The translations under genes and the position numbers were made by a program. Shown here piece by piece: positions 1 to 64,000 of a DNA stretch of 64,000 nucleotides. Below the pieces are notes generated by a model, which did no database searches, was not told the origin of the DNA, and saw nothing but the letters and a program-made list of their open reading frames with translations. Numbering within the stretch: position 1 is the first letter of the stretch; each line of letters opens with the position of its first letter. This DNA comes from Bacteroidaceae bacterium (lineage in GTDB: Bacteria > Bacteroidota > Bacteroidia > Bacteroidales > Bacteroidaceae), in the NCBI GenBank assembly GCA_017933995.1, contig JAGBKI010000056.1:27994-91993 (forward strand), given 5' to 3'.

Positions 1-1
1 C

Positions 2-484
2 GACGCCTCACAGCTGCAAGCCAGTGGCGTGGCCCCCAAGATTGACAACCTCAACAGCCACGACTACATGCCCTACGAGCAGCAGCAGGCGCTCACGGAA
101 CAGTTTGAAAGCCCCATCATCAAGAAGTACGGCGAAGCCGGACGTCGCCTCGGCCACGGCGGCATGGACTTCATGATGGACAACCGCCTCGTCTACTGCC
201 TCCAGAACGGCTTGCAGCTCGATATGGACGTGTACGACTTGGCCGAATGGTGCTGTCTGGCTGAACTCGGCACGCTTTCGATGGACAACAACTGCGCCAG
301 TGTGGCCTTCCCCGACTTCACACGCGGCGAGTGGAATCGTGTCAAGGGCTACCGCCATGCTTACGCCACCCCCGAACAGGAGGCGCGCACCGAGGCTGCT
401 GCCCAGGCCTTCACCCAGAAACTCAAGGACAAGTGTGCCAAGGATAAACTCTGGGAGAAATACGACAAGAAGCGCGCTAAGTAA
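2..484 (+). CDS. GH109-type NAD-dependent glycosidase / Gfo-Idh-MocA family protein, C-terminal part
   Basis: The reading frame is open from the left edge of the window, so only the last 160 or so residues are present. The segment HGGMDFMMDNRLVYCL followed by DLAEWCCLAELG and a late FTRGEW is what I know from the C-terminal domain of family 109 glycosidases (alpha-N-acetylgalactosaminidase type), which belong to the Gfo/Idh/MocA fold and use a tightly bound NAD. The catalytic and Rossmann region lies outside the window, so activity cannot be judged here. The end is Lys- and Ala-rich. A hairpin followed by a T-run lies about 40 bases after the stop codon. The family call is fairly firm; the substrate is not. 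Confidence 0.75.
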   Translation, partial: DASQLQASGVAPKIDNLNSHDYMPYEQQQALTEQFESPIIKKYGEAGRRLGHGGMDFMMDNRLVYCLQNGLQLDMDVYDLAEWCCLAELGTLSMDNNCASVAFPDFTRGEWNRVKGYRHAYATPEQEARTEAAAQAFTQKLKDKCAKDKLWEKYDKKRAK

Positions 485-524
485 GCCCGCGCTGCCAACA
501 TCGTGCGCCTCGCGCACAACCGCA

Positions 525-564
525 GACTCCGCTTCCCCGGCTCGTCCGGCGAAGCGGAGTCTTT
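525..564 (+). terminator. Rho-independent terminator after the GH109-type gene
   Basis: GACTCCGCTTC at 525-535 pairs perfectly with GAAGCGGAGTC at 551-561 and is followed by a short T-run. It sits about 40 bases after the preceding stop codon. Confidence 0.7.
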
Positions 565-729
565 GCTGTGCAGCCCCGCTGGGGTTGATTTTGAGAACTG
601 CCACCACCGGGGCGCTGCCTTGGCCTATTATCTGTAACCCCGTTGGGATTAGGGCTGCGAAAGGTAAGGATAAGGCGTTCGTAAGGTGGATTTAAGCGCT
701 TCGGGAAGGGTGCTTTGTGAGAAAACTAT

Positions 730-802
730 GTGCGTGGTTTCAGATGACCACGCACATGATTTTAAATTTTCACACGCGTGGAAATCTGAGACCACGCGCG
801 TG
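730..802. repeat. Paired inverted repeats in the 565-865 gap
   Basis: The gap between the terminator and the next gene has two short related hairpins. GTGCGTGG (730-737) pairs with CCACGCAC (748-755), and CACGCGTGG (773-781) pairs with CCACGCGCGTG (792-802). The two have similar stems, so this looks like a duplicated palindromic element. I see no gene in this gap. Confidence 0.5.
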
Positions 803-865
803 ATTTCCTTCTTTGGTACGGCTAAAGACGGTGCTAAGTGCCGCTTCTGGCGGCCTTTGGGTGGT

Positions 866-1330
866 TTAGCGCAGGCGTTCGTCGCTTTCGCGCACGAGGT
901 CTTCTATTGTCCGTCGGTCGTGCTTGGGGTCGGCGGTGGGGTGTTCGCGCCCGTAGTTCTGCCCCGCGTTGTAGCCCTCGCGATAGCCGCGCACATAGGC
1001 ATCGCGCTCGCCGGTGGGGTAGGGGTTCTGCTCGTCGTAGGTGCCTCGCCCTTGGCGCATGGCGGCATCGGTGTGGCCGCTGGTGTAGCCGTCCTCGTAG
1101 CCCGCGCGGTCCACGGGGCGGTCGTCGCCGAGGTAGGCGCTGTCGGGAATGGAGGGTTCGACGTAGGTCGTGTCGATGCTGTCGAGCGCGGCGGCTATGC
1201 TGTCGGCAGACGTGTCGCTGCCGAAACGGGCGAACGACGCGCGCTTGGCGGGAATGATGATGGCCAGCAGCAGCGCCGACAGGCCAATAACGATGCCGGT
1301 GCGCTTGCGGGGAGAAATGGGGTCTGACAT
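866..1330 (-). CDS. Small membrane-anchored protein with GY-rich repeats, function unknown
   Basis: This 154-residue protein has a positively charged start, one hydrophobic segment at about residues 12-28, and then an acidic extracytoplasmic part. That part contains two related blocks, YEDGYTSGHTDA and YVRGYREGYNAG, spaced about 40 residues apart. The blocks resemble Gly-Tyr repeats seen in envelope proteins, but I do not recognise the family. It lies just upstream of the rod-shape operon's last gene in the same direction as that operon, with 114 bases between them, so it may be read from the operon's end. A single-pass inner-membrane protein with a periplasmic tail is the best structural guess. 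Confidence 0.6.
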   Translation of the reverse strand: MSDPISPRKRTGIVIGLSALLLAIIIPAKRASFARFGSDTSADSIAAALDSIDTTYVEPSIPDSAYLGDDRPVDRAGYEDGYTSGHTDAAMRQGRGTYDEQNPYPTGERDAYVRGYREGYNAGQNYGREHPTADPKHDRRTIEDLVRESDERLR

Positions 1331-1444
1331 AGGAGGGGGTGAATGAAAACCTTTTCAGTTGATAGTGAAAAGTTAGTCGTTAAAGGTTTAGTTGCCGAAA
1401 GCCGCCGTTTTCGCGCTGTAGTGGCGGTGAAAATGGCCTCGAGG

Positions 1445-2917
1445 TCAATCGGAGAGGTGCAGCCGCTTGCGGTCGCTGGCGTCGATGCGCAGGAAGATGA
1501 ACAGCAGCAGCGTGAAGCCCCACAGCGACGAGCCGCCGTAACTGAAGAAAGGCAGCGGGATGCCGATGACGGGCATCAACCCGATGACCATGCCGACGTT
1601 CACGGCCACGTGGAACGTCAGGATGGAGGCCACGCTGTAGCCGTAGACGCGCCCGAAGGTGGTGCTCTGCCGCTCGGCCAGCCAGATGAGGCGGAAGATG
1701 AGTCCCAGGAACAGCAGCAGCACCAGCGTCGTGCCGACAAAGCCCTGCTCCTCGCCCACGGTGCAGAAGATGAAGTCGGTGTCCTGCTCGGGCACGTACT
1801 TCAACTTGGTCTGCGTGCCGTTCATGAAGCCCTTGCCCGTCAGTCCGCCCGAACCGATGGCTATCTTGCTCTGGTGGACGTTGTAGGCACCCTTGTTGAT
1901 GTTGGTTTCGGTGCCGATGAGCACGGCCACGCGCTCGCGCTGGTGGTCGGCCAGCACGTGGTTGAAGGCGAAGTCGGTCAGGTAGAGGAAGCACACGGAG
2001 CCGACGACAAACGTGGCGATGTGGTAGTAGGCGCGTTTGCGCATACCCAAGCCCTGCCACACGAGGTAGGCCATGAGGGCGAAGAGCAGCAGCAGTTGCA
2101 CCAGCGACGTGTCGACACCGCCCGTCCAGCGCGACAGCAGGTAGCCGCACAGCGTTGCGCCCACGCCCCACAGCAGAAGCTTGCCCGTGCGCTCGCGCGG
2201 CAGGAAGTTGCGCACCAAGATGAGGGCGAACAGCCCGATGGCCACCAGCACGACGTATTCGCCGACGTGGGCCGTGGTGCCGGGCAGGGGGTCGGCGGCG
2301 TAGCGCAGCCCCACGATGAAATAGAACGTGGCGGCAAAGGCGGTGAACAGCACGCTGCCCGTCATACCCTCGCGGTAGAAGACGAGAAAGAAGGCCAGGT
2401 AGACCAGCGCCGTGCCCGTTTCGCTTTGCAGGATGATGAGGACGACGGGCAGCAGCACCACACCTGCGGCTTTCAGGAAATCCTCGCGCCGCCGGAAGGA
2501 GAAGCCGAACTGGCTCGTCACCTTGGCCAGTGCCAAGGCCGTGATACATTTGGCGAACTCTGCGGGCTGGAGGCTCATCACCGAGCCGAACTTAATCCAT
2601 GAGTGCGAGCCCTTGATGTTGCCTGCCAGCAGCGGAGTGACGAGCAGCAGGCACATCATCAGGGCGTAGAGCGGCACGGCCAGCATGTCGAAGTATTTCT
2701 CATCGGTCATCAGCAGCACAAAGCCCAGGCCGAACGAGCACACCATCCACAGCAGTTGCTTGCCCGAGCGAGTGGAGAGGGCCAAGAAGTCCGTGTCGCC
2801 GTATTCGTGGCTGGCGCCGCATACGCTCATCCACCCCAGCGCCAACAGCGCGAGGTAGAGCAGCACGACAAGCCAGTCGGCGTAGAAGCCTGAGCGGCGT
2901 TCCTTGAGGGTAAACAT
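1445..2917 (-). CDS. rodA: Rod-shape SEDS peptidoglycan polymerase RodA
   Basis: RodA is the SEDS-family glycosyltransferase that polymerises peptidoglycan during cell elongation together with a class B penicillin-binding protein. This 490-residue protein has the expected many membrane segments. It has the conserved segment GSHSWIKFGSVMSLQPAEFAK near residue 105 and the C-terminal signature NVGMVIGLMPVIGIPLPFFSYGGSS, which together are diagnostic of the family. It is the last gene of the mreBCD-mrdA-rodA set on the minus strand. In this genome it is separated from mrdA by a Fic gene, with only 14 bases between the fic stop codon and the rodA start. That short spacing suggests it is still co-transcribed through the inserted gene. 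Confidence 0.95.
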   Translation of the reverse strand: MFTLKERRSGFYADWLVVLLYLALLALGWMSVCGASHEYGDTDFLALSTRSGKQLLWMVCSFGLGFVLLMTDEKYFDMLAVPLYALMMCLLLVTPLLAGNIKGSHSWIKFGSVMSLQPAEFAKCITALALAKVTSQFGFSFRRREDFLKAAGVVLLPVVLIILQSETGTALVYLAFFLVFYREGMTGSVLFTAFAATFYFIVGLRYAADPLPGTTAHVGEYVVLVAIGLFALILVRNFLPRERTGKLLLWGVGATLCGYLLSRWTGGVDTSLVQLLLLFALMAYLVWQGLGMRKRAYYHIATFVVGSVCFLYLTDFAFNHVLADHQRERVAVLIGTETNINKGAYNVHQSKIAIGSGGLTGKGFMNGTQTKLKYVPEQDTDFIFCTVGEEQGFVGTTLVLLLFLGLIFRLIWLAERQSTTFGRVYGYSVASILTFHVAVNVGMVIGLMPVIGIPLPFFSYGGSSLWGFTLLLFIFLRIDASDRKRLHLSD

Positions 2918-2931
2918 GCTTAATATTGGTG

Positions 2932-3795
2932 TTAAGGCAGCTCGTAGTAGTACGAGTAGTCAATACCTTTCATAAGGGTTTCGCGGTCGTTGATTTTGTC
3001 GGTGAGCGCATCGCGCAGCAGCTTTTTGATTGGCGTGCTGTCGGACACGCTGCGGCGCATGGCTTCGAGATAGTTGTTCTTGTCGATGCGGCTCCAGTCC
3101 ACGCAGCGGTGCAGAGAACGCCGCAGCATAAGGTCGAGCCAGATGCGCGTGCTGCGCCCGTTGCCTTCCATAAAGGGGTGTGCCACGTTCATCTCGACGT
3201 ACTTGTTGGCAATCTCATCAAAGGTGGTTTCAGGCATCCGCTCGATATTCCGCAGGATGTCGGGGAAGTACGCCGCGTTGGCAAAGGTGAACCCGCCCTT
3301 GGAGATGTTCTTGGTGCGCAGTTGCCCCGCGAAGTTGTAAAGCCCGCCGAAGAGGTAGGCGTGTATCTGTTGCAGACACTTCACGGTGCCTGGCTCCAGC
3401 GTGTCGAGCGCGCCGCTTTCGAAAAGGGTGTAGGCTTTCTTGCGGCTCTGCCCGTCGATGGTGTTGTCGCTATAGGTGAACCAGTCGAGGAACTCCATTG
3501 CCTTTTTGCTGGGAATGCGTCTGATGAGTTCGGCAACATCGTCCTGCAATAGGCAGTCAGTGGCGTAGCGTTTGCCGTCGGACGAGGGCATCTTCAGTTG
3601 CCTACAATTTGTAGCCAACTGGTCTCCGCCTTGCTTGAGCCGGACTTTCAGTACGCTCCAATACTTTCGGGGATTCGGGCTTTCCGTGATGGCACCCACG
3701 ATGTCCACGACGGAGAACCACCATTTGGACTGTTCTTCGTCCCACACGGCGCGCACTTCGTGGTCTTGGTAGAATCGGAAGGATAGTTTGGGCAT
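2932..3795 (-). CDS. Fic-domain AMP-transferase with N-terminal Bro-N-like domain
   Basis: Fic proteins transfer AMP or other phosphate-containing groups to target proteins. The intact active-site motif HPFMEGNGRSTR is at residues 206-217, and the substrate-binding flap region GLYNFAGQLRTKNISKGGF is at about 151-169. Residues 1-110 resemble the Bro-N domain of phage and BRO proteins (KWWFSVVDIVGAITES, later DDVAELIRRIPS). The extreme C terminus has SYYYEL (281-286), close to the autoinhibitory consensus [S/T]xxxE[G/N] of class III Fic proteins except for Leu in the last position. No separate antitoxin gene is adjacent. The gene lies between mrdA and rodA, leaving 88 bases to mrdA. Its Bro-N/Fic build suggests phage or mobile origin. 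The targets are unknown. Confidence 0.85.
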   Translation of the reverse strand: MPKLSFRFYQDHEVRAVWDEEQSKWWFSVVDIVGAITESPNPRKYWSVLKVRLKQGGDQLATNCRQLKMPSSDGKRYATDCLLQDDVAELIRRIPSKKAMEFLDWFTYSDNTIDGQSRKKAYTLFESGALDTLEPGTVKCLQQIHAYLFGGLYNFAGQLRTKNISKGGFTFANAAYFPDILRNIERMPETTFDEIANKYVEMNVAHPFMEGNGRSTRIWLDLMLRRSLHRCVDWSRIDKNNYLEAMRRSVSDSTPIKKLLRDALTDKINDRETLMKGIDYSYYYELP

Positions 3796-3883
3796 CGGGA
3801 AGCCTTTATGACAGGGATGTAAATATAAGCATTCGCAACCAGACTGCGCACATAGTTTTGTGTCGCAGGCATATTCTTTTCAT

Positions 3884-5728
3884 TTACTTATAGCCCACAT
3901 ACGAGATGTGCTTGTGCTGCATGGCGGAGGCGCGGGCTTCGGCTTCGGGCGAGAGGGAGCCGCGCAGGTAGCGCTCGATGATGAGCGCGCCGATGGGCAC
4001 GCCGAAGTCGGCACCGAAGCCGCCGTTCTCGACGTAGACGGCGACGGCTATGCGGGGCTTGTCCATGGGGGCGAAGCCCATAAAGGCGCTGTGGTCGACG
4101 CCCCGGTTCTGGGCGGTGCCGGTCTTGCCGCAGACGGCGAGGCCGGGCAGGTTGGCGGCGCGGCACGTGCCGCCCGTGACGGCGGCGCGCATACCGGCCA
4201 CGGCGTAGCGGTAGTAGCCCGCGTCGACGAGGGTGCGGTGGCGCTGCTCGTACTTGGCGTCGGGTTTCTCGCCGCCCACGGAGCGCACGACGTGGGGCGT
4301 GACGTACCAGCCCCGGTTGGCGATGGTGGCGGCGAGGTTGCAGATTTGCAGCGGTGTGGCCGTGACCTCGCCCTGGCCGATGGAGATGGAGATGACGCTG
4401 AGCGGCCCCCACTTCCCCAGGTACTTGTCGTAGTAGTCGGCGTTGGGTATCATGCCGCGCGCCTCGCCGGGCAGGTCGACGCCGAGGCGGTAGCCGTAGC
4501 CCATGGCCACGAGGTGGTCTTTCCAGCGCGTCATGGCTTCACGCTGCGAGGCGAAGCGCGAGCGGTTGTTGAACATGCGGTAGAGGTTCCAGCAGAAGAA
4601 GGCGTTGCACGACGTGGCGAGGGCGGGGACGAGGGGCAGGGGCGAGGCGTGGCCGTGGCACTTGAGGTGGAGGCCCTTGAAGTGGAAGCCGCCGTTGCAG
4701 GGGAAGGACGTGCCGGGCGAGATGATCTGCTCCTGCAAGCCGATGAGTCCCTGCGTGGGCTTGAAGGTGGAGCCGGGCGGGTAGGTGCCCATCACGGCGC
4801 GGTTGAACATGGGGCGCATCGAGTCCTTGTGGAGGGCGGCGGTGTAGCGTGCGCGGTCCTTGCCGGTCATCTGGCGTGGGTCGAAGGTGGGCGAGGAGGC
4901 GCAGCAGAGTATCTCGCCAGTCTCCGGCTCGATGGCCACGACGGCGCCGAGTTTGCCTTCGAGCAGCCGCTCGGCCAGCGCCTGGAGTTCGATGTCGATG
5001 GTTAGTTTGAGGTCTTTGCCCGCAACGGGCTTGGTGTCGTAGAGGCCGTCCTTGTAGTGGCCCAGGGTGCGCCCGCGCACGTCGCGCATCATGATGCGCA
5101 CGCCCTTCTCGCCGCGCAGTTCCTTCTCGTAGGAGCGCTCCACGCCGAGTTTGCCGATGATGTCGCCGCTCTGGTAGTAGAAGTCGCGCCCGAGGTCGCT
5201 GGGGCTGACCTCGCCGACGTCGCCCAGGACGTGTGCGCCGGTGGCGCCGACGTACTTGCGCGTGCTGCGCTTTTCGACGTAGAAGCCCTTGAAGCGGAAC
5301 AGTTTCTCACGGATGCGCGAGAACTCCTCCTGCGGGATGCCGCTCATGAAGACCTGCGGTTTGTAGCGCGAGTAGTGGGGGTTCTTCTCGCTGTCCTTGA
5401 TGTCGTCCATGCGGCGTATGTAGTCCTCGCGGCTGATGCCCAGCGTGCGGCAGAAGGCGAGGGTGTCGACGCCGTGCTGCTCCATCATCTGCACGAGGAT
5501 GGTGTAGGACGGCTCGTTGTAGACCAGGAGGGAGTCGTTGCGGTCGCTGATGAGGCCGCGCGAGGGGTAGACGACGTCGCGGCGGAAGGCGTTGCTGTCG
5601 GCGGTGAGTTTGTAGTCGGTCTCGACGAGTTGGAGGAAGAAGAGGCGTATGATGTAGACGAGCACGATGCAGGCCGCCACGGCTCCGATGACGAACCTGC
5701 GCTCGGCGTATCGCTTGGGTTTGGGCAT
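3884..5728 (-). CDS. mrdA: Penicillin-binding protein 2, elongation transpeptidase
   Basis: This class B penicillin-binding protein cross-links peptidoglycan for side-wall growth and is the partner of RodA. It has 614 residues. A membrane anchor is at about 11-34, the dimerisation/pedestal region follows, and the transpeptidase domain has all three motifs: SxxK as STFK (Ser320, Lys323), SxN as SCN (373-375) and KTG as KTGTAQ (535-540). GQGEVTATPLQ near residue 451 is also typical. The start follows mreD by 6 bases. The gene is preceded by mreD as in other Bacteroidales, but downstream it is followed by the Fic gene instead of directly by rodA. Confidence 0.95.
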   Translation of the reverse strand: MPKPKRYAERRFVIGAVAACIVLVYIIRLFFLQLVETDYKLTADSNAFRRDVVYPSRGLISDRNDSLLVYNEPSYTILVQMMEQHGVDTLAFCRTLGISREDYIRRMDDIKDSEKNPHYSRYKPQVFMSGIPQEEFSRIREKLFRFKGFYVEKRSTRKYVGATGAHVLGDVGEVSPSDLGRDFYYQSGDIIGKLGVERSYEKELRGEKGVRIMMRDVRGRTLGHYKDGLYDTKPVAGKDLKLTIDIELQALAERLLEGKLGAVVAIEPETGEILCCASSPTFDPRQMTGKDRARYTAALHKDSMRPMFNRAVMGTYPPGSTFKPTQGLIGLQEQIISPGTSFPCNGGFHFKGLHLKCHGHASPLPLVPALATSCNAFFCWNLYRMFNNRSRFASQREAMTRWKDHLVAMGYGYRLGVDLPGEARGMIPNADYYDKYLGKWGPLSVISISIGQGEVTATPLQICNLAATIANRGWYVTPHVVRSVGGEKPDAKYEQRHRTLVDAGYYRYAVAGMRAAVTGGTCRAANLPGLAVCGKTGTAQNRGVDHSAFMGFAPMDKPRIAVAVYVENGGFGADFGVPIGALIIERYLRGSLSPEAEARASAMQHKHISYVGYK

Positions 5729-5734
5729 GGTGGC

Positions 5735-6310
5735 TTATGCGTTAAGTCCGCGCGGTCGGGCGGTGGCGGCGCGTAGTTTCTCGATGGCGGCGATGAAGGC
5801 GGTGCTGAGTAGGGTGGAGAGCAGCGTGGTGAGCAGCAGGCGCCCGAAGTACATCAGCGTGAAGGCTTCGAGCAGGAAGTAGAGGAAGCAGTTGAGCAGC
5901 ACGAGACTGACGGCGAAGCGCAGGAAGGGCATCCATTCCATGGTGCGCGAGGAGGGCACGAACGGCTCGTCGAAGGCGTAGCCCGAGGGTGCGAAGAGTT
6001 GCAGCAGGTAGGGGGCGGCCAGCCCTGTGGCGCAGCAGGCGGCGGCGCCCACGCCGGGCGTGGCGGTGAAGACGTCGATGAGCAGCCCCAGGGCGAAGCC
6101 GGTGGCGACGTAGACCCAGCGCGGCGTGTTGGTGGGCAGCAGGCAGAAGAAATAGACGTAGGGCATGGGTATAGCGTAGCCCAGCAGCGCGATGTGGTCG
6201 AGCAGCACGACCTGCAACAGCAGCAGGCCGACGAACCAGTATACCTTCGTGAGTGTGTCGGGGAGCAAAACGGGGGGATTTAGGGGCGGCTGCGATGCAG
6301 CCGCAAACAC
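5735..6310 (-). CDS. mreD: Rod-shape-determining membrane protein MreD
   Basis: MreD is a small integral membrane component of the elongasome. This 191-residue protein is very hydrophobic with about five predicted membrane segments, including LLLLQVVLLDHIALLGYAIP near residue 30 and PRWVYVATGFALGLLIDVF near residue 63. The latter matches the conserved GLxxD region of MreD. Sequence identity in this family is low, so the assignment leans on topology and position: it lies between mreC and mrdA with spacings of 4 and 6 bases, which implies translational coupling. Confidence 0.9.
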   Translation of the reverse strand: MFAAASQPPLNPPVLLPDTLTKVYWFVGLLLLQVVLLDHIALLGYAIPMPYVYFFCLLPTNTPRWVYVATGFALGLLIDVFTATPGVGAAACCATGLAAPYLLQLFAPSGYAFDEPFVPSSRTMEWMPFLRFAVSLVLLNCFLYFLLEAFTLMYFGRLLLTTLLSTLLSTAFIAAIEKLRAATARPRGLNA

Positions 6311-6314
6311 AACG

Positions 6315-7184
6315 TTATTTCTTTTCCAGCACGCCCTCGTTGAAGGCGGCGTGGTTGCGGAGAGTGTCGGTCTGGCTGCGGGCGATGTTGCCCACTACGC
6401 TGACGTCGCGCAGGTTGGAGAAGTCGGTGGCGAGGTGGACGGTGAGGCGCAGCGACTGTCCGTCGGGCCCGCTGCCCACGGCGAGCACGTTGCCGACGAA
6501 GATGCCGGGCGGGAAGATGTCGGAGTAGCCGCTGGTTTCGACGGCCATTCCCCGGGTGACGTCGGCGTAGCGGGGAATGTCGTCGAGGTAGGCGGTGAGT
6601 TTGCTGCCGCCCTCCCAGACGAGGTAGCCGAACCAGCCGGTGCCGCGCAGGCGGCAGCTGATGGCGCTGCGCTGGTGGGTGACGGGGACGACGAGGGCGT
6701 AGTTGGCGGATGCCTCGGCCACGACGCCGACTACGCCTCCGCCGCCGACGACGCCCATGCCGTCGCGCACGCCGTCGTTCCGGCCCCGGTTGATGATGAG
6801 GTGGTTGAGGCGGTCGGCGCGCTGTTCGTTGGAGGTGACCTTGGCGGGGATGAGGGGGTACTTCTTCAGCACGTCGGCCAGTCGCTGCTCGGTGGCGGTG
6901 GGGGTGTGGCGCTGCTCGTCGACCATCTGGCGCAGGGCGTCGTTCTGCATCTTGAGGCGCGTGTTCTCGTCCTCCAGGCGGGTGTTGACCTCGCGCAGGT
7001 GGGAGTAGGCAGCAGCGTCGGCCCAGAGGCTGTTGATGCCGCCCACGACGGTGCCGGTGGCATTGAAGAAGGCTGTGCCCTGCTTGCGTCCGTAACTGAA
7101 AAGCAACGCTAAACTCACAAGCTCAAGCACAAGGAACAGGAGGATGTGGGTGTAGCGTTGCAGGAACAGCAGCAGGTTGCGCAT
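6315..7184 (-). CDS. mreC: Rod-shape-determining protein MreC
   Basis: MreC is the periplasmic scaffold of the elongation machinery and links MreB to PBP2 and RodA. The 289 residues form the usual plan: a short cytoplasmic start, a membrane helix at about 12-30, a coiled coil rich in Glu, Leu and Arg at about 60-95, and then the paired beta domains. GRNDGVRDGMGVVGGGGVVG at about residue 135 is the hallmark of the family. mreB lies upstream, separated by a 189-base tract that consists almost wholly of TTTAAGAGG-type repeats. Confidence 0.95.
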   Translation of the reverse strand: MRNLLLFLQRYTHILLFLVLELVSLALLFSYGRKQGTAFFNATGTVVGGINSLWADAAAYSHLREVNTRLEDENTRLKMQNDALRQMVDEQRHTPTATEQRLADVLKKYPLIPAKVTSNEQRADRLNHLIINRGRNDGVRDGMGVVGGGGVVGVVAEASANYALVVPVTHQRSAISCRLRGTGWFGYLVWEGGSKLTAYLDDIPRYADVTRGMAVETSGYSDIFPPGIFVGNVLAVGSGPDGQSLRLTVHLATDFSNLRDVSVVGNIARSQTDTLRNHAAFNEGVLEKK

Positions 7185-7197
7185 GGGGATGTATAAA

Positions 7198-7370
7198 GGT
7201 TTAAGAGGTTTAAGAGGTTGATTAAGGTTTAAGTGGTTTAATGAGGTTTAAGAGGTTTAATGCTTACGCGACGGGTCGCAGGTCGTGCCGGATGGCTTAA
7301 ACTTCTTAAAGCTCTTAAACCTCTTAAACTTTATTGTTAAACCTGATTAAACCTCTTAAACCTCTAAAGT
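7198..7370. repeat. TTTAAGAGG-type hairpin tract between mreC and mreB
   Basis: The left part consists of repeated GGTTTAAG/TTTAAGAGG units and the right part of the complementary CTTAAACC units. Between them is a short GC-rich loop around 7263-7295. The tract could fold into one long A+T-rich hairpin inside the mre operon. Related tracts occur at about 33320-33455 and 37942-38001. Confidence 0.7.
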
Positions 7371-7373
7371 GTG

Positions 7374-8459
7374 CTATCTCATCAGGAACTGGAAGCGGTC
7401 GGCGTTCTTGAGGGCGATGCCCGTGCCGCGCGCCACGCAGAGCAGTGGCTCGTCGGCCACCTTGAACTGGATGTTAAGCTTGTCGGTGAGGCGCTTGTCG
7501 AGACCGCGCAACAGTGCTCCGCCGCCCGTGAGGTAGATACCGTTCTTCACGATGTCCGAGTAGAGTTCGGGCGGCGTGTGTTCCAGCGCGCTGAGAATGG
7601 CACTCTCGATCTTGGAGATGCTCTTCTCCAGGCAGTGCGCCACTTCCTGATAGCACACGGGCACTTGCAGCGGCAGGGAGGTAATTTTGTTCGGACCGTG
7701 TACGATATAGTCCTTGGGCGCGTTGGGTCCGAGGTCGGTCAGTGCCGCGCCGACGTTAATCTTGATGCGCTCGGCCATACGCTCGCTCACCTTGACATTG
7801 TGCTGGCGGCTCATGTATTCTTGAATGTCGGCGGTGAAATCGTCGCCTGCCATCTTGATGCTGTTGTTGCTCACGATACCACCCAAGGAGATGACGGCGA
7901 TTTCGGTGGTGCCGCCGCCGATGTCCACAATCATATTGCCCTCGGGCGCTTCTACGTCAAGCCCAATACCTATGGCTGCAGCCATAGGCTCGAAGATGAG
8001 GAAGACGTCGCGCCCACCGGCGTGTTCGGCACTGTCGCGCACGGCGCGCAGTTCCACTTCGGTGGAGCCACTCGGTACGCCGATGACCATGCGCAGGCTG
8101 GGTGTGAAGAGGTGCTTGCCTTCGTGTGCCATGCGAATGAGACCGCGCATCATCTGTTCGCACGCGTTGAAGTCGGCAATCACGCCGTCGCGCAGCGGGC
8201 GTATTACACGGATTTTCTCGTTCTCCTTCTCATACATCAGCTTGGCTTGGCCGCCCACGCTGATCATTTTGTCCGTGTGACGCTCCAGAGCCACTACCGA
8301 CGGCTCGTTCACGGCAATCTTGTCGCCGCTGATGATGACGGTGTTGGCCGTGCCCAAGTCCATCGCCAGTTCCTGTGTAAAGGAGAAAAGATTGGAGAAG
8401 AGGCGTATGTTTTTGAGCCGCTCGAACTTCTCAAGGTATTTGATGGTGTCGATTTTCAT
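7374..8459 (-). CDS. mreB: Rod-shape-determining actin homologue MreB
   Basis: MreB is the cytoplasmic actin-like filament that positions side-wall synthesis. The nucleotide-binding motifs are clear: MDLGTANTVII (phosphate 1), MIVDIGGGTTEIAVISLGG (phosphate 2) and GIYLTGGGALLRG (adenosine). The protein is 361 residues. It starts about 20 residues earlier than many MreBs, with a Lys- and Leu-rich stretch (MKIDTIKYLEKFERLKNIRL). The only other in-frame start nearby is Met33 at MDLGTANT, which would cut into the fold, so I keep the longer start. The extension could be an amphipathic membrane-binding helix (inference). purH lies 14 bases upstream. Confidence 0.97.
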   Translation of the reverse strand: MKIDTIKYLEKFERLKNIRLFSNLFSFTQELAMDLGTANTVIISGDKIAVNEPSVVALERHTDKMISVGGQAKLMYEKENEKIRVIRPLRDGVIADFNACEQMMRGLIRMAHEGKHLFTPSLRMVIGVPSGSTEVELRAVRDSAEHAGGRDVFLIFEPMAAAIGIGLDVEAPEGNMIVDIGGGTTEIAVISLGGIVSNNSIKMAGDDFTADIQEYMSRQHNVKVSERMAERIKINVGAALTDLGPNAPKDYIVHGPNKITSLPLQVPVCYQEVAHCLEKSISKIESAILSALEHTPPELYSDIVKNGIYLTGGGALLRGLDKRLTDKLNIQFKVADEPLLCVARGTGIALKNADRFQFLMR

Positions 8460-8473
8460 TGCGTTGGGGGGAC

Positions 8474-9070
8474 TTACTTGTTTTCAAACCATTTGTTAAT
8501 CGCTGTGTCGTAATGACTGCTGACGGCAAAAGCGCGGGTGGCCAGTTCGCGCCGCTGCGCTTCGGTGGTGCGCGCTCCATGTTTTTTCAAGAGGCTCAGC
8601 AGCACGGGGTATTCTGCTTTTGAGGGTACGATGGCTACGTCGGCAAAGTTCTTGGCGGCGGCGCGGATAAGGCTGATGCCACCGATGTCGATTTTCTCGA
8701 TGATCTCCTGCGGCGTGCCGCCCTCGGCCACAGTCTGCTCGAAGGGGTAGAGGTCCACGATAACAAGGTCGATGGGCGTGATGCCGTAGCTGGCCATCTC
8801 GGAGCGGTCGGACGGCTCGTTTCGGCGAGCCAGAATGCCGCCGAAGATGAGCGGGTGGAGCGTCTTGACACGTCCGCCAAGAATGGAGGGGTAGCCCGTT
8901 ACGTCCTCCACGCGGTCGCAAGGATAACCAAGGCTTTCGATGAAAGCGTGGGTGCCGCCAGTAGAAAGGAAACGGACGCCAAGAGCGTGGAGGGTTGAGA
9001 GAATCTCGTCGAGACCGTCCTTGTGGTAAACGGAAATAAGGGCGGTGCGGATAGGTGTGGGTTCAGCCAT
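8474..9070 (-). CDS. purH: IMP cyclohydrolase domain protein (PurH N-terminal domain only)
   Basis: The protein matches the MGS-like IMP cyclohydrolase half of PurH, which closes the inosine ring in the last step of IMP synthesis. Landmarks are ISVYHKDGL, FLSTGGT, GGRVKTLHPLIFGGILARR and IDIGGISLIRAAAKNF. It ends at YDTAINKWFENK, just where the AICAR formyltransferase domain would start in the usual ~500-residue enzyme. Only 14 bases separate the stop from mreB, so no remnant of the second domain follows. The start chosen (MAEPTPIRTALISVY) fits family alignments better than the upstream MLTAG. The formyltransferase step must be encoded elsewhere. The neighbourhood purH-mreB is standard for the order. 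Confidence 0.85.
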   Translation of the reverse strand: MAEPTPIRTALISVYHKDGLDEILSTLHALGVRFLSTGGTHAFIESLGYPCDRVEDVTGYPSILGGRVKTLHPLIFGGILARRNEPSDRSEMASYGITPIDLVIVDLYPFEQTVAEGGTPQEIIEKIDIGGISLIRAAAKNFADVAIVPSKAEYPVLLSLLKKHGARTTEAQRRELATRAFAVSSHYDTAINKWFENK

Positions 9071-9220
9071 TATGGTTGTTGTTGTGCTATCGGTATAGCC
9101 TGCCGTGAGCAAAAACGTTGGCAGAATAGGGCGCGGGCTAAAAGAACAGTGTTTTCACACCAGCACGATGCTGTGCGTTGTGCCTGCTTCCGCTTGCTCC
9201 GATAGCGGATATGAACGGCG

Positions 9221-9228
9221 CAAAAATA
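9221..9228 (-). promoter_or_regulatory. Bacteroidetes -7 box (TATTTTTG) upstream of purH-mre
   Basis: The minus-strand sequence TATTTTTG matches the TAnnTTTG element of Bacteroidetes promoters. It lies about 150 bases upstream of the purH start and is the best candidate promoter for the purH-mre operon. No clear -33 TTTG is visible. Confidence 0.5.
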
Positions 9229-9262
9229 CGTATTTTTTACTTAAAAAAACTTTCAAGGGGAT

Positions 9263-9293
9263 GAAAAAAGCCACCGCCCTCGGCAGGTGGCCT
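9263..9293 (-). terminator. Terminator downstream of the MG2 gene
   Basis: On the minus strand GCCACC and GGTGGC form a hairpin followed by six Ts (9264-9269). It would end transcription from the gene stopping at 9440. The rest of the 9071-9439 gap holds the purH promoter and leader, with no gene visible. Confidence 0.6.
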
Positions 9294-9439
9294 TGTTTTC
9301 ACGTGTGCTGACAGGTCGGTGGTACACATTGCGCCGCGCGCATTTCCGCTTATAGCTTAACTTCGTGGCAGTTTCGCATCCGATTCCCTGTGTGAGAAAT
9401 TCTGATTTCGCTGGTGGTGTAAAAGATACGCGCGGGCGG

Positions 9440-12031
9440 TCAGCGTTCGTAGTGGAGCAGGCCGCCGGTGGCGGTGACGCCGCGCGCGGAGATGCTGAGC
9501 GTCTGCCCCTCGTGCGAATTGCTGAAGAAGACGGCGGTGGCCTTGCCCTGGGCGTCGCTGGTGACGGAGGGGTTCCAGTAGAGCGTGCGTCGGTGGTCGT
9601 CGTCGGTGGGCGGCTCGACGGTGCGGTAGTCGGGGCTGTAGAAGGCGGCGGGCGGGGCGTAGCCGTGGACGGTGCGCTTCTCGACGCCTTTCTTGGTGCG
9701 GAAGAAGGAGAAGTCGGGGCGCGTGTAGAGGAAGACGGCGGTGGGGGCGAGGCCCAGCAGGTCGCCCGTGACGAGGATGCTGCTGCTGAGGAAGTTGCGC
9801 CACTGCGACGGGTCGCGCATCACGACGACGCTCTTCACCTCGTCGGCGAAAATCTGCGGCTGGTCGCCTTTCTTGAGTTGCATGAACAGTTCGTTGTCGA
9901 CGAAGACCATGGCGGGCCGCCCGGCGTAGCGGAACATATAGACGTCGGCGGAGGCCGTGCCGGTGTCGCCCAAGCACTGCAGGAGTTGCATGTACTGGCG
10001 GTCGGACGTGTCGAGCGAGGGGAAATAGTCGAACGACGGGTCGCGCTCGCGCAGCACGTCCCAGATGAGGCCGGGCTGGCCGCCGTTGTCCTTCTGGCGT
10101 TCGACGAGCTGCTCGATGTTGAAGTACTGCGTGGCGTGGCGCATCCCGGCGCGCTCGCCGCCCTGGTAGGAGAACTTGTTGCCGCGCAGGCCTCGGTAGC
10201 CCTGGTGCGTGACGACGGCCTCGCCCAGCAGGAAGGGCATTGTGGCGGGCGGCAGCGTGTCGTTCCACACGAAGATGTCGGCCTCGGTGTCGGCTGTGCC
10301 GGGGCGGGTGCGGGGCGGCTGTAGCGTGAGTTCCAAGGGCGAGAAGTGGCGTGGCTCGGGCAGGAACCAGCGGTCGAGCGTGACGCGGCTCCAGCGCAGC
10401 TTGCCGTCGACGCGCGTGCTGAACTGCGCCACCCAGTCGCCGGTGTAGTCCTCGCTGGAGCCGAAGGTGAAGCCGCCGAGGCTGTCGGTGACGACGTCGC
10501 CCGTCAGGCTGTATCCGTCGCGGTTGAACATGCGCAGGGCGAGCGTGGCGCCGGCGCGCGCCTGCTCGCGGTCGTTGTCCTTGAGCACGCGCCCGGAGAG
10601 TACCAGGCGGTCCTCGACGGGGTGGCGCAGGGCGAAACTGTCCGCCCCCGCCGCCACGGCGAAACTGTTGGCCGTCCAGCCCTGCACCATCAGCAGGTCG
10701 TCGAGCGCCTCGGCGCGCCCGGCCTCGCTCTGCTCGAAGTAGTAGGCGGGGTTGTGGACGTAGCCGCGCAGTTCGCTGGCGAGGAGCATCTCGGTGGCGA
10801 GGTCGGCCTCGGGGCTTGCGGCGGCGTCGCTGGCGGCCTCGCGCACGGCGAGCGAGAAAGTGGTCTGCACAGGCCGGCGGCGCACGTCGGTGAGGTACAT
10901 CTCCAGGGCGACGGGTTCGAGCGGGCCGTAGGTCTCGGCGTTCTGTCGCACGCGCATCGTGACGCGGCGGGCGGTGGGCGGCCCCCACACCAGGCGTCGC
11001 GCCAGGCTGCGCCCCGTGGCGTCGAAGAGTTCCACGCGGTTCACGCCGTCGCCCAGCAGGCGCCGCGCCACCTGTATCTCGACGGGCGCGCTGCCCACTG
11101 TGAGTGTGTCGAAATAGACCGCCTCGTCGCGGCACATCACGGCCAGCCCCAGCAGCGAGGGACGGACGTCGGCGCGCCGCTGCACGACGATGTCGAGGTC
11201 GCCGTCCATCCGCGCCGCGAGGGTGTAGCGCGCGGCGGTGTCGGGGCGGGGCAGGGCGAAACGCTCGCCCGCCACCTCGGCAAAGGCTTCGTCGCAGTCG
11301 GCGGGCAGTGTGAAGGCGCCGCGCCCCTCGTGGCGCGGGGCGGCGGTGAGCAGTTCGGTGCCGTCGGCGCGTAGGATGCGCAGCGTCTCGTCGAGCGGGT
11401 TGCCGCGCCGGTCGGTGAGGCTGAAGGCCACGCGCCCGGCCACTCCGGCCACGCGGCTGCCGCCCTCGGGGTAGAAGTCCAGTCGCCGCCCCTTGCGCCC
11501 GAAGTCGTAAGGGCGCGGGTGGTTGTGGCCCAGGTCGGCCTCGGCCTCGGGGCGTTCAATCTGCAGTTCGTCGCGCGCGGCGTCGGCCTTGCGGAACACC
11601 GGCACGACGCGCGAGAAACAAGCCTCCGCGCCCCAGTTGAGCATCTCGCGGGTGTAGGCGCGCACCTCGTAGAAGCGCCCGCCGCGCACGGGCAGGTCCA
11701 ACTTGAACTCGCCGTCGGCCTGGCCCAGGGAATCGACGCGCAGCAGTTTGCGCTCCACCAGTTCGCCGTCGGCGTCGAGCAGTTCCACGTAGAGCACGCG
11801 GCTCAGCGGCGCGGGCACCAGCGACGAGGCGCGCACGACGTAGGCTTTCAGCCACAGCGTCTCGCCCTCGAAATAGGCGTTGTTGTCGAGGTGGAGGTAT
11901 ACGGCCTCGCGCGGGTAGCGGTAGTCGAAGTCGGAGAGCGACGCGAAGTAGCGCGCCAGCCGCCCGAACTCGTCGGTCTGGGCGGGCAGGAGCGAGGGGA
12001 GGAGCAGCAGGAGGAGCAGGAGCCTTTTCAC
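9440..12031 (-). CDS. Large secreted MG2-domain (macroglobulin-like) surface protein
   Basis: The protein has 863 residues and starts with a clear signal peptide (Lys-Arg, then eight Leu, ending LLPAQ). From about residue 35, the stretch AVYLHLDNNAYFEGETLWLKAY is typical of the macroglobulin MG2 domain found in many Bacteroidetes surface proteins. Several beta-sandwich-like repeats follow, and the C-terminal third has a plug-like segment (LLQCLGDTGTASADVYMFRYAGRPAMVF). Such proteins are often annotated as hypothetical, or as carboxypeptidase-regulatory or TonB-plug-like. The role is unknown; a surface-exposed structural or transport accessory protein is likely. It is followed at 12080 by aroB in the same direction, an unrelated metabolic gene. 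GC content is high and uniform. Confidence 0.7.
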   Translation of the reverse strand: MKRLLLLLLLLPSLLPAQTDEFGRLARYFASLSDFDYRYPREAVYLHLDNNAYFEGETLWLKAYVVRASSLVPAPLSRVLYVELLDADGELVERKLLRVDSLGQADGEFKLDLPVRGGRFYEVRAYTREMLNWGAEACFSRVVPVFRKADAARDELQIERPEAEADLGHNHPRPYDFGRKGRRLDFYPEGGSRVAGVAGRVAFSLTDRRGNPLDETLRILRADGTELLTAAPRHEGRGAFTLPADCDEAFAEVAGERFALPRPDTAARYTLAARMDGDLDIVVQRRADVRPSLLGLAVMCRDEAVYFDTLTVGSAPVEIQVARRLLGDGVNRVELFDATGRSLARRLVWGPPTARRVTMRVRQNAETYGPLEPVALEMYLTDVRRRPVQTTFSLAVREAASDAAASPEADLATEMLLASELRGYVHNPAYYFEQSEAGRAEALDDLLMVQGWTANSFAVAAGADSFALRHPVEDRLVLSGRVLKDNDREQARAGATLALRMFNRDGYSLTGDVVTDSLGGFTFGSSEDYTGDWVAQFSTRVDGKLRWSRVTLDRWFLPEPRHFSPLELTLQPPRTRPGTADTEADIFVWNDTLPPATMPFLLGEAVVTHQGYRGLRGNKFSYQGGERAGMRHATQYFNIEQLVERQKDNGGQPGLIWDVLRERDPSFDYFPSLDTSDRQYMQLLQCLGDTGTASADVYMFRYAGRPAMVFVDNELFMQLKKGDQPQIFADEVKSVVVMRDPSQWRNFLSSSILVTGDLLGLAPTAVFLYTRPDFSFFRTKKGVEKRTVHGYAPPAAFYSPDYRTVEPPTDDDHRRTLYWNPSVTSDAQGKATAVFFSNSHEGQTLSISARGVTATGGLLHYER

Positions 12032-12079
12032 GGGGTTGGTGGATTGTGCTGGCGCGGTACGGCAGGCGGGTGCGTGGCG

Positions 12080-13114
12080 TCAGGTGTTGGTGTAGAAGTC
12101 GAGCATGTCCTCAATCTGGGCGTCGGTGGCGTGGCTGTCGAGGCGCAGGTGGCCGGGGGCTTCGAGCAGCGTGAAGTTGATGGCGCCGCCCGCGTTCTTC
12201 TTGTCGTGGCGCATCAGTTCGAGCAGGGCGGGGTAGTCGTCGCAGGTGAAGGCGAACGTGCCGTAGTGCTCGCGCACGAAGTTCCACGCCTGGCGCATCG
12301 CGTCCTCGGGGAACCCGGCCAGGCGGCACGACAGGTAGAGCTCGCACACCAGTCCCCAGGCCACCGCGTAGCCGTGCAGCACAGGCTGGCCGCGCCTCAG
12401 GGCGAGGCTCTCGAAGGCGTGGCCCACGGTGTGGCCCAGGTTGAGCGCCTTGCGCAGGCCGCGCTCGTGGGGGTCTTCGGCCACGATGGAGGACTTGACG
12501 TCGATGCTCTGGCGCACCATCTCCTGCAACCGCGTCAGGTCGGGGCGCGAGGGGTCGAAGCGCAGGTGGTCGAGCCACATCTCGCCGCCCCGCAGCAGGG
12601 CGTGCTTCAGCATCTCGGCGTAGCCCGACAGTACGTTGGGCGTGTCGAGCGTGCGCAGGAAGGAGGTGTCGATGACCACGGCCTCGCTGTCGCGGAAGGC
12701 GCCGATTTCGTTTTTCAGCCCCTCGAAGTTGATGCCCGTCTTGCCTCCCACGGCGGCGTCGACCATGGAGAGCAGCGTGGTGGGGATGTTGATGTAGCGA
12801 ATGCCGCGCTTGAAGGTGGCCGCCGCGAAGCCGCCCAGGTCGGTCACCATACCGCCGCCCAGGTTCACCAGCAGGGAGCGGCGCGACGCCCCGCCGCTGA
12901 CCAGCGCGCGCCACACGTCGGCGAGCGTGGCCAGTGTCTTGTGCGCGTCGGTGGGCGGAATGACCACGGGCAGCAGCGTGTCGGCCGCCGTGCCCAGCAG
13001 GGGGCGGCACAGGCGCGCCGTCGTCTCGTCCATCAGCAGGAAAGCCCTGTCGGCCCCTGCCGCCCCGAGCAGCCCCTGCAGCTCGGCGTGTATGTGTTGG
13101 GTGTAGTGGATCAT
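12080..13114 (-). CDS. aroB: 3-dehydroquinate synthase
   Basis: AroB carries out the second step of the shikimate pathway, converting DAHP to 3-dehydroquinate with NAD and a divalent metal. The 344 residues include LVNLGGGMVTDLGGFAAATF (NAD-binding) and YINIPTTLLSMVDAAVGGKTGIN. LNLGHTVGHAFES is the metal-binding His motif, with the metal-binding Glu just before KALNLGH. Length and motif order agree with a complete enzyme. A -7 promoter box lies about 35 bases upstream of the start, partly interleaved with the terminator of the next upstream gene. Confidence 0.96.
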   Translation of the reverse strand: MIHYTQHIHAELQGLLGAAGADRAFLLMDETTARLCRPLLGTAADTLLPVVIPPTDAHKTLATLADVWRALVSGGASRRSLLVNLGGGMVTDLGGFAAATFKRGIRYINIPTTLLSMVDAAVGGKTGINFEGLKNEIGAFRDSEAVVIDTSFLRTLDTPNVLSGYAEMLKHALLRGGEMWLDHLRFDPSRPDLTRLQEMVRQSIDVKSSIVAEDPHERGLRKALNLGHTVGHAFESLALRRGQPVLHGYAVAWGLVCELYLSCRLAGFPEDAMRQAWNFVREHYGTFAFTCDDYPALLELMRHDKKNAGGAINFTLLEAPGHLRLDSHATDAQIEDMLDFYTNT

Positions 13115-13149
13115 CTGTTAAAGTACGTGTAGAAGTCTCGGTAGCGCCG

Positions 13150-13157
13150 CAAAAATA
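13150..13157 (-). promoter_or_regulatory. -7 box (TATTTTTG) for aroB
   Basis: The minus strand reads TATTTTTG 36 bases before the aroB start, which fits a short leader. Confidence 0.55.
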
Positions 13158-13158
13158 C

Positions 13159-13192
13159 AAAAAAAGCGCGCCCGCGCGGTGGGGCGGGCGCC
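13159..13192 (-). terminator. Terminator after the 13245 gene
   Basis: On the minus strand a GC-rich stem (GCGCCCGC pairing with GCGGGCGC) is followed by seven Ts. It ends transcription of the upstream secreted-protein gene immediately before the aroB promoter. Confidence 0.7.
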
Positions 13193-13244
13193 TTTATTGG
13201 CCGGTAATGGGGCGGGAAAGAATGCGGAGCGCAAGGAGCGGGCG

Positions 13245-14264
13245 TCAGTCCCGCAGGTAGTAGCGCATATAGTCGTGCACCGCCCAGCCGTGAGCAGGAG
13301 AGTAGGTGCCTTCATAGAAGCGGGCGGTGAACTGACGCCCGTCGGCGGTGTAGAAAGGTGCGAAGAGGTCGTACTGGAGGCGGCGCACGAAGTGGCGGAA
13401 GTGCAGGAACGCCACATAGCGTGCCTCTGGGGCATCGGCGGGGAGCAGCAGTCGGGCGTCATAGCAGTAGTCTATGCCCTGCCTCTGCTGCACCGGGTGG
13501 AGCATCACGGAGAACGCCGCGCTGTCGGGGAGGGCGGGCTGCACGCGTTGCGTATAGTCGTTCAGTTCCTCGGTGAAATACTTTGTGCTGTACTGCGCGT
13601 AACTTTTCCAGTTGCCGTCGCAGTCGCCGACTTCCGCCATGTCCTTGTAGGAGAAATAATCGGGATAGCCTATTCGCCCGTAATTGCTGACAGCAAGCCC
13701 TTTGTCGCCGTAGTAGAGCCTTTGCAGATGGGGCGAGACGGTGAAGCCCATATACAGGTTGGGGTTGTGGAGGGCGAAGAGGTCACGGTTCTTGAACCAG
13801 TCCTTGATGTCGTTCGCGTACTTCCTTTCGTAACGGCGCATGAAGCGCTTGTCCTCGTTTCCTGCCGCGTCGTAGAAAGCGAGGGGGCGCACCTTGTCGT
13901 ACAGACTCCAAACCGCCCTGGCCGGACGCGCGCTGCGCTGGGCGGGATAGGCTTCGAGGGGCGACGTGATGAAGATGCCGTTCCGCATAAGCCCAGTCAC
14001 GGAGTCGAACTTCTCGTAAGGGTTGTGCGTGCTGCGGTCAGCGCAATGCTTGTAGAAGGAGTCCACGAGTTCTTGCTCGCCAACCTCCTCCGTGAAGTGC
14101 TTGCCGAATAAGTGGAGCGGCATCTTGCTGTGGTAGCGGTAGGTGTACAGTTCCTGGCAAGGCGCGGGCAGTCGGTCGGCGTCCACAAAGAGGATGGGCT
14201 GCGCCTTGGCAAGCAAAGGCAGGCAAAGCAGCGCGAGGAGCGGAAACTGGCGTGCGGGGAGCAT
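13245..14264 (-). CDS. Secreted protein of unknown function, paralogue of the next gene
   Basis: The 339-residue protein has a signal peptide (LLALLCLPLLAKAQ) and no domain I recognise. It is clearly related to the neighbouring 14402 gene. Both share a YMGFxxSP motif in the middle, an FSVxLh...ARLLLP / LRLLLP strand, and an ending of the form FxPxYTxDxRxxTxRxY...GWxxxDYxxxY. The conserved aromatic C terminus suggests a small globular extracytoplasmic domain that binds something. The two genes are about 137 bases apart, separated by a hairpin tract, so they arose by tandem duplication and then diverged strongly. Confidence 0.65.
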   Translation of the reverse strand: MLPARQFPLLALLCLPLLAKAQPILFVDADRLPAPCQELYTYRYHSKMPLHLFGKHFTEEVGEQELVDSFYKHCADRSTHNPYEKFDSVTGLMRNGIFITSPLEAYPAQRSARPARAVWSLYDKVRPLAFYDAAGNEDKRFMRRYERKYANDIKDWFKNRDLFALHNPNLYMGFTVSPHLQRLYYGDKGLAVSNYGRIGYPDYFSYKDMAEVGDCDGNWKSYAQYSTKYFTEELNDYTQRVQPALPDSAAFSVMLHPVQQRQGIDYCYDARLLLPADAPEARYVAFLHFRHFVRRLQYDLFAPFYTADGRQFTARFYEGTYSPAHGWAVHDYMRYYLRD

Positions 14265-14271
14265 AGTTTTT

Positions 14272-14402
14272 TGGGGAGTAGTTTTTTGGTTTTTTTGGAC
14301 TTGTAGGTTTTAGGTTCTTGCGTTCTTAGGTTTTTGCGTTATCGTAGGAACCCCTAAAAAACCAAAAACCTAAAAACTCAAAAACCTAAGAACCTATAGC
14401 CC
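14272..14402. repeat. CCTAAAAACC-type long hairpin between paralogues
   Basis: The left half is rich in GGTTTTTTGG / TAGGTTTT units and the right half in the complementary AAAACCTAAAAAC units, so the tract can fold into a single long A+T-rich hairpin. Shorter relatives lie at 16053-16127 and around 36843-36890. Confidence 0.65.
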
Positions 14403-15385
14403 TACGAACCTATGTACTCTTTCCTGTAAAAATCCAGGTAGTCCTCAATCCACCAGCCGCGTTTGTCGAACGTGACGCGGTAGTAGCGGCCTGTCATAAG
14501 GCGGTGGTCGGTGGTGTAGCAGGGCTGGAAAAGGTTGGGTCGCAGGCGGGTGACATACCAGCGCAGTTCGTCGAAAATTCTCCGTTCGCTTTCTTCCGGC
14601 TGAAGCGGGAGGAGCAGACGTAGGTCGTAGTTGCCGTTTCCCGTGTCGTACAGCAGAACGGAGAAAGTGACGGAAGTGTCACGCGCGGGCAACTTTGAGA
14701 GGGGGTGGCAGCCTGCCCTCGTCAGCTCAAGCCCCAGGTGGAACGCGCTGGTAGTCACGGAACCTGTCCACTCCCCATCAAGACTCGTACTGCCTAGTGT
14801 GGAAAAGTAATCCGCCGGGCCGAAGAAAGACTCGGAGTGCACCCACTCCCCACCGGCGAAACGGATGAGCAACGGGCAGGGGGAAAGGCGGAAACCCATA
14901 TAATAGGCCGGGGCGATATAGGCCACGACGTAGCCGTCGTACCAGCCAGCCAGTTTCGTGTAGGTGCTGTCAAGTCTGTCTTTCAAGTCGTCGCGCTGGT
15001 TCCCGTCTTTGTCATAAATATGGCCAAGATAGACCTTGCTGAACAGGTACCAGAATCCCCGCAGGCCGTCTCCCAGCCCGGCATAGGGTGCTTTTCTTAG
15101 CGGCGAGCGGTCCAGGATGGCTTCGTGCATCACGAACAGGGCGGAGTCGTGTCCGGCATACGGATGCACGAAGTGTGGCCGTTCCAAATGCGTGTAAAAC
15201 GAATCCGCCATTTCTTCCGCCGCCACGCTGTCGCAGAAGATCCGGTTAAGAACTGGGGTTGAACGCTTTACGTTATAATAATAGCGCGTCACGGATTCGT
15301 CCACGTCGTTCGGTATCATTATGCCCTGCGCGAGGCTGATGGCGGGCAGGAGCAGAAACAGCAGGATTATGGCAGACTTGTTCAT
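14402..15385 (-). CDS. Secreted protein of unknown function, paralogue of the 13245 gene
   Basis: The protein has 327 residues and a signal peptide (MNKSAIILLFLLLPAISLAQ). It shares with its downstream paralogue the central YYMGFRLSP, the FSVLLYDTG...LRLLLP block and the C-terminal FQPCYTTDHRLMTGRYY...GWWIEDYLDFY block. Otherwise the two are divergent. No catalytic motif is recognisable. The upstream gene starts 20 bases away. I would describe it as a Bacteroidales-type secreted protein without assigned function. Confidence 0.65.
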   Translation of the reverse strand: MNKSAIILLFLLLPAISLAQGIMIPNDVDESVTRYYYNVKRSTPVLNRIFCDSVAAEEMADSFYTHLERPHFVHPYAGHDSALFVMHEAILDRSPLRKAPYAGLGDGLRGFWYLFSKVYLGHIYDKDGNQRDDLKDRLDSTYTKLAGWYDGYVVAYIAPAYYMGFRLSPCPLLIRFAGGEWVHSESFFGPADYFSTLGSTSLDGEWTGSVTTSAFHLGLELTRAGCHPLSKLPARDTSVTFSVLLYDTGNGNYDLRLLLPLQPEESERRIFDELRWYVTRLRPNLFQPCYTTDHRLMTGRYYRVTFDKRGWWIEDYLDFYRKEYIGS

Positions 15386-15405
15386 TGTAGGGGTATATCT
15401 GATTA

Positions 15406-15987
15406 TTATTGTAGCGTGTATCCTAGTTGGATTGCCCTCTCTTCCATACTTAAACTCCCGGACACATATTGGTTATATCGTAAGGCTGAAGACTTTTGCA
15501 ACTCGTTGTATATGTAGAATTGTGAATACCCCATTTTCTCAGCGGCTGCAATGGCGGACAAATCTATTCGACTGGGATAACTACAAAAATCCACGACTTT
15601 ATATCGTTCTTCGCTAACATCTGCATAGGTGTCACCGTGGTTATGAATAAGAGTGTCATATCCTGGTATAATTGCATCGTTCAATTCGCCCTGCAAGTAA
15701 CTCGTTTTGATATATCCCGGATAATCTTCTGCACCGCCTGATTGTAAACTCAATCCCCATTCTACTTGTGTCATTCGTGCCATAAACTCAAAGAACTCTT
15801 TGTTTATTGCGGTTCCTTCCATTGCAAGGCCGCTTTCACCTTTTTCTCTAAATTCAAAACTCCCTTGTAGCTGGTGCATTTCAGATTCGCCTTCTATTTT
15901 GATGAAACTACAGCCAGAGGGGCTGGGTTCCTCTCTCAAGTAAACGCCTTGACTGTTAGATGTAAATCTTCCCTTCGTCTCCGCCAC
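15406..15987 (-). CDS. JAB/MPN-like putative metalloprotease domain protein
   Basis: This 193-residue protein has the pieces of a JAMM metal site in the right order: Glu76 in TQVEWG, His115-x-His117 in LIHNHGD, and Ser139-x-x-Asp142 in PSRIDLSAI. JAB-like domains of this kind occur in secreted or polymorphic-toxin-linked proteins. The spacing between the HxH and the SxxD is longer than in classical JAMM proteases, so zinc binding is inference. No signal peptide is seen. The predicted start is GTG within a region that another short frame also covers (see the ORF at 15956), so the true N terminus is uncertain. Codon use is more AT-rich than its neighbours, which hints at acquisition. Confidence 0.5.
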   Translation of the reverse strand: MAETKGRFTSNSQGVYLREEPSPSGCSFIKIEGESEMHQLQGSFEFREKGESGLAMEGTAINKEFFEFMARMTQVEWGLSLQSGGAEDYPGYIKTSYLQGELNDAIIPGYDTLIHNHGDTYADVSEERYKVVDFCSYPSRIDLSAIAAAEKMGYSQFYIYNELQKSSALRYNQYVSGSLSMEERAIQLGYTLQ

Positions 15988-16051
15988 CGTTTACAGCACA
16001 GGCCTGTACGGTCTTGAGGAATTTCTTGATGTCGCTTTTCTTGATTTTCAT
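15956..16051 (-). CDS. Possible 31-residue peptide overlapping the JAB-like gene start
   Basis: An ATG opens a short frame encoding a Lys-rich start (MKIKKSDIKKFLKTVQ), then ACAVNGGGDEGKIYI and a stop. It overlaps the first codons of the JAB-like gene in another frame. Two explanations fit. It may be the real N terminus of that gene separated by a frameshift. Or it may be a separate small peptide with a Gly-Gly site like the leaders of Bacteroidales peptide precursors. Confidence 0.3.
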   Translation of the reverse strand: MKIKKSDIKKFLKTVQACAVNGGGDEGKIYI

Positions 16052-16052
16052 G

Positions 16053-16127
16053 GTTTTGTTGGTTTTTGGGTTTGTAGGTTTTTAGGTTTCCGCGATGACG
16101 CATAAACCAAAGAACCTAAAAACCTAT
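16053..16127. repeat. CCTAAAAACC-type hairpin tract
   Basis: GGTTTTTGGGTTTGTAGG-like sequence on the left pairs with AACCTAAAAACC-like sequence on the right across a short loop. It is the same low-complexity family as 14272-14402. Confidence 0.6.
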
Positions 16128-16178
16128 GTTGTTCGGTACAAAAGTACTGTATATCGGGAGAATAGAAGCAAAGGCGGC

Positions 16179-17000
16179 TTATATTTTAATTTTGTCTGAC
16201 AGCGCATCGACGATACGCAAAAGGGAGGGGAAAGTAATGCTCCCGGCCTCGTAGAGCGCGGCGGCTTCTTGCAGCAGTTTGTTCACGCGCGGTTCAGTAG
16301 CTTTTTCGCAGAGTGCGTGCAGCAGTTCGCGGCGCACTTTGAGCGCGGTCTGGTATTGTTGCTCGGCGTGTAGGACGCTCGTTTGTCCGCCAGTCTTGCG
16401 GTAGTAGTGGAGGAAAGCGGGGAGGATGTGGAACCGCGCCCCGCTCAATGCGGCCTCGGCCCACAGTCTATAGTCTTCGGCATACGTATAGCCCTGTCTG
16501 TATGAAAGGCCGTGCCTGTCGAGGAACTCCTTTCGGAGCATCACGGTGGGGTGGAACAGGAAGTTGCCCTCAAGCAGACGCAGCCACGGCCTGTCCACCG
16601 CCCCGCCGGGCATACGTCTTTCCGCCCTGACGTCGCCGAAAGTCCTCATCCACGTCCCGCAGATGTCCGTCTGCGGGTGGGAAAGCATGAAGCCCGCCTG
16701 CACCATCAACCGGGCGGGGTGCATATAGTCGTCGGCGTCCATACGGGCGATGAGGGGGGCGCGGGCTGTTTGGAGGCCGAGGTTCAAGGCGGCGATATAG
16801 TTGTGCGGGCTGCGGAGGAGGACGAGGCGTTTGTCGGTGGCGAAGCGTCGCATCACCTCAAACGTGCCGTCGTCCGAGCCGTCGTCGATGACGATGAACT
16901 CGAACGTTCCGTAACTCTGCCGCAGCACGCTCCGAATGGCCGCGTCCACGGTGGCCTCGGCATTGCGTGCCACCATAACGACCGAGATTTCAGGTTTCAT
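16179..17000 (-). CDS. Family 2 glycosyltransferase
   Basis: The 273-residue protein begins with the GT-A nucleotide-sugar fold: ISVVMVARNAEATVDAAIRSVLRQSY, then FIVIDDGSDDGT, and the metal-binding DxD-like motif as MDADDYMHP. GYTYAEDYRLWAEAAL near residue 168 contains the acidic catalytic-region motif ED. It has no membrane segment. It most likely adds a sugar to a surface polysaccharide or lipopolysaccharide. Its start overlaps the end of the upstream GT4 gene by 11 bases, so the two belong to one transcription unit. Confidence 0.9.
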   Translation of the reverse strand: MKPEISVVMVARNAEATVDAAIRSVLRQSYGTFEFIVIDDGSDDGTFEVMRRFATDKRLVLLRSPHNYIAALNLGLQTARAPLIARMDADDYMHPARLMVQAGFMLSHPQTDICGTWMRTFGDVRAERRMPGGAVDRPWLRLLEGNFLFHPTVMLRKEFLDRHGLSYRQGYTYAEDYRLWAEAALSGARFHILPAFLHYYRKTGGQTSVLHAEQQYQTALKVRRELLHALCEKATEPRVNKLLQEAAALYEAGSITFPSLLRIVDALSDKIKI

Positions 17001-18052
17001 CGTTCCAAAGGATGTGATAGAGGTCTTGGATGGCGTCCGCCATGGCCTCTGCCGTATACCGGGCGAGGTAGTCTTCCCTGGCTCGCCCGCCGATCGCGAG
17101 GCGCAGTGCCGGGTTTTCCATCAACGTGTTGATGTGGGCGGCAAAAACGTCGGTGTCGAGCCGTGGCTCGATACCTTGCTCAAGGCGCACGGGGACGGCG
17201 AGGCAGTTTTCCCCGTCGCGGAACATTTCGCGCAAACCCTCTGTCCGCGTGGCTATGACGGCCTTCCCGTGCATCATCATCTCGATGGCTGCATAGCTGC
17301 ACTGTTCGTGCATACTCGGGAGAGTGCAGAACAGGCTTCCTACATACAGTTCCTGCATTTCCTCCGCCGCGACCAGCCCGAGGAATTGCACGTCCACGTC
17401 CGTATGCGCCCGGGTCAATAGGCGTTGTTCCTCGGGTGTGACGTGGCCTGCGGCCTTGACCGTCAGACTCCCGGCATACCGGGATTTGGCCACGGCCTGA
17501 AGCAGGTAGTGAAGCCCCTTGCCTTTGGAGGCGTCGCCCACAAACAGGCAGTACGGCCTTGAGGTGGCGGCGGGTGTCGTTCCGTTCGCCCTTTGGTCAG
17601 TCGCCCCGTTAGGTATGGTGATGCAAAGCGGCGGATGAAAAAGGGTGTCGAGGAAACGCCTTTTTTCATCGCAGACCGTCACGACGCAGTCCACCCCGGT
17701 GTACGCCTCTTTCTCGCCATAGACGGAAAGAATGTCGGCGGCGGTGTGCGTGCCCTCCCTCCCTTATCTTCTTGCCGACGGCCAGATATTGGGCATAGTC
17801 CCTGTCCAGTTTGTACGCCCACGGTGAGCAGTGGATGTGCGAAACGACCTTGCACTTGTACCGCCGCTTGATGAGCAAGGCCACCGGCACGAGGTTGATG
17901 GTGTGGACGTGGATGATGCGCCGCTTGTGGCTCCGCAGCAGTGGGCGGAGTATGCCGATGGCCGCCCGGGCGAAATGCTCCAGCGCCGGGGCGTCGTTTT
18001 TCGTCTTGCCTGCGAGAAGTTCCGACAACATCCGTTCGCACTGGCGTTCCAA
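16990..18052 (-). pseudogene. Family 4 glycosyltransferase, broken by a frameshift in an AGGG repeat
   Basis: Two consecutive frames together encode a GT-B glycosyltransferase. The upstream part contains RIIHVHTINLVPVALL and VVSHIHCSPWAYKL. The downstream part contains LFVGDASKGKGLHYLL and the nucleotide-binding region MHEQCSYAAIEMMMHGKAVIAT. The frames meet at a minus-strand run of three AGGG units (about 17755-17766). With two units the sequence would read KIREGTHTAADILSVYGE without interruption, so a 4-base expansion broke it. The beginning is also short: the usual first strand and Gly-rich loop are missing, and the start is a TTG. It may be a decaying gene, a phase-variable one, or a sequencing error. 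Confidence 0.75.
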
Positions 18053-18113
18053 TGTGCAGGATGCGGTGCAGTGGGCGGTCGTAGCGGCTTTTTTGCTGTT
18101 TGTAGTTTTGTCT

Positions 18114-18533
18114 TTATCCGCACTCCATCCCCTCGAAGGCGGAGATTTTTGTGCGGTGGGGGGCGGGGATGGGAACGCTTTGGCCGTCGTCGCGACGCAC
18201 GCAGACCATGACGGTGCGGCAGCGGCACAATTCCTGCCCGGTGTCGGTGCGGACGGCGCGTTGGTCGAGCGTGAAACTCTTGTTGCCGAGGCGGACGATG
18301 CTGGTCTCGACGCTCACGGCGTCGCCGTAGTGGACAGGGGCGAGGAAGTCCACGTTGATGTTTACGACGACGGGCACGATGTCGCCGTCGAACACGTCGG
18401 GGCCGAGCACACTGCGCATGTACTCCTGCTTGCCGAGGTCATAGTAGGCAAAGTAGGCGTTGTTGTTCACGTGGCCGAAACGGTCAACGTCGCTAAAGCG
18501 TATCTGGATGGGAAGGGTGTGGCGGTAGGGCAT
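18114..18533 (-). CDS. Acyl-CoA thioesterase, hot-dog fold (YbgC/FadM type)
   Basis: The 139-residue protein fits the single hot-dog fold of 4-hydroxybenzoyl-CoA thioesterase relatives. The N-terminal IRFSDVDRFGHVNNNAYFAYYDLGK is the family signature, with the Asp of SDVD at the usual catalytic position. The second half has NINVDFLAPVHYGDAVSVET. It would hydrolyse acyl-CoA or acyl-ACP in the cytoplasm; the substrate is not evident. The neighbouring glycan genes do not explain it. Confidence 0.88.
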   Translation of the reverse strand: MPYRHTLPIQIRFSDVDRFGHVNNNAYFAYYDLGKQEYMRSVLGPDVFDGDIVPVVVNINVDFLAPVHYGDAVSVETSIVRLGNKSFTLDQRAVRTDTGQELCRCRTVMVCVRRDDGQSVPIPAPHRTKISAFEGMECG

Positions 18534-18583
18534 TCTTTTATCGGTTGAATATTAAACTTTGGCCACCAGAGCTTTGGCCGATG

Positions 18584-18853
18584 TCATGCAAAATATGTTC
18601 GGGCAAGGCTGCGGATGCGCCCTTCGTCGGGAACGAACAAAAGGGTGTCCTCGTCGAGGCGGCAGAGGCTACGCAGGGCGTAGATGTCGTGCTCCTCGTC
18701 GGTGGCGCGCTGGCCTGCGGAGCGAAACAGGTGGTTGCGCGCGTCGACTATCTGCACGGCCTCGCGGCAGTAGTCGGCCTCGTCGCCGGGTGGAAGCGTG
18801 GCGCGCACATAGCTGGTCAAGGCGCTTACAAATTCTTCGGTTTCGTGTGTCAT
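18584..18853 (-). CDS. Small cytoplasmic protein of unknown function
   Basis: About 89 residues starting MTHETEEF, mostly alpha-helical and acidic by composition (EEFVSALTSYVRATLPPGDEADY, later LCRLDEDTLLFVPDEGRI). I do not recognise the family. A -7 box TACCTTTG ends only 7 bases before this ATG, so the transcript would be nearly leaderless. For that reason I prefer this start over the ATG nine bases upstream, which would overlap the promoter. Confidence 0.6.
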   Translation of the reverse strand: MTHETEEFVSALTSYVRATLPPGDEADYCREAVQIVDARNHLFRSAGQRATDEEHDIYALRSLCRLDEDTLLFVPDEGRIRSLARTYFA

Positions 18854-18859
18854 GGGGCA

Positions 18860-18867
18860 CAAAGGTA
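18860..18867 (-). promoter_or_regulatory. -7 box (TACCTTTG) abutting the 18853 start
   Basis: The minus strand reads TACCTTTG, matching TAnnTTTG, just before the start codon. This implies a leaderless or near-leaderless mRNA. Confidence 0.5.
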
Positions 18868-19042
18868 TGCAAAATTATTCCGCTGCCCGTGTCGCCCGCT
18901 GTGAAATCGCTCCCGGCGCGGGTGCTTCCATGCGCCAGTGGTGCCGCTCGCAGCGGTTTCTTGTGCGCTTGAAATGTTTGCAAAAGCCTTTGGAAAACCG
19001 CGCGCGGGCGCACAAGAACTTTTTGTTGGCTTATAAATCTGC

Positions 19043-19126
19043 AAATTAAGCCTAAGTTTTTACAAATTAAGCCTAAGTTTGGCGAAATTAAGGCTTAGTT
19101 TCTACAAATTAAGCCTAAGTTTGGAG
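19043..19126. repeat. Array 1 of four 21-bp palindromic units
   Basis: Four units of exactly 21 bases follow each other. Each is a 17-base near-palindrome of the form AAAYTAAGSCTTARTTT plus a 4-base spacer (TTAC, GGCG, CTAC; final GGAG). The array lies between divergent genes. The rest of the 18868-19354 gap shows no gene. Sister arrays of the same length are at 31083, 49634 and 60981. Confidence 0.9.
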
Positions 19127-19354
19127 ATTTTCTTGGGTTCGGAAGCGATTCCTGCGGGTTTTCTTGGGAATTCGTGGGATTTTCCGGCATCGGGCTTGGC
19201 CGCGCTTTGTGTGGCAGGCGGGTAGGGTAGGGGCGTGGTGCTTACAGGAATGCTCAGGGTTTTGGTTGTCGAATGCATTTTTGGGACAGAAACGTGCGCT
19301 ATGTGGCGGGTTATGTGTACTTTCGCCCGGTGTAACTATATAGAGACCACAGTT

Positions 19355-20239
19355 ATGAAGAACATCACCATCCGTTCAGCACGTCTCGTTGCTGAAATCA
19401 GCCCCATCGGGGCCGAAATCCAAAGTCTGCGCACCGCCGAGGGGCGTGAGTACAACTGGCAGGGCACACCGCCCTATTGGCCCGGTCGCGGTCCTGTGCT
19501 TTTCCCCGCGACGGGGGCTCCGTGGGACGGCAAGTACTACATAAACGGCGTGGCATTCGCCATGCCCAAGCACGGCTTTGTCAAGGAAAAGGCGTTCGTG
19601 GCCGAGTGTGTGGCCGAAAACAAGGCTGTCTTCACATTCCGCCCCGACGACGAGTCGAAAGCCGCGTTTCCCTTCGACTTCGTGCTTTCCGTCACTTATA
19701 CGCTGGCCGACGACGCGCTGCGCGCCGACTTCCGTGTGGACAACCCCACCGCCGCTCCGCTCCATTTCCAGATAGGCGGTCACCCGGCGCTTGCCGTGCC
19801 GGGTTTCGACGCGCTGCGCACCGTGAACGGCTATGTGCGCTTGGAGGCATCCGACCCCGCCACACCGCTTTACTTAATACGCGCGCGCGAACAGGGCTGC
19901 ATCCAGCCGGGACGCTTCCCCGTGCCAGCCGACGGGGACGGCCTCGTGCCGCTCGCCGTGTCGACGTTTGCCAACGAGGCGTTGATTTTCGAGGCGGGCC
20001 AGGTGCGCGCCATCGAACTCCTTGACCTTGACAAACAGCTTGTGGCCCGTGTGGAGAGCGACGCACCTTGTTGGCTCGTGTGGCAGATGCAGGGCGTGAA
20101 CAGCCCCTTCGTGTGCTTCGAACCTTGGTACGGACTGCCCGACAACGAGGGCGAGCCGCGCGAACTGGCGCAGCGGCCCTATGCACAATGCGCCCCCGCT
20201 GGCGGCTCATGGCACGGCGGATTTACCATCCGCATTTAA
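19355..20239 (+). CDS. Aldose 1-epimerase family protein
   Basis: The protein (294 residues from the chosen ATG) belongs to the galactose-mutarotase-like beta-sandwich superfamily, closest to the LACX/YihR-type group. Landmarks are AEISPIGAEIQSLRTAEGREYNWQG, the conserved PKHGFVKEKAF and FQIGGHPALAVP, which hold His residues at the expected active-site positions, and the late CFEPWYGLPD. It would interconvert sugar anomers. The longer open frame upstream was rejected because the protein then starts with a non-family stretch. The gene is isolated, between array 1 and the ssrA repeat array. Confidence 0.85.
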   Translation: MKNITIRSARLVAEISPIGAEIQSLRTAEGREYNWQGTPPYWPGRGPVLFPATGAPWDGKYYINGVAFAMPKHGFVKEKAFVAECVAENKAVFTFRPDDESKAAFPFDFVLSVTYTLADDALRADFRVDNPTAAPLHFQIGGHPALAVPGFDALRTVNGYVRLEASDPATPLYLIRAREQGCIQPGRFPVPADGDGLVPLAVSTFANEALIFEAGQVRAIELLDLDKQLVARVESDAPCWLVWQMQGVNSPFVCFEPWYGLPDNEGEPRELAQRPYAQCAPAGGSWHGGFTIRI

Positions 20240-20301
20240 GAAAAATGGTGCAAGGCGGGTGCGTATGACTATAAAAACGTTGTTTTTCTTTCTTGTACAC
20301 T

Positions 20302-20664
20302 CGCCTTGCACTATCTTTGCTTCGCGAAGATAGGCTGCGGCTCGGCAGTGAAAACGAAAGAACTACGTTTTTTCCTTTTCACTACTCTCGCCTTGCACTA
20401 TCTTTGCTTGCGCTATGATAGGCTGCGGCTCGGCCTAAGTTGAAAAAAGCGTTGCTTTTTCCTCTTTAGGCTCTCGCCTTGCACTATCTTTGCTTCGCGA
20501 AGATAGGCTGCGGCTCGGCAGTGAAAACGAAAGAACTATGTTTTTTCCTTTTCACTACTCTCGCCTTGCACTATCTTTGCTTGCGCTATGATAGGCTGCG
20601 GCTCGGCCTAAATTGAAAAAAGCGTTGCTTTTTCCTCTTTAGGCTCTCGCCTTGCACTATCTTT
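20302..20664. repeat. Tandem 173-bp promoter-bearing repeat array upstream of ssrA
   Basis: A conserved core (CGCCTTGCACTATCTTTGC, then TTCGCGAAGATAGGCTGCGGCTCGGC) begins at 20302, 20389, 20475 and 20648. Half-units of 86-87 bases alternate between two variable hairpins (AGTGAAAA...TTTTCACT and GCCTAA...TTTAGGC). The two full 173-bp copies are almost identical. Each core carries TATCTTTG, a -7 promoter match, and the last core is the tmRNA promoter itself. The bases at 20240-20301 carry nothing else that I can name. Confidence 0.85.
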
Positions 20665-20665
20665 G
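20658..20665 (+). promoter_or_regulatory. -7 box (TATCTTTG) of ssrA
   Basis: TATCTTTG lies 11 bases before the mature 5' end of tmRNA and is the final copy of the element repeated in the upstream array. Confidence 0.65.
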
Positions 20666-20675
20666 CACCACTTTC

Positions 20676-21075
20676 GGGGCTGAACGGATTTGACAGCGGA
20701 AGAAAGGGTGTGGTAAGCACGCAGTGCGCCGTGGGTGGGCACTATAATCTCGGCCCTCGAAAATTAATTGGCGAAAACACTTACGCTCTCGCTGCTTGAA
20801 CTGAAGTACAGTAGGTTCGCTTAATCCTCGCTCCAGGAGCGGGGACGGGACATCGCCCGAAGTAGCCGTTTTTCCCGAGGCGACTTCAACGCGGCGGTGC
20901 AGCAAAATCGGGAATAGCCACGCGGGGCCTCGCCCGTAGGGTGAAAATTCAAGAGGATAAGGCGTTGGCGCGGTGGCTGCGGTCTTGCCGACGCACGAAA
21001 ACCCAAACGCAGCTAAGCGTGTAGAAAGCTCATCGGTTCTCCGTTTGGACGAGGGTTCAATCCCCTCCAGCTCCA
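20676..21075 (+). ncRNA. ssrA: Transfer-messenger RNA (tmRNA)
   Basis: tmRNA rescues stalled ribosomes and adds a degradation tag. The 5' end GGGGCTGAACGGATTTGACAG and the 3' end GAGGGTTCAATCCCCTCCAGCTCCA form the tRNA-like domain. Their acceptor strands pair (GGGGCTG with CAGCTCC), and the T-loop TTCAATC is present. The tag frame at 20770-20799 reads GENTYALAA followed by TGA, a typical Bacteroidales tag. The terminal CCA is not encoded: A21075 is followed by CTT. Length is about 400 nt. A strong terminator follows at 21106. Confidence 0.97.
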
Positions 21076-21105
21076 CTTTTTCCCCGTGTGGGGACTACAA
21101 AAGAC

Positions 21106-21172
21106 GACGGGTGACAAACTGTGTGGCCGCTTACGGAAGCGGGCCGAAACAACTTGTCACCCGTCTTTTTTT
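21106..21172 (+). terminator. Terminator of ssrA
   Basis: GACGGGTGACAA (21106-21117) pairs perfectly with TTGTCACCCGTC (21154-21165) and is followed by seven Ts. The remaining bases to the next gene at 21384 show nothing further. Confidence 0.85.
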
Positions 21173-21383
21173 GTGTCTGTTCGCCAAAACTTCTGACCCG
21201 ATAAACCGACGCTATGACGCTTTCTTGCGCAAGACGAATACGACTGAAAAAGTAATCCCCTCTTTGCACAAAACGCACGAGTTACCTGTCCTTACTGCAT
21301 ATTCCGAAGGAAACAGAAACTTTTAGCGGACACCAATATTTTTTTATCTGTCTGCCAAAATTGCTGGGGCGTTTCGGTTCCGC

Positions 21384-22823
21384 TCACCCCTTCCTGATGA
21401 ACTTCCACAGTTCGTTCACGATTTGCGCGCCCAGCAGGCGCAGCGTGCCGAAGTAGAGCGCGCAGACAGCTGTCACGCGCAGGCCCAGGCGCAGCCACAG
21501 TGAGGCGACACCCACCGTGGCGTAGCACACGCCCGCCACCAGTGCGGCGGCGAGCAGCAGGAAGGGCGCCACGTCGCGCAGCAGGTCGGCCAGTCGCAGA
21601 CCGATGAGGCGCCGCCCGGCGAAGTGCCACAGGAAGAACCACACCGCATTGAGCGTGGCGTAGACGGCCACCATCGTCTCCATACCCCAGTGCGCCGTGG
21701 CCAGCACGCTGCCAATCTGCACCGCGATGAGGCTCACGTTCATGCGCATAAACAGGCCGCTGCGCCCCGCCGCCACCGCCATTTGCTGGAATAGGAACTG
21801 CAGCGGTACGAACGCCCCGCCCACGCACAGCCACCGCAGCAGCGGCACGCAGGGCAGCCACTGCGGTCCGATGGTCACGAGGATGAACTCCTCGGCCACG
21901 CCCGCCAGCCCGAACATGGCCGGGAACGTGAGCAGCGACGTGAAGCGCAGCAGTTTGCGGAACGCCCGCAGCCGTCCGGCGTTGTCGTCGCGTATGATGG
22001 CCAGCACGGGCTGCGCCACGGGACTGAGCGTGTCGCGCACGACGCTCGTGGCCATCGTGTTCCACTTGTTGGCCTGCGTGAAGTGGCCCACAAGGTGCAT
22101 CTGCCCGGCAAACATCTTGCCGAAAACGAGGGAAAGGATGTTGCCCGACACGGCGTTGACCACCGACGTGACGAGCATCTTGCTGCCGAAGCCGAACATG
22201 CGGCGCACGGGGCGCAGGTCTATCCGCGCCATCGGCAGCCACGGCACGTAGAAGAAGCGGCCAAGGAAGAAGACGCTGACGTAGGTGAGCTGCTGCCACG
22301 CCAGGCTCCAGTAACTGTAGCCCGAATAGGCCAGCGTCACGCCCACCGCTCCGCTGCACAACAGCGCGGCCACGCCCAGCACGGCCTTTTCCTTGTTCAT
22401 CAGTTCGCGGAACATGTATGCCGAAAAGGGCGTACCCACGCCCGCCACAACGAACGAGACGAAAACAAGGCGCGACAGCGCGGTCAGTTCGGGCTTGCCG
22501 AAGAAGTCGGCCAGCAGGGGGGCGCAGGCAAAGAGCGCGGCATAGAGCGTCAGCCCCACGAACGTCGAGAACCAGAAGACGGAACTGTAGTCCTCGCGGC
22601 GCGCCGTCTTGAGGTTGGTCAGCGCGGCGATGAACCCGCTTTCCTGCAAGGCCACGGCCACGGCGTTGAACACCGTCAGCACACCCACCATCCCGTAGTC
22701 GCCCGGCGTGAGGCGGCGTGCCAGCACGATGCCGAACGCCAGGTTCAGCACCTGCGTTGCCACGCTGGCCAGCCCACTCCAGGCCAGGCTCCGCGCCGTC
22801 CGTTGTTTGAGGCTCTCTGCCAT
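21384..22823 (-). CDS. Lipopolysaccharide/polysaccharide flippase (Wzx-like)
   Basis: The 479-residue protein has about twelve to fourteen hydrophobic segments and begins with the amphipathic MAESLKQRTARSLAWSGLASVATQ, then LAFGIVLARRLTPGDYGMVG. The latter is the hallmark of the polysaccharide-export branch of the MOP superfamily. It would flip undecaprenyl-linked oligosaccharide across the inner membrane. Its promoter lies at the end of a three-copy repeat array: the -7 box TACCTTTG ends nine bases from the ATG, so the mRNA should have almost no leader. The scattered glycosyltransferases nearby are plausible partners. Confidence 0.9.
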   Translation of the reverse strand: MAESLKQRTARSLAWSGLASVATQVLNLAFGIVLARRLTPGDYGMVGVLTVFNAVAVALQESGFIAALTNLKTARREDYSSVFWFSTFVGLTLYAALFACAPLLADFFGKPELTALSRLVFVSFVVAGVGTPFSAYMFRELMNKEKAVLGVAALLCSGAVGVTLAYSGYSYWSLAWQQLTYVSVFFLGRFFYVPWLPMARIDLRPVRRMFGFGSKMLVTSVVNAVSGNILSLVFGKMFAGQMHLVGHFTQANKWNTMATSVVRDTLSPVAQPVLAIIRDDNAGRLRAFRKLLRFTSLLTFPAMFGLAGVAEEFILVTIGPQWLPCVPLLRWLCVGGAFVPLQFLFQQMAVAAGRSGLFMRMNVSLIAVQIGSVLATAHWGMETMVAVYATLNAVWFFLWHFAGRRLIGLRLADLLRDVAPFLLLAAALVAGVCYATVGVASLWLRLGLRVTAVCALYFGTLRLLGAQIVNELWKFIRKG

Positions 22824-22831
22824 TGCGGGGG

Positions 22832-22839
22832 CAAAGGTA
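22832..22839 (-). promoter_or_regulatory. -7 box (TACCTTTG) of the flippase gene
   Basis: The minus strand reads CGCCTTGCACTACCTTTGC, nearly the same as the ssrA promoter core. It lies at the gene-proximal end of the 22839-23089 array. Confidence 0.55.
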
Positions 22840-23089
22840 GTGCAAGGCGAGCGCAGCGGAAAGGAAAACCCCCGTTTTCCTTTCCAGCAGCCGAGCCGCC
22901 GCCTACCTTCGCGAAGCAGAGGAGTGCAAGGCGAGCGCAGCGGAAAGGACCCCCCGTTTTCCTTTCCAGCAGCCGAGCCGCCGCCTACCTTCGCGAAGCA
23001 AAGGAGTGCAAGGCGAGCGCAGCGGAAAGGAAAACCCCCGTTTTCCTTTCCAGCAGCCGAGCCGCCATCTACCTTCGCGAAGCAAAGGC
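22839..23089. repeat. Three-copy promoter-bearing repeat array upstream of wzx
   Basis: Units of 82-84 bases start at about 22839, 22923 and 23005. Each has TGCAAGGCGAGCGCAGC, a hairpin GGAAAGGAAAAC...GTTTTCCTTTCC, then AGCCGAGCCGCC and TACCTTCGCGAAGC. Reverse-complemented, the conserved parts match the cores of the ssrA array at 20302-20664, so both arrays belong to one family with exchangeable hairpins. Confidence 0.85.
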
Positions 23090-23149
23090 AGGAAAAACAG
23101 GCGCAGCCTTTGTCGCCAGCGCTCGTTTTTCCTATTTTTGCCCTGCAAA

Positions 23150-23439
23150 CAGCTTTGCCCGTCCTAAAGCAGGAACCGGCAAAGGCTGTAGGCCGAACAT
23201 ATTTATAAGGCGTTTACTACGACGCTTTGTCCCGTCCGCTTGAACTTCGCACCTTCAACTTCTGTCGGGGACAAGGCCACGGTGGATGCCCCTATACAGT
23301 ATAGCGTCTGACTCCAGCCTGCGACCAGCGCGGGGGAAAGTGCGTGGTATTGGCGTGGGTACATCGTTGTCCGTTCCGACAGAGAGGCTGTGCGAAGGCC
23401 TAAGCGGTGGAGCGGGAATGAAGCTCCCACGTCTTTTTT
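23150..23439 (+). ncRNA. Predicted structured RNA, copy A
   Basis: A -7 box TATTTTTG at 23133-23140 precedes, and a terminator hairpin (GTGGAGC pairing with GCTCCCAC) followed by six Ts closes the region. Internal stems include CAGCTTTGCC with GGCAAAGGCTG and TTGTCCCG with CGGGGACAA. Copy B at 25294 shares blocks such as GGCGTTTACTnCGACGCTTTG and GACAAGGCnACGGTnGATG, the same order of stems and the same terminator. No convincing reading frame exists. It could be an independent RNA or a leader of the GT90 gene that starts 73 bases later. Confidence 0.6.
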
Positions 23440-23512
23440 AGTGTTTTGGGGAGGCATCGCTCCCTTGTCTGTTTCCCTTGACGCTGTATCCACCGCAACC
23501 GAACTTCGCAAG

Positions 23513-24520
23513 ATGTCTGATTCTATCTTCTACAAAATCCGCTCAGGCAAGAACAGCAAGCTGCTGTATTTCACCCGAAACTATTTGAGGCAGTTGGTTC
23601 CCCGCCCGTTCTATACCCACAGGCTTCAGCAGGTGCTTCGCGCTGTAGAGGAGCGTCCCGACAAGGCGTACATCTATAGCCGTGCCAATTATTACTGCCG
23701 CCTTCCTATTGGCACGCCCCTGCCTCCTGAGGCGGACGGGATCGGGAAACTGAGGTTGGGAAGCCAGAAGGTTTATTACTTCGATGCGCAGGAAGTGTTG
23801 CGTTGGTTCCCGCCAGCGTTGCGCTGGGCCTATCTGCCCGGCGACGTGGACTTTATACCCGACAGCCCAGCCGTGAGCAAGTCGCGCCCCATTGCTTCCG
23901 ACGGACGGAACGCCAACGCCACAATCCTCAAACTGGACAAGGTGCGTCATTTCATCTTTCTCCGCGACGGCAAGGCGTTTTCCGAAAAGGCAGACAAGGC
24001 CGTTTTTCTTGGAAAAGTCAATGGCAAAGCGGCGCGCCAAGACTTCCTGCGCAAGTACTTCGGCCATCCGAGGGTCGTGGCGGGGTGTGTGGACAGCGAT
24101 CCCTCAATCCCGCCAGAATGGATGTGCCCCAAAATGACGCTGTACAGCCATTTCGACTACAAGTTCATACTTGCGCTTGAAGGCAACGACGTGGCCAGCA
24201 ATCTCAAGTGGGTGATGTGGTCGAACAGTCTGGCCGTAATGCCGCGTCCCACGTGTGAAACGTGGTTCATGGAGGGGCGGCTCATTCCTAACGTCCATTA
24301 CGTCGAAATCCGGCCCGACTTCAGCGACCTTGTGGAACGTATGGACTACTACACGTCCCATCCCGATGAGGCGCAGGCAATTATAAACAATGCGCATCGG
24401 TATTGTGCGCAATTTATGGACAAAAAGCGGGAAACGCTTATCGGCCTCCTGACGATGCAACGCTATTTTGCTGCTACAGGACAGCTTCCCGTCGAACCCT
24501 GGATGCTACAGCGCGTATAG
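23513..24520 (+). CDS. Family 90 glycosyltransferase (CAP10/LpsA-like)
   Basis: The 335-residue protein has the CAP10-type signature SHFDYKFILALEGNDVASN, then WVMWSNSLAVMPRP, ETWFMEGRLIPNVHYVEI and RMDYYTSHPDEAQAI. This matches GT90 enzymes that add xylose, glucose or other sugars to lipopolysaccharide or capsule. The first 40 codons of the longer open frame lie in the terminator region of the structured RNA, so I start at MSDSIFYK. No membrane segment is seen. The neighbouring flippase and truncated acyltransferase fit a surface-glycan role. Confidence 0.88.
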   Translation: MSDSIFYKIRSGKNSKLLYFTRNYLRQLVPRPFYTHRLQQVLRAVEERPDKAYIYSRANYYCRLPIGTPLPPEADGIGKLRLGSQKVYYFDAQEVLRWFPPALRWAYLPGDVDFIPDSPAVSKSRPIASDGRNANATILKLDKVRHFIFLRDGKAFSEKADKAVFLGKVNGKAARQDFLRKYFGHPRVVAGCVDSDPSIPPEWMCPKMTLYSHFDYKFILALEGNDVASNLKWVMWSNSLAVMPRPTCETWFMEGRLIPNVHYVEIRPDFSDLVERMDYYTSHPDEAQAIINNAHRYCAQFMDKKRETLIGLLTMQRYFAATGQLPVEPWMLQRV

Positions 24521-24676
24521 GCGTGAGGAGAGTGGAACGGCGTGTGGCGTGCGTGGGATTCTGGTCTTGCCTTCTGTCGGCTGCAAGATAGTCCCGGAAG
24601 CGGGGAAGCAAGCAGGTGAGCCTCCCTTCATTCGGAATAGGCGAGGCCGGAACGCCCCTTTCTATGTATAAAGTGC

Positions 24677-24684
24677 TATTTTTG
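24677..24684 (+). promoter_or_regulatory. -7 box (TATTTTTG) upstream of the acyltransferase fragment
   Basis: TATTTTTG matches TAnnTTTG about 98 bases before the ATG at 24782. The rest of the 24521-24781 gap shows no gene. Confidence 0.45.
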
Positions 24685-24781
24685 CACCGCCCGTCGGGCG
24701 AAACGGCCTGCACAAATAGGCGTTTATTAAAACGGCCTGAACTTCGCAGTGCTTTTCCGCCCACTCCGTATTATATATATT

Positions 24782-25237
24782 ATGTATCAGCCTTTACCCT
24801 CCACCTCTCGCCCGCGCATCGTGTGGATTGACACGGTGCGGCTCGTAGCCTTCCTGATGCTCGTGTGCTGCCACTGCGGCGATTCGTTCAACTTCTGCCC
24901 TTTCCCTACGCCGCAGTTAGAGCAAATCAAACTGTGGGGTGCCGTGTGGGGTTCCGCCGTCCGGCCCTGCGTGCCGCTGTTCGTGATGATGACCGGTGCG
25001 CTACTGCTGCCCGTCAGGCAGGCCGCCGTGCCGTTCTGCAAGAAACGTATCGGGCGCGTGCTGTGGCCGTTCCTCATCTGGTCCGCCGTCTACGCCCTGT
25101 TCCCCTGGCTCACGGGTGTGGCGGGCCTCGACGCTGACGTGATTCAAGCCGTGTTCCCCTACAACGGCGACGCCGTCGGCTCGCAGGCGTGGGCCACGTC
25201 GGCGGCCTACCTGGCACTACGAAGCCGTTTTTATTGA
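24782..25237 (+). pseudogene. Acyltransferase family 3, N-terminal fragment
   Basis: The 151 codons match the start of membrane O-acyltransferases of the OafA/AT3 type: RIVWIDTVRLVAFLMLVCCH with the conserved His, then VPLFVMMTGALLLPV and RIGRVLWPFLIWSAVYALF. Family members have about 330-380 residues and ten membrane segments. Here the frame stops after about four segments, at AAYLALRSRFY, and is followed within 60 bases by the promoter of structured RNA copy B. The 3' part has therefore been lost, perhaps when that element arrived. A functional short product is unlikely. Confidence 0.75.
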
Positions 25238-25293
25238 ATTTCTGCGCATTCCCTTTGCCGCCAGCAGGGAATGCGCTATTTTTGCAGCGTCTC

Positions 25294-25588
25294 CCCGTCC
25301 CGCAATGCGCAGAAGCCTGCCGTGGGAGGGCGGGAGTGACAATACATATAAAGGCGTTTACTTCGACGCTTTGTTCTTTGCATCTTGAAATCTCGCAAAT
25401 TTCCAAGTGTAGCAAAAGACAAGGCAACGGTAGATGTCCCTGTGTGGTATGATGGCATAGCCCTCTGTATATAAATATGGAGTGGCTAATCATATCGGCG
25501 TGGGCTTCTGCGTTGCTCGTTTCTGCTACACGGGCAATGCGAGAGCCTCAAGATGTGGAACGGGTAACACAAGTTCCACGCTTTTTTG
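25294..25588 (+). ncRNA. Predicted structured RNA, copy B
   Basis: A -7 box TATTTTTG (25277-25284) precedes and a terminator hairpin (GTGGAAC pairing with GTTCCAC) plus six Ts ends it. Relative to copy A the stems are kept while sequences change: a GC-rich first hairpin, then GAAAT...ATTTC where copy A has TTGAA...TTCAA. That is the pattern expected of a folded RNA. It follows the broken acyltransferase gene. No coding potential is apparent. The 25589-25780 stretch is AT-rich with no gene. Confidence 0.6.
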
Positions 25589-25780
25589 TATTGAGACACA
25601 ACAAGTAATGTTCAACTTTTTAGCTCTATACGCCTATGCCACAAACCATTCCTCTTTAATTCCTTTCATAAGGATAGTTCCAAACTTTCTCCCTTTGGAG
25701 ACATAATTTCTCCTATTGTAGCGTGTTCTTCCTAATGCCACGATACACAAAATCTAACCAAACCCAAACCAAAACACACA

Positions 25781-26467
25781 ATGAAAACAAAATCTTTATT
25801 GACACTCTTCACGATTCTCGCCATTTCATTTTCAATGGGCCTAAAGGCGCAAATAATGTCGGGAAAAGAATTTAAGCAACATTTCAAGGAAGTATGCAAA
25901 ACTCCGAAATATGCTTCTGCCGATGCTGTTCCAACAACCGCTGATGGGGAGCCTATTTTTTCCAAAGAATATACCTTGGAAGGAACAAGCAAAAAGGAAA
26001 TCTCTGCAAAGGTCAATCTCATTCTTAAAAATAGTTTAGGAGGTTACTTGGATGACTATATCGTCAAAGATAAGACAGACAATGCAGACATAAAAACGGA
26101 AGTTACTGGTCACTATACTTTTGATTATCACTTGGGGGCGTCGTTCTTTAATCGTTATTTCATGAAATACAATATTATTACGTCTGCAACAGATGGAAAA
26201 CTGAAAGTCGTCGTTACAAACTTTAGTTGCGCTTGCCAGACACTTGGAGATGGTGTCGGTGGCACGGGCGATGGTGAATATGCTTCGATGGCAGCTATCA
26301 ATTCTACAAAATATGCAGTTGACAAGAAATTTACAAAGGTTCGTACTTTCTACTGGGGATATCTTCGTGTTGCTGCTATAGACCTTTCTGACATTGTCTT
26401 CAATGCTTTCAACGAAAAGATTTTATTACCCATCGAAAAACTAAACTCCCAATCTGAATCATGGTAA
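25781..26467 (+). CDS. Secreted DUF4468-type protein
   Basis: The protein has 228 residues and a signal peptide ending SMGLKAQ. The central region FSKEYTLEGTSKKEISAKVNLILKN and the later TGHYTFDYHLG match the Bacteroidetes domain DUF4468, which has a TBP-like fold and no known function. Base composition is clearly more AT-rich than the surrounding genome, suggesting recent acquisition. Its stop codon overlaps the start of the next, related gene by 7 bases, so the pair is translationally coupled. Confidence 0.7.
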   Translation: MKTKSLLTLFTILAISFSMGLKAQIMSGKEFKQHFKEVCKTPKYASADAVPTTADGEPIFSKEYTLEGTSKKEISAKVNLILKNSLGGYLDDYIVKDKTDNADIKTEVTGHYTFDYHLGASFFNRYFMKYNIITSATDGKLKVVVTNFSCACQTLGDGVGGTGDGEYASMAAINSTKYAVDKKFTKVRTFYWGYLRVAAIDLSDIVFNAFNEKILLPIEKLNSQSESW

Positions 26468-27129
26468 AGGCTTTTCAGATAACGAGGATAAAGCTAACGT
26501 TTATCCTTCTTTTGTTCTCGTCGTGTCTATATGCACAGAATTATGATTATAAAATATTTCTTGCAGGCACAGCGGAGCAAAGGAAAATGTCTTGCTATGG
26601 GAAAGGAGCGATGCCTATAGTCGGGACAGAGCTTGTTTACAAAGAAGTCTTTCAAATGCCGGGACTAAAGCAGGACGAGATCTATAATCGTGCTGTTAAA
26701 TCCTTAGAGCGCATGTTTCCCAAGTACATGCACAAGATAACTTCGCAAGACGAAGTGCATAAAAAGCTTACAGGTTATGGGAAATTTGAATTTGTCTATA
26801 AGCGTAGCGGTGGTTGGATTAAATTCACTTATCCCTATGTCGTAGAGTTTAATGTAACAATAGAAGCACGCGACGAAAGATACCGTATAATTATAGATCA
26901 AGTTACGCTAAAAGACGAAGAAACAGAATCTCGGACAAATGCGGCCAATCCCTCTTTCTGCGACGCAGAAGCGTTAGACAAACAGGGTTTTGTAAAGAAT
27001 TCTAATAATGGGTGTAAACGGATAGGTATAATAGCTTCTTACCTCCTTTATAGCCATTTTTTCAATCAATATATGAAAGAACCCATAAGGGAGCCTGTAA
27101 CGACAAAAGTGCATGATGATAATTGGTAA
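26461..27129 (+). CDS. Second secreted DUF4468-like protein
   Basis: The 222-residue protein has a signal peptide (FILLLFSSCLYAQ) and the same overall plan as its upstream neighbour: VYKEVFQMPGLKQDEIYNRAVKSL, then KLTGYGKFEFVYKRSG and FTYPYVVEFNVTIEA. The two probably form a functional pair or an ancient duplication. It is AT-rich like its partner. A long perfect hairpin follows about 70 bases after the stop codon. Confidence 0.65.
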   Translation: MVKAFQITRIKLTFILLLFSSCLYAQNYDYKIFLAGTAEQRKMSCYGKGAMPIVGTELVYKEVFQMPGLKQDEIYNRAVKSLERMFPKYMHKITSQDEVHKKLTGYGKFEFVYKRSGGWIKFTYPYVVEFNVTIEARDERYRIIIDQVTLKDEETESRTNAANPSFCDAEALDKQGFVKNSNNGCKRIGIIASYLLYSHFFNQYMKEPIREPVTTKVHDDNW

Positions 27130-27197
27130 TTGTAAGACGCGAAATAATGTGATCTGAAACACGATTACCAATCAGATAGGCAACACAAGAAACAATA

Positions 27198-27276
27198 CCC
27201 TAATCCCCAAATTCATACAGAGTCCTTGGATTACAATCCAAGAGTCTGTATGAATTTTTGGATTAGGGTGTTTTTA
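27198..27276 (+). terminator. Long perfect hairpin, terminator of the DUF4468 pair
   Basis: CCCTAATCC...ATTCATACAGA on the left and TCTGTATGAAT...GGATTAGGG on the right, with TTGGAT/ATCCAA inside, form a nearly perfect stem of more than 30 pairs, followed by a T-rich stretch. The remainder to 27564 holds a promoter and no gene. Confidence 0.65.
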
Positions 27277-27522
27277 GGTGCGTGTGATGCGTCAAAAGTA
27301 GGCTTTAATGCTTCTAAGATACGATCTATTGCCGCGCGCAATGCTTTAGATACGTTGGGGGTAAGTTATTGAAGCCTAAGCCCGTCGGGCTTTCAGCCCT
27401 TTTGTTGTTTTGCGGGCGGCAAATTGCGACTAAATCACCGCCTTGTTCCGCCAAAAACACGCAAAAGCGGCGGATTTAGTGGCATTTTGGCACGCGGGTG
27501 GGCGAGCGCGTCGTTTTTTTCG

Positions 27523-27530
27523 TACTTTTG
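27523..27530 (+). promoter_or_regulatory. -7 box (TACTTTTG) of the ATP-grasp gene
   Basis: TACTTTTG lies 34 bases before the chosen ATG. It matches TAnnTTTG; no good -33 box is visible. Confidence 0.55.
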
Positions 27531-27563
27531 CGGGGAATAACTGACAATAAAGACAGACACGTT

Positions 27564-28757
27564 ATGAACGTCGTATTCATTTCCCCCCACTTCCCGCATA
27601 CCTACTGGCAGTTTTGTGACCGCCTGAAGCGTAACGGAGCCAACGTGCTTGGCATTGCTGACACCCCTTACGAGAACCTGCCCGCCGAACTCAAGGGCGC
27701 GCTCACCGACTACTACCGCGTCGACACACTCGAAGACTATGACTCCGTGTACCGTGGCGTGGCTTTCTTCGCTTCCCGCTACGGCAGGATTGACTGGATT
27801 GAGTCCAACAACGAGTATTGGCTTGAGCAAGATGCCCGCCTGCGCACCGACTTCAATGTGTGCAGCGGCGTGAAAGCCGACGGAGTGGAGGACTTCAAGG
27901 AGAAGTCGGCCATGAAGAAGTTTTACGCCCAGGGCGGCGTGCCAACCGCGCGGCAGATTCACGGGCGGCAGGGACGCGAGGCCGTTGTGGAGTTCAGCCA
28001 CCTGACAGGCTTCCCCCTCATCGCCAAGCCCGACGTGGGCGTGGGCGCAAGCGACACCCACAAGATACACGACGAGGCGGAACTCAACGCTTTCTTCGAC
28101 ACCAACCCGCACAGCGCTGACTACGTCATCGAGGAATTTATCACGGGCAACATTTACAGTTACGACGCTATCTGCAATGCCGAGAGTGAGCCGCTGTTCG
28201 AGTCGGCCACGTGGTTTCCGCCCAGCATAATGGACATCGTGAACAAGCGCCTCGAACTCTCCTACGTCGTGCAGAAGGAGGTACCCGCGCAGTTGCGCGA
28301 ACTGGGTCGGCGCACACTCAAGGCGTTCGGCGTGAAGAGCCGCTTTGTGCACTTCGAGTTCTTCTGCCTGACGCGCGAGCACAAGGGCTTGGGCAAGGTG
28401 GGCGACTTTGTGGGCCTCGAAGTGAACATGCGCCCCGCTGGCGGATACACGCCCGATATGATCAACTACGCCCACAGCACCGACGTCTACAAGATTTGGG
28501 CAGACGTTGTGTGCTTCAACGAGCGTCGCACCGACGAGGGCGAACAGTTCTATTGCGCCTACTGCTCGCGCCGCGACATCTACGACTACGCTCACAGCCA
28601 CGAAGAAGTGCGCCAGCGCTACGGCCAAGGTATGGTGATGTGCGAACGTATGCCCGACGTTCTCTCTGGCGCGATGGGCAACCAAATGTATACCGTCAAA
28701 CTCCGCACGCAGCAGGAAGTTGACGAATTCATTGAGTTTGTGACCAAGAAGAAGTAA
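27564..28757 (+). CDS. ATP-grasp superfamily ligase
   Basis: The 397-residue protein has the carbamoyl-phosphate-synthase-like ATP-grasp fold. A pre-domain begins MNVVFISPHFPHTYW. The ATP-binding strand is FPLIAKPDVGVGASDTHKI, the hinge region is YVIEEFITGNIYSYDAI, and the metal/phosphate site is GLEVNMRPAGGYTPDMINYA. Such enzymes join a carboxylate to an amine or thiol. The next gene, an esterase 101 bases later in the same direction, is a plausible partner. The start was set at the ATG just downstream of a promoter; the longer frame runs across that promoter. The substrate is unknown. Confidence 0.8.
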   Translation: MNVVFISPHFPHTYWQFCDRLKRNGANVLGIADTPYENLPAELKGALTDYYRVDTLEDYDSVYRGVAFFASRYGRIDWIESNNEYWLEQDARLRTDFNVCSGVKADGVEDFKEKSAMKKFYAQGGVPTARQIHGRQGREAVVEFSHLTGFPLIAKPDVGVGASDTHKIHDEAELNAFFDTNPHSADYVIEEFITGNIYSYDAICNAESEPLFESATWFPPSIMDIVNKRLELSYVVQKEVPAQLRELGRRTLKAFGVKSRFVHFEFFCLTREHKGLGKVGDFVGLEVNMRPAGGYTPDMINYAHSTDVYKIWADVVCFNERRTDEGEQFYCAYCSRRDIYDYAHSHEEVRQRYGQGMVMCERMPDVLSGAMGNQMYTVKLRTQQEVDEFIEFVTKKK

Positions 28758-28858
28758 TAATTAAAGAGTAAATAAGGGATTACGCTTTGCGATGGCTTCC
28801 AGCGCTGCCGTAACATCCTTGTCTTTTACAGTATACCTTTTCATTCTTAATTGAAATA

Positions 28859-29593
28859 ATGACAGGAAACTACCACAAGCACTACAGCGCCAACCTCCAG
28901 CGCGATATGGAGTACATGACCTACGGCGACACAGGCCGCCCCGTCCTTGTCATTCCCTCGCAGGACGGGCGCTATTTCGACTACGACAATTTCGGCATGA
29001 CCGACGTGCTTGCCCCGTGGATTGAGAGCGGGCGCATCCGCCTCGTCTGCGCCGACAGCATCGACGGCGAGACGTGGTCCGACAGCCAAGGCGACGGCTA
29101 CACCCGCTCGCAGCGCCACGAGGCTTGGTTCCGCTACATCACCGAGGAACTTATACCCGCCACCGCCGACGGGCAGACAATGATTATCACGGGCTGTAGC
29201 ATGGGCGCATACCACAGTGCCAACTTCTTCCTGCGCCGTCCCGACCTTTTCGACAGCCTTGTCGCCCTGTCCGGTGTCTACCGCAAGGACTACTTTTTCG
29301 GCGACTATATGGACGACACGCTCTACCTCAACTCGCCGCTCCATTATCTCTACAACATGCCCGCCGACCATGCCTATTGGCAGATGTACCGCGAGCGCAA
29401 CATGATTCTCTGTGTAGGTCAGGGCGCATGGGAGGACGATATGCTGCGCGACACGCACGAGATAGAGGGAATCCTCGCCCAGCACAACGTGCCCGTCTGG
29501 ATAGACTACTGGGGATACGACGTGGCGCACGACTGGCCCTGGTGGCGCAAGCAAATTGTTTATTTCATCCCCAAGGTGCTGGCCGAGGACTGA
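28859..29593 (+). CDS. Putative esterase, alpha/beta-hydrolase fold
   Basis: The 244-residue protein belongs to the esterase-D/tributyrin esterase-like group. The nucleophile elbow is GCSMGAYHS (Ser of GxSxG), an acidic residue is available in VGQGAWEDD, and the catalytic His is likely in YDVAHDWPWWRKQ. There is no signal peptide, so it acts in the cytoplasm. It follows the ATP-grasp gene and may act on the same compound. A GC-rich hairpin terminator follows. Confidence 0.85.
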   Translation: MTGNYHKHYSANLQRDMEYMTYGDTGRPVLVIPSQDGRYFDYDNFGMTDVLAPWIESGRIRLVCADSIDGETWSDSQGDGYTRSQRHEAWFRYITEELIPATADGQTMIITGCSMGAYHSANFFLRRPDLFDSLVALSGVYRKDYFFGDYMDDTLYLNSPLHYLYNMPADHAYWQMYRERNMILCVGQGAWEDDMLRDTHEIEGILAQHNVPVWIDYWGYDVAHDWPWWRKQIVYFIPKVLAED

Positions 29594-29620
29594 ATTACTC
29601 CGTATTTATTATTCATCAAG

Positions 29621-29654
29621 CACCGCGCTGAGGCTTTCCCCGGCGCGGTGTTTG
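29621..29654 (+). terminator. Hairpin after the esterase gene
   Basis: CACCGCGC and GCGCGGTG pair around a 14-base loop and are followed by TTTG. The T-run is weak. The rest of the gap to gapA has its promoter and nothing else evident. Confidence 0.5.
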
Positions 29655-29843
29655 CGTTATCGTTCCGGCCTATATGCCTTTTGCCCTCCCCGCACACCTT
29701 TGGGAAGTAGAAGGATTGCTGTGCGAGGTGCGCAGGTGTGGCACAGGGGCAATTTGTGAGACCAAAGTTCGCAGCTCGGCCATGCACAGCGCGCCACGCG
29801 GCAAAAAAAAGAGGTGTGGCACGCATTTTAACAAAGATTTTCA

Positions 29844-29851
29844 TACTTTTG
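29844..29851 (+). promoter_or_regulatory. -7 box (TACTTTTG) of gapA
   Basis: TACTTTTG lies 66 bases upstream of the gapA start. Confidence 0.55.
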
Positions 29852-29916
29852 CGCGCAGAATAACGCAGAAACGTTCTGAAACATTATAAACCAAAATCCA
29901 AATCACACAAAGAACT

Positions 29917-30942
29917 ATGACAAAAGTTGCCATTAACGGCTTTGGCCGTATCGGTCGCCTCGCATTCCGCCAGATGTTCGAGGCAGAAGGCTACGAAGTA
30001 GTTGCCATCAACGACCTTACAAGCCCCAAGATGCTTGCCCACCTGCTCAAGTACGACACCGCCCAGGGCGGTTTCTGCGGCAAGTTCGGCGAAGGCAAGC
30101 ACACTGTGGAGGCCACGGAGAACTCCATCATCGTAGACGGCAAGGAAATCACCATCTACGCAAAGCCCAACGCAGCCGAGCTGCCTTGGGGCGAGCTGGG
30201 TGTGGACGTAGTGCTCGAGTGTACGGGCTTCTACACCTCTAAGGAGAAGGCCAGCGCCCATGTACAGGCCGGTGCCAAGAAGGTTGTCATCTCCGCTCCC
30301 GCCGGCAACGACCTCCCCACCATCGTCTTCAACGTGAACCACACGACGCTGACGCCCGCCGACACGGTCATCTCCGCCGCTTCCTGCACCACGAACTGCC
30401 TCGCCCCCATGACGAAGGCGCTGAACGACTTCGCTCCCATCCAGAGCGGTATCATGACGACGGTTCACGCCTACACGGGCGACCAGATGATCCTCGACGG
30501 TCCGCAGCGCAAGGGCGACGTTCAGCGTGCCCGTGCCGGCGCACAGAACATCGTGCCCAACAGCACGGGTGCAGCCAAGGCCATCGGCCTCGTCATCCCC
30601 GAACTGAACGGCAAGCTCATCGGTGCCGCCCAGCGCGTTCCGACGCCCACGGGTTCCACGACCATCCTGCACGCCGTTGTGAAGGGCGAAGTGACCGTTG
30701 AGGGCATCAACGCCGCCATGAAGGCCGCCCAGAACGAAAGCTTCGGCTACACGGAGGAGAAACTCGTCAGCAGCGACATCATCGGCATGAAGTTCGGCTC
30801 GCTCTTTGATGCCAACCAAACGATGGTCAGCAAGATTGGCGACGGCAACTCGCTTGTTCAGGTCGTTGCCTGGTACGACAACGAGAACAGCTACACCAGC
30901 CAGATGGTACGCACCATTAAGTACCTCGCCGAGCTGAAGTAA
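29917..30942 (+). CDS. gapA: Glyceraldehyde-3-phosphate dehydrogenase, type I
   Basis: This glycolytic enzyme oxidises glyceraldehyde 3-phosphate with NAD and phosphate. The 341 residues include the NAD-binding start [15 protein letters not shown], the active-site [14 protein letters not shown] with the catalytic Cys, the His region [13 protein letters not shown], and [15 protein letters not shown] at the C terminus. The gene stands alone with its own promoter and terminator. Codon use is strongly biased, as expected for a highly expressed gene. Confidence 0.98.
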
Positions 30943-30972
30943 TCGCGCAGCTTCTCACAACCAACAAACCGC

Positions 30973-31006
30973 AAGCGGCCACCTACCGATGTAGGTGGCC
31001 GCTTTT
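30973..31006 (+). terminator. Terminator of gapA
   Basis: GCGGCCACCTAC pairs with GTAGGTGGCCGC around a CGAT loop and is followed by TTTT. Confidence 0.85.
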
Positions 31007-31082
31007 GTGTATTGCGCAAACTACTGTGGGTTTACTCCCGCCGCGCTTCCCCAAAATTCCATCCACAACGGACTGATTTTGC

Positions 31083-31166
31083 AAATTAAGCCTATATTTC
31101 TACAAATTAAGCCTTGATTTGTACAAACTAAGCCTAAGTTTCTACAATTTAAGGCTTAATTTGCAG
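31083..31166. repeat. Array 2 of four 21-bp palindromic units
   Basis: Four consecutive 21-base units with spacers CTAC, GTAC, CTAC and final GCAG. The array is flanked by a nearly perfect inverted pair: CAACGGACTGATTTTGC before and GCAGAATTAGTCCGTTG after. It sits between gapA and acpP. The stretch 31190-31449 that follows shows no supportable gene. Confidence 0.9.
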
Positions 31167-31449
31167 AATTAGTCCGTTGAAAAAACTTTTTGCGTGGATT
31201 TGCTTGGCTTTTTGAGGGAACAAATGTGGGTACATTCCTAATGTGTCGCGCCGTAAGAGGATGCTAACGATGGCAAATAGGGAGCTGCTTTCGACGCTTT
31301 CGGCACGGGAAAAACGCGTTGCGAGGAGGAGGATGGTTGCGGCTGTAACAATATCCCGCGAAACGTGAAGAAACCCCGCTGTTATTGATGTCAGCGTGCA
31401 CAAACGGGCAGTGGAAAGAGCTGGTTTTCACATTTTTTTACTTACTGGC

Positions 31450-31480
31450 TTGGCCATATCCCGTTTTAGGCATACTTTTG
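31450..31480 (+). promoter_or_regulatory. Promoter of acpP
   Basis: TTGG at 31450-31453, 19 bases, then TACTTTTG at 31473-31480: a good fit to TTTG-N19-TAnnTTTG, about 100 bases upstream of acpP. Confidence 0.6.
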
Positions 31481-31581
31481 CGCGTCAAAAAAACAAGGGT
31501 GAAAGCCCGTCCGCACCCCCGTGCGGTTCAGAGAGTTAGAAAATTATTTCAAACACACAACAATCTAAAAAACCTACAACT

Positions 31582-31824
31582 ATGGCAAACATTGACGTTG
31601 CTGCAAAAGTGAAAGAAATCATCAAGGACAAGCTCAGCGTGGAAGAGGCCGACATCAAGGACGAGGCCAGCTTCGCCAACGACCTCGGCGCCGACTCCCT
31701 CGACACCGTCGAACTGATTATGGAGTTCGAGAAAGAGTTTGAAATCACCATCCCCGACGAGCAGGCCGAGAAAATCAGCACGGTCGGCGAGGCCATTGCT
31801 TATATTGAGCAGAACGCTAAGTAA
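31582..31824 (+). CDS. acpP: Acyl carrier protein
   Basis: ACP carries growing fatty acyl chains on a 4'-phosphopantetheine arm. The 80-residue protein is acidic and has the attachment motif [12 protein letters not shown] with Ser39 as the modified residue. Helix II ([15 protein letters not shown]) and the ending are typical. fabF follows 216 bases downstream, the usual pairing in fatty-acid synthesis. The gene has its own promoter. Confidence 0.97.
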
Positions 31825-32040
31825 AGAAGCGTATTTGGTTGCGAAAAGGCTGTTTCCGGCCTTTCAGCAAAACGATTCTCTCAGGGAAATTAGGGAGTTC
31901 AGAGAAATTAAAGGAGTCTCGCCCTGCCGTGCAGGCGCATGGGTTCTCCTCTAATTCCCCACCGGGCTGCCCCGTTTCCGTTCCTTGAGGGAATCGTTTT
32001 CCTTTTCTTTTTTTAATATACGCATATAAGACATTAAGAT

Positions 32041-33300
32041 ATGGAGCTTAAAAGAGTAGTGGTAACCGGCATCGGCGCCCTGACGCCCGTGGGCAACAGC
32101 GTGCCCGAGATGTGGGAGAACATCAAGAACGGCGTGAGCGGCGCGGCCCCCATTACCAAGTTCGACGCCTCGGAGTTCAAGACCACCTTCGCCTGCGAGG
32201 TGAAGGGCTTTGACCCGCTGACCGTGATGGACCGCAAGGAGGCGCGCAAGGTCGACCCCTATGTGCAGTACTCGCTCGCCGTGGTCAAGGAGGCCCTGGC
32301 CGACAGCGGCATGGACCTCGACACGGAGGACAAGAATCGCATCGGCGTCATCACTGGCGTGGGCATCGGCGGCATCCACACGTTCGAGGGCGAAGTGGGC
32401 TACCGTGCCTGCCACCCCGAGGGCGCACCGCGCTACAACCCCTTCTTCATCCCCAAGATGATCAGCGACATCGCTGCCGGACAAATCAGCATCGCCTACG
32501 GTTTCCACGGCCCCAACTACAACACGACGTCGGCCTGCGCCAGCTCGACTAACGCCATTGTAGACGCCTTCAACCTGCTGCGCCTGGGCAAGGCCAACGC
32601 CATCCTGGCCGTCGGTGCCGAGGCCGCCATATGCGACGCCGGCGTGGGCGGTTTCAACTCGATGCACGCCCTCTCCACGCGCAACGACGACCCGCAGGGC
32701 GCCAGCCGCCCCTTCAGCGCCAGCCGCGACGGTTTCGTGATGGCCGAGGGCGCCGGCTGCCTCGTGCTTGAGGAACTGGAGCACGCCAAGGCACGCGGCG
32801 CGAAGATCTACTGCGAAGTGGCCGGCGGCGGCCTGAGTGCTGACGCGCACCACCTCACCGCCTCCCACCCCGAGGGCCTCGGCGCGCGCCTCGTGATGCA
32901 GAACGCCCTGGAGGACGCCGAGATGAAGCCCGAAGACATCGACTACATCAACGTCCACGGTACGTCCACGCCCGTCGGCGACATCAGCGAGGTGAAGGCC
33001 ATCCAGCAGGTGTTCGGCGAGCACGCCTACAAACTGAACATCAGCAGCACGAAGTCCATGACCGGCCACCTGCTCGGTGCCGCCGGTGCCGTCGAGGCCA
33101 TCATCAGCGTGCTCAGCGTACACAACGACATCGTGCCGCCCACCATCAACCACGCCGACGGCGACGAGGACGAGAACATCGACTACCGCCTCAACTTCAC
33201 GTTCAACAAAGCGCAGCAGCGCACCGTCCGCGCCGCCCTCAGCAACACGTTCGGCTTCGGCGGCCACAACGCCTGCTGCATCGTGAAGAAGTATTCCTAA
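32041..33300 (+). CDS. fabF: Beta-ketoacyl-ACP synthase II
   Basis: FabF elongates acyl-ACP by decarboxylative condensation with malonyl-ACP. The 419-residue protein has the catalytic Cys in NTTSACASSTNAI, the two His residues in NVHGTSTPVGD and in STKSMTGHLLGAAG (with the conserved Lys), and the closing FGFGGHNACCI. The start ELKRVVVTGIGALTPVG is standard. It follows acpP in the same direction; rnc follows after a hairpin tract, an acpP-fabF-rnc order seen in many bacteria. Confidence 0.97.
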   Translation: MELKRVVVTGIGALTPVGNSVPEMWENIKNGVSGAAPITKFDASEFKTTFACEVKGFDPLTVMDRKEARKVDPYVQYSLAVVKEALADSGMDLDTEDKNRIGVITGVGIGGIHTFEGEVGYRACHPEGAPRYNPFFIPKMISDIAAGQISIAYGFHGPNYNTTSACASSTNAIVDAFNLLRLGKANAILAVGAEAAICDAGVGGFNSMHALSTRNDDPQGASRPFSASRDGFVMAEGAGCLVLEELEHAKARGAKIYCEVAGGGLSADAHHLTASHPEGLGARLVMQNALEDAEMKPEDIDYINVHGTSTPVGDISEVKAIQQVFGEHAYKLNISSTKSMTGHLLGAAGAVEAIISVLSVHNDIVPPTINHADGDEDENIDYRLNFTFNKAQQRTVRAALSNTFGFGGHNACCIVKKYS

Positions 33301-33319
33301 AGCCGAGAGAGCCTTTTTG

Positions 33320-33455
33320 AAGTTTAATAAGGTTCACTATAAGGTTTAATCAGGTTTAAGAGGTTTAAGAAGTTTAATCCGTCCGGCACGATGAGCGCCC
33401 TCGTGGCGAAGCATTAAACCTCTTAAACCTCTTAAACTTCTTAAACCTTATAACG
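33320..33455. repeat. TTTAAGAGG-type hairpin tract between fabF and rnc
   Basis: GGTTTAAGAGGTTTAAG-like units on the left, CTTAAACCTCTTAAACC-like units on the right, and a GC-rich centre make a long hairpin. It is of the same type as 7198-7370. Confidence 0.7.
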
Positions 33456-33475
33456 GGTCTCCTTATTTCCCTTTT

Positions 33476-35347
33476 ATGATAGACGTAATCGCACGCGTGA
33501 GGCTCTTGTTCGCACAGGACAAGGACTTCCGCGCCGAACTGGCCCGCATACTGGGCTTCCTCCCCCACAACACCGAGTACTACAAGGTGGCCTTCGCCCA
33601 CAGTTCCAGCCAGTACCGCAGCCCCAAGGGCGGGCGCAAGCTCAACAACGAGCGGCTGGAGTTCCTCGGCGACGCCATCCTGGAGGCCGTGGTGAGCGAC
33701 ATCCTGTTCCACCACTTCGAGAACAAGCGCGAGGGTTTCCTCACCAACACGCGCAGCAAACTCGTGCAGCGCACCACGCTCAACGAACTGGCCGCCGAGA
33801 TGGGTGTCGACCGCCTGGTGCGCACCTCCGGACGCACACAGAACCGGGGCAACAATATCGGCGGCAACGCCTTCGAGGCCCTCATCGGCGCCATCTACCT
33901 CGACCGGGGCTACGCCGCCTGCAAGAAGTTCGTCGAGAAACAGATTATGCGCAAGTTCGTCAACGTCGACGACGTGGCGCAGAAGGAGGTGAACTTCAAG
34001 AGCAAAATCCTCGAATACTGCCAGAAGAACCGCATCAACTGCGAGTTCAAGCTCAAGAGCACCGACAAGGGCGACGGCGGCGCACCGCTGTTCCGCTCCA
34101 TCCTCGACATCGAGGGCGTGATGGTGGGCGAGGGCCGCGGCGCCTCCAAGAAGGAGAGCGAGCAGAATGCCTGCCGCGACGCCCTGCTGCGCCTGCGCCG
34201 CTCCAGCGCGCTTGTCACGCAGGTGTTCAACGCCAAGGAGGCGCGCACCAGCACCGAGGCTCCCATCTTCGTCGCCGTGCCGCGCATTGACGAGATTGAG
34301 GAGGAGATAGCCCGTATGAGCGAGGCACGCGCCGACCGCCGCCGCGAACAGCGCACCCGCCAGAAGGAGCGCCGCAACGATGCAGCCGAAAAGCAGGAGA
34401 AACCTGTCGAGAAGAAGCAGGAGAAACCCGCCGAGAAGAAGCAGGAGAAACCCGCTGAGAAGAAGCAGGAGAAACCCGCCGAGAACAAGCAGGAGAAACC
34501 TGCCGAGAAGAAGCAGGAGAAGCCTGCCGAGAAGAAGCAGGAGAAGCCTGCCGAGAAGAAGCAGGAGAAGCCCGCCGACGAGAAGAAGCCCGGTCGCCGT
34601 GGGCGTCGCAAGGCTTCGCAGGAAGCACAGACGGAAGCACAGGCAGAGACGCCGGTCGCAGGCGAGACGCCTGCGCTCCAACTGGCCGAGACGCCTGCGC
34701 TCCAACCAAGTGAGAAGCCCGCCCCCAAGGACGACGCCACGCCTGCTGTCACCCCGGATGTCGCTCCGGCTATTCCTCCAGTTGTTGCGTCTGCTGCTGC
34801 AGTGCAGCAGCCCCAACAGGCCCTGCCCGCTGCCGCCGTGCGCGTGGTGAAGGAGACGGAAAGCGTACCCGCGCCGCTCTTCATCGTGCCCGCTGAAAAG
34901 AAGCAGGAGCAGGCCGCTGACGCTCCCACCGAGAAAGCCGCCGAAGCTCCCGCTCCGCAGGCCGAGCAAGCCGACGCACCCGCCGAAAAGCCCTCCCGCA
35001 AACGGCGCGGAGGCAGGCGGAAGAGTGCCAAAACGGCAGAAGCCAAGGCAGAGGAAAAGGCGGAAGCCAAGGACGAGACGCCGGTCGCAGGCGAGACGCC
35101 TGCGCTCCAACTGGGCGAGACGCCTGTGGCCCAACCAGCCGCCAACACGTCGGGCACCGACACGCCAGTCGCAGGCGAGACGCCTGCGTTCCAACTGGCC
35201 GAGACACCTGCGCCCCAGCCCGCCCGCAAGCGGCGCGGAGGCCGCCGCAAACCCGCCGCCGCTTCAAAGGACGGCGCGCAGGCCAAAGCCGCCGAAGAGC
35301 CCGCAGCACCCACACTGCCTTTCGACAACAAAGACAACAACGAATAA
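33476..35347 (+). CDS. rnc: Ribonuclease III with a 370-residue disordered repeat tail
   Basis: RNase III cuts double-stranded RNA in rRNA and mRNA processing. Residues 1-245 are a complete enzyme: the signature NNERLEFLGDAILEAVVSD from about residue 57, the second acidic site in GGNAFEALIGAIYLDRG, and a double-stranded-RNA-binding domain ending GRGASKKESEQNACRDALLRL. Usual length is 220-330 residues; this one has 623. The tail contains an Arg/Lys-rich stretch (about 285-300), eight KQEKP-containing octapeptides (about 303-368), GRRGRRK, three AGETPALQ/AGETPAFQ blocks, two KRRGGRRK basic clusters and many Ala-Pro stretches. The frame is open throughout with high GC, so the tail is real at DNA level. 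It may bind RNA or a partner protein (inference). Confidence 0.95.
   Translation: MIDVIARVRLLFAQDKDFRAELARILGFLPHNTEYYKVAFAHSSSQYRSPKGGRKLNNERLEFLGDAILEAVVSDILFHHFENKREGFLTNTRSKLVQRTTLNELAAEMGVDRLVRTSGRTQNRGNNIGGNAFEALIGAIYLDRGYAACKKFVEKQIMRKFVNVDDVAQKEVNFKSKILEYCQKNRINCEFKLKSTDKGDGGAPLFRSILDIEGVMVGEGRGASKKESEQNACRDALLRLRRSSALVTQVFNAKEARTSTEAPIFVAVPRIDEIEEEIARMSEARADRRREQRTRQKERRNDAAEKQEKPVEKKQEKPAEKKQEKPAEKKQEKPAENKQEKPAEKKQEKPAEKKQEKPAEKKQEKPADEKKPGRRGRRKASQEAQTEAQAETPVAGETPALQLAETPALQPSEKPAPKDDATPAVTPDVAPAIPPVVASAAAVQQPQQALPAAAVRVVKETESVPAPLFIVPAEKKQEQAADAPTEKAAEAPAPQAEQADAPAEKPSRKRRGGRRKSAKTAEAKAEEKAEAKDETPVAGETPALQLGETPVAQPAANTSGTDTPVAGETPAFQLAETPAPQPARKRRGGRRKPAAASKDGAQAKAAEEPAAPTLPFDNKDNNE
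34658..35187. repeat. Three palindromic REP-like inserts inside rnc
   Basis: The 17-base palindrome GCAGGCGAGACGCCTGC occurs at 34658-34674, 35087-35103 and 35171-35187, each followed by GCTCCAACTG or GTTCCAACTG and preceded by a GTC. In frame it encodes AGETPA. A perfect palindrome repeated three times in a coding tail looks like a REP-type intergenic repeat that has spread into the gene. Confidence 0.75.
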
Positions 35348-35375
35348 ACCCCAATAACCCCGCCCCAACGCAACA

Positions 35376-36740
35376 ATGAACCTGACACTCCTTATTGTCA
35401 TCGTCTTCATTCTGGGCTATGCCGCCATAGCCCTGGAGAGTTTCACGAAGGTGAACAAGGCCGCCGTGGCCCTGCTGATGTTCGCCTTCTGCTGGACGCT
35501 CTTTATGCTCAACCCCGCGCCTTTCATCCCCGCCGACCTTTTCACGGCGGGCGACCACGACAGCCTCGTGCAGGCCGTGAGCAGCGTCATTGAGAAACAC
35601 CTGGGCAGCACCTCCACCACGCTCTTCTTCCTGATGGGCGCGATGACCATCGTCGAGGTCGTGGACCAGAACGGCGGCTTCAACTTCGTGCGCGACGTGA
35701 TGCGCACCAAGAGCAAGCGCGCCCTGATGTGGCGCATCGCCTTCATGACATTCTTCCTCTCGGCCATACTTGACAACCTGACCACGAGCATCGTGATGAT
35801 TATGATTCTGCGCAAGCTCGTGGCCGACAAGCAGGACCGCCTGCTCTACGCCGGCCTCGTGGTCATCGCGGCCAACTCGGGCGGTGCCTTCTCGCCCATC
35901 GGCGACGTCACCACCATCATGCTCTGGAACAAGGGTCTCATCACCGCCGCCGGAGTCATCGTGGAGATTTTCGTGCCGAGCCTCGTCTCGATGGTCATCC
36001 CGGCCTACCTACTGTCGCTGCAACTCAAGGGCGACCTCGCCGTGGTGCAGACCCAGGAGGAGACCGTCACCGTGGAGGGCGAACTGACCGCCGCGCAGCG
36101 CAAGGCCGTGTTCTTCCTCGGTGTGGGCGGCCTCATCTTCGTGCCCATTTTCAAGAGCATCACCCACCTGCCCCCGTTCGTGGGCATCCTGCTGGTGCTC
36201 GGCCTGCTGTGGACGGCCACCGAGGTGTTCTACTCGCGCCTGCCCAAGACCAAGGTAAAGGGCGACATGCAGAAGCGCGTCACCAACGTGCTCAAGCGCA
36301 TTGACATCAGCACCATCCTCTTCTTCCTCGGCATCCTGATGGCCGTGGCCTGCCTGGAGCAGATCGGCGTGCTGGAACTGCTGGGCAAGACGCTCGACAC
36401 GGCGTTCGACGGCAACCACTACCTCGTCACAGGCATCATCGGCGTGCTGTCGAGCATCGTCGACAACGTGCCGCTCGTGGCCGGCGCAATGGGCATGTAC
36501 CCCGTAGGCGCCCCCGGCACCGACCTCGGCGTGGACGGCATCTTCTGGCAACTGCTGGCCTACTGCGCAGGCGTGGGCGGCTCGATGCTCATCATCGGCA
36601 GCGCGGCTGGCGTCGTCGTGATGGGTCTGGAGAAGATTTCCTTCGGCTGGTACATGAAGAAAATCTCCTGGCTCGCCCTTGTCGGCTACCTCGCCGGCAT
36701 CCTCTGCTACTGGATCGAGAAGAACTGCATCGGCCTCTAA
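35376..36740 (+). CDS. nhaD: Sodium/proton antiporter NhaD
   Basis: NhaD-type antiporters expel sodium in exchange for protons and belong to the ion-transporter superfamily. The 454-residue protein has 11-13 hydrophobic segments. Conserved regions are ILGYAAIALESFTKVNKA at the start, FLMGAMTIVEVVDQNGGF, SAILDNLTTSIVMIMILRKL with the charged residues of the transport path, and GVLSSIVDNVPLVAGAMGMY near the end. It begins 28 bases after rnc, so the two are probably co-transcribed. Confidence 0.93.
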   Translation: MNLTLLIVIVFILGYAAIALESFTKVNKAAVALLMFAFCWTLFMLNPAPFIPADLFTAGDHDSLVQAVSSVIEKHLGSTSTTLFFLMGAMTIVEVVDQNGGFNFVRDVMRTKSKRALMWRIAFMTFFLSAILDNLTTSIVMIMILRKLVADKQDRLLYAGLVVIAANSGGAFSPIGDVTTIMLWNKGLITAAGVIVEIFVPSLVSMVIPAYLLSLQLKGDLAVVQTQEETVTVEGELTAAQRKAVFFLGVGGLIFVPIFKSITHLPPFVGILLVLGLLWTATEVFYSRLPKTKVKGDMQKRVTNVLKRIDISTILFFLGILMAVACLEQIGVLELLGKTLDTAFDGNHYLVTGIIGVLSSIVDNVPLVAGAMGMYPVGAPGTDLGVDGIFWQLLAYCAGVGGSMLIIGSAAGVVVMGLEKISFGWYMKKISWLALVGYLAGILCYWIEKNCIGL

Positions 36741-36842
36741 GCGCTTTTGCCCTTTCAGGGCGGGTTTTGTGTGTGTCGCCTCTCCCAGGGCGCTGCCCCG
36801 GGCTTTAGGCTCACCGGCCTTTCAGGCCGCACAGCGCAAGAA

Positions 36843-36890
36843 GAAACCCCAAAAGCCTAAAAACCTACGAACCCTTTAACCCATAAACCT
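36843..36890. repeat. Short CCTAAAAACC-type tract
   Basis: Direct repeats of the AAAACCTA / AACCTACGAACC type precede the barrel gene. They are a one-sided version of the hairpin tracts at 14272 and 16053. Confidence 0.4.
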
Positions 36891-36898
36891 ATACCGTT

Positions 36899-37525
36899 AT
36901 GAAAAAGACACTCTTTGCCCTCGTGGCAGCGATGGTGCTCTCCGTGGGCACCGCCAGCGCCCAGATTCAGTGGGGCGTCGAGGCCGGCACGCACCTCTCC
37001 AAGGTCAGCTTCTCCAAGGAGATGAAGAAGAACGTGAACAACCTCAAGTCGAGCAACACGTCGGGCTTCTACCTCGGCCCCAAGGTGAACTTCACCGTGC
37101 CCATCGTGGGCCTGGGTGCCGACGCCGCCCTGCTCTACTCGCAGAAGCGCATGGACGTCGAGGCCAACGGCGTGAGCACCGCCAAGACGTTCCGCTCGTT
37201 CGAGATACCCATCAACGTGCGCTACACGTTCGGCTTCTCCAGCCTGGCCGCCGTCTACGTGGCCACCGGCCCGCAGTTCGGCTTCAACGTCGGCAACCGC
37301 AACTGGGACTTCAAGAGCGCTGACGCCATCGGGCAGAGCCTCAAGTTCAAGAAGCAGAATATGAACACCAGCTGGAACATCGGTGCGGGTGTGAAACTGC
37401 TCGGCCACCTGGAGGCCGGCATCCTCTACAACTTTGCCATCAGCAAGTACTACAAGAAAGCCGCCGGCTCGGACTACGACTTCAAGGGCAACAGTTTCCA
37501 GGTGCAGGTGGCGTACCTGTTCTGA
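36899..37525 (+). CDS. Outer-membrane beta-barrel protein (PorT/OmpX-like family)
   Basis: The 208-residue protein has a signal peptide (MKKTLFALVAAMVLSVGTASAQ) and alternating amphipathic strands. It opens with IQWGVEAGTHLSKVS, has SGFYLGPKVNFTVPI and FEIPINVRYTFGF in the middle, and closes with VQVAYLF, the C-terminal aromatic signal for barrel assembly. This fits the eight-stranded outer-membrane barrel family common in Bacteroidetes. The cargo or ligand is unknown. Confidence 0.88.
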   Translation: MKKTLFALVAAMVLSVGTASAQIQWGVEAGTHLSKVSFSKEMKKNVNNLKSSNTSGFYLGPKVNFTVPIVGLGADAALLYSQKRMDVEANGVSTAKTFRSFEIPINVRYTFGFSSLAAVYVATGPQFGFNVGNRNWDFKSADAIGQSLKFKKQNMNTSWNIGAGVKLLGHLEAGILYNFAISKYYKKAAGSDYDFKGNSFQVQVAYLF

Positions 37526-37577
37526 CGTAAGGACGCGGTGACATCGCCGCACGCATCTTTGATAGAGCACATGTTAT

Positions 37578-37817
37578 GACGCTGAAAGCGTCACCCCCTC
37601 TGTAACCGCGGGTGCGCGGAATGAAATGGAGCGCACCAGCGGCAGGTTACCGCACGAAAACGGACGCTGAAAGCGTCCCCCACTCGCGAAAAAACATTAC
37701 TTTTGCCCGTCGTGGGGCACGCTTTCAGCGTGCATTCAGCGGACGCCGCCTGCTGCGGGTTCGCGAAGTGAAACGTAGCGAACCCGCAGTTACAGAGGGG
37801 GAGACGCTTTCAGCGTC
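37578..37817. mobile_element. MITE-like element with 36-bp inverted ends
   Basis: The left end (37578-37613, starting GACGCTGAAAGCGTC) and the right end (37782-37817, ending GACGCTTTCAGCGTC) are nearly perfect inverted repeats. Two more copies of the palindrome lie at 37662-37678 and 37718-37732. A -7 box TACTTTTG is inside (37698-37705). No transposase is present, so if mobile it would depend on one elsewhere. It fills most of the 37526-37941 gap. Confidence 0.6.
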
Positions 37818-37941
37818 TTTACGTCCGAACATTAACAAGAACAGCATCGGCACACCGCCATTAAACACCACCACTTCATAACTTTGGGTTAAACCTTTTC
37901 GGCACGCTTTTGGCAACAACCCACGCCTCCCACCCGGACGG

Positions 37942-38001
37942 CTTAAACCTCTTAAACCTTATTAAGCCCCTTAAACCTCATTAAACCTCATTAAACCTTT
38001 T
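37942..38001. repeat. CTTAAACC-type tract before the rhomboid gene
   Basis: Six or so CTTAAACC / ATTAAACC units in direct repeat; one-sided relative of 7198-7370 and 33320-33455. Confidence 0.6.
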
Positions 38002-38003
38002 AC

Positions 38004-38882
38004 ATGTTCCGCAACATCCCACCCGTTGTCCGCAACCTGCTCATCATCAACGTCATTTTCTTCCTGGCGCAGCAGGCATTCGACCAGCGCGGCTACGACC
38101 TCACCGACGCGCTGAGCCTGCACTACGTCCTGGCCAGCGACTTCCGCCCGTGGCAGCTGCTGACATACATGTTCCTGCACGGAAGCACGATGCACCTGCT
38201 GCTCAACATGTTCTCGCTGTGGATGTTCGGCTGCCAGGCCGAGTACGACTTTGGCTCGCGCCGCTTCCTCATCTTCTACCTGGCCTGCGGCATCGGTGCG
38301 GGACTGTTCCAGGAACTGTGGCAGACGGGCGAATACGCCCTGCTGGCGCGCGAGTACTACTACATCCCCGAAGAGGCACTCAACTCGTGGGCCACGGTGG
38401 GCGCGAGCGGAGCCGTATACGGCGTGCTGCTGGCCTTCGGTATGCTGCACCCCAACCAGCGCATCTGGCTGATGTTCCCGCCCATCCCGTTCAAGGCCAA
38501 GTGGTTCGTGGTGTTTATGGTGGTCATCGAACTGGCCGAGGCGTTCCTCTCGACGGGCAACGTGGCCCACTTCGCCCACCTGGGCGGTATGTTCGTGGGC
38601 TGGATGATGATACGCCAGTGGCGCCGCCACGACCGTGCCGCAAGCAGCGGGTTCAACAGTTGGGAGCCGCAGCGCCCCTCCCTGTGGCAGCGGCTCAAGG
38701 AGCGCACCACGCGCCGCCGCACCAACATGCACGCCGAGGTGAACCCCGACTACCGCTACAACGAGGACAAGAAGCGCAACGAGGAGCGTATGGACGAAAT
38801 CCTCGACAAGGTGAAACGCTCGGGCTACGACAGCCTCACCAACGCCGAGAAGCGCGAACTCTTCGACAGGAGCCAAAGATAA
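38004..38882 (+). CDS. Rhomboid-family intramembrane serine protease
   Basis: Rhomboids cut membrane-spanning segments of other proteins within the bilayer. This 292-residue protein has six predicted membrane segments, WQLLTYMFLHGSTMHLLLNMFSLW near residue 50, the nucleophile motif GASGAVYG with Ser135, and the catalytic His in HFAHLGGM (His192). After about residue 205 it has a soluble, charged tail ending RSQR, with KRSGYDSLTNAEKRELFDRS. That tail form is common in Bacteroidetes rhomboids. Confidence 0.93.
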   Translation: MFRNIPPVVRNLLIINVIFFLAQQAFDQRGYDLTDALSLHYVLASDFRPWQLLTYMFLHGSTMHLLLNMFSLWMFGCQAEYDFGSRRFLIFYLACGIGAGLFQELWQTGEYALLAREYYYIPEEALNSWATVGASGAVYGVLLAFGMLHPNQRIWLMFPPIPFKAKWFVVFMVVIELAEAFLSTGNVAHFAHLGGMFVGWMMIRQWRRHDRAASSGFNSWEPQRPSLWQRLKERTTRRRTNMHAEVNPDYRYNEDKKRNEERMDEILDKVKRSGYDSLTNAEKRELFDRSQR

Positions 38883-38885
38883 GTT

Positions 38886-39063
38886 TTCAGTTAAAAAATA
38901 AAAGTTAAAAGGTAAAAGTGGAGTTTGGTTTCGCAGTTGGAACTGGCCCCGGCGGCCTCCCAGGCCGCCCAATGGACGAAAGGAGGCGCAGAAACGCTGT
39001 CCCGCGCACACCACGCCGCGAAAGCAAACTCCATTTTTAACTTTTATTTTTTAACTATTAACT
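38886..39063. repeat. AGTTAAAA-type long hairpin
   Basis: GTTAAAAAATAAAAGTTAAAA and GTGGAGTTTG on the left are matched by CAAACTCCATTTTTAAC and TTTTATTTTTTAAC on the right, with a GC-rich loop. Related single-sided tracts lie at about 46268-46290 and 53320-53345. Confidence 0.65.
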
Positions 39064-39069
39064 AAAGCA

Positions 39070-40140
39070 ATGCGCCATCTCCCCTTTGCCCTCTGCGCCC
39101 TGCCACTGGCCGCGTCGGTGGTGGCGGCGTTCGTGTCGCCCGCCACGTTCCCGGCGGGCGCGCTGCTGGCACTGGGGTTCCCGCTGTTCTACTTGCTCTG
39201 CCTCGCGGCCTTCGTCGTCGCACTGCTCTTGCGCCGCCGCACCGGGCGGGCGTGGGTGACGCCGCTGTTGGCACTGGCACTGGCCACGTCGCCCGCCCGC
39301 TCCTACCTGCCCCTCAACATCGCCCGTGCCATCCCCGCCGGGGCCGACACGCTGCGCATCCTCTCGTTCAACACGCGCAACTTCGGCGGCCACGAGGCCG
39401 ACTCAGACGGTCGCGGCTATGTGGCAGGCTTCATGGCCGACGCCGGGGCCGACATCGTGTGCTTCCAGGAGGGCGCCGGCGAGCCGGAGTTCTACACCGA
39501 CGAGGCGCTGCCCCTGCTGCGCGAGCGGTTCCCCTACACCGACCTCTACCTGCCCGAGCACGGCTCGCCGATGGGCATCCTCTCGCGCTGGCCCGTCGTA
39601 GGCCGGACGTTCGTCACGCGCAGCGGCACCAACCACGCCATCGCCTACACCCTGGTGCGCCCCGGCGGCGACACGCTGCGCGTCGTGAACTGCCACCTGG
39701 CCAGTGTCGGCTACACCTTGGAGCAACTCGACGGCTACGCCGACGGCCTGCACAGCGGCTTCACCCGCAGCGGCGCCATAGGGCGGGCTGCCGACATGGC
39801 ACGAGCCTTCTGCCAGTCGGCGGAGCGGCGCGCACGAATGGCCGACACTGTGGCCAACTACGTCGCCGCGCACCGGGGCGAGAGCCTCATCGTCTGCGGC
39901 GACCTCAACGACACGCCCGTCTCCTACACCGCCCGTACCGTGCGCGGCCCGCTGACCGACGCCTACCGCGCCGCCGGCCACGGCCTCGGGCGCAGTTACA
40001 ACCGCAGCGGCATCGCCGTGCGCATCGACCACCTTTTCTGCTCACCGGACTGGACGCCCGCGCGCTGTAGCGTCGTGCCCGTCTTCACCTCGTCCGACCA
40101 CTACCCCCTGCTCGCCACCCTCTACCGCCCCGCCCCATGA
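39070..40140 (+). CDS. Membrane-anchored endonuclease/exonuclease/phosphatase (EEP) family protein, copy 1
   Basis: Three hydrophobic segments in the first 95 residues are followed by an EEP catalytic domain. Its motifs are LSFNTRNFGG, IVCFQEGAG with the catalytic Glu, HGSPMGILSRWPV, NCHLAS, VCGDLNDTPVS and SSDHYPLLA with the final His. The membrane part and Bacteroidetes context suggest an extracytoplasmic hydrolase acting on a phosphodiester, possibly a lipid or a nucleic acid. Its stop codon overlaps the ATG of the second copy (ATGA), so the two are translationally coupled. Confidence 0.85.
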   Translation: MRHLPFALCALPLAASVVAAFVSPATFPAGALLALGFPLFYLLCLAAFVVALLLRRRTGRAWVTPLLALALATSPARSYLPLNIARAIPAGADTLRILSFNTRNFGGHEADSDGRGYVAGFMADAGADIVCFQEGAGEPEFYTDEALPLLRERFPYTDLYLPEHGSPMGILSRWPVVGRTFVTRSGTNHAIAYTLVRPGGDTLRVVNCHLASVGYTLEQLDGYADGLHSGFTRSGAIGRAADMARAFCQSAERRARMADTVANYVAAHRGESLIVCGDLNDTPVSYTARTVRGPLTDAYRAAGHGLGRSYNRSGIAVRIDHLFCSPDWTPARCSVVPVFTSSDHYPLLATLYRPAP

Positions 40141-41246
40141 CCCGAAAGAAACCATCCGCAGCCGCCGCGCCGCGCCAGGGCTTCTGGCGCGGGCTGGTGT
40201 GGTGGTGCGCCACGGGCAGCGCGCTGCTGCTCTCCGCCTGCGGCCTCAGCACGTTCGTCACCCCGCTGCGCTTCCCGCCGCTGGGCGTCTTCGTGCTGAC
40301 ATTCCCCGTGTGGCTGGCCGCCGCCACGCTCTTCACGCTGCTGGCCACCGCGCTGCGCACGCGCCGCTGGTGGGTGCCGCTCGTGCTGCTGCTGCTCAAC
40401 GCCTGGGCCGTGCGCGTCTACCTGCCCGTCAACCTGCCGCAAGAGGAGCCAAAGGGCGCGCTCACCGTCCTGTCCTACAACACGCAGAACTACGCCTACC
40501 ACCTGCACGACGACTCGGCCAAAGTGGCCCTGACGCGCTACATCGCCGACAGCGGGGCCGACATCGTGTGCCTGCAGGAGGCCGTGCGCCACGACGCCTA
40601 CTACCGCCGCACCTACCTCCCCATCCTCGCCGAGCGCTACGCCTACAGCGACTCGCTGGAGGCCGAGGGCAGCAGTTTCCTGAACATCTACAGCCGCCTG
40701 CCCATCGTGGGGCGCGAACTGGTGGCCGACGGTCGGGGCAACAAGTGCATGGCCTTCACGCTGCTCGACGGTGCCGACACGCTCTACGTCGTGAACTGCC
40801 ACCTGCGCTCCATGGGGCTGTCGCTTGAGGAGAAAGCGGGCTTCGCCGGACTGGTGCACGACGCCGACACGCTCACCACGGGGCAGAAGCGGCGCGAGTC
40901 GGCCCTGCTCTTCACCAAGATTGCCGCCGCCAGCGTGGAGCGCGCGGCGCAGGCCGACCGCCTCTGCCAGTACCTGGAGCGTCGGCGAGGGCAGCGCGTC
41001 ATCCTCTGCGGCGACTTCAACGACACCCCCATCAGCTACGCCCACAACCGCGTCGCCTCCTACCTCACCGACGCCTACGCCACCACCGCCACGGGTTTCG
41101 GACGCTCGTTCAACGCCAACTCCATGCTGGTGCGCATCGACCACATGTTCTGCTCCGAGCACTACCGGCCCCACGCCTGCCGCGTCGACCAGTCCGTCCT
41201 CTATTCCGACCACTACCCCATCCGCTGCGCCTTCGAGCGACGGTAG
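40137..41246 (+). CDS. Membrane-anchored EEP family protein, copy 2
   Basis: The 369-residue paralogue of the preceding gene has the same layout: N-terminal membrane segments (SALLLSACGLSTFV, LGVFVLTFPVWLAAATLFTLL) and the EEP motifs LSYNTQNYAY, IVCLQEAV, NCHLRSMGLS, LCGDFNDTPISY and YSDHYPIRCAF. All catalytic residues are present in both copies, so neither looks degenerate. A 16-base gap separates its stop from the convergent HxlR gene. Confidence 0.85.
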   Translation: MTRKKPSAAAAPRQGFWRGLVWWCATGSALLLSACGLSTFVTPLRFPPLGVFVLTFPVWLAAATLFTLLATALRTRRWWVPLVLLLLNAWAVRVYLPVNLPQEEPKGALTVLSYNTQNYAYHLHDDSAKVALTRYIADSGADIVCLQEAVRHDAYYRRTYLPILAERYAYSDSLEAEGSSFLNIYSRLPIVGRELVADGRGNKCMAFTLLDGADTLYVVNCHLRSMGLSLEEKAGFAGLVHDADTLTTGQKRRESALLFTKIAAASVERAAQADRLCQYLERRRGQRVILCGDFNDTPISYAHNRVASYLTDAYATTATGFGRSFNANSMLVRIDHMFCSEHYRPHACRVDQSVLYSDHYPIRCAFERR

Positions 41247-41261
41247 TGTTTCCCTTTTCCC

Positions 41262-41630
41262 CTATTCCCCGTAGGCTGTGCGACGGTCTTCCAGAATGTC
41301 GCTCATGTGCGCTTTCGCCCAGCCGATAAGGGCTGTCAAGTGTGGCATGAGAGAAAGGCCGCGCGTAGTAAGTGCATATTCCACGCGAGGTGGCACTTCC
41401 GCATACACCTCGCGACTTACCAGCCCGTCTTCTTCAAGTGTGCGAAGCGTTTGTGTGAGCATCTTGCGCGAAATGTCTGCGATGCTGTGTTGCAATTCGC
41501 TGAAGCGCCGTGGTATCCCGCCCGAAAGTTCGTAGAGCACCACGAGTGCCCATTTGTCACCGATGCGTGCAAGGACGTTGCGGATGGGGCAGGTGGGATA
41601 AGCGGCAGTAAGCAGTTCTTCGTGGCGCAT
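41262..41630 (-). CDS. HxlR-family winged-helix transcriptional regulator
   Basis: This 122-residue regulator has the HxlR layout: the N-terminal Cys in CPIRNVLARIGDKWALVVLYEL, the helix-turn-helix RFSELQHSIADISRKMLTQTLRTLEEDGLV, and the wing with SREVYAEVPPRVEYALTTRG. Members often sense oxidants or electrophiles through that Cys and control a divergent oxidoreductase gene, which is just what is found here. I chose the ATG at MRHEELLTAAYP; the longer frame crosses the gene's own promoter. Confidence 0.92.
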   Translation of the reverse strand: MRHEELLTAAYPTCPIRNVLARIGDKWALVVLYELSGGIPRRFSELQHSIADISRKMLTQTLRTLEEDGLVSREVYAEVPPRVEYALTTRGLSLMPHLTALIGWAKAHMSDILEDRRTAYGE

Positions 41631-41719
41631 AAGAAAAAGAGAAGTAATGTTTCGGGTTATGGGAGTGATAAGCGTCACAAACCCTTTGCCTAAGCTGGAA
41701 ACGGGTGCGCGCCGTGCCG

Positions 41720-41727
41720 CAAAAGTA
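41720..41727 (-). promoter_or_regulatory. -7 box (TACTTTTG) of the hxlR-type gene
   Basis: The minus strand reads TACTTTTG 90 bases upstream of the start. The divergent promoter of the next gene is 118 bases away, leaving room for a shared operator. Confidence 0.5.
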
Positions 41728-41844
41728 CGCAGAAAAACGAGCGCGCAGTCATTTTTCTTAACAAACCGTAAAAGCCACCTGCGTAACCTGTTGGTTTGCA
41801 GCAACGGTAACCTGCGCGTAACCTCGCCACCTGCGCGTACCGTC

Positions 41845-41875
41845 TTGTGCAGACTCTTTCTTATCTTTACTTTTG
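41845..41875 (+). promoter_or_regulatory. Promoter of the NAD(P)-binding protein gene
   Basis: TTGT at 41845-41848, 19 bases, then TACTTTTG at 41868-41875, 43 bases before the ATG. Upstream, the sequence ACCTGCGCGTAACC is nearly repeated (around 41777-41838) and could hold regulator sites. Confidence 0.55.
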
Positions 41876-41918
41876 CAACGCAAATCCAAAAACAAACCTA
41901 TAAAACCGATACAGCATT

Positions 41919-42569
41919 ATGAAAAATGTACTTCTCATTGGTGCCACGGGCTTCGTGGGTTCGGCCATTCTCAGTGAACTTACTCGTCGTGGCCATCGCG
42001 TCACAGCCTTGGTGCGTAACGCCTCTCGTCTTGCTGTGCACGACCTTGTACAGCCTATTGAGGGTGATGTGGCCGACACCGCCGCGATAACCGAATTGAT
42101 GCGCGGCAAAGATGCAGTCATCTCGGCCTATAATCCTGGTTGGACGAATCCCGACATCGCTGCGCTCATCACAGCCAACTATCCGCGCATTCTGCAGGCT
42201 GCCAAAGACAGCGGCGTGGAACGTCTGCTCATTGTGGGCGGTGCTGGAACCCTGTTCTGCGCACCTGGGCTGCGCGTGGTGGACAGCGGTGCCATTCCTG
42301 AAGCTATTATGGGCGGTGTACGTCCGCTCGGTGACTTTTTCCTCCAGACGCTGACAGCCGAAAAGGCAATTGACTGGGTCTTCTTTTCCCCCGCTGGCAC
42401 TTTCGATGAGAAGGGCGAGCGCACCGAAAACTATCGTTTGGGTAAGGACGACCTCATAGTGGACGCCGAGGGAAACAGCCATATCTCCGTACAGGACTAT
42501 GCCAAGGCCATGGTCGACGAACTGGAGCAGCCCGCCCACCACCGCGAACGCTTCACCATCGGCTATTGA
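41919..42569 (+). CDS. NAD(P)-binding oxidoreductase of the NmrA/atypical SDR type
   Basis: The 216-residue protein opens with the Rossmann motif LLIGATGFVGSAILSELTRRGH and has the family's LIVGGAGTLF and WVFFSPAGTF. It belongs with the short atypical SDR proteins that bind NADP and often sit next to HxlR regulators. The reaction is not known; quinone or redox sensing is typical for the group. It is divergent from the HxlR gene and ends before a strong bidirectional terminator. Confidence 0.87.
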   Translation: MKNVLLIGATGFVGSAILSELTRRGHRVTALVRNASRLAVHDLVQPIEGDVADTAAITELMRGKDAVISAYNPGWTNPDIAALITANYPRILQAAKDSGVERLLIVGGAGTLFCAPGLRVVDSGAIPEAIMGGVRPLGDFFLQTLTAEKAIDWVFFSPAGTFDEKGERTENYRLGKDDLIVDAEGNSHISVQDYAKAMVDELEQPAHHRERFTIGY

Positions 42570-42583
42570 TTCCGTTGTGCCAG

Positions 42584-42625
42584 AAAAAGGCGCGCGCCGG
42601 TTTTGCAGACTGGCGCGCGCCTTTT
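42584..42625. terminator. Bidirectional terminator between convergent genes
   Basis: AAAAGGCGCGCGCC and GGCGCGCGCCTTTT form a stem with an A-run before and a T-run after, so it can serve both strands. Confidence 0.85.
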
Positions 42626-42656
42626 CTTATTATAGATAGGTAATGAGACCTCGTTT

Positions 42657-43502
42657 CTAAAAGAGGCTGCGAAGGATGTCGGAGGCTTCGCGTTGTCGGT
42701 AGCTCGACGAAGGTGTGGTATGGGCGTTCCACTTGTTGTCTGTACCGAGCGAGGAAAGCTCAATGTCGGCGGCGATTTCTTTTCCCACGCCGCTCACGCT
42801 GAGGCTCATCTTTTTAGGAAAGGGCTTGCCCGACACTTGTGCGAAGTTGTCGTAGCGCCACAAGAACTTGCCTCGGTCGCTGGTGGTTTTGCCCTCCACG
42901 TTAAGGCGGTCTATGAGATGATTTTTGGTGACCGTGAGAAATTCATAGTTGAGTTTGGGCGCGTCGGTGAGCGACAGCAGGGTGTGGTCACCCGCTGAGG
43001 AAAGGCGGAAACGGCTTGCAGAAATCTTGGCAGCACTTTCGCCTGGCACAAACAGTTCGTGCCAGAAAAGGGACTGGAGCGCGTGGAAGTCAAGCCCAGC
43101 TTGCGCCAAGAAAGACACGTCGCTGTAGGCCGCACGGACATACTGCTTGTGTACGCGGTCTATGATAAGTACCTCTTTAGGCGAGAACTCGATGCGCGCC
43201 ACCTCTACAAAAAGCAGCACGAGCGACAATTGGATGACCTCGTCGCGTTTCATTTTGAGCGACCCTGTCAGCCCCACGTTCTTGCTGCCCACAGTAAGGT
43301 CCATCGAGAGTTTGGCGGTGAGTGCGTCGGTTGTAAGGTTGTTGGCTTCAACGCTGCGGACAAAGGCAGCCGTGGCTGCTTCGGCTGTTTGGGCGACGGC
43401 TTGGGCGGAACTGCCGCCATTTTCCAGGGCGGCGCGCTTGGTGCCGCAAGCTGTGGTCAGCAATAAGGTCGCTGTAAGCAGGATGCTAATCGTCTTGTTC
43501 AT
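42657..43502 (-). CDS. DUF4292 outer-membrane lipoprotein
   Basis: The 281-residue lipoprotein has the lipobox LLLTTACG (modified Cys of CGTKRAAL). The body, with FVRSVEANNLTTDALTAKLSMDLTVG followed by GLTGSLKMKRDEVIQLSLV and PKEVLIIDRVHKQYV, matches DUF4292, a family with a LolA/LolB-like fold found in Bacteroidetes. The TPR lipoprotein directly upstream (29 bases) is its usual partner. Both may work in lipoprotein or outer-membrane transport (inference). The first 37 codons of the longer frame were discarded because the lipobox follows the second ATG. Confidence 0.85.
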   Translation of the reverse strand: MNKTISILLTATLLLTTACGTKRAALENGGSSAQAVAQTAEAATAAFVRSVEANNLTTDALTAKLSMDLTVGSKNVGLTGSLKMKRDEVIQLSLVLLFVEVARIEFSPKEVLIIDRVHKQYVRAAYSDVSFLAQAGLDFHALQSLFWHELFVPGESAAKISASRFRLSSAGDHTLLSLTDAPKLNYEFLTVTKNHLIDRLNVEGKTTSDRGKFLWRYDNFAQVSGKPFPKKMSLSVSGVGKEIAADIELSSLGTDNKWNAHTTPSSSYRQREASDILRSLF

Positions 43503-43531
43503 AGTAGTAATGGGATGTTGCGCTGGACGGA

Positions 43532-45334
43532 TTATATTTTCCTCCGGCGGATTTTGCGTTGTATTTCGTTTTTTATCTCTTGTGTTTCGGTCAGTGGCAA
43601 AGCACGTTGCCAAAGGTTTACAGCCTCGTCGGTAAGCCCCAAGTTGAAGTAGATGTCGCCCGCGTGGTCGAGCATACGCCCGTATTCGGGGTCTTCGTCA
43701 TATTCAGGGCGGAGGGCGGCTTGGCTAAGGGCACTGTCGGCCATTACACGGGCATCTGCATAACGCTCATTGAGCGCAAGGGCATAAGCGTAGGTGTCGA
43801 GATAAAGTGGGTCGTGTGGCTCGGCATCGACAGCATGGCGGCTTAGGTCAAGTGCCTTTTCGATGTGCTCATCCTGTTCTGTGAGCAGAATGGCGTAGTT
43901 GGCCAGCACCTCTGGGTTGCCAGGGTCGTAGACTAAGGCGCTATCGTAAGCGGCGTATGCCTCCTCAGGTTCTTCGGTCTCGATAAGAATTTCGGCGCGC
44001 AGCGTGTATAGGCGGCTGACAAGCGCTCTTGGCGAAGTGGCATCAGCGCGCTCCACACCGTCGTCAAGTACATCGAGTGCCCTGCGAGTCTGCCCCTGCA
44101 TATAGAGCAGTTCGCCCTCGTAAAAATAATAGTCGGGGTCGGCTGGGGCATAGAGATGGGCTTCGCGGCAGATGTTGAGCACGGCGTCTTGATCGCCTTC
44201 GTGTGCGGCCAGCATCAGTGCCTGCCGACGCACGGCGTTATAGGACGGGGCAATTTCCAACACGCGGTTGTAGAGGGGCTTCAGACTTGGGGCGGGCACC
44301 TCGTTCTTGCCGAGATACTTGGCGCAGGTGGCTACCAATTCGCGTGGCGGGCGCTCGCTGAACAGCACAGTGTGCATCAGCGTGCTTGCGGCCTCGCTTT
44401 GTGCCCCGTTTTCAAGTATGAAACCGTCAAGAAGTTTCTGCCTCTCTCTTGTCGCCGCGCGCGGATTGAGCAGATAGGTGTTGAGCAGGCTGTTAAATGC
44501 CTGTTCATCCTCTTTGTCCAGATAGTATTCGAGCATGGCATACTGCGCGGCATCATTGTCGGGGTCGAGTGTGAGCACGTCGCGGTACGTAGCCAATGCC
44601 ATGTCCTCATGTCCCCCAGCAAAATAGAGTTCGCCCATTTCTACACGATAGCGCAGTTCTGTCGGAAAAGCGCGGCACAAGTCTTCCATGGCCTTGTAAC
44701 CTTCGGCCTCGCGCCCAAGCTGTTGGTAAATCCAGAATTTGCTGAGACTGATGTCGAGGCTCTTGCCTTCAATATTTTCCAGACGGTTAAGGGCGTAGAG
44801 CGTGCCTTCGTAGTCGTCACACAGTTCGCAGAGGCGTTCCAGTCGCACAAAGTTGTCGGCGGTGGGGTAGGCGTCGGCCACCAGGCGTGCCTGCGCAGCG
44901 CTTTCGGCGAAGCGTCCCTGCCGTTCGTAACTGTCGATGAGGGCTATTTTGTAGTGCTTGTTGGCGGGTGCGAGGCGCACACTGACTTGTAGCAGCGAGT
45001 CCGATAGGTGGAACAAGTATGTAGAGTCCTGGCTGGCCACGTCCTGGTAGAGCATAGCCAGTTCGTAGGCGGTTTCGGCAGATTGCGGATTGATTTCCGC
45101 CGCTGCGCGAAACAGTTCGAAGGCTGCGTCGAAGTTCTGCCCCATACGCGCCAGCAGCCCAGCGTGGTACAGTTCGCTGTAGCGCAACTGCGCTTCATCG
45201 TCCAAGGCACCTGCGCGCTTTGCGGGTGCGAGAATAGACGGCGCGGTTTGTGACGCGCGCGGTTTTTCGGCTTGACGCACAAGCGAACAAGCCGAAAGGG
45301 AAAGCAAGCAGAGTATCAGGCAGACTATGCGCAC
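43532..45334 (-). CDS. TPR-repeat lipoprotein
   Basis: The 600-residue protein starts with a lipoprotein signal (CLLSLSACS) and then consists of repeated TPR helix pairs, among them FDAAFELFRAAAEINPQSAETAYELAMLYQD, MALATYRDVLTLDPDNDAAQY and EPEEAYAAYDSALVYDPGNPEVLANYA. The C terminus is basic (IQRKIRRRKI). It is a scaffold protein of the outer membrane's inner face. It precedes the DUF4292 gene, a common pair in Bacteroidales. Confidence 0.88.
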   Translation of the reverse strand: MRIVCLILCLLSLSACSLVRQAEKPRASQTAPSILAPAKRAGALDDEAQLRYSELYHAGLLARMGQNFDAAFELFRAAAEINPQSAETAYELAMLYQDVASQDSTYLFHLSDSLLQVSVRLAPANKHYKIALIDSYERQGRFAESAAQARLVADAYPTADNFVRLERLCELCDDYEGTLYALNRLENIEGKSLDISLSKFWIYQQLGREAEGYKAMEDLCRAFPTELRYRVEMGELYFAGGHEDMALATYRDVLTLDPDNDAAQYAMLEYYLDKEDEQAFNSLLNTYLLNPRAATRERQKLLDGFILENGAQSEAASTLMHTVLFSERPPRELVATCAKYLGKNEVPAPSLKPLYNRVLEIAPSYNAVRRQALMLAAHEGDQDAVLNICREAHLYAPADPDYYFYEGELLYMQGQTRRALDVLDDGVERADATSPRALVSRLYTLRAEILIETEEPEEAYAAYDSALVYDPGNPEVLANYAILLTEQDEHIEKALDLSRHAVDAEPHDPLYLDTYAYALALNERYADARVMADSALSQAALRPEYDEDPEYGRMLDHAGDIYFNLGLTDEAVNLWQRALPLTETQEIKNEIQRKIRRRKI

Positions 45335-45386
45335 CGCTGAAGGATTGGGGTGGGGGAGTATACCGTATTATATATAGGCACTACAC

Positions 45387-45824
45387 TCAACCCTCGACGC
45401 CAGTGTGGCCGAAGCCGCCCGCGCCGCGCTCGGTGGTGTCGAGGGCTTCGACGGGCTGCCAGGCCACCTGTTCGTGGCGCGCCACAACGAGTTGGGCGAT
45501 GCGGTCGCCGTCGCTGACGGTGAAAGGGGTGTCGGAGAGGTTGATGAGGATGACGCCGATTTCGCCCCGGTAGTCGGCGTCGATGGTGCCGGGGCTGTTG
45601 AGCACGCCGATGCCGCTGCGCAGGGCCAGGCCGCTGCGGGGTCGCACCTGAGCCTCGTAGCCCGGGGGCAGGGCGATGGCCAGGCCGGTGGGGATGAGCG
45701 CGCGTTGCAGCGGGGCGAGCGTGACGGGAGCGTCGAGGGCGGCGCGCAGATCCATGCCCGCGCTAAGCGGCGTGGCGTAGGCGGGCAGCGGGTGGCGCGA
45801 GCTGTTGGTGATGCGGATGTCCAT
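45387..45824 (-). CDS. dut: dUTP diphosphatase
   Basis: dUTPase cleaves dUTP to dUMP and pyrophosphate, keeping uracil out of DNA. The 145-residue protein has the five trimeric-dUTPase motifs: [45 protein letters not shown] and [12 protein letters not shown] start at the ATG, one codon after a TTG. It begins 11 bases after the end of sufE, so the two are probably one transcription unit with the downstream TPR gene further on. Confidence 0.96.
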
Positions 45825-45835
45825 CAATAGGGCGG

Positions 45836-46264
45836 TTATTGTTTGCGGAGTTCGTTGTAGGCCAGGGCGTACATGCGCATCTGCTTGACCATGGCGAGCA
45901 GGCCGTTAGAGCGTGTGGGCGAGAGTTGCTCGCGCAGACCGATGCGCTCGATGAAGTAGAGGTCGGCGTCGAGGATTTCCTGCGCCGTGTGGCCGGAGAG
46001 TACCTGCACGAGCAGGGCCACGAGGCCGCGCACGATGAGGGCGTCGCTCTCGCCACGGAACGTGAGGCGTCCGCTGTCCTCCTGGCAGACGAGCCACACG
46101 CGGCTCTGGCAGCCGTCGATGAGGTTCTGCTCGGTCTTGTCGGCATCGGGCATGGCGGGCAGTTCGCCGCCCAGGTCTATGAGCATCTGGTAGCGGTCCA
46201 TCCAGTCGTCGAGGGCGCAGAAGTCCTCGATGATGGCGTCTTGGGTTTCGTTTATCGTTTGCAC
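45836..46264 (-). CDS. sufE: SufE-family iron-sulfur cluster assembly protein
   Basis: SufE accepts sulfur from the cysteine desulfurase SufS. The 142-residue protein has the active-site Cys52 in [12 protein letters not shown], plus the flanking [15 protein letters not shown] and [14 protein letters not shown] typical of the family. It starts with GTG; no ATG alternative fits. The suf operon is not in this window. Confidence 0.92.
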
Positions 46265-46393
46265 TTCTATAGTGAAAAGTTAAAAGTGGAGTTACGTCTT
46301 GCTGGTGGGCGGCTGCACTACAGCCGCAAACACAACAGGCAAAAGGGAAAAGCGGCGGCACATCTTATCCCTCGCGCGTCCAATGTTTATTGT

Positions 46394-47371
46394 TCATCGG
46401 TAGTCGGCCAGCATTTGGAGGAGCGTCTGGCCGACGGCCTTGAGGGTGGCGGGGTCGATGTTGTCGGGGGTGTCCTGGGCGGTGTGCCACGTGGGGCCGA
46501 AGCCCTCGCCGCTGCCGCCGGGGATGATGTCGATGGTGGGGATGCCCACGGCGTTGAGGCTGAGGTGGTCGTCGGTGACGGCACCGCCCATCTCGTTGAG
46601 GAAATAGGAGGCGAAGCCCGCCGTCTGTGCCGCGCTCCACACGCGGGCCACGACGGGGGCGGCGTATTGCATGGAGTAGTATTCGCGGGCGAAGCGCGCG
46701 CCGCGTCCGCCCACCATGTCAAGCAGTACGCCGAACTGCGGGCTGTAGCCCTCGGCAATGGGGTGTTGCGCCCAGTAGCGCGAGCCTGCGCACCAGTCGC
46801 TGCCGTCCGTCGGGGCGCCTGCCGAGCCTTGGGGCGCGCCGTAGTCCTCCAGGTCGAAGCACACGAAGTCCACGCCCACCTGCGGCTGCAGTTCGGCGAG
46901 TTTGCGCGCCACTTCGAGCAGCACCGCCGGACCGCTGGCGCCGTCGTTGGCGGCGAGGACGGGGCGGGTGTGGTTGGCGGCGTCGGCGTCGTGGTCGGCC
47001 CAGGGGCGGCTGTCGTAGTGCGTGCAAAGCACGATGCGCTCGGCGGCCTCGGGGCGGTATTGCGCCGTGATGTTGCGGCACTCGAAACGCTTGCCGTCCC
47101 ACATTGTGAGCGGGGCGCGCTGTTCCGTCACCTGGCAGCCGCGTGCCTGGAACTGCGCCACGAGGTAGTCGCCGCACCGGCGGTGGGCGTCGCTGCCGGG
47201 CGTGCGCGGGCCGAGGTCGCACTGCGCGCGCAGGTGCTGCATCGCGCTGTCGGCCTCGAAACTGACGGCGGTGGCCGTGTCGGCGTCGAGCGCCACAGTG
47301 TCGGTCTGCTTGCCGCCGCAACCGCACAGCACGAGGGCGCACAGCGCAGCGGGTATGAGTTTGCGGGTCAT
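46394..47371 (-). CDS. M28-family lipoprotein, glutaminyl-cyclase-like
   Basis: The 325-residue protein has the lipobox ALVLCGCG and a zinc hydrolase domain of the M28 type. Metal and active-site positions lie in CTHYDSRPWADHDAD, AANDGASGPAVLLE, FDLEDYGAPQ, LLDMVGGRGA and the late HTAQDTPDNIDP. Its features match the M28E branch that includes glutaminyl-peptide cyclotransferases, which turn N-terminal Gln into pyroglutamate. In Bacteroidetes such an enzyme is thought to act on exported proteins. Whether this copy is a cyclase or a peptidase cannot be settled by reading alone. Confidence 0.85.
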   Translation of the reverse strand: MTRKLIPAALCALVLCGCGGKQTDTVALDADTATAVSFEADSAMQHLRAQCDLGPRTPGSDAHRRCGDYLVAQFQARGCQVTEQRAPLTMWDGKRFECRNITAQYRPEAAERIVLCTHYDSRPWADHDADAANHTRPVLAANDGASGPAVLLEVARKLAELQPQVGVDFVCFDLEDYGAPQGSAGAPTDGSDWCAGSRYWAQHPIAEGYSPQFGVLLDMVGGRGARFAREYYSMQYAAPVVARVWSAAQTAGFASYFLNEMGGAVTDDHLSLNAVGIPTIDIIPGGSGEGFGPTWHTAQDTPDNIDPATLKAVGQTLLQMLADYR

Positions 47372-47416
47372 CTATAAAGGGGAGTTAGGGGGAGTTAAGG
47401 TGGAGTTAAGAGCGTT

Positions 47417-49198
47417 TCACACATCCTGAAATTCCGGGTCGGATGCGGCCTGGGCCTTGCGCATCACGCGGAGGAAGTTTCCGCCCCACACCTTGGCGAG
47501 GTCGCTGGGCGTGAGGCCCTCGGCGAGGAGGCGTTTCGTCAGGTTGGGCAGTTCCGCCGCCGAGGCCAGGCCGGGCACGCCGCCGTCGCCGTCGAAGTCG
47601 GAGCCGACACCCACGTGGTCGATGCCCGCCACGTCAATCATGTGAAGCAGGTGGCGCACGGCGTCGTCGATGGTGGCGTCGTCGGGCCGCTCGTTGAGGA
47701 ACCCGGGATAGAACGTCACCTGCGCCACGCCGCCCACGCCCGCCAGCGCGGCCAGCTGCTCGTCGGTGAGGTTGCGCGGGTGGTTGCACAGGGCGCGGCT
47801 GCTGGCGTGCGAGCATACGGGAGGCACGTCGCTCACCTCAAGCGTGTCGAAGAAAGTCTGCTCGCCCGCGTGCGACAGGTCGACGAGCATACCCGTGCGG
47901 TTCATCTCGTAGACGGCCTCGCGCCCCAGGTCGCTCAGCCCGCCGTGTTCGTGAGCGGTACGCACCGCGCTGTCGCAGAGGTCGTTGTCGCCGTTGTGAC
48001 ACAGCGTCATATAGACCACGCCCATGCGGCGGAAGTGCTCCACGTTGGCGATGTCCGTGCCGATGGCGTAGCCGTTCTCGATGGCCATCATCAGCGAGCG
48101 CAGGCCGTCGCGCTTGTTGCGGTAGAGGTCGTCGGGGGTGAAGGCCAGTTCCACACCGTCGGTGGCCGAGGCCATGGCGCGTATCTGTTCGAGCAGGCGC
48201 TCGGCCTTGGCGGTGGCGACGAGGCGCTCCTCGGGCGACCGACCGCCCTGCGGCAGGTAGGCGGCCATGATGCCGCAGTCCAGCAGGCCGTCGGTCATCT
48301 TGTGGTGGTCGACCAGCACCTTCGCGTCGCGCACCTCGAACTGCACGCCCTGGTCGAAAAACATCGGCGTGTCCTCGTGGGAGTCGAGCACGACGACGTC
48401 GGGGCGCAGGTGGAAGTCGCGCGCGCTGCGGTGGAGCGCGGCCTGCCCCACGATATAGCGGAACAGCGGCATCATGGCCTCGTCGCCCGCCACGGCGAAG
48501 CACTCCGGGTGCCACTGCACGCCGAGGACGGGTTTGCACTCCGTGCTCTCCACGGCCTCGACGATGCCGTCGCCGCTGCGCGCCGTGACACGCAGGCGCG
48601 GACCGGGCTGGCCCACGGCCTGATGGTGGAATGAATTGACGGGGAAGCGCTCGCCCAGCAGTGAGGCCACGAGCGAGCCGGGTTCGGTCTCGACGAAGTG
48701 GGTGGCCTCGGCGCGCGGCGCGTTCTGGCTGTGTTTCAAGAGGTTGGCGTCGGGGTAGGCCGTGGCGATGTCCTGCAACACGGTGCCACCCAGGGCTACG
48801 GCCATCACCTGTATGCCCCGGCAGATGCCCAGGATGGGCAGGTTGCGGTCGAAAGCCAGCTGCACCAGCAGCAGTTCGCCCCGGTCGCGCTCGGGGTTAA
48901 TGGAACCGAGCGCCGGCACGGGGTCCTCGCCCGTCCAGAGGGGGTTGAGGTCGGCCCCGCCCGACAGCAGCAGGCCGTCGATGCGTCCCAGCAGCGACAG
49001 CAGCACGTCGGCGTCGGCGGTGGGCGGTATGGCCAGCGGCACGCCGCCCGCGCGCTCGATGCTCTTGTAGTATCCCTCGGCCAGTTCCGCGCCCGCCGGG
49101 CCGAAGTTGGCCGTGATGCCGATGACGGGGCGCGCGGCGGGCGTCACGGGCGCGCCTTGCAGGCGGTCGTAGTCCGCCTTGAAGTCGAATAGAGGCAT
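47417..49198 (-). CDS. Fusion of a class I glutamine amidotransferase (C26) and a membrane dipeptidase (M19)
   Basis: Residues 1-260 (from the chosen MPLFDFKADYD) are a gamma-glutamyl-GABA hydrolase-like GATase: LLLSGGADLNPLW, nucleophile GICRGIQVMAVALGG, and the His-Glu pair in VLGVQWHPE. Residues 270-590 are a renal-dipeptidase-type M19 metalloenzyme: LDSHEDTPMFF, LCHNGDND, VDLSHAGEQTF, CSHASSRALCNHPRNLTDEQL and VGVGSDFDGDGG. Both sets of catalytic residues look intact. The combination could deglutamylate a peptide and then cut the dipeptide, for instance in peptidoglycan or glutathione recycling (inference). There is no signal peptide. The start was moved eight codons in, to the ATG downstream of the promoter. 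Confidence 0.93.
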   Translation of the reverse strand: MPLFDFKADYDRLQGAPVTPAARPVIGITANFGPAGAELAEGYYKSIERAGGVPLAIPPTADADVLLSLLGRIDGLLLSGGADLNPLWTGEDPVPALGSINPERDRGELLLVQLAFDRNLPILGICRGIQVMAVALGGTVLQDIATAYPDANLLKHSQNAPRAEATHFVETEPGSLVASLLGERFPVNSFHHQAVGQPGPRLRVTARSGDGIVEAVESTECKPVLGVQWHPECFAVAGDEAMMPLFRYIVGQAALHRSARDFHLRPDVVVLDSHEDTPMFFDQGVQFEVRDAKVLVDHHKMTDGLLDCGIMAAYLPQGGRSPEERLVATAKAERLLEQIRAMASATDGVELAFTPDDLYRNKRDGLRSLMMAIENGYAIGTDIANVEHFRRMGVVYMTLCHNGDNDLCDSAVRTAHEHGGLSDLGREAVYEMNRTGMLVDLSHAGEQTFFDTLEVSDVPPVCSHASSRALCNHPRNLTDEQLAALAGVGGVAQVTFYPGFLNERPDDATIDDAVRHLLHMIDVAGIDHVGVGSDFDGDGGVPGLASAAELPNLTKRLLAEGLTPSDLAKVWGGNFLRVMRKAQAASDPEFQDV

Positions 49199-49219
49199 AG
49201 GTGTGGTTCCTTTTGCGAG

Positions 49220-49227
49220 CAAAAGTA
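49220..49227 (-). promoter_or_regulatory. -7 box (TACTTTTG) of the fusion gene
   Basis: The minus strand reads TACTTTTG 22 bases before the ATG, giving a very short leader. Confidence 0.5.
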
Positions 49228-49369
49228 CGAAGTTGGCGCGGCTGCGTAAAAGAAAACGCCGTATTTCTACATTCCGCGCCCGTTTTGGCGGCCTCCGGCG
49301 CGCTCATTCCGTGGTTCGGAGAGCCGCCTAAATACAAATCGATCATTGATGATTTTGAAGTTATTATAG

Positions 49370-49555
49370 TCGCGTAGCGACGACATTGGATAGGCGGGGG
49401 TGTAAACCCCCGTTAGCGGGAAAGCGGCCGTATGAACCGCGTAGCGGTGACACATTATATGCGTGTGCGTGTGTCACCGCTACGCGGTTCTTCAATACTG
49501 CACGCATCACGGGGACTCACGCCCCCGCCTAACCTATGTCGCCCCTAACGGGGCT
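49370..49555. repeat. Composite palindromic intergenic element
   Basis: A perfect 20-bp stem, GAACCGCGTAGCGGTGACAC (49434-49453) with its complement at 49471-49490, sits in the middle. Around it AGGCGGGGGTG...CCCCCGTT and GGGGACTCACGCCCCCGCCT form further inverted repeats, and the outer flanks (CGACATTGG / CCTATGTCG) also pair. It is a nested, transposon-free palindrome like BIME/REP clusters. The rest of the 49228-49633 gap shows no gene. Confidence 0.65.
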
Positions 49556-49633
49556 TTGCTTGCCCAAACAACCAATTAGGTCTAAATCCGTACGAAGCCC
49601 GCGCAAAAACTTCCCCGTGGCTTTACAATCTCT

Positions 49634-49717
49634 AAACTTAGGCTTAATTTGGCGAAACTAAGCCTAAGTTTGGCGAAATTAAGCCTTAATTTGTACAAAC
49701 TAAGCCTAAGTTTGGAG
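49634..49717. repeat. Array 3 of four 21-bp palindromic units
   Basis: Four 21-base units with spacers GGCG, GGCG, GTAC and final GGAG. The array is flanked by GTGGCTTTACAATCTCT on the left and an inverted counterpart AGAATTGTAAGCCAGC on the right. It lies between the divergent dipeptidase fusion and murG genes. Confidence 0.9.
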
Positions 49718-49876
49718 AATTGTAAGCCAGCAGATGATTTTTTATATGGGTTTTCCACTGTTTTCGGGCACACTTCGGACGTTTTGCACCGCCCGCGCGG
49801 CTTGCCGCAAAACGCGAAAAAAACTTTTTAATCGCCTTTTTTTCAGCGCACAGCGGCTTTATTGGCGGGAAAGCCC

Positions 49877-49884
49877 TAACTTTG
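49877..49884 (+). promoter_or_regulatory. -7 box (TAACTTTG) of the murG-ftsZ cluster
   Basis: TAACTTTG matches TAnnTTTG 63 bases before the murG ATG. It is the nearest promoter-like site, so the downstream division genes are probably driven from here. Confidence 0.5.
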
Positions 49885-49946
49885 CAGGCGGTGCGAGGAA
49901 AGGAACGCACCGACAAAGGAAAAAGAAAAAAGGACATAACGACAGG

Positions 49947-51062
49947 ATGGACCATACACTGCGAGTAATCATCAGCGGCGGTGGTACGGGCGGGCATATA
50001 TTCCCGGCCATTTCCATCGCCAACGCGCTGCGCGAGAAAAGGCCCGACGCCCAATTCCTCTTCGTGGGCGCAGAGGGGCGTATGGAGATGCAACGCGTGC
50101 CCCAGGCCGGATACGAAATCAAAGGGCTGCCCGTGGCGGGCTTCGACCGCAAGCACCTGTGGCGCAACGCCGCCGTGCTGTGGAAACTGATGAAGAGCCG
50201 CCGCCTGGCGCGCCGCATCGTCAAGGACTTCCGCCCCGACGTGGTGATCGGCGTGGGCGGCTACGCCAGCGGGCCCACCCTCGACGAGGCCGCACGCCTG
50301 GGCATTCCCACGCTCATACAGGAGCAGAACTCCTACGCCGGCGTCACCAACAAACTGCTGGCCAAGCGCGCCGCGCGCATCTGCGTGGCCTACGACGGCA
50401 TGGAGCGCTTCTTCCCCGCAGAAAAGATTGTCTTCACCGGCAACCCCGTGCGCCAGAACCTGCTCGACGCCGCGCCCCCCAAGAGCGAGGCCGTCAAGGC
50501 CTTCGGCCTCGTGCCGGGCAAGCAGACCGTGCTCATCGTGGGCGGCTCGCTGGGCGCGCTCACCGTGAACGAGAGCGTGCTGGGCAACCTCCCCCTGGTG
50601 CGCCAGCAGACAAAGGTACAGTTTATCTGGCAAACGGGCGGCTACTACAGCCAGTCAATCCAGGAAGAACTGGCGCGGCGCGGCAAGCCCGACAACCTCC
50701 ACGTGACAGACTTCATAGCCGATATGGCCGCCGCCTACGCCGCCGCCGACCTCGTCATCTCGCGCGCCGGGGCGGGCAGCATCAGCGAACTGTGCCTGCT
50801 GGGCAAACCCGCCATACTCGTCCCCTCGCCCAACGTGGCCGAAGACCACCAGACGAAAAACGCACTGGCACTGGTGCAGAAGGACGCCGCACTCTACGTC
50901 AAGGACGACGAGGCGCGCGAACTCCTCCTGCCCTTCGCCATCAACACCGTGCAGGACGTGGAGCGCCTGGCCATTCTGGGCGAAAACATCCTGCAACTGG
51001 CCAAGCCCGACGCCGCCAGCGACATCGCCGACGAAGCTCTCCGCCTGGCCGGAATGGCATAA
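49947..51062 (+). CDS. murG: UDP-N-acetylglucosamine transferase MurG
   Basis: MurG adds GlcNAc to lipid I to make lipid II on the cytoplasmic face of the membrane. The 371-residue protein begins ISGGGTGGHIFPAISIANAL, the Gly-rich motif of the family, and has GGYASGPTLDEAARLGIPTLIQEQNSYAG, the FTGNPVR region, the UDP-sugar-binding GGSLGALTVN, and the conserved SRAGAGSISEL...PAILVPSPNVAEDHQT. The longer upstream frame crosses the promoter and was rejected. It is the first gene of the local cluster, whose usual upstream half (mraZ to ftsW) is absent here. Confidence 0.97.
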   Translation: MDHTLRVIISGGGTGGHIFPAISIANALREKRPDAQFLFVGAEGRMEMQRVPQAGYEIKGLPVAGFDRKHLWRNAAVLWKLMKSRRLARRIVKDFRPDVVIGVGGYASGPTLDEAARLGIPTLIQEQNSYAGVTNKLLAKRAARICVAYDGMERFFPAEKIVFTGNPVRQNLLDAAPPKSEAVKAFGLVPGKQTVLIVGGSLGALTVNESVLGNLPLVRQQTKVQFIWQTGGYYSQSIQEELARRGKPDNLHVTDFIADMAAAYAAADLVISRAGAGSISELCLLGKPAILVPSPNVAEDHQTKNALALVQKDAALYVKDDEARELLLPFAINTVQDVERLAILGENILQLAKPDAASDIADEALRLAGMA

Positions 51063-51076
51063 CTCCCTTCACATCA

Positions 51077-52444
51077 ATGCAACCGCAATCCGTATACTTC
51101 ATAGGCGCCGGCGGCATCGGCATGAGCGCGCTGGTGCGCTACTTCCTCTCGCAGGGCGTGGCTGTGGCGGGCTACGACCGCACCGAGACACCGCTCACGC
51201 GCGAACTCACCGCCGAGGGCGCGCGCCTGCACTATACCGACGACCCCGCCCTCATCCCCGCCGACTGCCGCGACAAGAATACCACCCTTGTCGTCTACAC
51301 CCCCGCCATACCCGCCGACCACCGCGAACGCGCCTGGTTCGCCGACCGGGGTTTCACGATGCAGAAGCGCGCCGAACTGCTCGGCACGCTGACCCGACAG
51401 ATGAAGGGCCTCTGCGTGGCCGGCACGCACGGCAAGACCACCACATCGGCCATGGCAGCCCACCTGCTGCACGAAAGCCACGTGGGGTGCAACGCCTTCC
51501 TGGGCGGCATCACCAAGAACTACGGCACAAACTACCTCCTCGCCCCCCGGTCGCCCTACGTCGTCATCGAGGCCGACGAGTTCGACCGCTCGTTCCACCA
51601 CCTGCGCCCCTGGGCCACCGTCGTCACCAGCGCCGACGCCGACCACCTCGACATCTACGGCACGGAGGCCGCCTACCTTGAAAGCTTCGCCCACTACACC
51701 TCGCTGGTGCAGCCCGGCGGCGCACTGGTGCTCCACACGGGGCTGCGCTTCACGCCCCGCCCGCAGCAGGGCGTGCGCACCTACACCTACAGCCGCGACG
51801 CCGGCGACTTCCACGCCCGCAACCTGCGCATCGGCGGCGGGCGCATCGTCTTCGACTACGTGTCGCCGCTGGGCGATATCGACGGCGTGGAACTGGGCGT
51901 ACCCGTCAGCATCAACATCGACAACGGCATCGCCGCCATGGCCCTCGCCCAACTGGCCGGAGCCGGCGCCGACGAGATACGCCGCGCCATGGCCACCTTC
52001 GGAGGCGTGGACCGGCGCTTCGACTTCAAACTGAAGGACGACCGCCACGTCCTGCTCTCCGACTACGCCCACCACCCCGAGGAGATACGCCAGAGCATCC
52101 TCTCGCTGCGCGAGGTCTTCAACGGGCGGCGCATCACGGGCATCTTCCAGCCCCACCTCTACACCCGCACGCGCGACTTCTACGAAGACTTCGCCCGCAG
52201 CCTGTCACTGCTCGACGAGGTGGTGCTCACCGAAATCTACCCCGCGCGCGAGCAGCCCATCGAGGGCGTCACGTCGAGCCTCATCTACGACCGCCTGGCC
52301 CCCGGCGTGAAGAAAAGTCTCGTCCGCAAGGCCGACCTCCCCGCCCTCGTCGCCGACGGCGACTTCGACGTGCTCGTCGTGCTCGGTGCCGGCGACGTCG
52401 AGGACTATATGCAAACGTTTGCGGAAGCCATCAAAAACAAATAA
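51077..52444 (+). CDS. murC: UDP-N-acetylmuramate--L-alanine ligase
   Basis: MurC adds the first amino acid, L-Ala, to UDP-MurNAc. The 455-residue enzyme has the Rossmann start VYFIGAGGIGMSALVRYF, the ATP-binding P-loop VAGTHGKTTTSAM, the metal-binding VIEADEFDRSF, NIDNGIAAMALA and the C-terminal LSDYAHHPEEIRQSI with FQPHLYTRTRDF. All Mur-ligase landmarks are present. It begins 14 bases after murG and precedes ftsQ by 31 bases. Confidence 0.97.
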   Translation: MQPQSVYFIGAGGIGMSALVRYFLSQGVAVAGYDRTETPLTRELTAEGARLHYTDDPALIPADCRDKNTTLVVYTPAIPADHRERAWFADRGFTMQKRAELLGTLTRQMKGLCVAGTHGKTTTSAMAAHLLHESHVGCNAFLGGITKNYGTNYLLAPRSPYVVIEADEFDRSFHHLRPWATVVTSADADHLDIYGTEAAYLESFAHYTSLVQPGGALVLHTGLRFTPRPQQGVRTYTYSRDAGDFHARNLRIGGGRIVFDYVSPLGDIDGVELGVPVSINIDNGIAAMALAQLAGAGADEIRRAMATFGGVDRRFDFKLKDDRHVLLSDYAHHPEEIRQSILSLREVFNGRRITGIFQPHLYTRTRDFYEDFARSLSLLDEVVLTEIYPAREQPIEGVTSSLIYDRLAPGVKKSLVRKADLPALVADGDFDVLVVLGAGDVEDYMQTFAEAIKNK

Positions 52445-52475
52445 CAAGTTCAGGCCGCACGGCGGCTCCGAAATA

Positions 52476-53258
52476 ATGGAATCTTCCCCAAAGAGAAACT
52501 ACCTCCTCATTGCTTTGCAGGTCCTGCTGGTGGTGGGCGCGCTGGGCTACCTGGCCTTCGCGCTGTTCGACCTGTCGGGACGCGGCACGCAGGACGTCTG
52601 CAACACCGTCGAAATCCGCATTATGGACAGCAGCCGCGCGGGCTTCATCACCCGCGAGGAGGTGGAGCGTGTGCTTGGCGACGCCAAGGTGGGACTTGTG
52701 GGGCAGCGCCTCGACGACATCAACAGCGAGGCCGTGCAGCGCACATTGCTCAAGAACCCCTTCATCAGCGAGGCCACCTGCTACAAGACGCCCGACGGAC
52801 GCTTCAACATCCTCGTCTCGCAGCGGCTGCCCCTGATGCGCGTGATGGCCGCCAACGGCGACGACTACTACATCGACGCCAGCGGGCGCGCCATGAAGCC
52901 CATGGGCTACAGCGCCGACCTGCCCGTAGCCACCGGGCGCATCACCAAGACCTTCGCCCGCGACACCCTGCTGCGCCTGGGCCTCTTCCTGCGCGACAAC
53001 GACTTCTGGAACGACCAGATCGAGCAGGCCGACGTGCGCGCTGACGGCAGCGTAGACCTCGTGCCGCGAGTGGGCAACGGGCTGGTGCACCTCGGCACGC
53101 TCGACGACCTCGACGTCAAGTTCCGCAACCTGCGCGCGCTCTACGACAAAGTGCTCCCCACCGTGGGCTGGAACAAGTACGCCCTCATCAATGTCGAGCA
53201 CACCAACCAGATCATCTGCAAAAAGAACAAGAAACATAAGCCACAACAGGAAGGTTAA
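52476..53258 (+). CDS. ftsQ: Cell-division protein FtsQ
   Basis: FtsQ links early and late division proteins in the inner membrane. The 260-residue protein has a short cytoplasmic start, one membrane helix (LLIALQVLLVVGALGYLAFAL) and a periplasmic part with a POTRA-like region (VEIRIMDSSRAGFITREEVERVL, then LKNPFISEATCYKTPDGRFNILVSQRLPLMRVM). Family identity is low, but topology and place between murC and ftsA make the call safe. The Lys-rich tail is typical of Bacteroidales FtsQ. Confidence 0.93.
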   Translation: MESSPKRNYLLIALQVLLVVGALGYLAFALFDLSGRGTQDVCNTVEIRIMDSSRAGFITREEVERVLGDAKVGLVGQRLDDINSEAVQRTLLKNPFISEATCYKTPDGRFNILVSQRLPLMRVMAANGDDYYIDASGRAMKPMGYSADLPVATGRITKTFARDTLLRLGLFLRDNDFWNDQIEQADVRADGSVDLVPRVGNGLVHLGTLDDLDVKFRNLRALYDKVLPTVGWNKYALINVEHTNQIICKKNKKHKPQQEG

Positions 53259-53353
53259 AAGCACGCCGCGTGCCGGTTTGGTCTTACGTCCATATACGTC
53301 CGCCATCGGTAGCTCAACTTTTAGCTTTTACCTTTTATTTTTTCACTAAGACA

Positions 53354-54817
53354 ATGACTTCACACGAAAACTTCGTCGTTGCGGTTGAGCTCGGCTCGTC
53401 GAAAGTCACCGCCGTGGCCGGCGTGAAGCAGCCCGACGGCGCCGTGCGCGTCATCACAGCCGCGCAGGAACCCAGCGAAGCCTTCATACGAAAAGGCCGC
53501 ATCTACAACATCGACAAACTGGCCCTCTGCATAGGCCGCATCAAGGAGCGCCTCGAAAAAGGCGTCGGCAACATGTCCGTGGCCAAAGCCTATGTCGGCA
53601 TCGGCGGGATGGGAATGCACAGCGTGCTCAACACCATCACCAAGAACTTCCCCGAGCGCGTCAAGGTGACCGACGAGATGGTCGACATGATACAGGACGA
53701 AAACAGCGCCTCGCAGCCCGCCGACCGCGACATCATCGGCGTCGTGCCGCAAGAGTACCGCCTCGGCCTGCAAAAGACCACCGAACCCGTGGGCATACTC
53801 ACCCAAAGCGTCAAGGCCAGTTTCCTCAACATCGTGGCCCCAGCGCAGACCAAGCAGCAGGTGGCCGACAACTTCGCCCACTGCCGCGTCGAGGTCGTAG
53901 ACCTGCCCGTGACGTTCCTCGCCGTGGCCGGCAACATGGTCAGCGAGCGCGACCGACAGAGCGGCTGCGTCTTCGTCGACATGGGCGCGCAGACCACCAG
54001 CGTGGCCATCTACAAGAGCGGCATACTGCGCCACCTCGCCGTGATACCCCTCGGCGGAGCCAACATCACCACCGACATCGCCACCGCCTACCAGATTGAC
54101 GAACCCGAGGCCGAGGAAATCAAACTCAAATACAACTTCGCCATCGAGGACATCGACGAGGAGGACAAGGAAATGTTCACCACCAGCGACGGGCGCGTCT
54201 TCCCCGTAAACGACCTCAAGAAACTGGTCAGCGCCCGCCTGGAGGAAATCATCGCCAACGTCCTCAACCAGATTGACCGCTCGGGCTACACCGCCACGCA
54301 GCTCGTCAGTGGCATCCTGCTCACCGGCGGAGTGGCGCAGACGCGCAACATCGAGCGCGCCTTCGAACTCATCACCCACATACCCAAGGTGAAACTCGTC
54401 CGCAGCCTAAACCTGCAGTACCGCACAGGCAAGCAGGACTTCAACGCTGACGGCTCGTTCAACGGCGTCATCTCGCTTGTCGAGCAAGGCACGGAGAACT
54501 GCTGCGGCGGCCCCGTGAGCCAGGCCAAGGAACTCTTCGACCTCGAAGAGCAGCAGCAGAAAGCCGCCGAGGAGGCAGCAGCCCGCGCCGCTGCCGCTGC
54601 CGAGCAGGCCCCCGCCGAACCCGCGCCCGCCACGCCCGAGGCCGCTACGCCCCGCGAGGGTCGCATCAGCGGCGGAGACATCGCAGCCGACGCACCAGCC
54701 CAGCCCGAGGAAACCGAAACCAAACCCAAGCAGCCCTCCGCCTTCAAGAAGAAGTTCTCCGGCCTGGGCAGCTGGGTCAAGAAGAACCTCACCACCCTCC
54801 TCTCCGAGGACGACTGA
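53354..54817 (+). CDS. ftsA: Cell-division protein FtsA
   Basis: FtsA is the actin-like protein that ties FtsZ to the membrane. The 487-residue protein has the FtsA/HSP70-like motifs VAVELGSSKVTAVAG at the start, VFVDMGAQTTSVAIYKSG in the middle and LVSGILLTGGVAQTRNIE later. A long Ala/Pro/Glu-rich linker (about 410-455) separates the core from the C-terminal amphipathic membrane helix (KKKFSGLGSWVKKNLTTLLS). The linker is much longer than in E. coli FtsA but common in Bacteroidetes. A tract of TAACTCC repeats separates it from ftsZ. Confidence 0.95.
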   Translation: MTSHENFVVAVELGSSKVTAVAGVKQPDGAVRVITAAQEPSEAFIRKGRIYNIDKLALCIGRIKERLEKGVGNMSVAKAYVGIGGMGMHSVLNTITKNFPERVKVTDEMVDMIQDENSASQPADRDIIGVVPQEYRLGLQKTTEPVGILTQSVKASFLNIVAPAQTKQQVADNFAHCRVEVVDLPVTFLAVAGNMVSERDRQSGCVFVDMGAQTTSVAIYKSGILRHLAVIPLGGANITTDIATAYQIDEPEAEEIKLKYNFAIEDIDEEDKEMFTTSDGRVFPVNDLKKLVSARLEEIIANVLNQIDRSGYTATQLVSGILLTGGVAQTRNIERAFELITHIPKVKLVRSLNLQYRTGKQDFNADGSFNGVISLVEQGTENCCGGPVSQAKELFDLEEQQQKAAEEAAARAAAAAEQAPAEPAPATPEAATPREGRISGGDIAADAPAQPEETETKPKQPSAFKKKFSGLGSWVKKNLTTLLSEDD

Positions 54818-54824
54818 AACCAAA

Positions 54825-54992
54825 GGGAGGCAAAGGGAGTTAGAAGGAGTTAAAGAGGAGTTAATGGCCGTATGTGACAGCACCTCCCTCTCCCCCATCA
54901 ACCCCTCTCTCCCCTCTTTCCTTTAATCCCCAGCACCACTAACGGCACTTTAACTCCCCCTTAACTCCCCTTTAACTCCCCCTTAACTCCCC
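54825..54992. repeat. TAACTCC-type hairpin tract between ftsA and ftsZ
   Basis: GGAGTTAAA-type units on the left and TTAACTCCCC-type units on the right form a potential long hairpin between two division genes. A short relative is at 47380-47410. Confidence 0.65.
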
Positions 54993-54998
54993 TTTATT

Positions 54999-56297
54999 AT
55001 GAAACCCGTACAAGACGACAGCGACCTCCTGCAACTCAACGCCACGGTTTCGTCGCCCAGCATCATAAAAGTAATCGGCGTCGGCGGCGGCGGCGGAAAC
55101 GCCGTCAACCACATGTACCGCGAGGGCATACACGACGTGAACTTCGCCGTCTGCAACACCGACGGCAAGGCACTGGCCGACAGCCCCGTGCCCTACCGCC
55201 TGCAACTCGGCAAGGAGGGTCTCGGCGCCGGCAACCACCCCGCCCGCGCCGCCAAGGCCGCCGAGGAGAGCATCGAGGACATACGCAAGATGCTCGGCGA
55301 CGGCACGCGCATGGTCTTCATCACCGCCGGAATGGGCGGCGGCACAGGCACCGGCGCCGCGCCCGTCATCGCACGCGAGGCCAAGTCGCTCGACATTCTC
55401 ACCGTCGGCATCGTCACCATACCCTTCGCCTGGGAAGGCAACAAGAAGATTGACCAGGCCCTCGACGGCGTGGAGGAGATTGCCAAGTACGTCGACGCAC
55501 TGCTCATCATCAACAACGAGCGTCTGCGCGAGGTCTACTCCGACGACTCCGTCGAAACCGCTTTCAAGCGCGCCGACGACACCCTCTGCAACGCCGCCCG
55601 CAGCATCGCCGAAATCATCACCATGCACGGCATCATCAACCTCGACTTCGAGGACGTGCGCACCGTGCTCAAGGACGGCGGCGTCGCCGTCATGTCCATC
55701 GGATACGGCGAGGGCGAGAACCGCGTCAGCAAAGCTATCGAGGCCGCCCTCCACAGCCCACTGCTCAACTACAACGACATCTACAACTCCAAGAAAGTGC
55801 TGCTCTCCATCTCCTTCTGCAACGAGAGCGGCAGCGGCACGCTGATGATGGACGAGATGTCCGAGGTGAACGACTTCATGACCAAGTTCAAGGACGAGAA
55901 CGTCGAGACCAAGTGGGGTCTGGCCATGGAACCCGAGCTCGACAAGCGCGTCAAGGTCACCATCCTGGCCACCGGCTTCGACCTCAACGTCGTGCCCGGC
56001 ATCGCCAGCAAGCACGCCGCCCAGGAGGCCGCACGCGCCCAACTCTCTGCCGAGGACGCCGAGGAGAAAGCGCGCCGACGCAGCGACTTCTACGACCAGA
56101 CGTCCGCCGGCTCAAACCGCTTCCGCCCCCGCATCTTCAAGTTCAGCACCAACGACCTCAGCAACGAGGAGGTCATCAGCCTTGTCGAGAGCATCCCCAC
56201 CTACAAGCGCACCAAGGAGCAGTACAACGAAATCACCGGCAAGTCGAACGAGGGTAGCCAAGCCCCCTACGAACTCGAACCCGCCAGCGACGATTAA
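54999..56297 (+). CDS. ftsZ: Cell-division protein FtsZ
   Basis: FtsZ is the tubulin homologue that forms the division ring. The 432-residue protein has KVIGVGGGGGNAVNHM at the nucleotide-binding start, the tubulin signature GMGGGTGTGAAPVIA, and the T7-loop region LDFEDVRTVLKDGGVAVMSIG. The C-terminal part (RPRIFKFSTNDLSNEEVISLVE...PTYKRT) is the Bacteroidetes form of the linker and tail; the very end (YELEPASDD) is acidic and lacks the classical conserved C-terminal peptide. cmk follows after 7 bases. Confidence 0.97.
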   Translation: MKPVQDDSDLLQLNATVSSPSIIKVIGVGGGGGNAVNHMYREGIHDVNFAVCNTDGKALADSPVPYRLQLGKEGLGAGNHPARAAKAAEESIEDIRKMLGDGTRMVFITAGMGGGTGTGAAPVIAREAKSLDILTVGIVTIPFAWEGNKKIDQALDGVEEIAKYVDALLIINNERLREVYSDDSVETAFKRADDTLCNAARSIAEIITMHGIINLDFEDVRTVLKDGGVAVMSIGYGEGENRVSKAIEAALHSPLLNYNDIYNSKKVLLSISFCNESGSGTLMMDEMSEVNDFMTKFKDENVETKWGLAMEPELDKRVKVTILATGFDLNVVPGIASKHAAQEAARAQLSAEDAEEKARRRSDFYDQTSAGSNRFRPRIFKFSTNDLSNEEVISLVESIPTYKRTKEQYNEITGKSNEGSQAPYELEPASDD

Positions 56298-56304
56298 TTA
56301 AATA

Positions 56305-57003
56305 ATGAAAAGGCTTACCATTGCCATCGACGGCCACAGTTCCTGCGGCAAGAGCACGATGGCCAAGGAACTGGCGCGCCGCCTGGGCTACGTCTACGTC
56401 GACACCGGCGCGATGTACCGCGCCGTGACGCTCTTCGCCATGCGGCGCGGGCTGTTCGACAGCGGCACGCTCGACGCCGCAGCCCTCGAAAGCCTGATGC
56501 CGCAGGTCAAAGTGGGCTTCCGCATCGACCCCGCCACGGGGCTGCCCCGCACCCTGCTCTGTGGCGTCGACGTGGAGCGCGAGATACGCGGCATGGACGT
56601 CTCCTCGCACGTCAGCGAAGTGGCCGCCCTGCCCTTTGTGCGCAGCGCCATGACACGCCAGCAGCAACTGATGGGGCAGGACGGCGGCGTGGTGATGGAC
56701 GGGCGCGACATCGGCACCGCAGTCTTCCCCGACGCCGAACTGAAAGTCTTTGTCACCGCCAGCGCCGAGGTGCGTGCCCAGCGCCGCTACGACGAACTGC
56801 GCGCCAAGGGCGAGGAGGCCGCCTACGACGACATCCTGCGCAACGTGCAGGAGCGCGACTACATCGACTCCCACCGCGCCGTCGCCCCCCTGCGCCAGGC
56901 CCCCGATGCACTCCTGATCGACAACAGCGCGCTCACCCGCGAACAGCAAAACCAATGGCTATGGAGCAAAGCCCAGGAGCGGCTGGCCTCGCCGTCGAAA
57001 TAG
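56305..57003 (+). CDS. cmk: Cytidylate kinase
   Basis: Cmk phosphorylates CMP and dCMP with ATP. The 232-residue protein has the P-loop [18 protein letters not shown], the CMP-binding [36 protein letters not shown] and [13 protein letters not shown]. All are as expected for the long bacterial form. Its 3' end overlaps the start of ispH by 49 bases in a different frame. Confidence 0.96.
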
Positions 57004-57848
57004 ACGCGGGCAGCGGTTTCTGCTTCGGCGTGACCACGGCCATCAGCAAGGCGGAGGAGGAACTCGCGCGCGGCGAACTCTTCTGCCTGGGCGACATCGT
57101 GCACAACAGCGGCGAGGTGGAGCGCCTGGGCCAGCGCGGCTTGCGCACCATCGGCCACCACGACCTCCCCACGCTGCGGCGCGGCACGCGCGTCTTGCTG
57201 CGCGCACACGGCGAGCCGCCCACCACTTATGAAACCGCCAGCCGGGGCGGGCTGGAAATCATCGACGCCACCTGTCCCGTCGTCCTGCAACTGCAGCGGC
57301 GCATACGCCGTGTCTACGAAGAGACGCCGCGTCCGCAAATCGTCATCTACGGCAAGCGCGGCCACGCTGAGGTGCTGGGGCTGGTGGGGCAGACCGACGG
57401 CGAGGCCGCCGTGGTCGAGACGCTCGACGAGGCCGCCGCCCTGCCCGTCGACACCGCCCGCCCGCTCGCCCTCTTCTCGCAGACCACCAAGTCGCTCGAC
57501 GGTTTCCACGCCGTCGAAGCGTGCCTCGCCGGACGTATGGACGCGCCGGGGCTGTTCCGCGCTTTCGACACCGTGTGCCGCCAGGTCTCCGGCCGCCAGC
57601 CGCGCATCGAGCAGTTCGCCGTGAAACACGACGTCATCCTTTTTGTTTGCGGAAAGAAAAGCAGCAACGGCCACGCCCTCTTCGCCGCCTGCCAGCGCCG
57701 CAACCCCCGCAGCCACATGGTAGACTCCCCCGCCGCCATCCGCCGCGAATGGTTCGACGGCGCCCGCACCGTTGGCATCTGCGGTGCCACCAGCACACCC
57801 AAATGGCTCATGGAAGCCTGCCGCGACGAAATCCTGCGCCACGTCTGA
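56955..57848 (+). CDS. ispH: 4-hydroxy-3-methylbut-2-enyl diphosphate reductase
   Basis: IspH makes the isoprenoid precursors IPP and DMAPP at the end of the non-mevalonate pathway using a 4Fe-4S cluster. The three cluster Cys residues are in FCFGV, DATCPVV and GICGATSTP. The substrate-binding HN in DIVHNSGEV, the His of RAHGEPP and the late STPKWLM are also present. The protein has 297 residues. The start could be this ATG or the ATG two codons later; either overlaps cmk extensively. Confidence 0.95.
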
Positions 57849-57920
57849 GCGCCACTTGCTTGCAGGCACAAAAAAATCCGCTCCTTTGGGGAAAAGGAAC
57901 GGAAAGGCTTTGGCCGTTTG

Positions 57921-57993
<73 letters not shown>

Positions 57994-58100
57994 AATTGGC
58001 TGTGGCTCTAAGCGGGTGCAAAGATGCGGCGACTTTTCGGATTGGCCAAACATTTCGCCCGTTTTTTTCGTTGAGCCACTGTTTTTTGCCCATCTTGCCG

Positions 58101-58108
58101 TATCTTTG
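58101..58108 (+). promoter_or_regulatory. -7 box (TATCTTTG) of the riboswitch transcript
   Basis: TATCTTTG matches TAnnTTTG just before the cobalamin riboswitch. Confidence 0.55.
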
Positions 58109-58119
58109 CACCTGCAAGC

Positions 58120-58345
58120 CGGTTCCACTCCCCCGTCTGCTTATCCGCACGGCGCGGAGAGTGGCTAAGAGGGAACGCCGTGTAAATCGGCGACAGTTCC
58201 CGCTGCTGTAAGCCCGCCTTTCAGCGCCCCTATGCTGCCCCGCTTTGCGGGAGCGATGTCACTGCCAGCCCTTGTCGGCAGCGGGAAGACTTATAGGAGG
58301 CGTGCGGGCAAAGTCAGAAGACCTGCCGACGTGTAGCGGACAGCC
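58120..58345 (+). promoter_or_regulatory. Cobalamin riboswitch
   Basis: The leader has the conserved features of cobalamin riboswitches: AAGAGGGAAC near 58170, TGTAAATCGGCGACAGTTCC followed by CGCTGCTGTAAG, GTCACTG near 58257, and the B12 box AGTCAGAAGACCTGCC at 58312-58327. It lies upstream of a surface-lipoprotein gene and would repress it when cobamide is plentiful. The expression platform is probably in the 58346-58548 stretch, where no gene is visible. Confidence 0.92.
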
Positions 58346-58548
58346 GCGCCCGGGAGATGGTGCGCTGTTTCTGCGAGCAGCATACACACCTATACATTCG
58401 CTTTCGCCTCGTTTGCAATCGCTTGCGGGGCTGCGGGAGCCGGACACGCGCCGGGCGCATCTGCTGTGCGCCGTCGCGCTGTGCCGATGTGGGAACTGCT
58501 GGCTTTGATAGCGCGAACATCTTTAACCTCATAAAAAACTTTTCTCAA

Positions 58549-59631
58549 ATGAAGAAGAATCTGAGAACACTCTTGCTGCTGGCCGCCGCGATATGGACGG
58601 TCAGTTCCTGCGACGACGACGACCCCAAAGTGCCCGCCTTCACCGACGAGCCGTGTGCCGTTGTCGTGAACCAAGGTGCCATGGGCTACTTGTCTGGTAC
58701 GCTTGATCTCCTCTCGCTGACCGATGGCACGTACACCACGGGCTACGCCGAACTCGGCGGAACGCCCGAAAACGTCGTGGAGTGCGGCGGCTACCTCTTT
58801 ATCCCCCTGAACGAAGAGAACAGCATTGCCGTCTACGACAAGAGTTCCCTCCTCCGCTCGGCCACCATCGCAGTGCCCGCTCCGCAGAGCATCTGCACCG
58901 ACGGCGCGCGCGTCTTCGCGGTGGGCAACGACAGCATATTCCGCATCAGTGCCACCACCCTGGCTGTCGAAGCCAAGGACACCGTGGGCCACACGGCTTT
59001 CGCCTGCACTTATACGGGCGGCAGCGTCTACGTGAACGTGGGGCGCACATACGGGCAGTACACCGGCGGCACCACTGTGGCCAAGGTCAACCCTGAAACG
59101 CTCGCCGTCCAGCAGATAGAGGTGGGCATCAACCCCTACAGCCAGATTGCGACCGACGGCAGCGGCAACGTCTACACCGTTTGCCAAGGCAATTACTACG
59201 ACGTGCTCCCCACCGTCTATCGCATCGCCTCCGACGGCACATCCACGCCCATCTGCAACGGCACGCTCATCGACTGCTACGGTGGCAAACTCTATGTGGC
59301 CTATCGCACCAGCAGTTACGACGAAGCCTGGAACGAAATCAGCACGACCACCTACAAGACCTACGCTCTTGGCAGCGCCACGCCCGTGGCCGAGGACTTC
59401 ATCAGCGCCGCTGCCGAGGCTCCCGCCGCCGCTACCTTCCTGCGCGTCAATCCCGAAAACGGCGAAGTCTTCATCGGCACCAACGGCGTGACGGACGGCG
59501 GCTTTGTGAGCTACCTCACGTCGGGCCACGTCTACCGCTATGCCCCCACTGGCGCGCTCCTTGCCAAATACGACGCAGGCGTAAGTCCTTATGCCATCGC
59601 CTTTGTCACCCGCCACCGTGTGGCGGAATAA
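58549..59631 (+). CDS. btuG: BtuG-like cobamide-binding beta-propeller lipoprotein
   Basis: The 360-residue protein has a lipoprotein signal (LLLAAAIWTVSSCDDDD, with an acidic stretch after the Cys that in Bacteroidetes directs surface export). It then has repeated propeller blades (SIAVYDKSSLLRSATI, GGTTVAKVNPETLAVQQIEVG, GSGNVYTVCQGNYYD, TFLRVNPENGEVFIGTNG). Control by a cobalamin riboswitch together with this fold fits BtuG, the surface protein that captures cobamides and hands them to BtuB. No btuB, btuF or other transport gene is adjacent. The name is by analogy; sequence alone does not prove ligand binding. Confidence 0.75.
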   Translation: MKKNLRTLLLLAAAIWTVSSCDDDDPKVPAFTDEPCAVVVNQGAMGYLSGTLDLLSLTDGTYTTGYAELGGTPENVVECGGYLFIPLNEENSIAVYDKSSLLRSATIAVPAPQSICTDGARVFAVGNDSIFRISATTLAVEAKDTVGHTAFACTYTGGSVYVNVGRTYGQYTGGTTVAKVNPETLAVQQIEVGINPYSQIATDGSGNVYTVCQGNYYDVLPTVYRIASDGTSTPICNGTLIDCYGGKLYVAYRTSSYDEAWNEISTTTYKTYALGSATPVAEDFISAAAEAPAAATFLRVNPENGEVFIGTNGVTDGGFVSYLTSGHVYRYAPTGALLAKYDAGVSPYAIAFVTRHRVAE

Positions 59632-59657
59632 ACCTCTGTTCCTCCCCTTGGGAAACC

Positions 59658-59706
59658 ACCCGGCTCTGTAGCGGACACGTTCCGCCCCGGAGCCGGGTTC
59701 TTTTTA
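59658..59706 (+). terminator. Terminator of the btuG-like gene
   Basis: ACCCGGCTC and GAGCCGGGT pair and are followed by five Ts. Confidence 0.8.
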
Positions 59707-59781
59707 CCCCACGAGCCTTGCGGCGGAAACGTTTTGGCAACACGGCGGCGCGCAAATGTAACCACATTGTAACGCCAGCAG

Positions 59782-59814
59782 TTTGGACGGAAGCGGCAGG
59801 CTGTTCTATCTTTG
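59782..59814 (+). promoter_or_regulatory. Promoter of the PepSY-like gene
   Basis: TTTG (59782-59785), 21 bases, then TATCTTTG (59807-59814): a full match to the Bacteroidetes promoter pattern, 56 bases before the ATG. Confidence 0.65.
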
Positions 59815-59870
59815 CACCGTCAAACCACGTTTTGGCAGAACTTGTATAACCTTTTAACAAAGCGGACTTT

Positions 59871-60317
59871 ATGAGATTGAAAAACATCCTCCCCGCAGCC
59901 CTGGTGGCCGTGGCCCTGCTCACATCCGTAGCAACCTCGTGCCGAGCCACCGCCACCGCGCCCGACTCCCTGCCCCAGGCGGCCCGGACGGTCATCAGCA
60001 AACACTTCAGCGGCAAGCAGGCCGTTTTTGTGAAGCAAGAAACCGAATGGACGCGCCGCTTCTACATCGTAGTCCTGGACGACGGCAGCAAGATAGAGTT
60101 CGACTCCCGAGGCGAGTGGACAGAAATCGACTGCGCCACGGGCAGCGTGCCCGACGCTCTTGTTCCGGCACCCATTCTGGCCTATGTGCGGAAACATTTC
60201 CCGCAGTGCGTCATCACCGAAATCGAGCGCGACGCGCGTGGCTACGAAGTAGACCTCTCCAACGGAGTAGACATTGACTTCGACCGCCATTTCCGCGTGC
60301 GCGAAATCGACCGTTAA
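59871..60317 (+). CDS. PepSY-like secreted protein, copy 1
   Basis: The 148-residue protein has a signal peptide with a possible lipobox (LTSVATSC) and two PepSY-like repeats. LPQAARTVISKHFSGKQAVFVKQE with FYIVVLDDGSKIEFDSRGEWTEID is the first; LVPAPILAYVRKHFPQCVITEIERD with YEVDLSNGVDIDFDRHFRVREID is the second. This is the Bacteroidetes PepSY-like (DUF2874) pattern. The function is unknown; periplasmic binding or inhibition has been suggested for PepSY domains. The related next gene is 41 bases downstream. Confidence 0.82.
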   Translation: MRLKNILPAALVAVALLTSVATSCRATATAPDSLPQAARTVISKHFSGKQAVFVKQETEWTRRFYIVVLDDGSKIEFDSRGEWTEIDCATGSVPDALVPAPILAYVRKHFPQCVITEIERDARGYEVDLSNGVDIDFDRHFRVREIDR

Positions 60318-60358
60318 GCACCCCCGATCCCCTATTCACACTGAAACCAAACAAGCAG

Positions 60359-60802
60359 ATGAAAAACCGACTCCTCTTGCTGACGCTCCTGATGGGGCTC
60401 AGCGCAATCTCGTTCACCGCTTGCAGCGACGATGACGACGACGTGAAAACCTCCGACGTGCCCCAGGCCGTCATGACAGCCTTCCAGGCCAAATTCCCCG
60501 CCGCTGCCGCCAAGTGGGAGCGCGAAGGCGGACTGCTCAAGGCCGAGTTTATCAACGCCGGCAGGGAAACCGACGCTTTCTTCACCACCGACGGCACGTG
60601 GGTGCGCACCGAAACCGATCTTTTCCCCACAGACCTCCCGGAGACCGTGCGCACCTATCTCGCTGCGAACTATCCCGACTGGGCCATCGACGATGCCGAC
60701 CTCATCGAAACGCCCGAAAGCACGTGGTATCGCGTGGAACTCGACAAACCAGGGTTCCCCGACGTACACCTGCGCTTCGCGTCCGACGGCACACGGCTGT
60801 AA
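60359..60802 (+). CDS. PepSY-like lipoprotein, copy 2
   Basis: The 147-residue protein has a lipoprotein signal (SAISFTACSDDDDD, an acidic surface-export-like motif). It has two PepSY-like repeats: VPQAVMTAFQAKFPAAAAKWERE with FFTTDGTWVRTETDL, and LPETVRTYLAANYPDWAIDDADL with WYRVELDKPGFPDVHLRFASDG. It pairs with the preceding gene as an operon and ends before a hairpin terminator. Confidence 0.84.
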   Translation: MKNRLLLLTLLMGLSAISFTACSDDDDDVKTSDVPQAVMTAFQAKFPAAAAKWEREGGLLKAEFINAGRETDAFFTTDGTWVRTETDLFPTDLPETVRTYLAANYPDWAIDDADLIETPESTWYRVELDKPGFPDVHLRFASDGTRL

Positions 60803-60848
60803 CCGCGCGGGCCACGTCCCCGTGCGCCCCGCCCCGCAACACCATCGC

Positions 60849-60881
60849 GGAGGCGTTTCCCCCAACAAGGGAAGCGCCTCC
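60849..60881 (+). terminator. Hairpin after the PepSY-like pair
   Basis: GGAGGCGTTTCCC pairs with GGGAAGCGCCTCC. The T-run that follows is interrupted, so efficiency is uncertain. Confidence 0.6.
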
Positions 60882-60980
60882 GTGTTCGTTTTCCGCCGTT
60901 TCCGCACAAAATAAGAGGCAGAACCGCCCGAAAAACCGCCCGCTGGCTCATAATTCCCGCGCCATCCCACACAAATCTCC

Positions 60981-61064
60981 AAACTAAGCCTTAATTTGTA
61001 GAAACTAAGCCTAAGTTTGTACAAATTAAGCCTTGATTTCTACAATTTAAGCCTAAGTTTGCAG
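60981..61064. repeat. Array 4 of four 21-bp palindromic units
   Basis: Four 21-base units with spacers GTAG, GTAC, CTAC and final GCAG. CACAAATCTCC precedes and AATTGCGCGG follows. It sits 100 bases beyond the PepSY-like terminator. Confidence 0.9.
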
Positions 61065-61218
61065 AATTGCGCGGACTTGGAAACTTTTTGCAAGCCACGC
61101 GCAAAGATTTGCAGCCCTTTGCAGGAAGTTTGAAAGGGTTGTAAGAAAACGAAGGGAGGGAAAAAAGCGCCGGGCGGGGTGCGTATGTGGCGGGAAGTGC
61201 TTACTTTTGCCGCGTGCT

Positions 61219-61397
61219 TAGTGTAGCACGTCATTCTTATTTGCCCGGTCGCGACTCGAATTGGAACCTCGGAAATGCTACAGGGCGGATTCTACCATCA
61301 TCAGAGCTTGTGCCGCATAAGGCGCAGGCTTCCCATGGATGGTAGAAGGTACGTTCCAAACCTTGAGTCGCGCATGGAGTAAGCCTGCGCTTTTTTT
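61219..61397 (+). ncRNA. Small structured RNA, 6S-RNA-like candidate
   Basis: A -7 box TACTTTTG (61202-61209) precedes. The transcript, about 180 nt, folds into one long rod: GCGACTC and TTGGAAC pair with GTTCCAA and GAGTCGC, TTCTACCATC pairs with GATGGTAGAA, and AGCTTGTGCC pairs with GGCGCAGGCT around GCATAA. A large asymmetric loop lies between the stems. It ends with GCGCAGGCTT...AAGCCTGCGC and seven Ts, which competes with the inner stem. Size and rod-with-bubble shape fit 6S RNA, but I have not compared it with the family model. Confidence 0.5.
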
Positions 61398-61484
61398 GTG
61401 CCTGCATAAAGCCGCGACCGCGCGGCGCAGGGGGCGCGGCGAGGAAACGGCAACCAATTTATTAACCTCTAAAAGCGAATAAGA

Positions 61485-62162
61485 ATGAAACACTTTGCAG
61501 TGCTCATCCTGCTCCTGTGCTGCTGCGGCGTACTGCGCGCGCAGGACGTGATTGTGAAAAAGGACGGTACCACCGTGTTGTGCCGTGTCGTGGAACTCAA
61601 CACCTCCGAAATCGTCTACAAGAAGTGGACAGACCTGGCGGGTTCAAACTACGTGATGAACCGTGCGGACGCCTCGTCCATCAACTACGAGAACGGGAAA
61701 AAGGTTGACCTTTCCGAACTCTCCAACCTCTACGGCCCCGGCAACCAAAACGACGGTACGGCGCGCCTCAACGACAACGCGCTGCTGCAACTGGACTACC
61801 AGCGGCAACATTCTGCCTCGCCCGACCGCGCCGTGAAGCGGTGGCGCACGGCGGGCTACGTCATCGGCGGCATCTTCCTCGCGGGCGGCGTGGCCGAAAT
61901 GGTGGCGGTCGGCCTCGACGGCCATACCGGGGATATGGTCTACGGCCTGGGTGTCTGGGGTGTGGGTGCGGGCGTTTCGGCGCTGTGTTTCGCCAAAGCC
62001 AACAGGCTTAAAAAGCAGACGGAAAGGCTACAGGCCGCGACGCTCTACGAGGAAAGCGTCACTTTTGCGGGCGGTTCGCGCCTTTCGGCTGGCGTGGATT
62101 TGCTCAACGACCACGCCACGCGCACACAGACCCTCGGTCTGGGCTTGCGCTTCAGTTTCTGA
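61485..62162 (+). CDS. Secreted/membrane protein of unknown function
   Basis: The 225-residue protein has a signal peptide (LILLLCCCGVLRAQ) and then a small domain, DVIVKKDGTTVLCRVVELNTSEIVYKKW followed by ASSINYENGKKVD. That domain is common at the start of Bacteroidetes envelope proteins without assigned function. A pair of membrane segments (VIGGIFLAGGVAEMVAVGL, VWGVGAGVSALCFA) comes next. The C terminus LGLGLRFSF resembles a last barrel strand. The next lipoprotein gene follows after 37 bases. Confidence 0.65.
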   Translation: MKHFAVLILLLCCCGVLRAQDVIVKKDGTTVLCRVVELNTSEIVYKKWTDLAGSNYVMNRADASSINYENGKKVDLSELSNLYGPGNQNDGTARLNDNALLQLDYQRQHSASPDRAVKRWRTAGYVIGGIFLAGGVAEMVAVGLDGHTGDMVYGLGVWGVGAGVSALCFAKANRLKKQTERLQAATLYEESVTFAGGSRLSAGVDLLNDHATRTQTLGLGLRFSF

Positions 62163-62199
62163 AAATCCTAATGCTCCATCAGAAAACACCGAAACGAAA

Positions 62200-62574
62200 A
62201 TGAAACATCCGGCATTGCGGCTGCTGGCCGCCACATCCATCCTGCTGCTGTCCGCCTCGTGCGCCACGCGCACTGGCGCGGGCGGCTATGACACGTCGCT
62301 CGGCGTTTATGCCACGGGACGTAGCGCGAACAGTTACGACCTCGTCCCCACAGGCGACCGCATCACCTACACCATCGACATCTCAACCCCCGAAGGGCGG
62401 CAGAAACTGCACCGCCTGTCGCTCGACGACGCGAAGCGGCTGGCCGAGACCGAGGCTTCGCGTAAGTACAACTGCGACCGCCTCATCGACCCGCGCTTCG
62501 ACTACCTGAAGAAGGGCAGTCGCATCCTCCGCATCACGGTCGACGGGCGGCCAGGCGTGTACCGTGTGAAGTGA
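62200..62574 (+). CDS. Small lipoprotein of unknown function
   Basis: The 124-residue protein has the lipobox LLLSASCA. The mature part has ITYTIDISTPEGRQKLHRLSLDDAKRLAETEASRKYNCDRLIDPRFDY, with a Cys in an alpha-helical segment, and ends GVYRVK. I do not recognise the family, but the pattern is that of Bacteroidales periplasmic lipoproteins. It is probably co-transcribed with the preceding gene. Confidence 0.65.
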   Translation: MKHPALRLLAATSILLLSASCATRTGAGGYDTSLGVYATGRSANSYDLVPTGDRITYTIDISTPEGRQKLHRLSLDDAKRLAETEASRKYNCDRLIDPRFDYLKKGSRILRITVDGRPGVYRVK

Positions 62575-62701
62575 GCGGCGGAGGTAGCGGTCTTTCAGGC
62601 CGTGCTGAGGTGCACCGTCGCAATTATATTTCCGCCAACTGACAGTATAAGCGTTTACATACAGCCTGCGCAAAAAACGGGAGCACCCGCACAGATGCAC
62701 A

Positions 62702-62733
62702 AAAGGGGCGGCGGAACGAACCGCTGCCCCTTT
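62702..62733. terminator. Bidirectional terminator between convergent genes
   Basis: AAAGGGGCGGCGG pairs with CCGCTGCCCCTTT. A-rich on one side and T-rich on the other, it can serve both strands. The rest of the 62575-62776 gap shows nothing. Confidence 0.75.
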
Positions 62734-62776
62734 GTGTATCGTTGAAACGGGGTGGAAGGGAGTTGTCAAGGGGTTC

Positions 62777-63784
62777 TTAGGGCGTCTGGCCAGTGTCGGC
62801 GACTTTTTTGGCGAGGAGGAGGTAGTCGCGGGCGGCGCTGATGTCGGGCGAGGTGGCGGCGCGGTCGAAGATGGAGTTGGCGAGGGCGGCGAGCTGGCCG
62901 CTGACGAGTTTGCGCTCGTCGGCGTCGAGTTCGCCACGCGACACGCTGCGTTTCACTTCTTGGTATATCAGCGTGGCGATGAGGCACATCTGCTCGGGCT
63001 CGTCGCTGCTGACGAAACTCTGGCGCAGGGCGTTGAAGCGCGTGAGCGGTGTGGAGAGGTTCAGCGTGCCGCCAGCCAGCAGCCCCTGGGCGAGGAGCGG
63101 GGAGGTGGTGGCGTCGAAGGGGAAATCAAAGGGGAAGTCGAGCGTGGCGATGTCGGTCACAATCTCGAAGTTTGTGTCCAGCCCGCCCGGCGCACCGAGC
63201 GGATTGGCAGCGGTGGCGGCGACATCGGGGATGCGGGCGTAGGCTACGATGAGGCGTCCTACTATTTCCCGGCCAACCTTGTACCACTCTATGCAGTAGC
63301 AGGTGCGGTAGCGGTCCGTGGGTTCCGCCGACTGGTCGGCGATGTTCACGAAGGCATAGTTCTTGCTGCGGTTGCGGCCTATTTCGACATACTGCGAAGC
63401 GTCCTCGCCGTAGATGATGTTCCAGGCGCGTGGCTGCTGCTGGGTTTCGGCCAGGTAGGTCTCGACGCGGTAGCAGGCGGGGTTGTCACGCTCGGCCGCC
63501 ATGGCGTCGAGAATGTCGGCAACGAGGTGCGACTTCTTTGCTTTCATCTGGAACTTCCACGTTTCGAGCATAGAAGCCTTACTGGCGGTGCCCTGGGTTG
63601 CGGGGCGGCCGTAAGAGATGCTGTAGGCGGTCAGCACCTTGGGGTCGGACACGAGGCGGTCGAAAGCGGCCTGCACTTTGGGGCGGAGACGGCCTGCGGC
63701 GTCTTGGATGGCGTCCTGTGCGAACGAGGGGGCGGCGGTGGCGGCGAGGAGCACGAGGGCCGCGAGGATTCGTAGGGTTTTCAT
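62777..63784 (-). CDS. Secreted protein of unknown function in a coupled operon
   Basis: The 335-residue protein has a signal peptide (LAALVLLAATAAPSFAQ) and no domain I recognise. It has a conserved-looking middle (YRTCYCIEWYKVGREIVGRLIVAYARIP) and a helical C terminus with YQEVKRSVSRGELDADERKLVSGQL. The ATG overlaps the stop codon of the upstream partial gene (ATGA), so the two are translationally coupled and probably act together. Confidence 0.65.
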   Translation of the reverse strand: MKTLRILAALVLLAATAAPSFAQDAIQDAAGRLRPKVQAAFDRLVSDPKVLTAYSISYGRPATQGTASKASMLETWKFQMKAKKSHLVADILDAMAAERDNPACYRVETYLAETQQQPRAWNIIYGEDASQYVEIGRNRSKNYAFVNIADQSAEPTDRYRTCYCIEWYKVGREIVGRLIVAYARIPDVAATAANPLGAPGGLDTNFEIVTDIATLDFPFDFPFDATTSPLLAQGLLAGGTLNLSTPLTRFNALRQSFVSSDEPEQMCLIATLIYQEVKRSVSRGELDADERKLVSGQLAALANSIFDRAATSPDISAARDYLLLAKKVADTGQTP

Positions 63785-64000
63785 ATTCGTATGGGTTTGG
63801 TGTTTGTGTTGTTTTGGGGTTGGCGGGCTTGGCGGAAAGCGGGGCGGGCGGGTTGCCGTTGGCGCAGGGTGATGAGTGTGGCGGCGGCTTCCTCGCCGAC
63901 GATGCGGCTGGCGTAATGCGTGTCGGCCTGGGCGGCGCGGCGGTCGAGGGCGCGGTCGGCGGCGGTGAAGGCCGGTGAAGCAGTGACAGCGGCGGGCGGC
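63781..64000 (-). CDS. C-terminal end of an unidentified gene
   Basis: The frame is open from the right edge to a TGA that overlaps the next start. The last 72 or so residues are Ala/Arg-rich (AADRALDRRAAQADTHYASR, then EEAAATLITLRQRQPARPAFRQARQPQ) and end NTNTKPIRI. The identity cannot be given from this part; a regulatory or membrane-bound partner of the secreted protein downstream is only a guess. Confidence 0.6.
   Translation of the reverse strand, partial: PPAAVTASPAFTAADRALDRRAAQADTHYASRIVGEEAAATLITLRQRQPARPAFRQARQPQNNTNTKPIRI

What the first reader, a model, noticed from the sequence alone, without database searches (positions are those of the whole stretch)
19043..61064. Four dispersed arrays, each exactly four 21-bp palindromic units
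Arrays at 19043-19126, 31083-31166, 49634-49717 and 60981-61064 are all 84 bp, made of four units of 21 bases. Each unit is a 17-base near-palindrome (AAAYTAAGSCTTARTTT) with a 4-base spacer taken from a small set (GTAC, GTAG, CTAC, TTAC, GGCG) and a closing GGAG or GCAG. Unit sequences differ between arrays while unit number, length and symmetry stay fixed, and all four lie between genes 11-19 kb apart. 21 bp is two helical turns, so a dimeric protein could bind all four sites on one face. This looks like a chromosomal protein-binding site (nucleoid, segregation or insulation) or a very regular repeat family, not CRISPR.
Basis: seen in the sequence. Interest (0 to 1): 0.82.

Follow-up and report, generated by a model that had tools for sequence, protein, structure and literature searches.

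The report
Four-site arrays for HU-winged-helix proteins
The four short arrays are scattered docking sites, each with exactly four evenly phased seats, most probably for a histone-like (HU) protein fused to a DNA-reading domain; related gut bacteria keep the same four-seat layout but spell it with different DNA letters.

Summary
In detail: four arrays of exactly four 17-bp palindromes on a 21-bp period. They belong to a genome-wide set (324 units): of 33 multi-unit loci in 801 kb, 31 have exactly four units. They are intergenic, more evenly spaced than chance, little or no more alike than shuffled arrays, and without hairpin covariation. A same-genus genome keeps the architecture with an unrelated palindrome (326 units). 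The gene family beside arrays in three species is HU-HIG: HU domain plus probable winged helix. Searched by protein, such genes often carry a private four-unit array just upstream: 10 of 16 new testable genes in the genus, 15 of 24 in other genera; controls 2 of 435 and 2 of 596. Operator similarity follows winged-helix similarity. Best reading: each array binds four HU-winged-helix dimers; one paralog's operator has spread to about 90 chromosomal sites, with A/T phasing reaching about 230 bp outward. Binding and nucleoid function are inferred. Seven searches of a partial library found no description.

The parts
19043..19126 (.). Array 1: four units of 17-bp palindrome plus 4-bp spacer; between divergent genes 18584-18853 (-) and 19355-20239 (+)
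31083..31166 (.). Array 2: four units; between co-directional genes 29917-30942 (GAPDH domains) and 31582-31824
49634..49717 (.). Array 3: four units; between divergent genes 47417-49198 (-) and the murG-like gene, whose start is probably about 49947
60981..61064 (.). Array 4: four units; between co-directional genes 60359-60802 and 61485-62162
19009..19042 (.). Left flank of array 1, an example of the conserved outer flank (read outward: GSAG-AATTA...AAAA-TTTTT type)
   Evidence: consensus over 62 half-flanks
31167..31200 (.). Right flank of array 2 (AATTAGTCCGTTGAAAAAACTTTTTGCG), a good match to the outward flank consensus

Best explanation
Each array is the binding site of an HU-family protein with a C-terminal winged helix (HU-HIG, 208 aa, own gene at G000:C7:29330-29956, outside the window). 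One dimer reads one 17-bp palindrome through its two winged helices; four dimers sit two helical turns apart on one face and the HU domains bend the DNA, giving a complex of four dimers on 84 bp whose curvature continues into the phased flanks. The array 77 bp upstream of the gene is its autoregulatory operator. Other HU-winged-helix paralogs have private operators with other palindromes. In this genome the operator of one paralog exists in about 90 further copies, evenly spread and without promoter preference, which are most likely architectural (nucleoid-organising) sites. Shown: architecture, gene association, motif/protein correlation, spacing, phasing. Inferred: binding, stoichiometry, bending, autoregulation, nucleoid role.
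For: The gene family beside arrays in G000, G159 and G103 is HU-HIG (PF18291 E 2.7e-21, 6e-19, 1.9e-18). Its C-terminus resembles regulator domains weakly (profile positions 140-194 to chain 2ia2, a putative transcriptional regulator, E 0.004; DIP2311-like_C E 6.4e-5, under its cut-off). Upstream arrays (score >=22): 10 of 24 long HU-HIG genes, 0 of 31 shorter ones, 2 of 596 own genes with known arrays masked (9 of 596 unmasked), 2 of 435 genes of relatives; loci found by protein: 10 of 16 and 15 of 24. Four units: in 34 operators slots 1-4 are alike (mean 13.6-14.7 of 17), slots -1 and 5 are not (7.4, 6.5). Operator half-site similarity correlates with winged-helix identity after removing HU identity (partial r 0.19, P 0.008; the reverse r 0.10, P 0.07; n 26). 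Even spacing: 19 gaps, CV 0.44 against 0.79, P 0.0024. Phase-locked A/T periodicity to about 230 bp in G000 and G103. Gene-orientation classes beside arrays match chance, and promoter-type boxes show no excess.
Against: No binding data. 24 of 58 long HU genes lack an array at the threshold; one HU gene without the C-terminal domain has one (G103_C6_354k); two shorter HU genes have arrays just downstream. 6 of 34 operators have a similar extra slot before the first unit, 1 of 34 after the last, and 4 of 34 fall short at each outer slot. G103 spacing is not even (CV 0.77). Three of the 10 genes were found through their arrays. Array positions are only weakly conserved between species. In G169 a second dispersed motif has no assigned protein.
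Confidence: 0.74

Rival explanations
1. The arrays are targets of the same HU-winged-helix protein, but as a classical regulon: it represses or activates about 90 operons.
For: A TAnnTTTG box follows the array in 17 of 34 operators of HU genes; 9 of 30 dispersed arrays are in divergent regions. Within 120 nt, promoter-type boxes are as frequent beside dispersed arrays as elsewhere (8 of 62 ends against 28 of 202).
Against: Gene-orientation classes match chance (divergent 9 vs 6.8, convergent 4 vs 3.4, tandem 17 vs 19.8); within 60 nt boxes are fewer beside arrays (1 of 62 against 15 of 202); positions are poorly conserved between species; even spacing.
Confidence: 0.19
2. A replication, segregation or terminus system: the arrays are distributed centromere-like or macrodomain sites.
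For: Evenly dispersed in G000, locally dense in G103 C5 159-338 kb.
Against: Not tested against origin and terminus; no segregation gene was looked for; many HU-winged-helix paralogs have a private array at their own gene, which looks regulatory.
Confidence: 0.12
3. An ordinary mobile or decaying repeat family (REP/BIME, MITE) that happens to be palindromic.
For: About 90 copies, intergenic, species-specific, positions differ between species. In G103 the most similar pair of arrays slightly exceeds all 50 shuffles.
Against: In G000 and G159 arrays are no more alike than column-shuffled arrays; unit number nearly fixed; spacing over-dispersed; the same architecture is tied to one protein family across genera. 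RAYT transposase presence was not searched.
Confidence: 0.04
4. The arrays bind some other protein and the HU gene association is incidental.
For: No direct binding evidence.
Against: Association holds in gene sets collected by protein and operator similarity follows winged-helix similarity.
Confidence: 0.06

Closest known systems
HU-HIG family (PF18291; TIGR01201 HU_rel) of the HU/IHF superfamily
   Same: The candidate protein is a member by profile. Burroughs et al. 2017 described new HU/IHF clades; only its reference entry was seen, the paper is not held.
   Different: I found no binding site, operator or four-unit array described for this family in the searches made.
Lrp/AsnC-type octamers (for example CopR, FL11)
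   Same: Works like: a tetramer of dimers with winged HTH domains on semi-palindromic sites, about 150 bp of DNA wrapped (passages of PMC7830388).
   Different: Not a member: HU domain and no Lrp domain in the Pfam scan; four-unit 21-bp DNA code; about 90 dispersed copies.
Site-specific nucleoid proteins (MatP-matS, SlmA, Noc; recalled, not looked up)
   Same: One protein, many dispersed palindromic chromosomal sites.
   Different: As recalled, those sites are mostly single and conserved in sequence; here sites come in fours and the sequence changes between species of one genus.
REP/BIME and REPIN repeats (recalled)
   Same: Intergenic, species-specific palindromes in about a hundred copies.
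   Different: Little or no copying signal, no half-site covariation, fixed period and unit number, operator position at a DNA-binding protein gene.

Membership tests
HU-HIG (PF18291) protein family | HU domain above the curated cut-off | tested here: met
   76.3, 68.8 and 67.1 bits against cut-off 26.2. The model also rings over cut-off in 9 of 14 control genomes such as E. coli, so it does not exclude ordinary HU by itself; TIGR01201 HU_rel matches 13 of 13 aligned members
HU-HIG (PF18291) protein family | C-terminal winged helix | tested here: met
   Extra C-terminal domain in 18 of 24 long members by eye. The assignment rests on individually weak matches: chain 2ia2 E 0.004, DIP2311-like_C E 6.4e-5 under cut-off, UlaR HTH in 1 of 13. 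No structure was predicted
Lrp/AsnC octamer | Lrp/AsnC domain | tested here: not met
   No such domain in the Pfam scan up to E 1
Lrp/AsnC octamer | Four dimers on phased sites | not testable with these tools
   Four phased sites are shown; stoichiometry needs experiment
REP/BIME/REPIN | Stem-forming palindromes (compensating changes) | tested here: not met
   Pairing of variable positions 6-12 is below independence: 0.49 vs 0.60, 0.25 vs 0.44, 0.22 vs 0.44; position 4-14 in G000 is slightly above (0.54 vs 0.49)
REP/BIME/REPIN | Copies related by recent copying | tested here: inconclusive
   Top pair of 88: G000 83 vs shuffled maxima mean 79.4, max 84; G159 76 vs 75.8, 80; G103 78 vs 74.7, 77: no signal in two genomes, slight in one
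REP/BIME/REPIN | RAYT (Y1) transposase in genome | not tested
CRISPR | Repeats with unique spacers of repeat-like length | tested here: not met
   Spacers are 4 bp from a small set
MatP-matS-like macrodomain system | Positional confinement around terminus or origin | not tested
   Draft contigs, no origin or terminus placed; spacing even in G000, uneven in G103 C5

The most novel reading that the evidence does not exclude
A sequence-programmed, nucleosome-like system in this bacterial family: HU-winged-helix proteins assemble as four dimers on a fixed 4 x 21 bp code that nucleates about 540 bp of helically phased, curved DNA, at about 90 evenly spaced chromosomal positions. The code word is private to each paralog and has been replaced wholesale between species of one genus while the four-site geometry stayed fixed across genera.
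Probability: 0.42. Interest if true: 0.96.

Novelty: new variant of a known kind. Interest (0 to 1): 0.9.

Why it matters
HU is a near-universal bacterial chromosome protein that binds DNA without sequence specificity (abstract of PMC5683647 as shown in the listing). A family of HU proteins with its own readable address, repeated along the chromosome, would let one ask directly how nucleoid structures are positioned, why four dimers, and how a protein with about 90 sites (some 700 half-sites) can change its recognition sequence between species of one genus. Many species supply a natural protein-site pair, so recognition rules could be learned from sequence alone.

Tried and rejected
Hairpin or RNA element: rejected by half-site statistics; Rfam at gathering thresholds finds no family at the arrays. 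REP/MITE: see rivals. Conserved array position between species: weak. Of immediate neighbour genes with an ortholog in my own-genome stretches, 3 of 10 (G159; one at 515 bp) and 2 of 10 (G103) lie within about 500 bp of an own array, background 9.4% (my tally from its listing). Cyanobacterial 21-bp repeats found by the pattern scan have variable copy number; the pattern itself selects for period and core, so I draw nothing from them. Viral contigs: 19 pattern hits, which by eye are other repeats; no HU-winged-helix relative (close relatives only). A profile search of viral contigs was not possible because the alignment is too divergent. No structure was predicted: by its stated rule the tool takes window proteins and loci of certain other tools, and the HU gene is in neither, so I did not send it. 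Literature: searches found no description (listings only); the library is partial and the key 2017 paper is not held.

Weak points of my statistics: the array score is my own (pairs matched in four phased 17-mers, threshold 22 of 32); the gene caller is home-made; control windows (250 nt) are shorter than the HU windows (about 330 nt or more); the same-locus control has only 5 genes (0 hits); winged helices were assigned by eye from C-termini; half-flank periodicity P values are fractions of 500 random rolls; only loci returned by the searches (about 30 each), further stretches fetched and genes lying in other stretches were tested, not every match. The pattern used for the C3 word does not match its own locus closely and says nothing.
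Full report
Observation. The four arrays are as described. Besides the 4-bp spacers, the outer edges tend to mirror each other (CTSC-like before, GSAG after), so the element is roughly symmetric as a whole.

Genome scale. The window is contig 52, bases 27994-91993, of a 2.48-Mb draft genome (G000). The 17-bp profile occurs 324 times with at most one mismatch, 0 times in the reversed control. An end-specific pattern lists 37 loci with both ends, and all 37 are exactly 80 bp apart (100 of 163 matches are listed, reversed control 23 and 24). In 801 kb fetched, 33 loci of two or more units hold 31 four-unit arrays, one two-unit array with array-like flanks, and one four-slot array whose first two units belong to a second motif. 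None of 80 arrays in three genomes lies inside a called gene. The genome total is an estimate: about 86 from units (324 in all; 121 in the 843 kb) and about 102 from loci per base; I write about 90.

Not obviously a repeat, not a hairpin. Arrays in a genome are about as similar as column-shuffled arrays (top pair of 88 positions: G000 83 against shuffled maxima of 79.4 mean and 84 max; G159 76 against 75.8 and 80; G103 78 against 74.7 and 77, a slight excess). Paired positions show no positive Watson-Crick covariation beyond 0.54 vs 0.49 at one position, and the variable pair 6-12 is anti-correlated in all three genomes, which gives units an orientation. The orientation tends to be shared within an array, clearly in G103, weakly in G000, where units 1 and 4 lean the other way.

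Spacing and context. The 19 within-stretch gaps between four-unit arrays run from 9.6 to 41.4 kb, CV 0.44, against 0.79 when arrays are placed at random in intergenic regions (P 0.0024); no gap is below 7.5 kb where 4.8 are expected (P 0.003). A 7.9-kb gap in contig 6 falls between two stretches and was not counted, and the two-unit and mixed loci were left out. Orientation of neighbouring genes is as expected from intergenic length. Promoter-type TAnnTTTG boxes (motif recalled) are fewer beside arrays within 60 nt (1 of 62 against 15 of 202) but equally frequent within 120 nt (8 of 62 against 28 of 202).

Flanks. Going outward, G000 arrays share GCAGAATTA..CGGC...AGAAA.TTTTT and G159 arrays ATAGAAT.CATCCGA.GC...AAAAT; G103 shows little beyond AATAA. 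A/T content is periodic at about 10.5-11 bp in phase with the array out to about 230 bp in G000 and G103 (windows 168-231: P 0.010 and 0.000 of 500 rolls; one inner window of G103, 84-147, P 0.09), to roughly 147 bp in G159 (P 0.04-0.05), and not beyond 231 bp in any; unanchored intergenic midpoints show nothing (P 0.36, 0.17).

Other species. The pair pattern is absent from 36 same-genus and 24 same-order genomes. A second carrier of the same motif, Bacteroidaceae bacterium RGIG5034 (G159; 180 units with up to 3 mismatches against 23 in the control), came from the scan of named genomes; G172, same genus and not, is probably the same organism. All 21 G159 arrays examined have four units. A motif-free scan of 400 kb from five same-genus genomes found that G103 has arrays of the same geometry with the palindrome GTTTGSYVSBRSCAAAC: 326 units, 25 of 26 arrays with four units and one with six; of 58 genus genomes only G103 has this motif in number (245 exact; G175 and G178 one each). 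G169 has three four-unit 21-bp arrays in 40 kb, with other palindromes, and G015 two weaker three-unit ones. The same scan found nothing convincing in G004 (120 kb), G075 (80 kb) or G124 (40 kb).

The protein. Comparing genes beside arrays across the three species gave one family present in all: G000 C7:29330-29956, its G159 counterpart (53% identity) and G103 C5:189 kb (45% over 60 aa). All are HU-HIG proteins with a C-terminal domain that is probably a winged helix. All 16 genomes searched match the HU-HIG model, 3 to 30 times each; ordinary HU is included, since E. coli and other controls ring too. Testing upstream regions for any four-unit array: 10 of 24 long HU-HIG genes, 0 of 31 shorter ones, 2 of 596 (9 unmasked) and 2 of 435 control genes (three of the 10 were found through arrays). 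Among the long ones 9 of 18 with the C-terminal domain and 1 of 6 without have it. Sets collected by protein search: in the genus, of 17 new genes of this kind among the returned loci 16 are testable, 10 with score 22 or more, 13 with 20 or more, and G023, G168, G179 without; 0 of 8 HU-only genes reach 22, two reach 20. In other genera 15 of 24 testable genes reach 22 and 18 reach 20. Pooled, 34 of 58. In these 34 operators slots 1-4 are alike and slots -1 and 5 are not on average; 6 of 34 have a similar slot -1, and 4 of 34 fall short at each outer slot.

Each paralog has its own word. In 843 kb of G000 the word of the C27 operator (AAACCAAACTTTGGTTT) occurs at its own gene and one further place, and two other HU-linked words (C23, C57; arrays downstream of the gene) only at their own gene at one mismatch, whereas the C7 word has 121 units. 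Operators of similar winged helices are similar, also after removing HU similarity (partial r 0.19, P 0.008; reverse 0.10, P 0.07). In sampled stretches of seven other-genus genomes (391 kb), dispersed 4 x 21 arrays away from the sampled HU gene occur in G067 (three, with a word different from the operator I had), G112, G129 and G118 (one each, near-cognate word), not in G082, G219 or, beyond its operators, G111; the same scan also lists other tandem repeats and chance-like hits.

Interpretation and limits. Shown: a nearly fixed four-site DNA architecture, its tie to HU-winged-helix genes, and the species-specific words. Inferred: binding by four dimers, bending or wrapping, autoregulation, and a nucleoid-organising role of the dispersed copies. 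Even spacing is seen in G000 only. How about 90 sites change word between species without visible copying is unexplained.

Noticed in passing
L069, L098, L118, L131 (named genomes) and G161, G162, G163, G165: Rumen Bacteroidales genomes carry 16 to 43 CGTATYAGSCTRATACG palindromes each, often 21 bp apart but with irregular unit numbers; the same word also stands beside the HU-winged-helix operator of G165.
   Followed up: partly
G000:C53:461-545: A four-slot array in which the first two units follow the word of the second HU paralog (C27) and the third follows the C7 word: possibly a mixed-paralog site.
   Followed up: partly
L301:17474 and L357:8464 (G169): A second dispersed word (TTTACCTCWGAGGTAAA) in a genome whose other word is AAACCAAGSTTTGGTTT; its protein was not identified.
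   Followed up: no
L327:1917, L347:3438 (G000): Two shorter HU-HIG genes have a four-unit array (21 and 23 bp period) just downstream instead of upstream.
   Followed up: no
G103, whole genome: 30 matches to the HU-HIG model in one genome (ordinary HU included), about ten of them in 140-aa frames with similar scores: an unusual expansion.
   Followed up: no
window 7197-7365, 33322-33448, 37943-37999, 54832-54996: Short 9-11-bp repeats (AGGTTTAAG/CTTAAACCT, AAAGAGGAGTT type) at several places of the window, some as paired inverted clusters.
   Followed up: no
window 20300-20666 and 22831-23088: Two long tandem arrays (about 87 and 82 bp units) near the tmRNA gene at 20676-21078.
   Followed up: no
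window 47417-49222: One open frame joins a C26 glutamine-amidotransferase-like domain and an M19 dipeptidase domain.
   Followed up: no
L053, L054, L060, L072, L081, L087 and other Nostoc and Fischerella relatives: Cyanobacterial 21-bp tandem repeats, some with a palindromic TTAAGCCTTAA core, in variable copy number.
   Followed up: no
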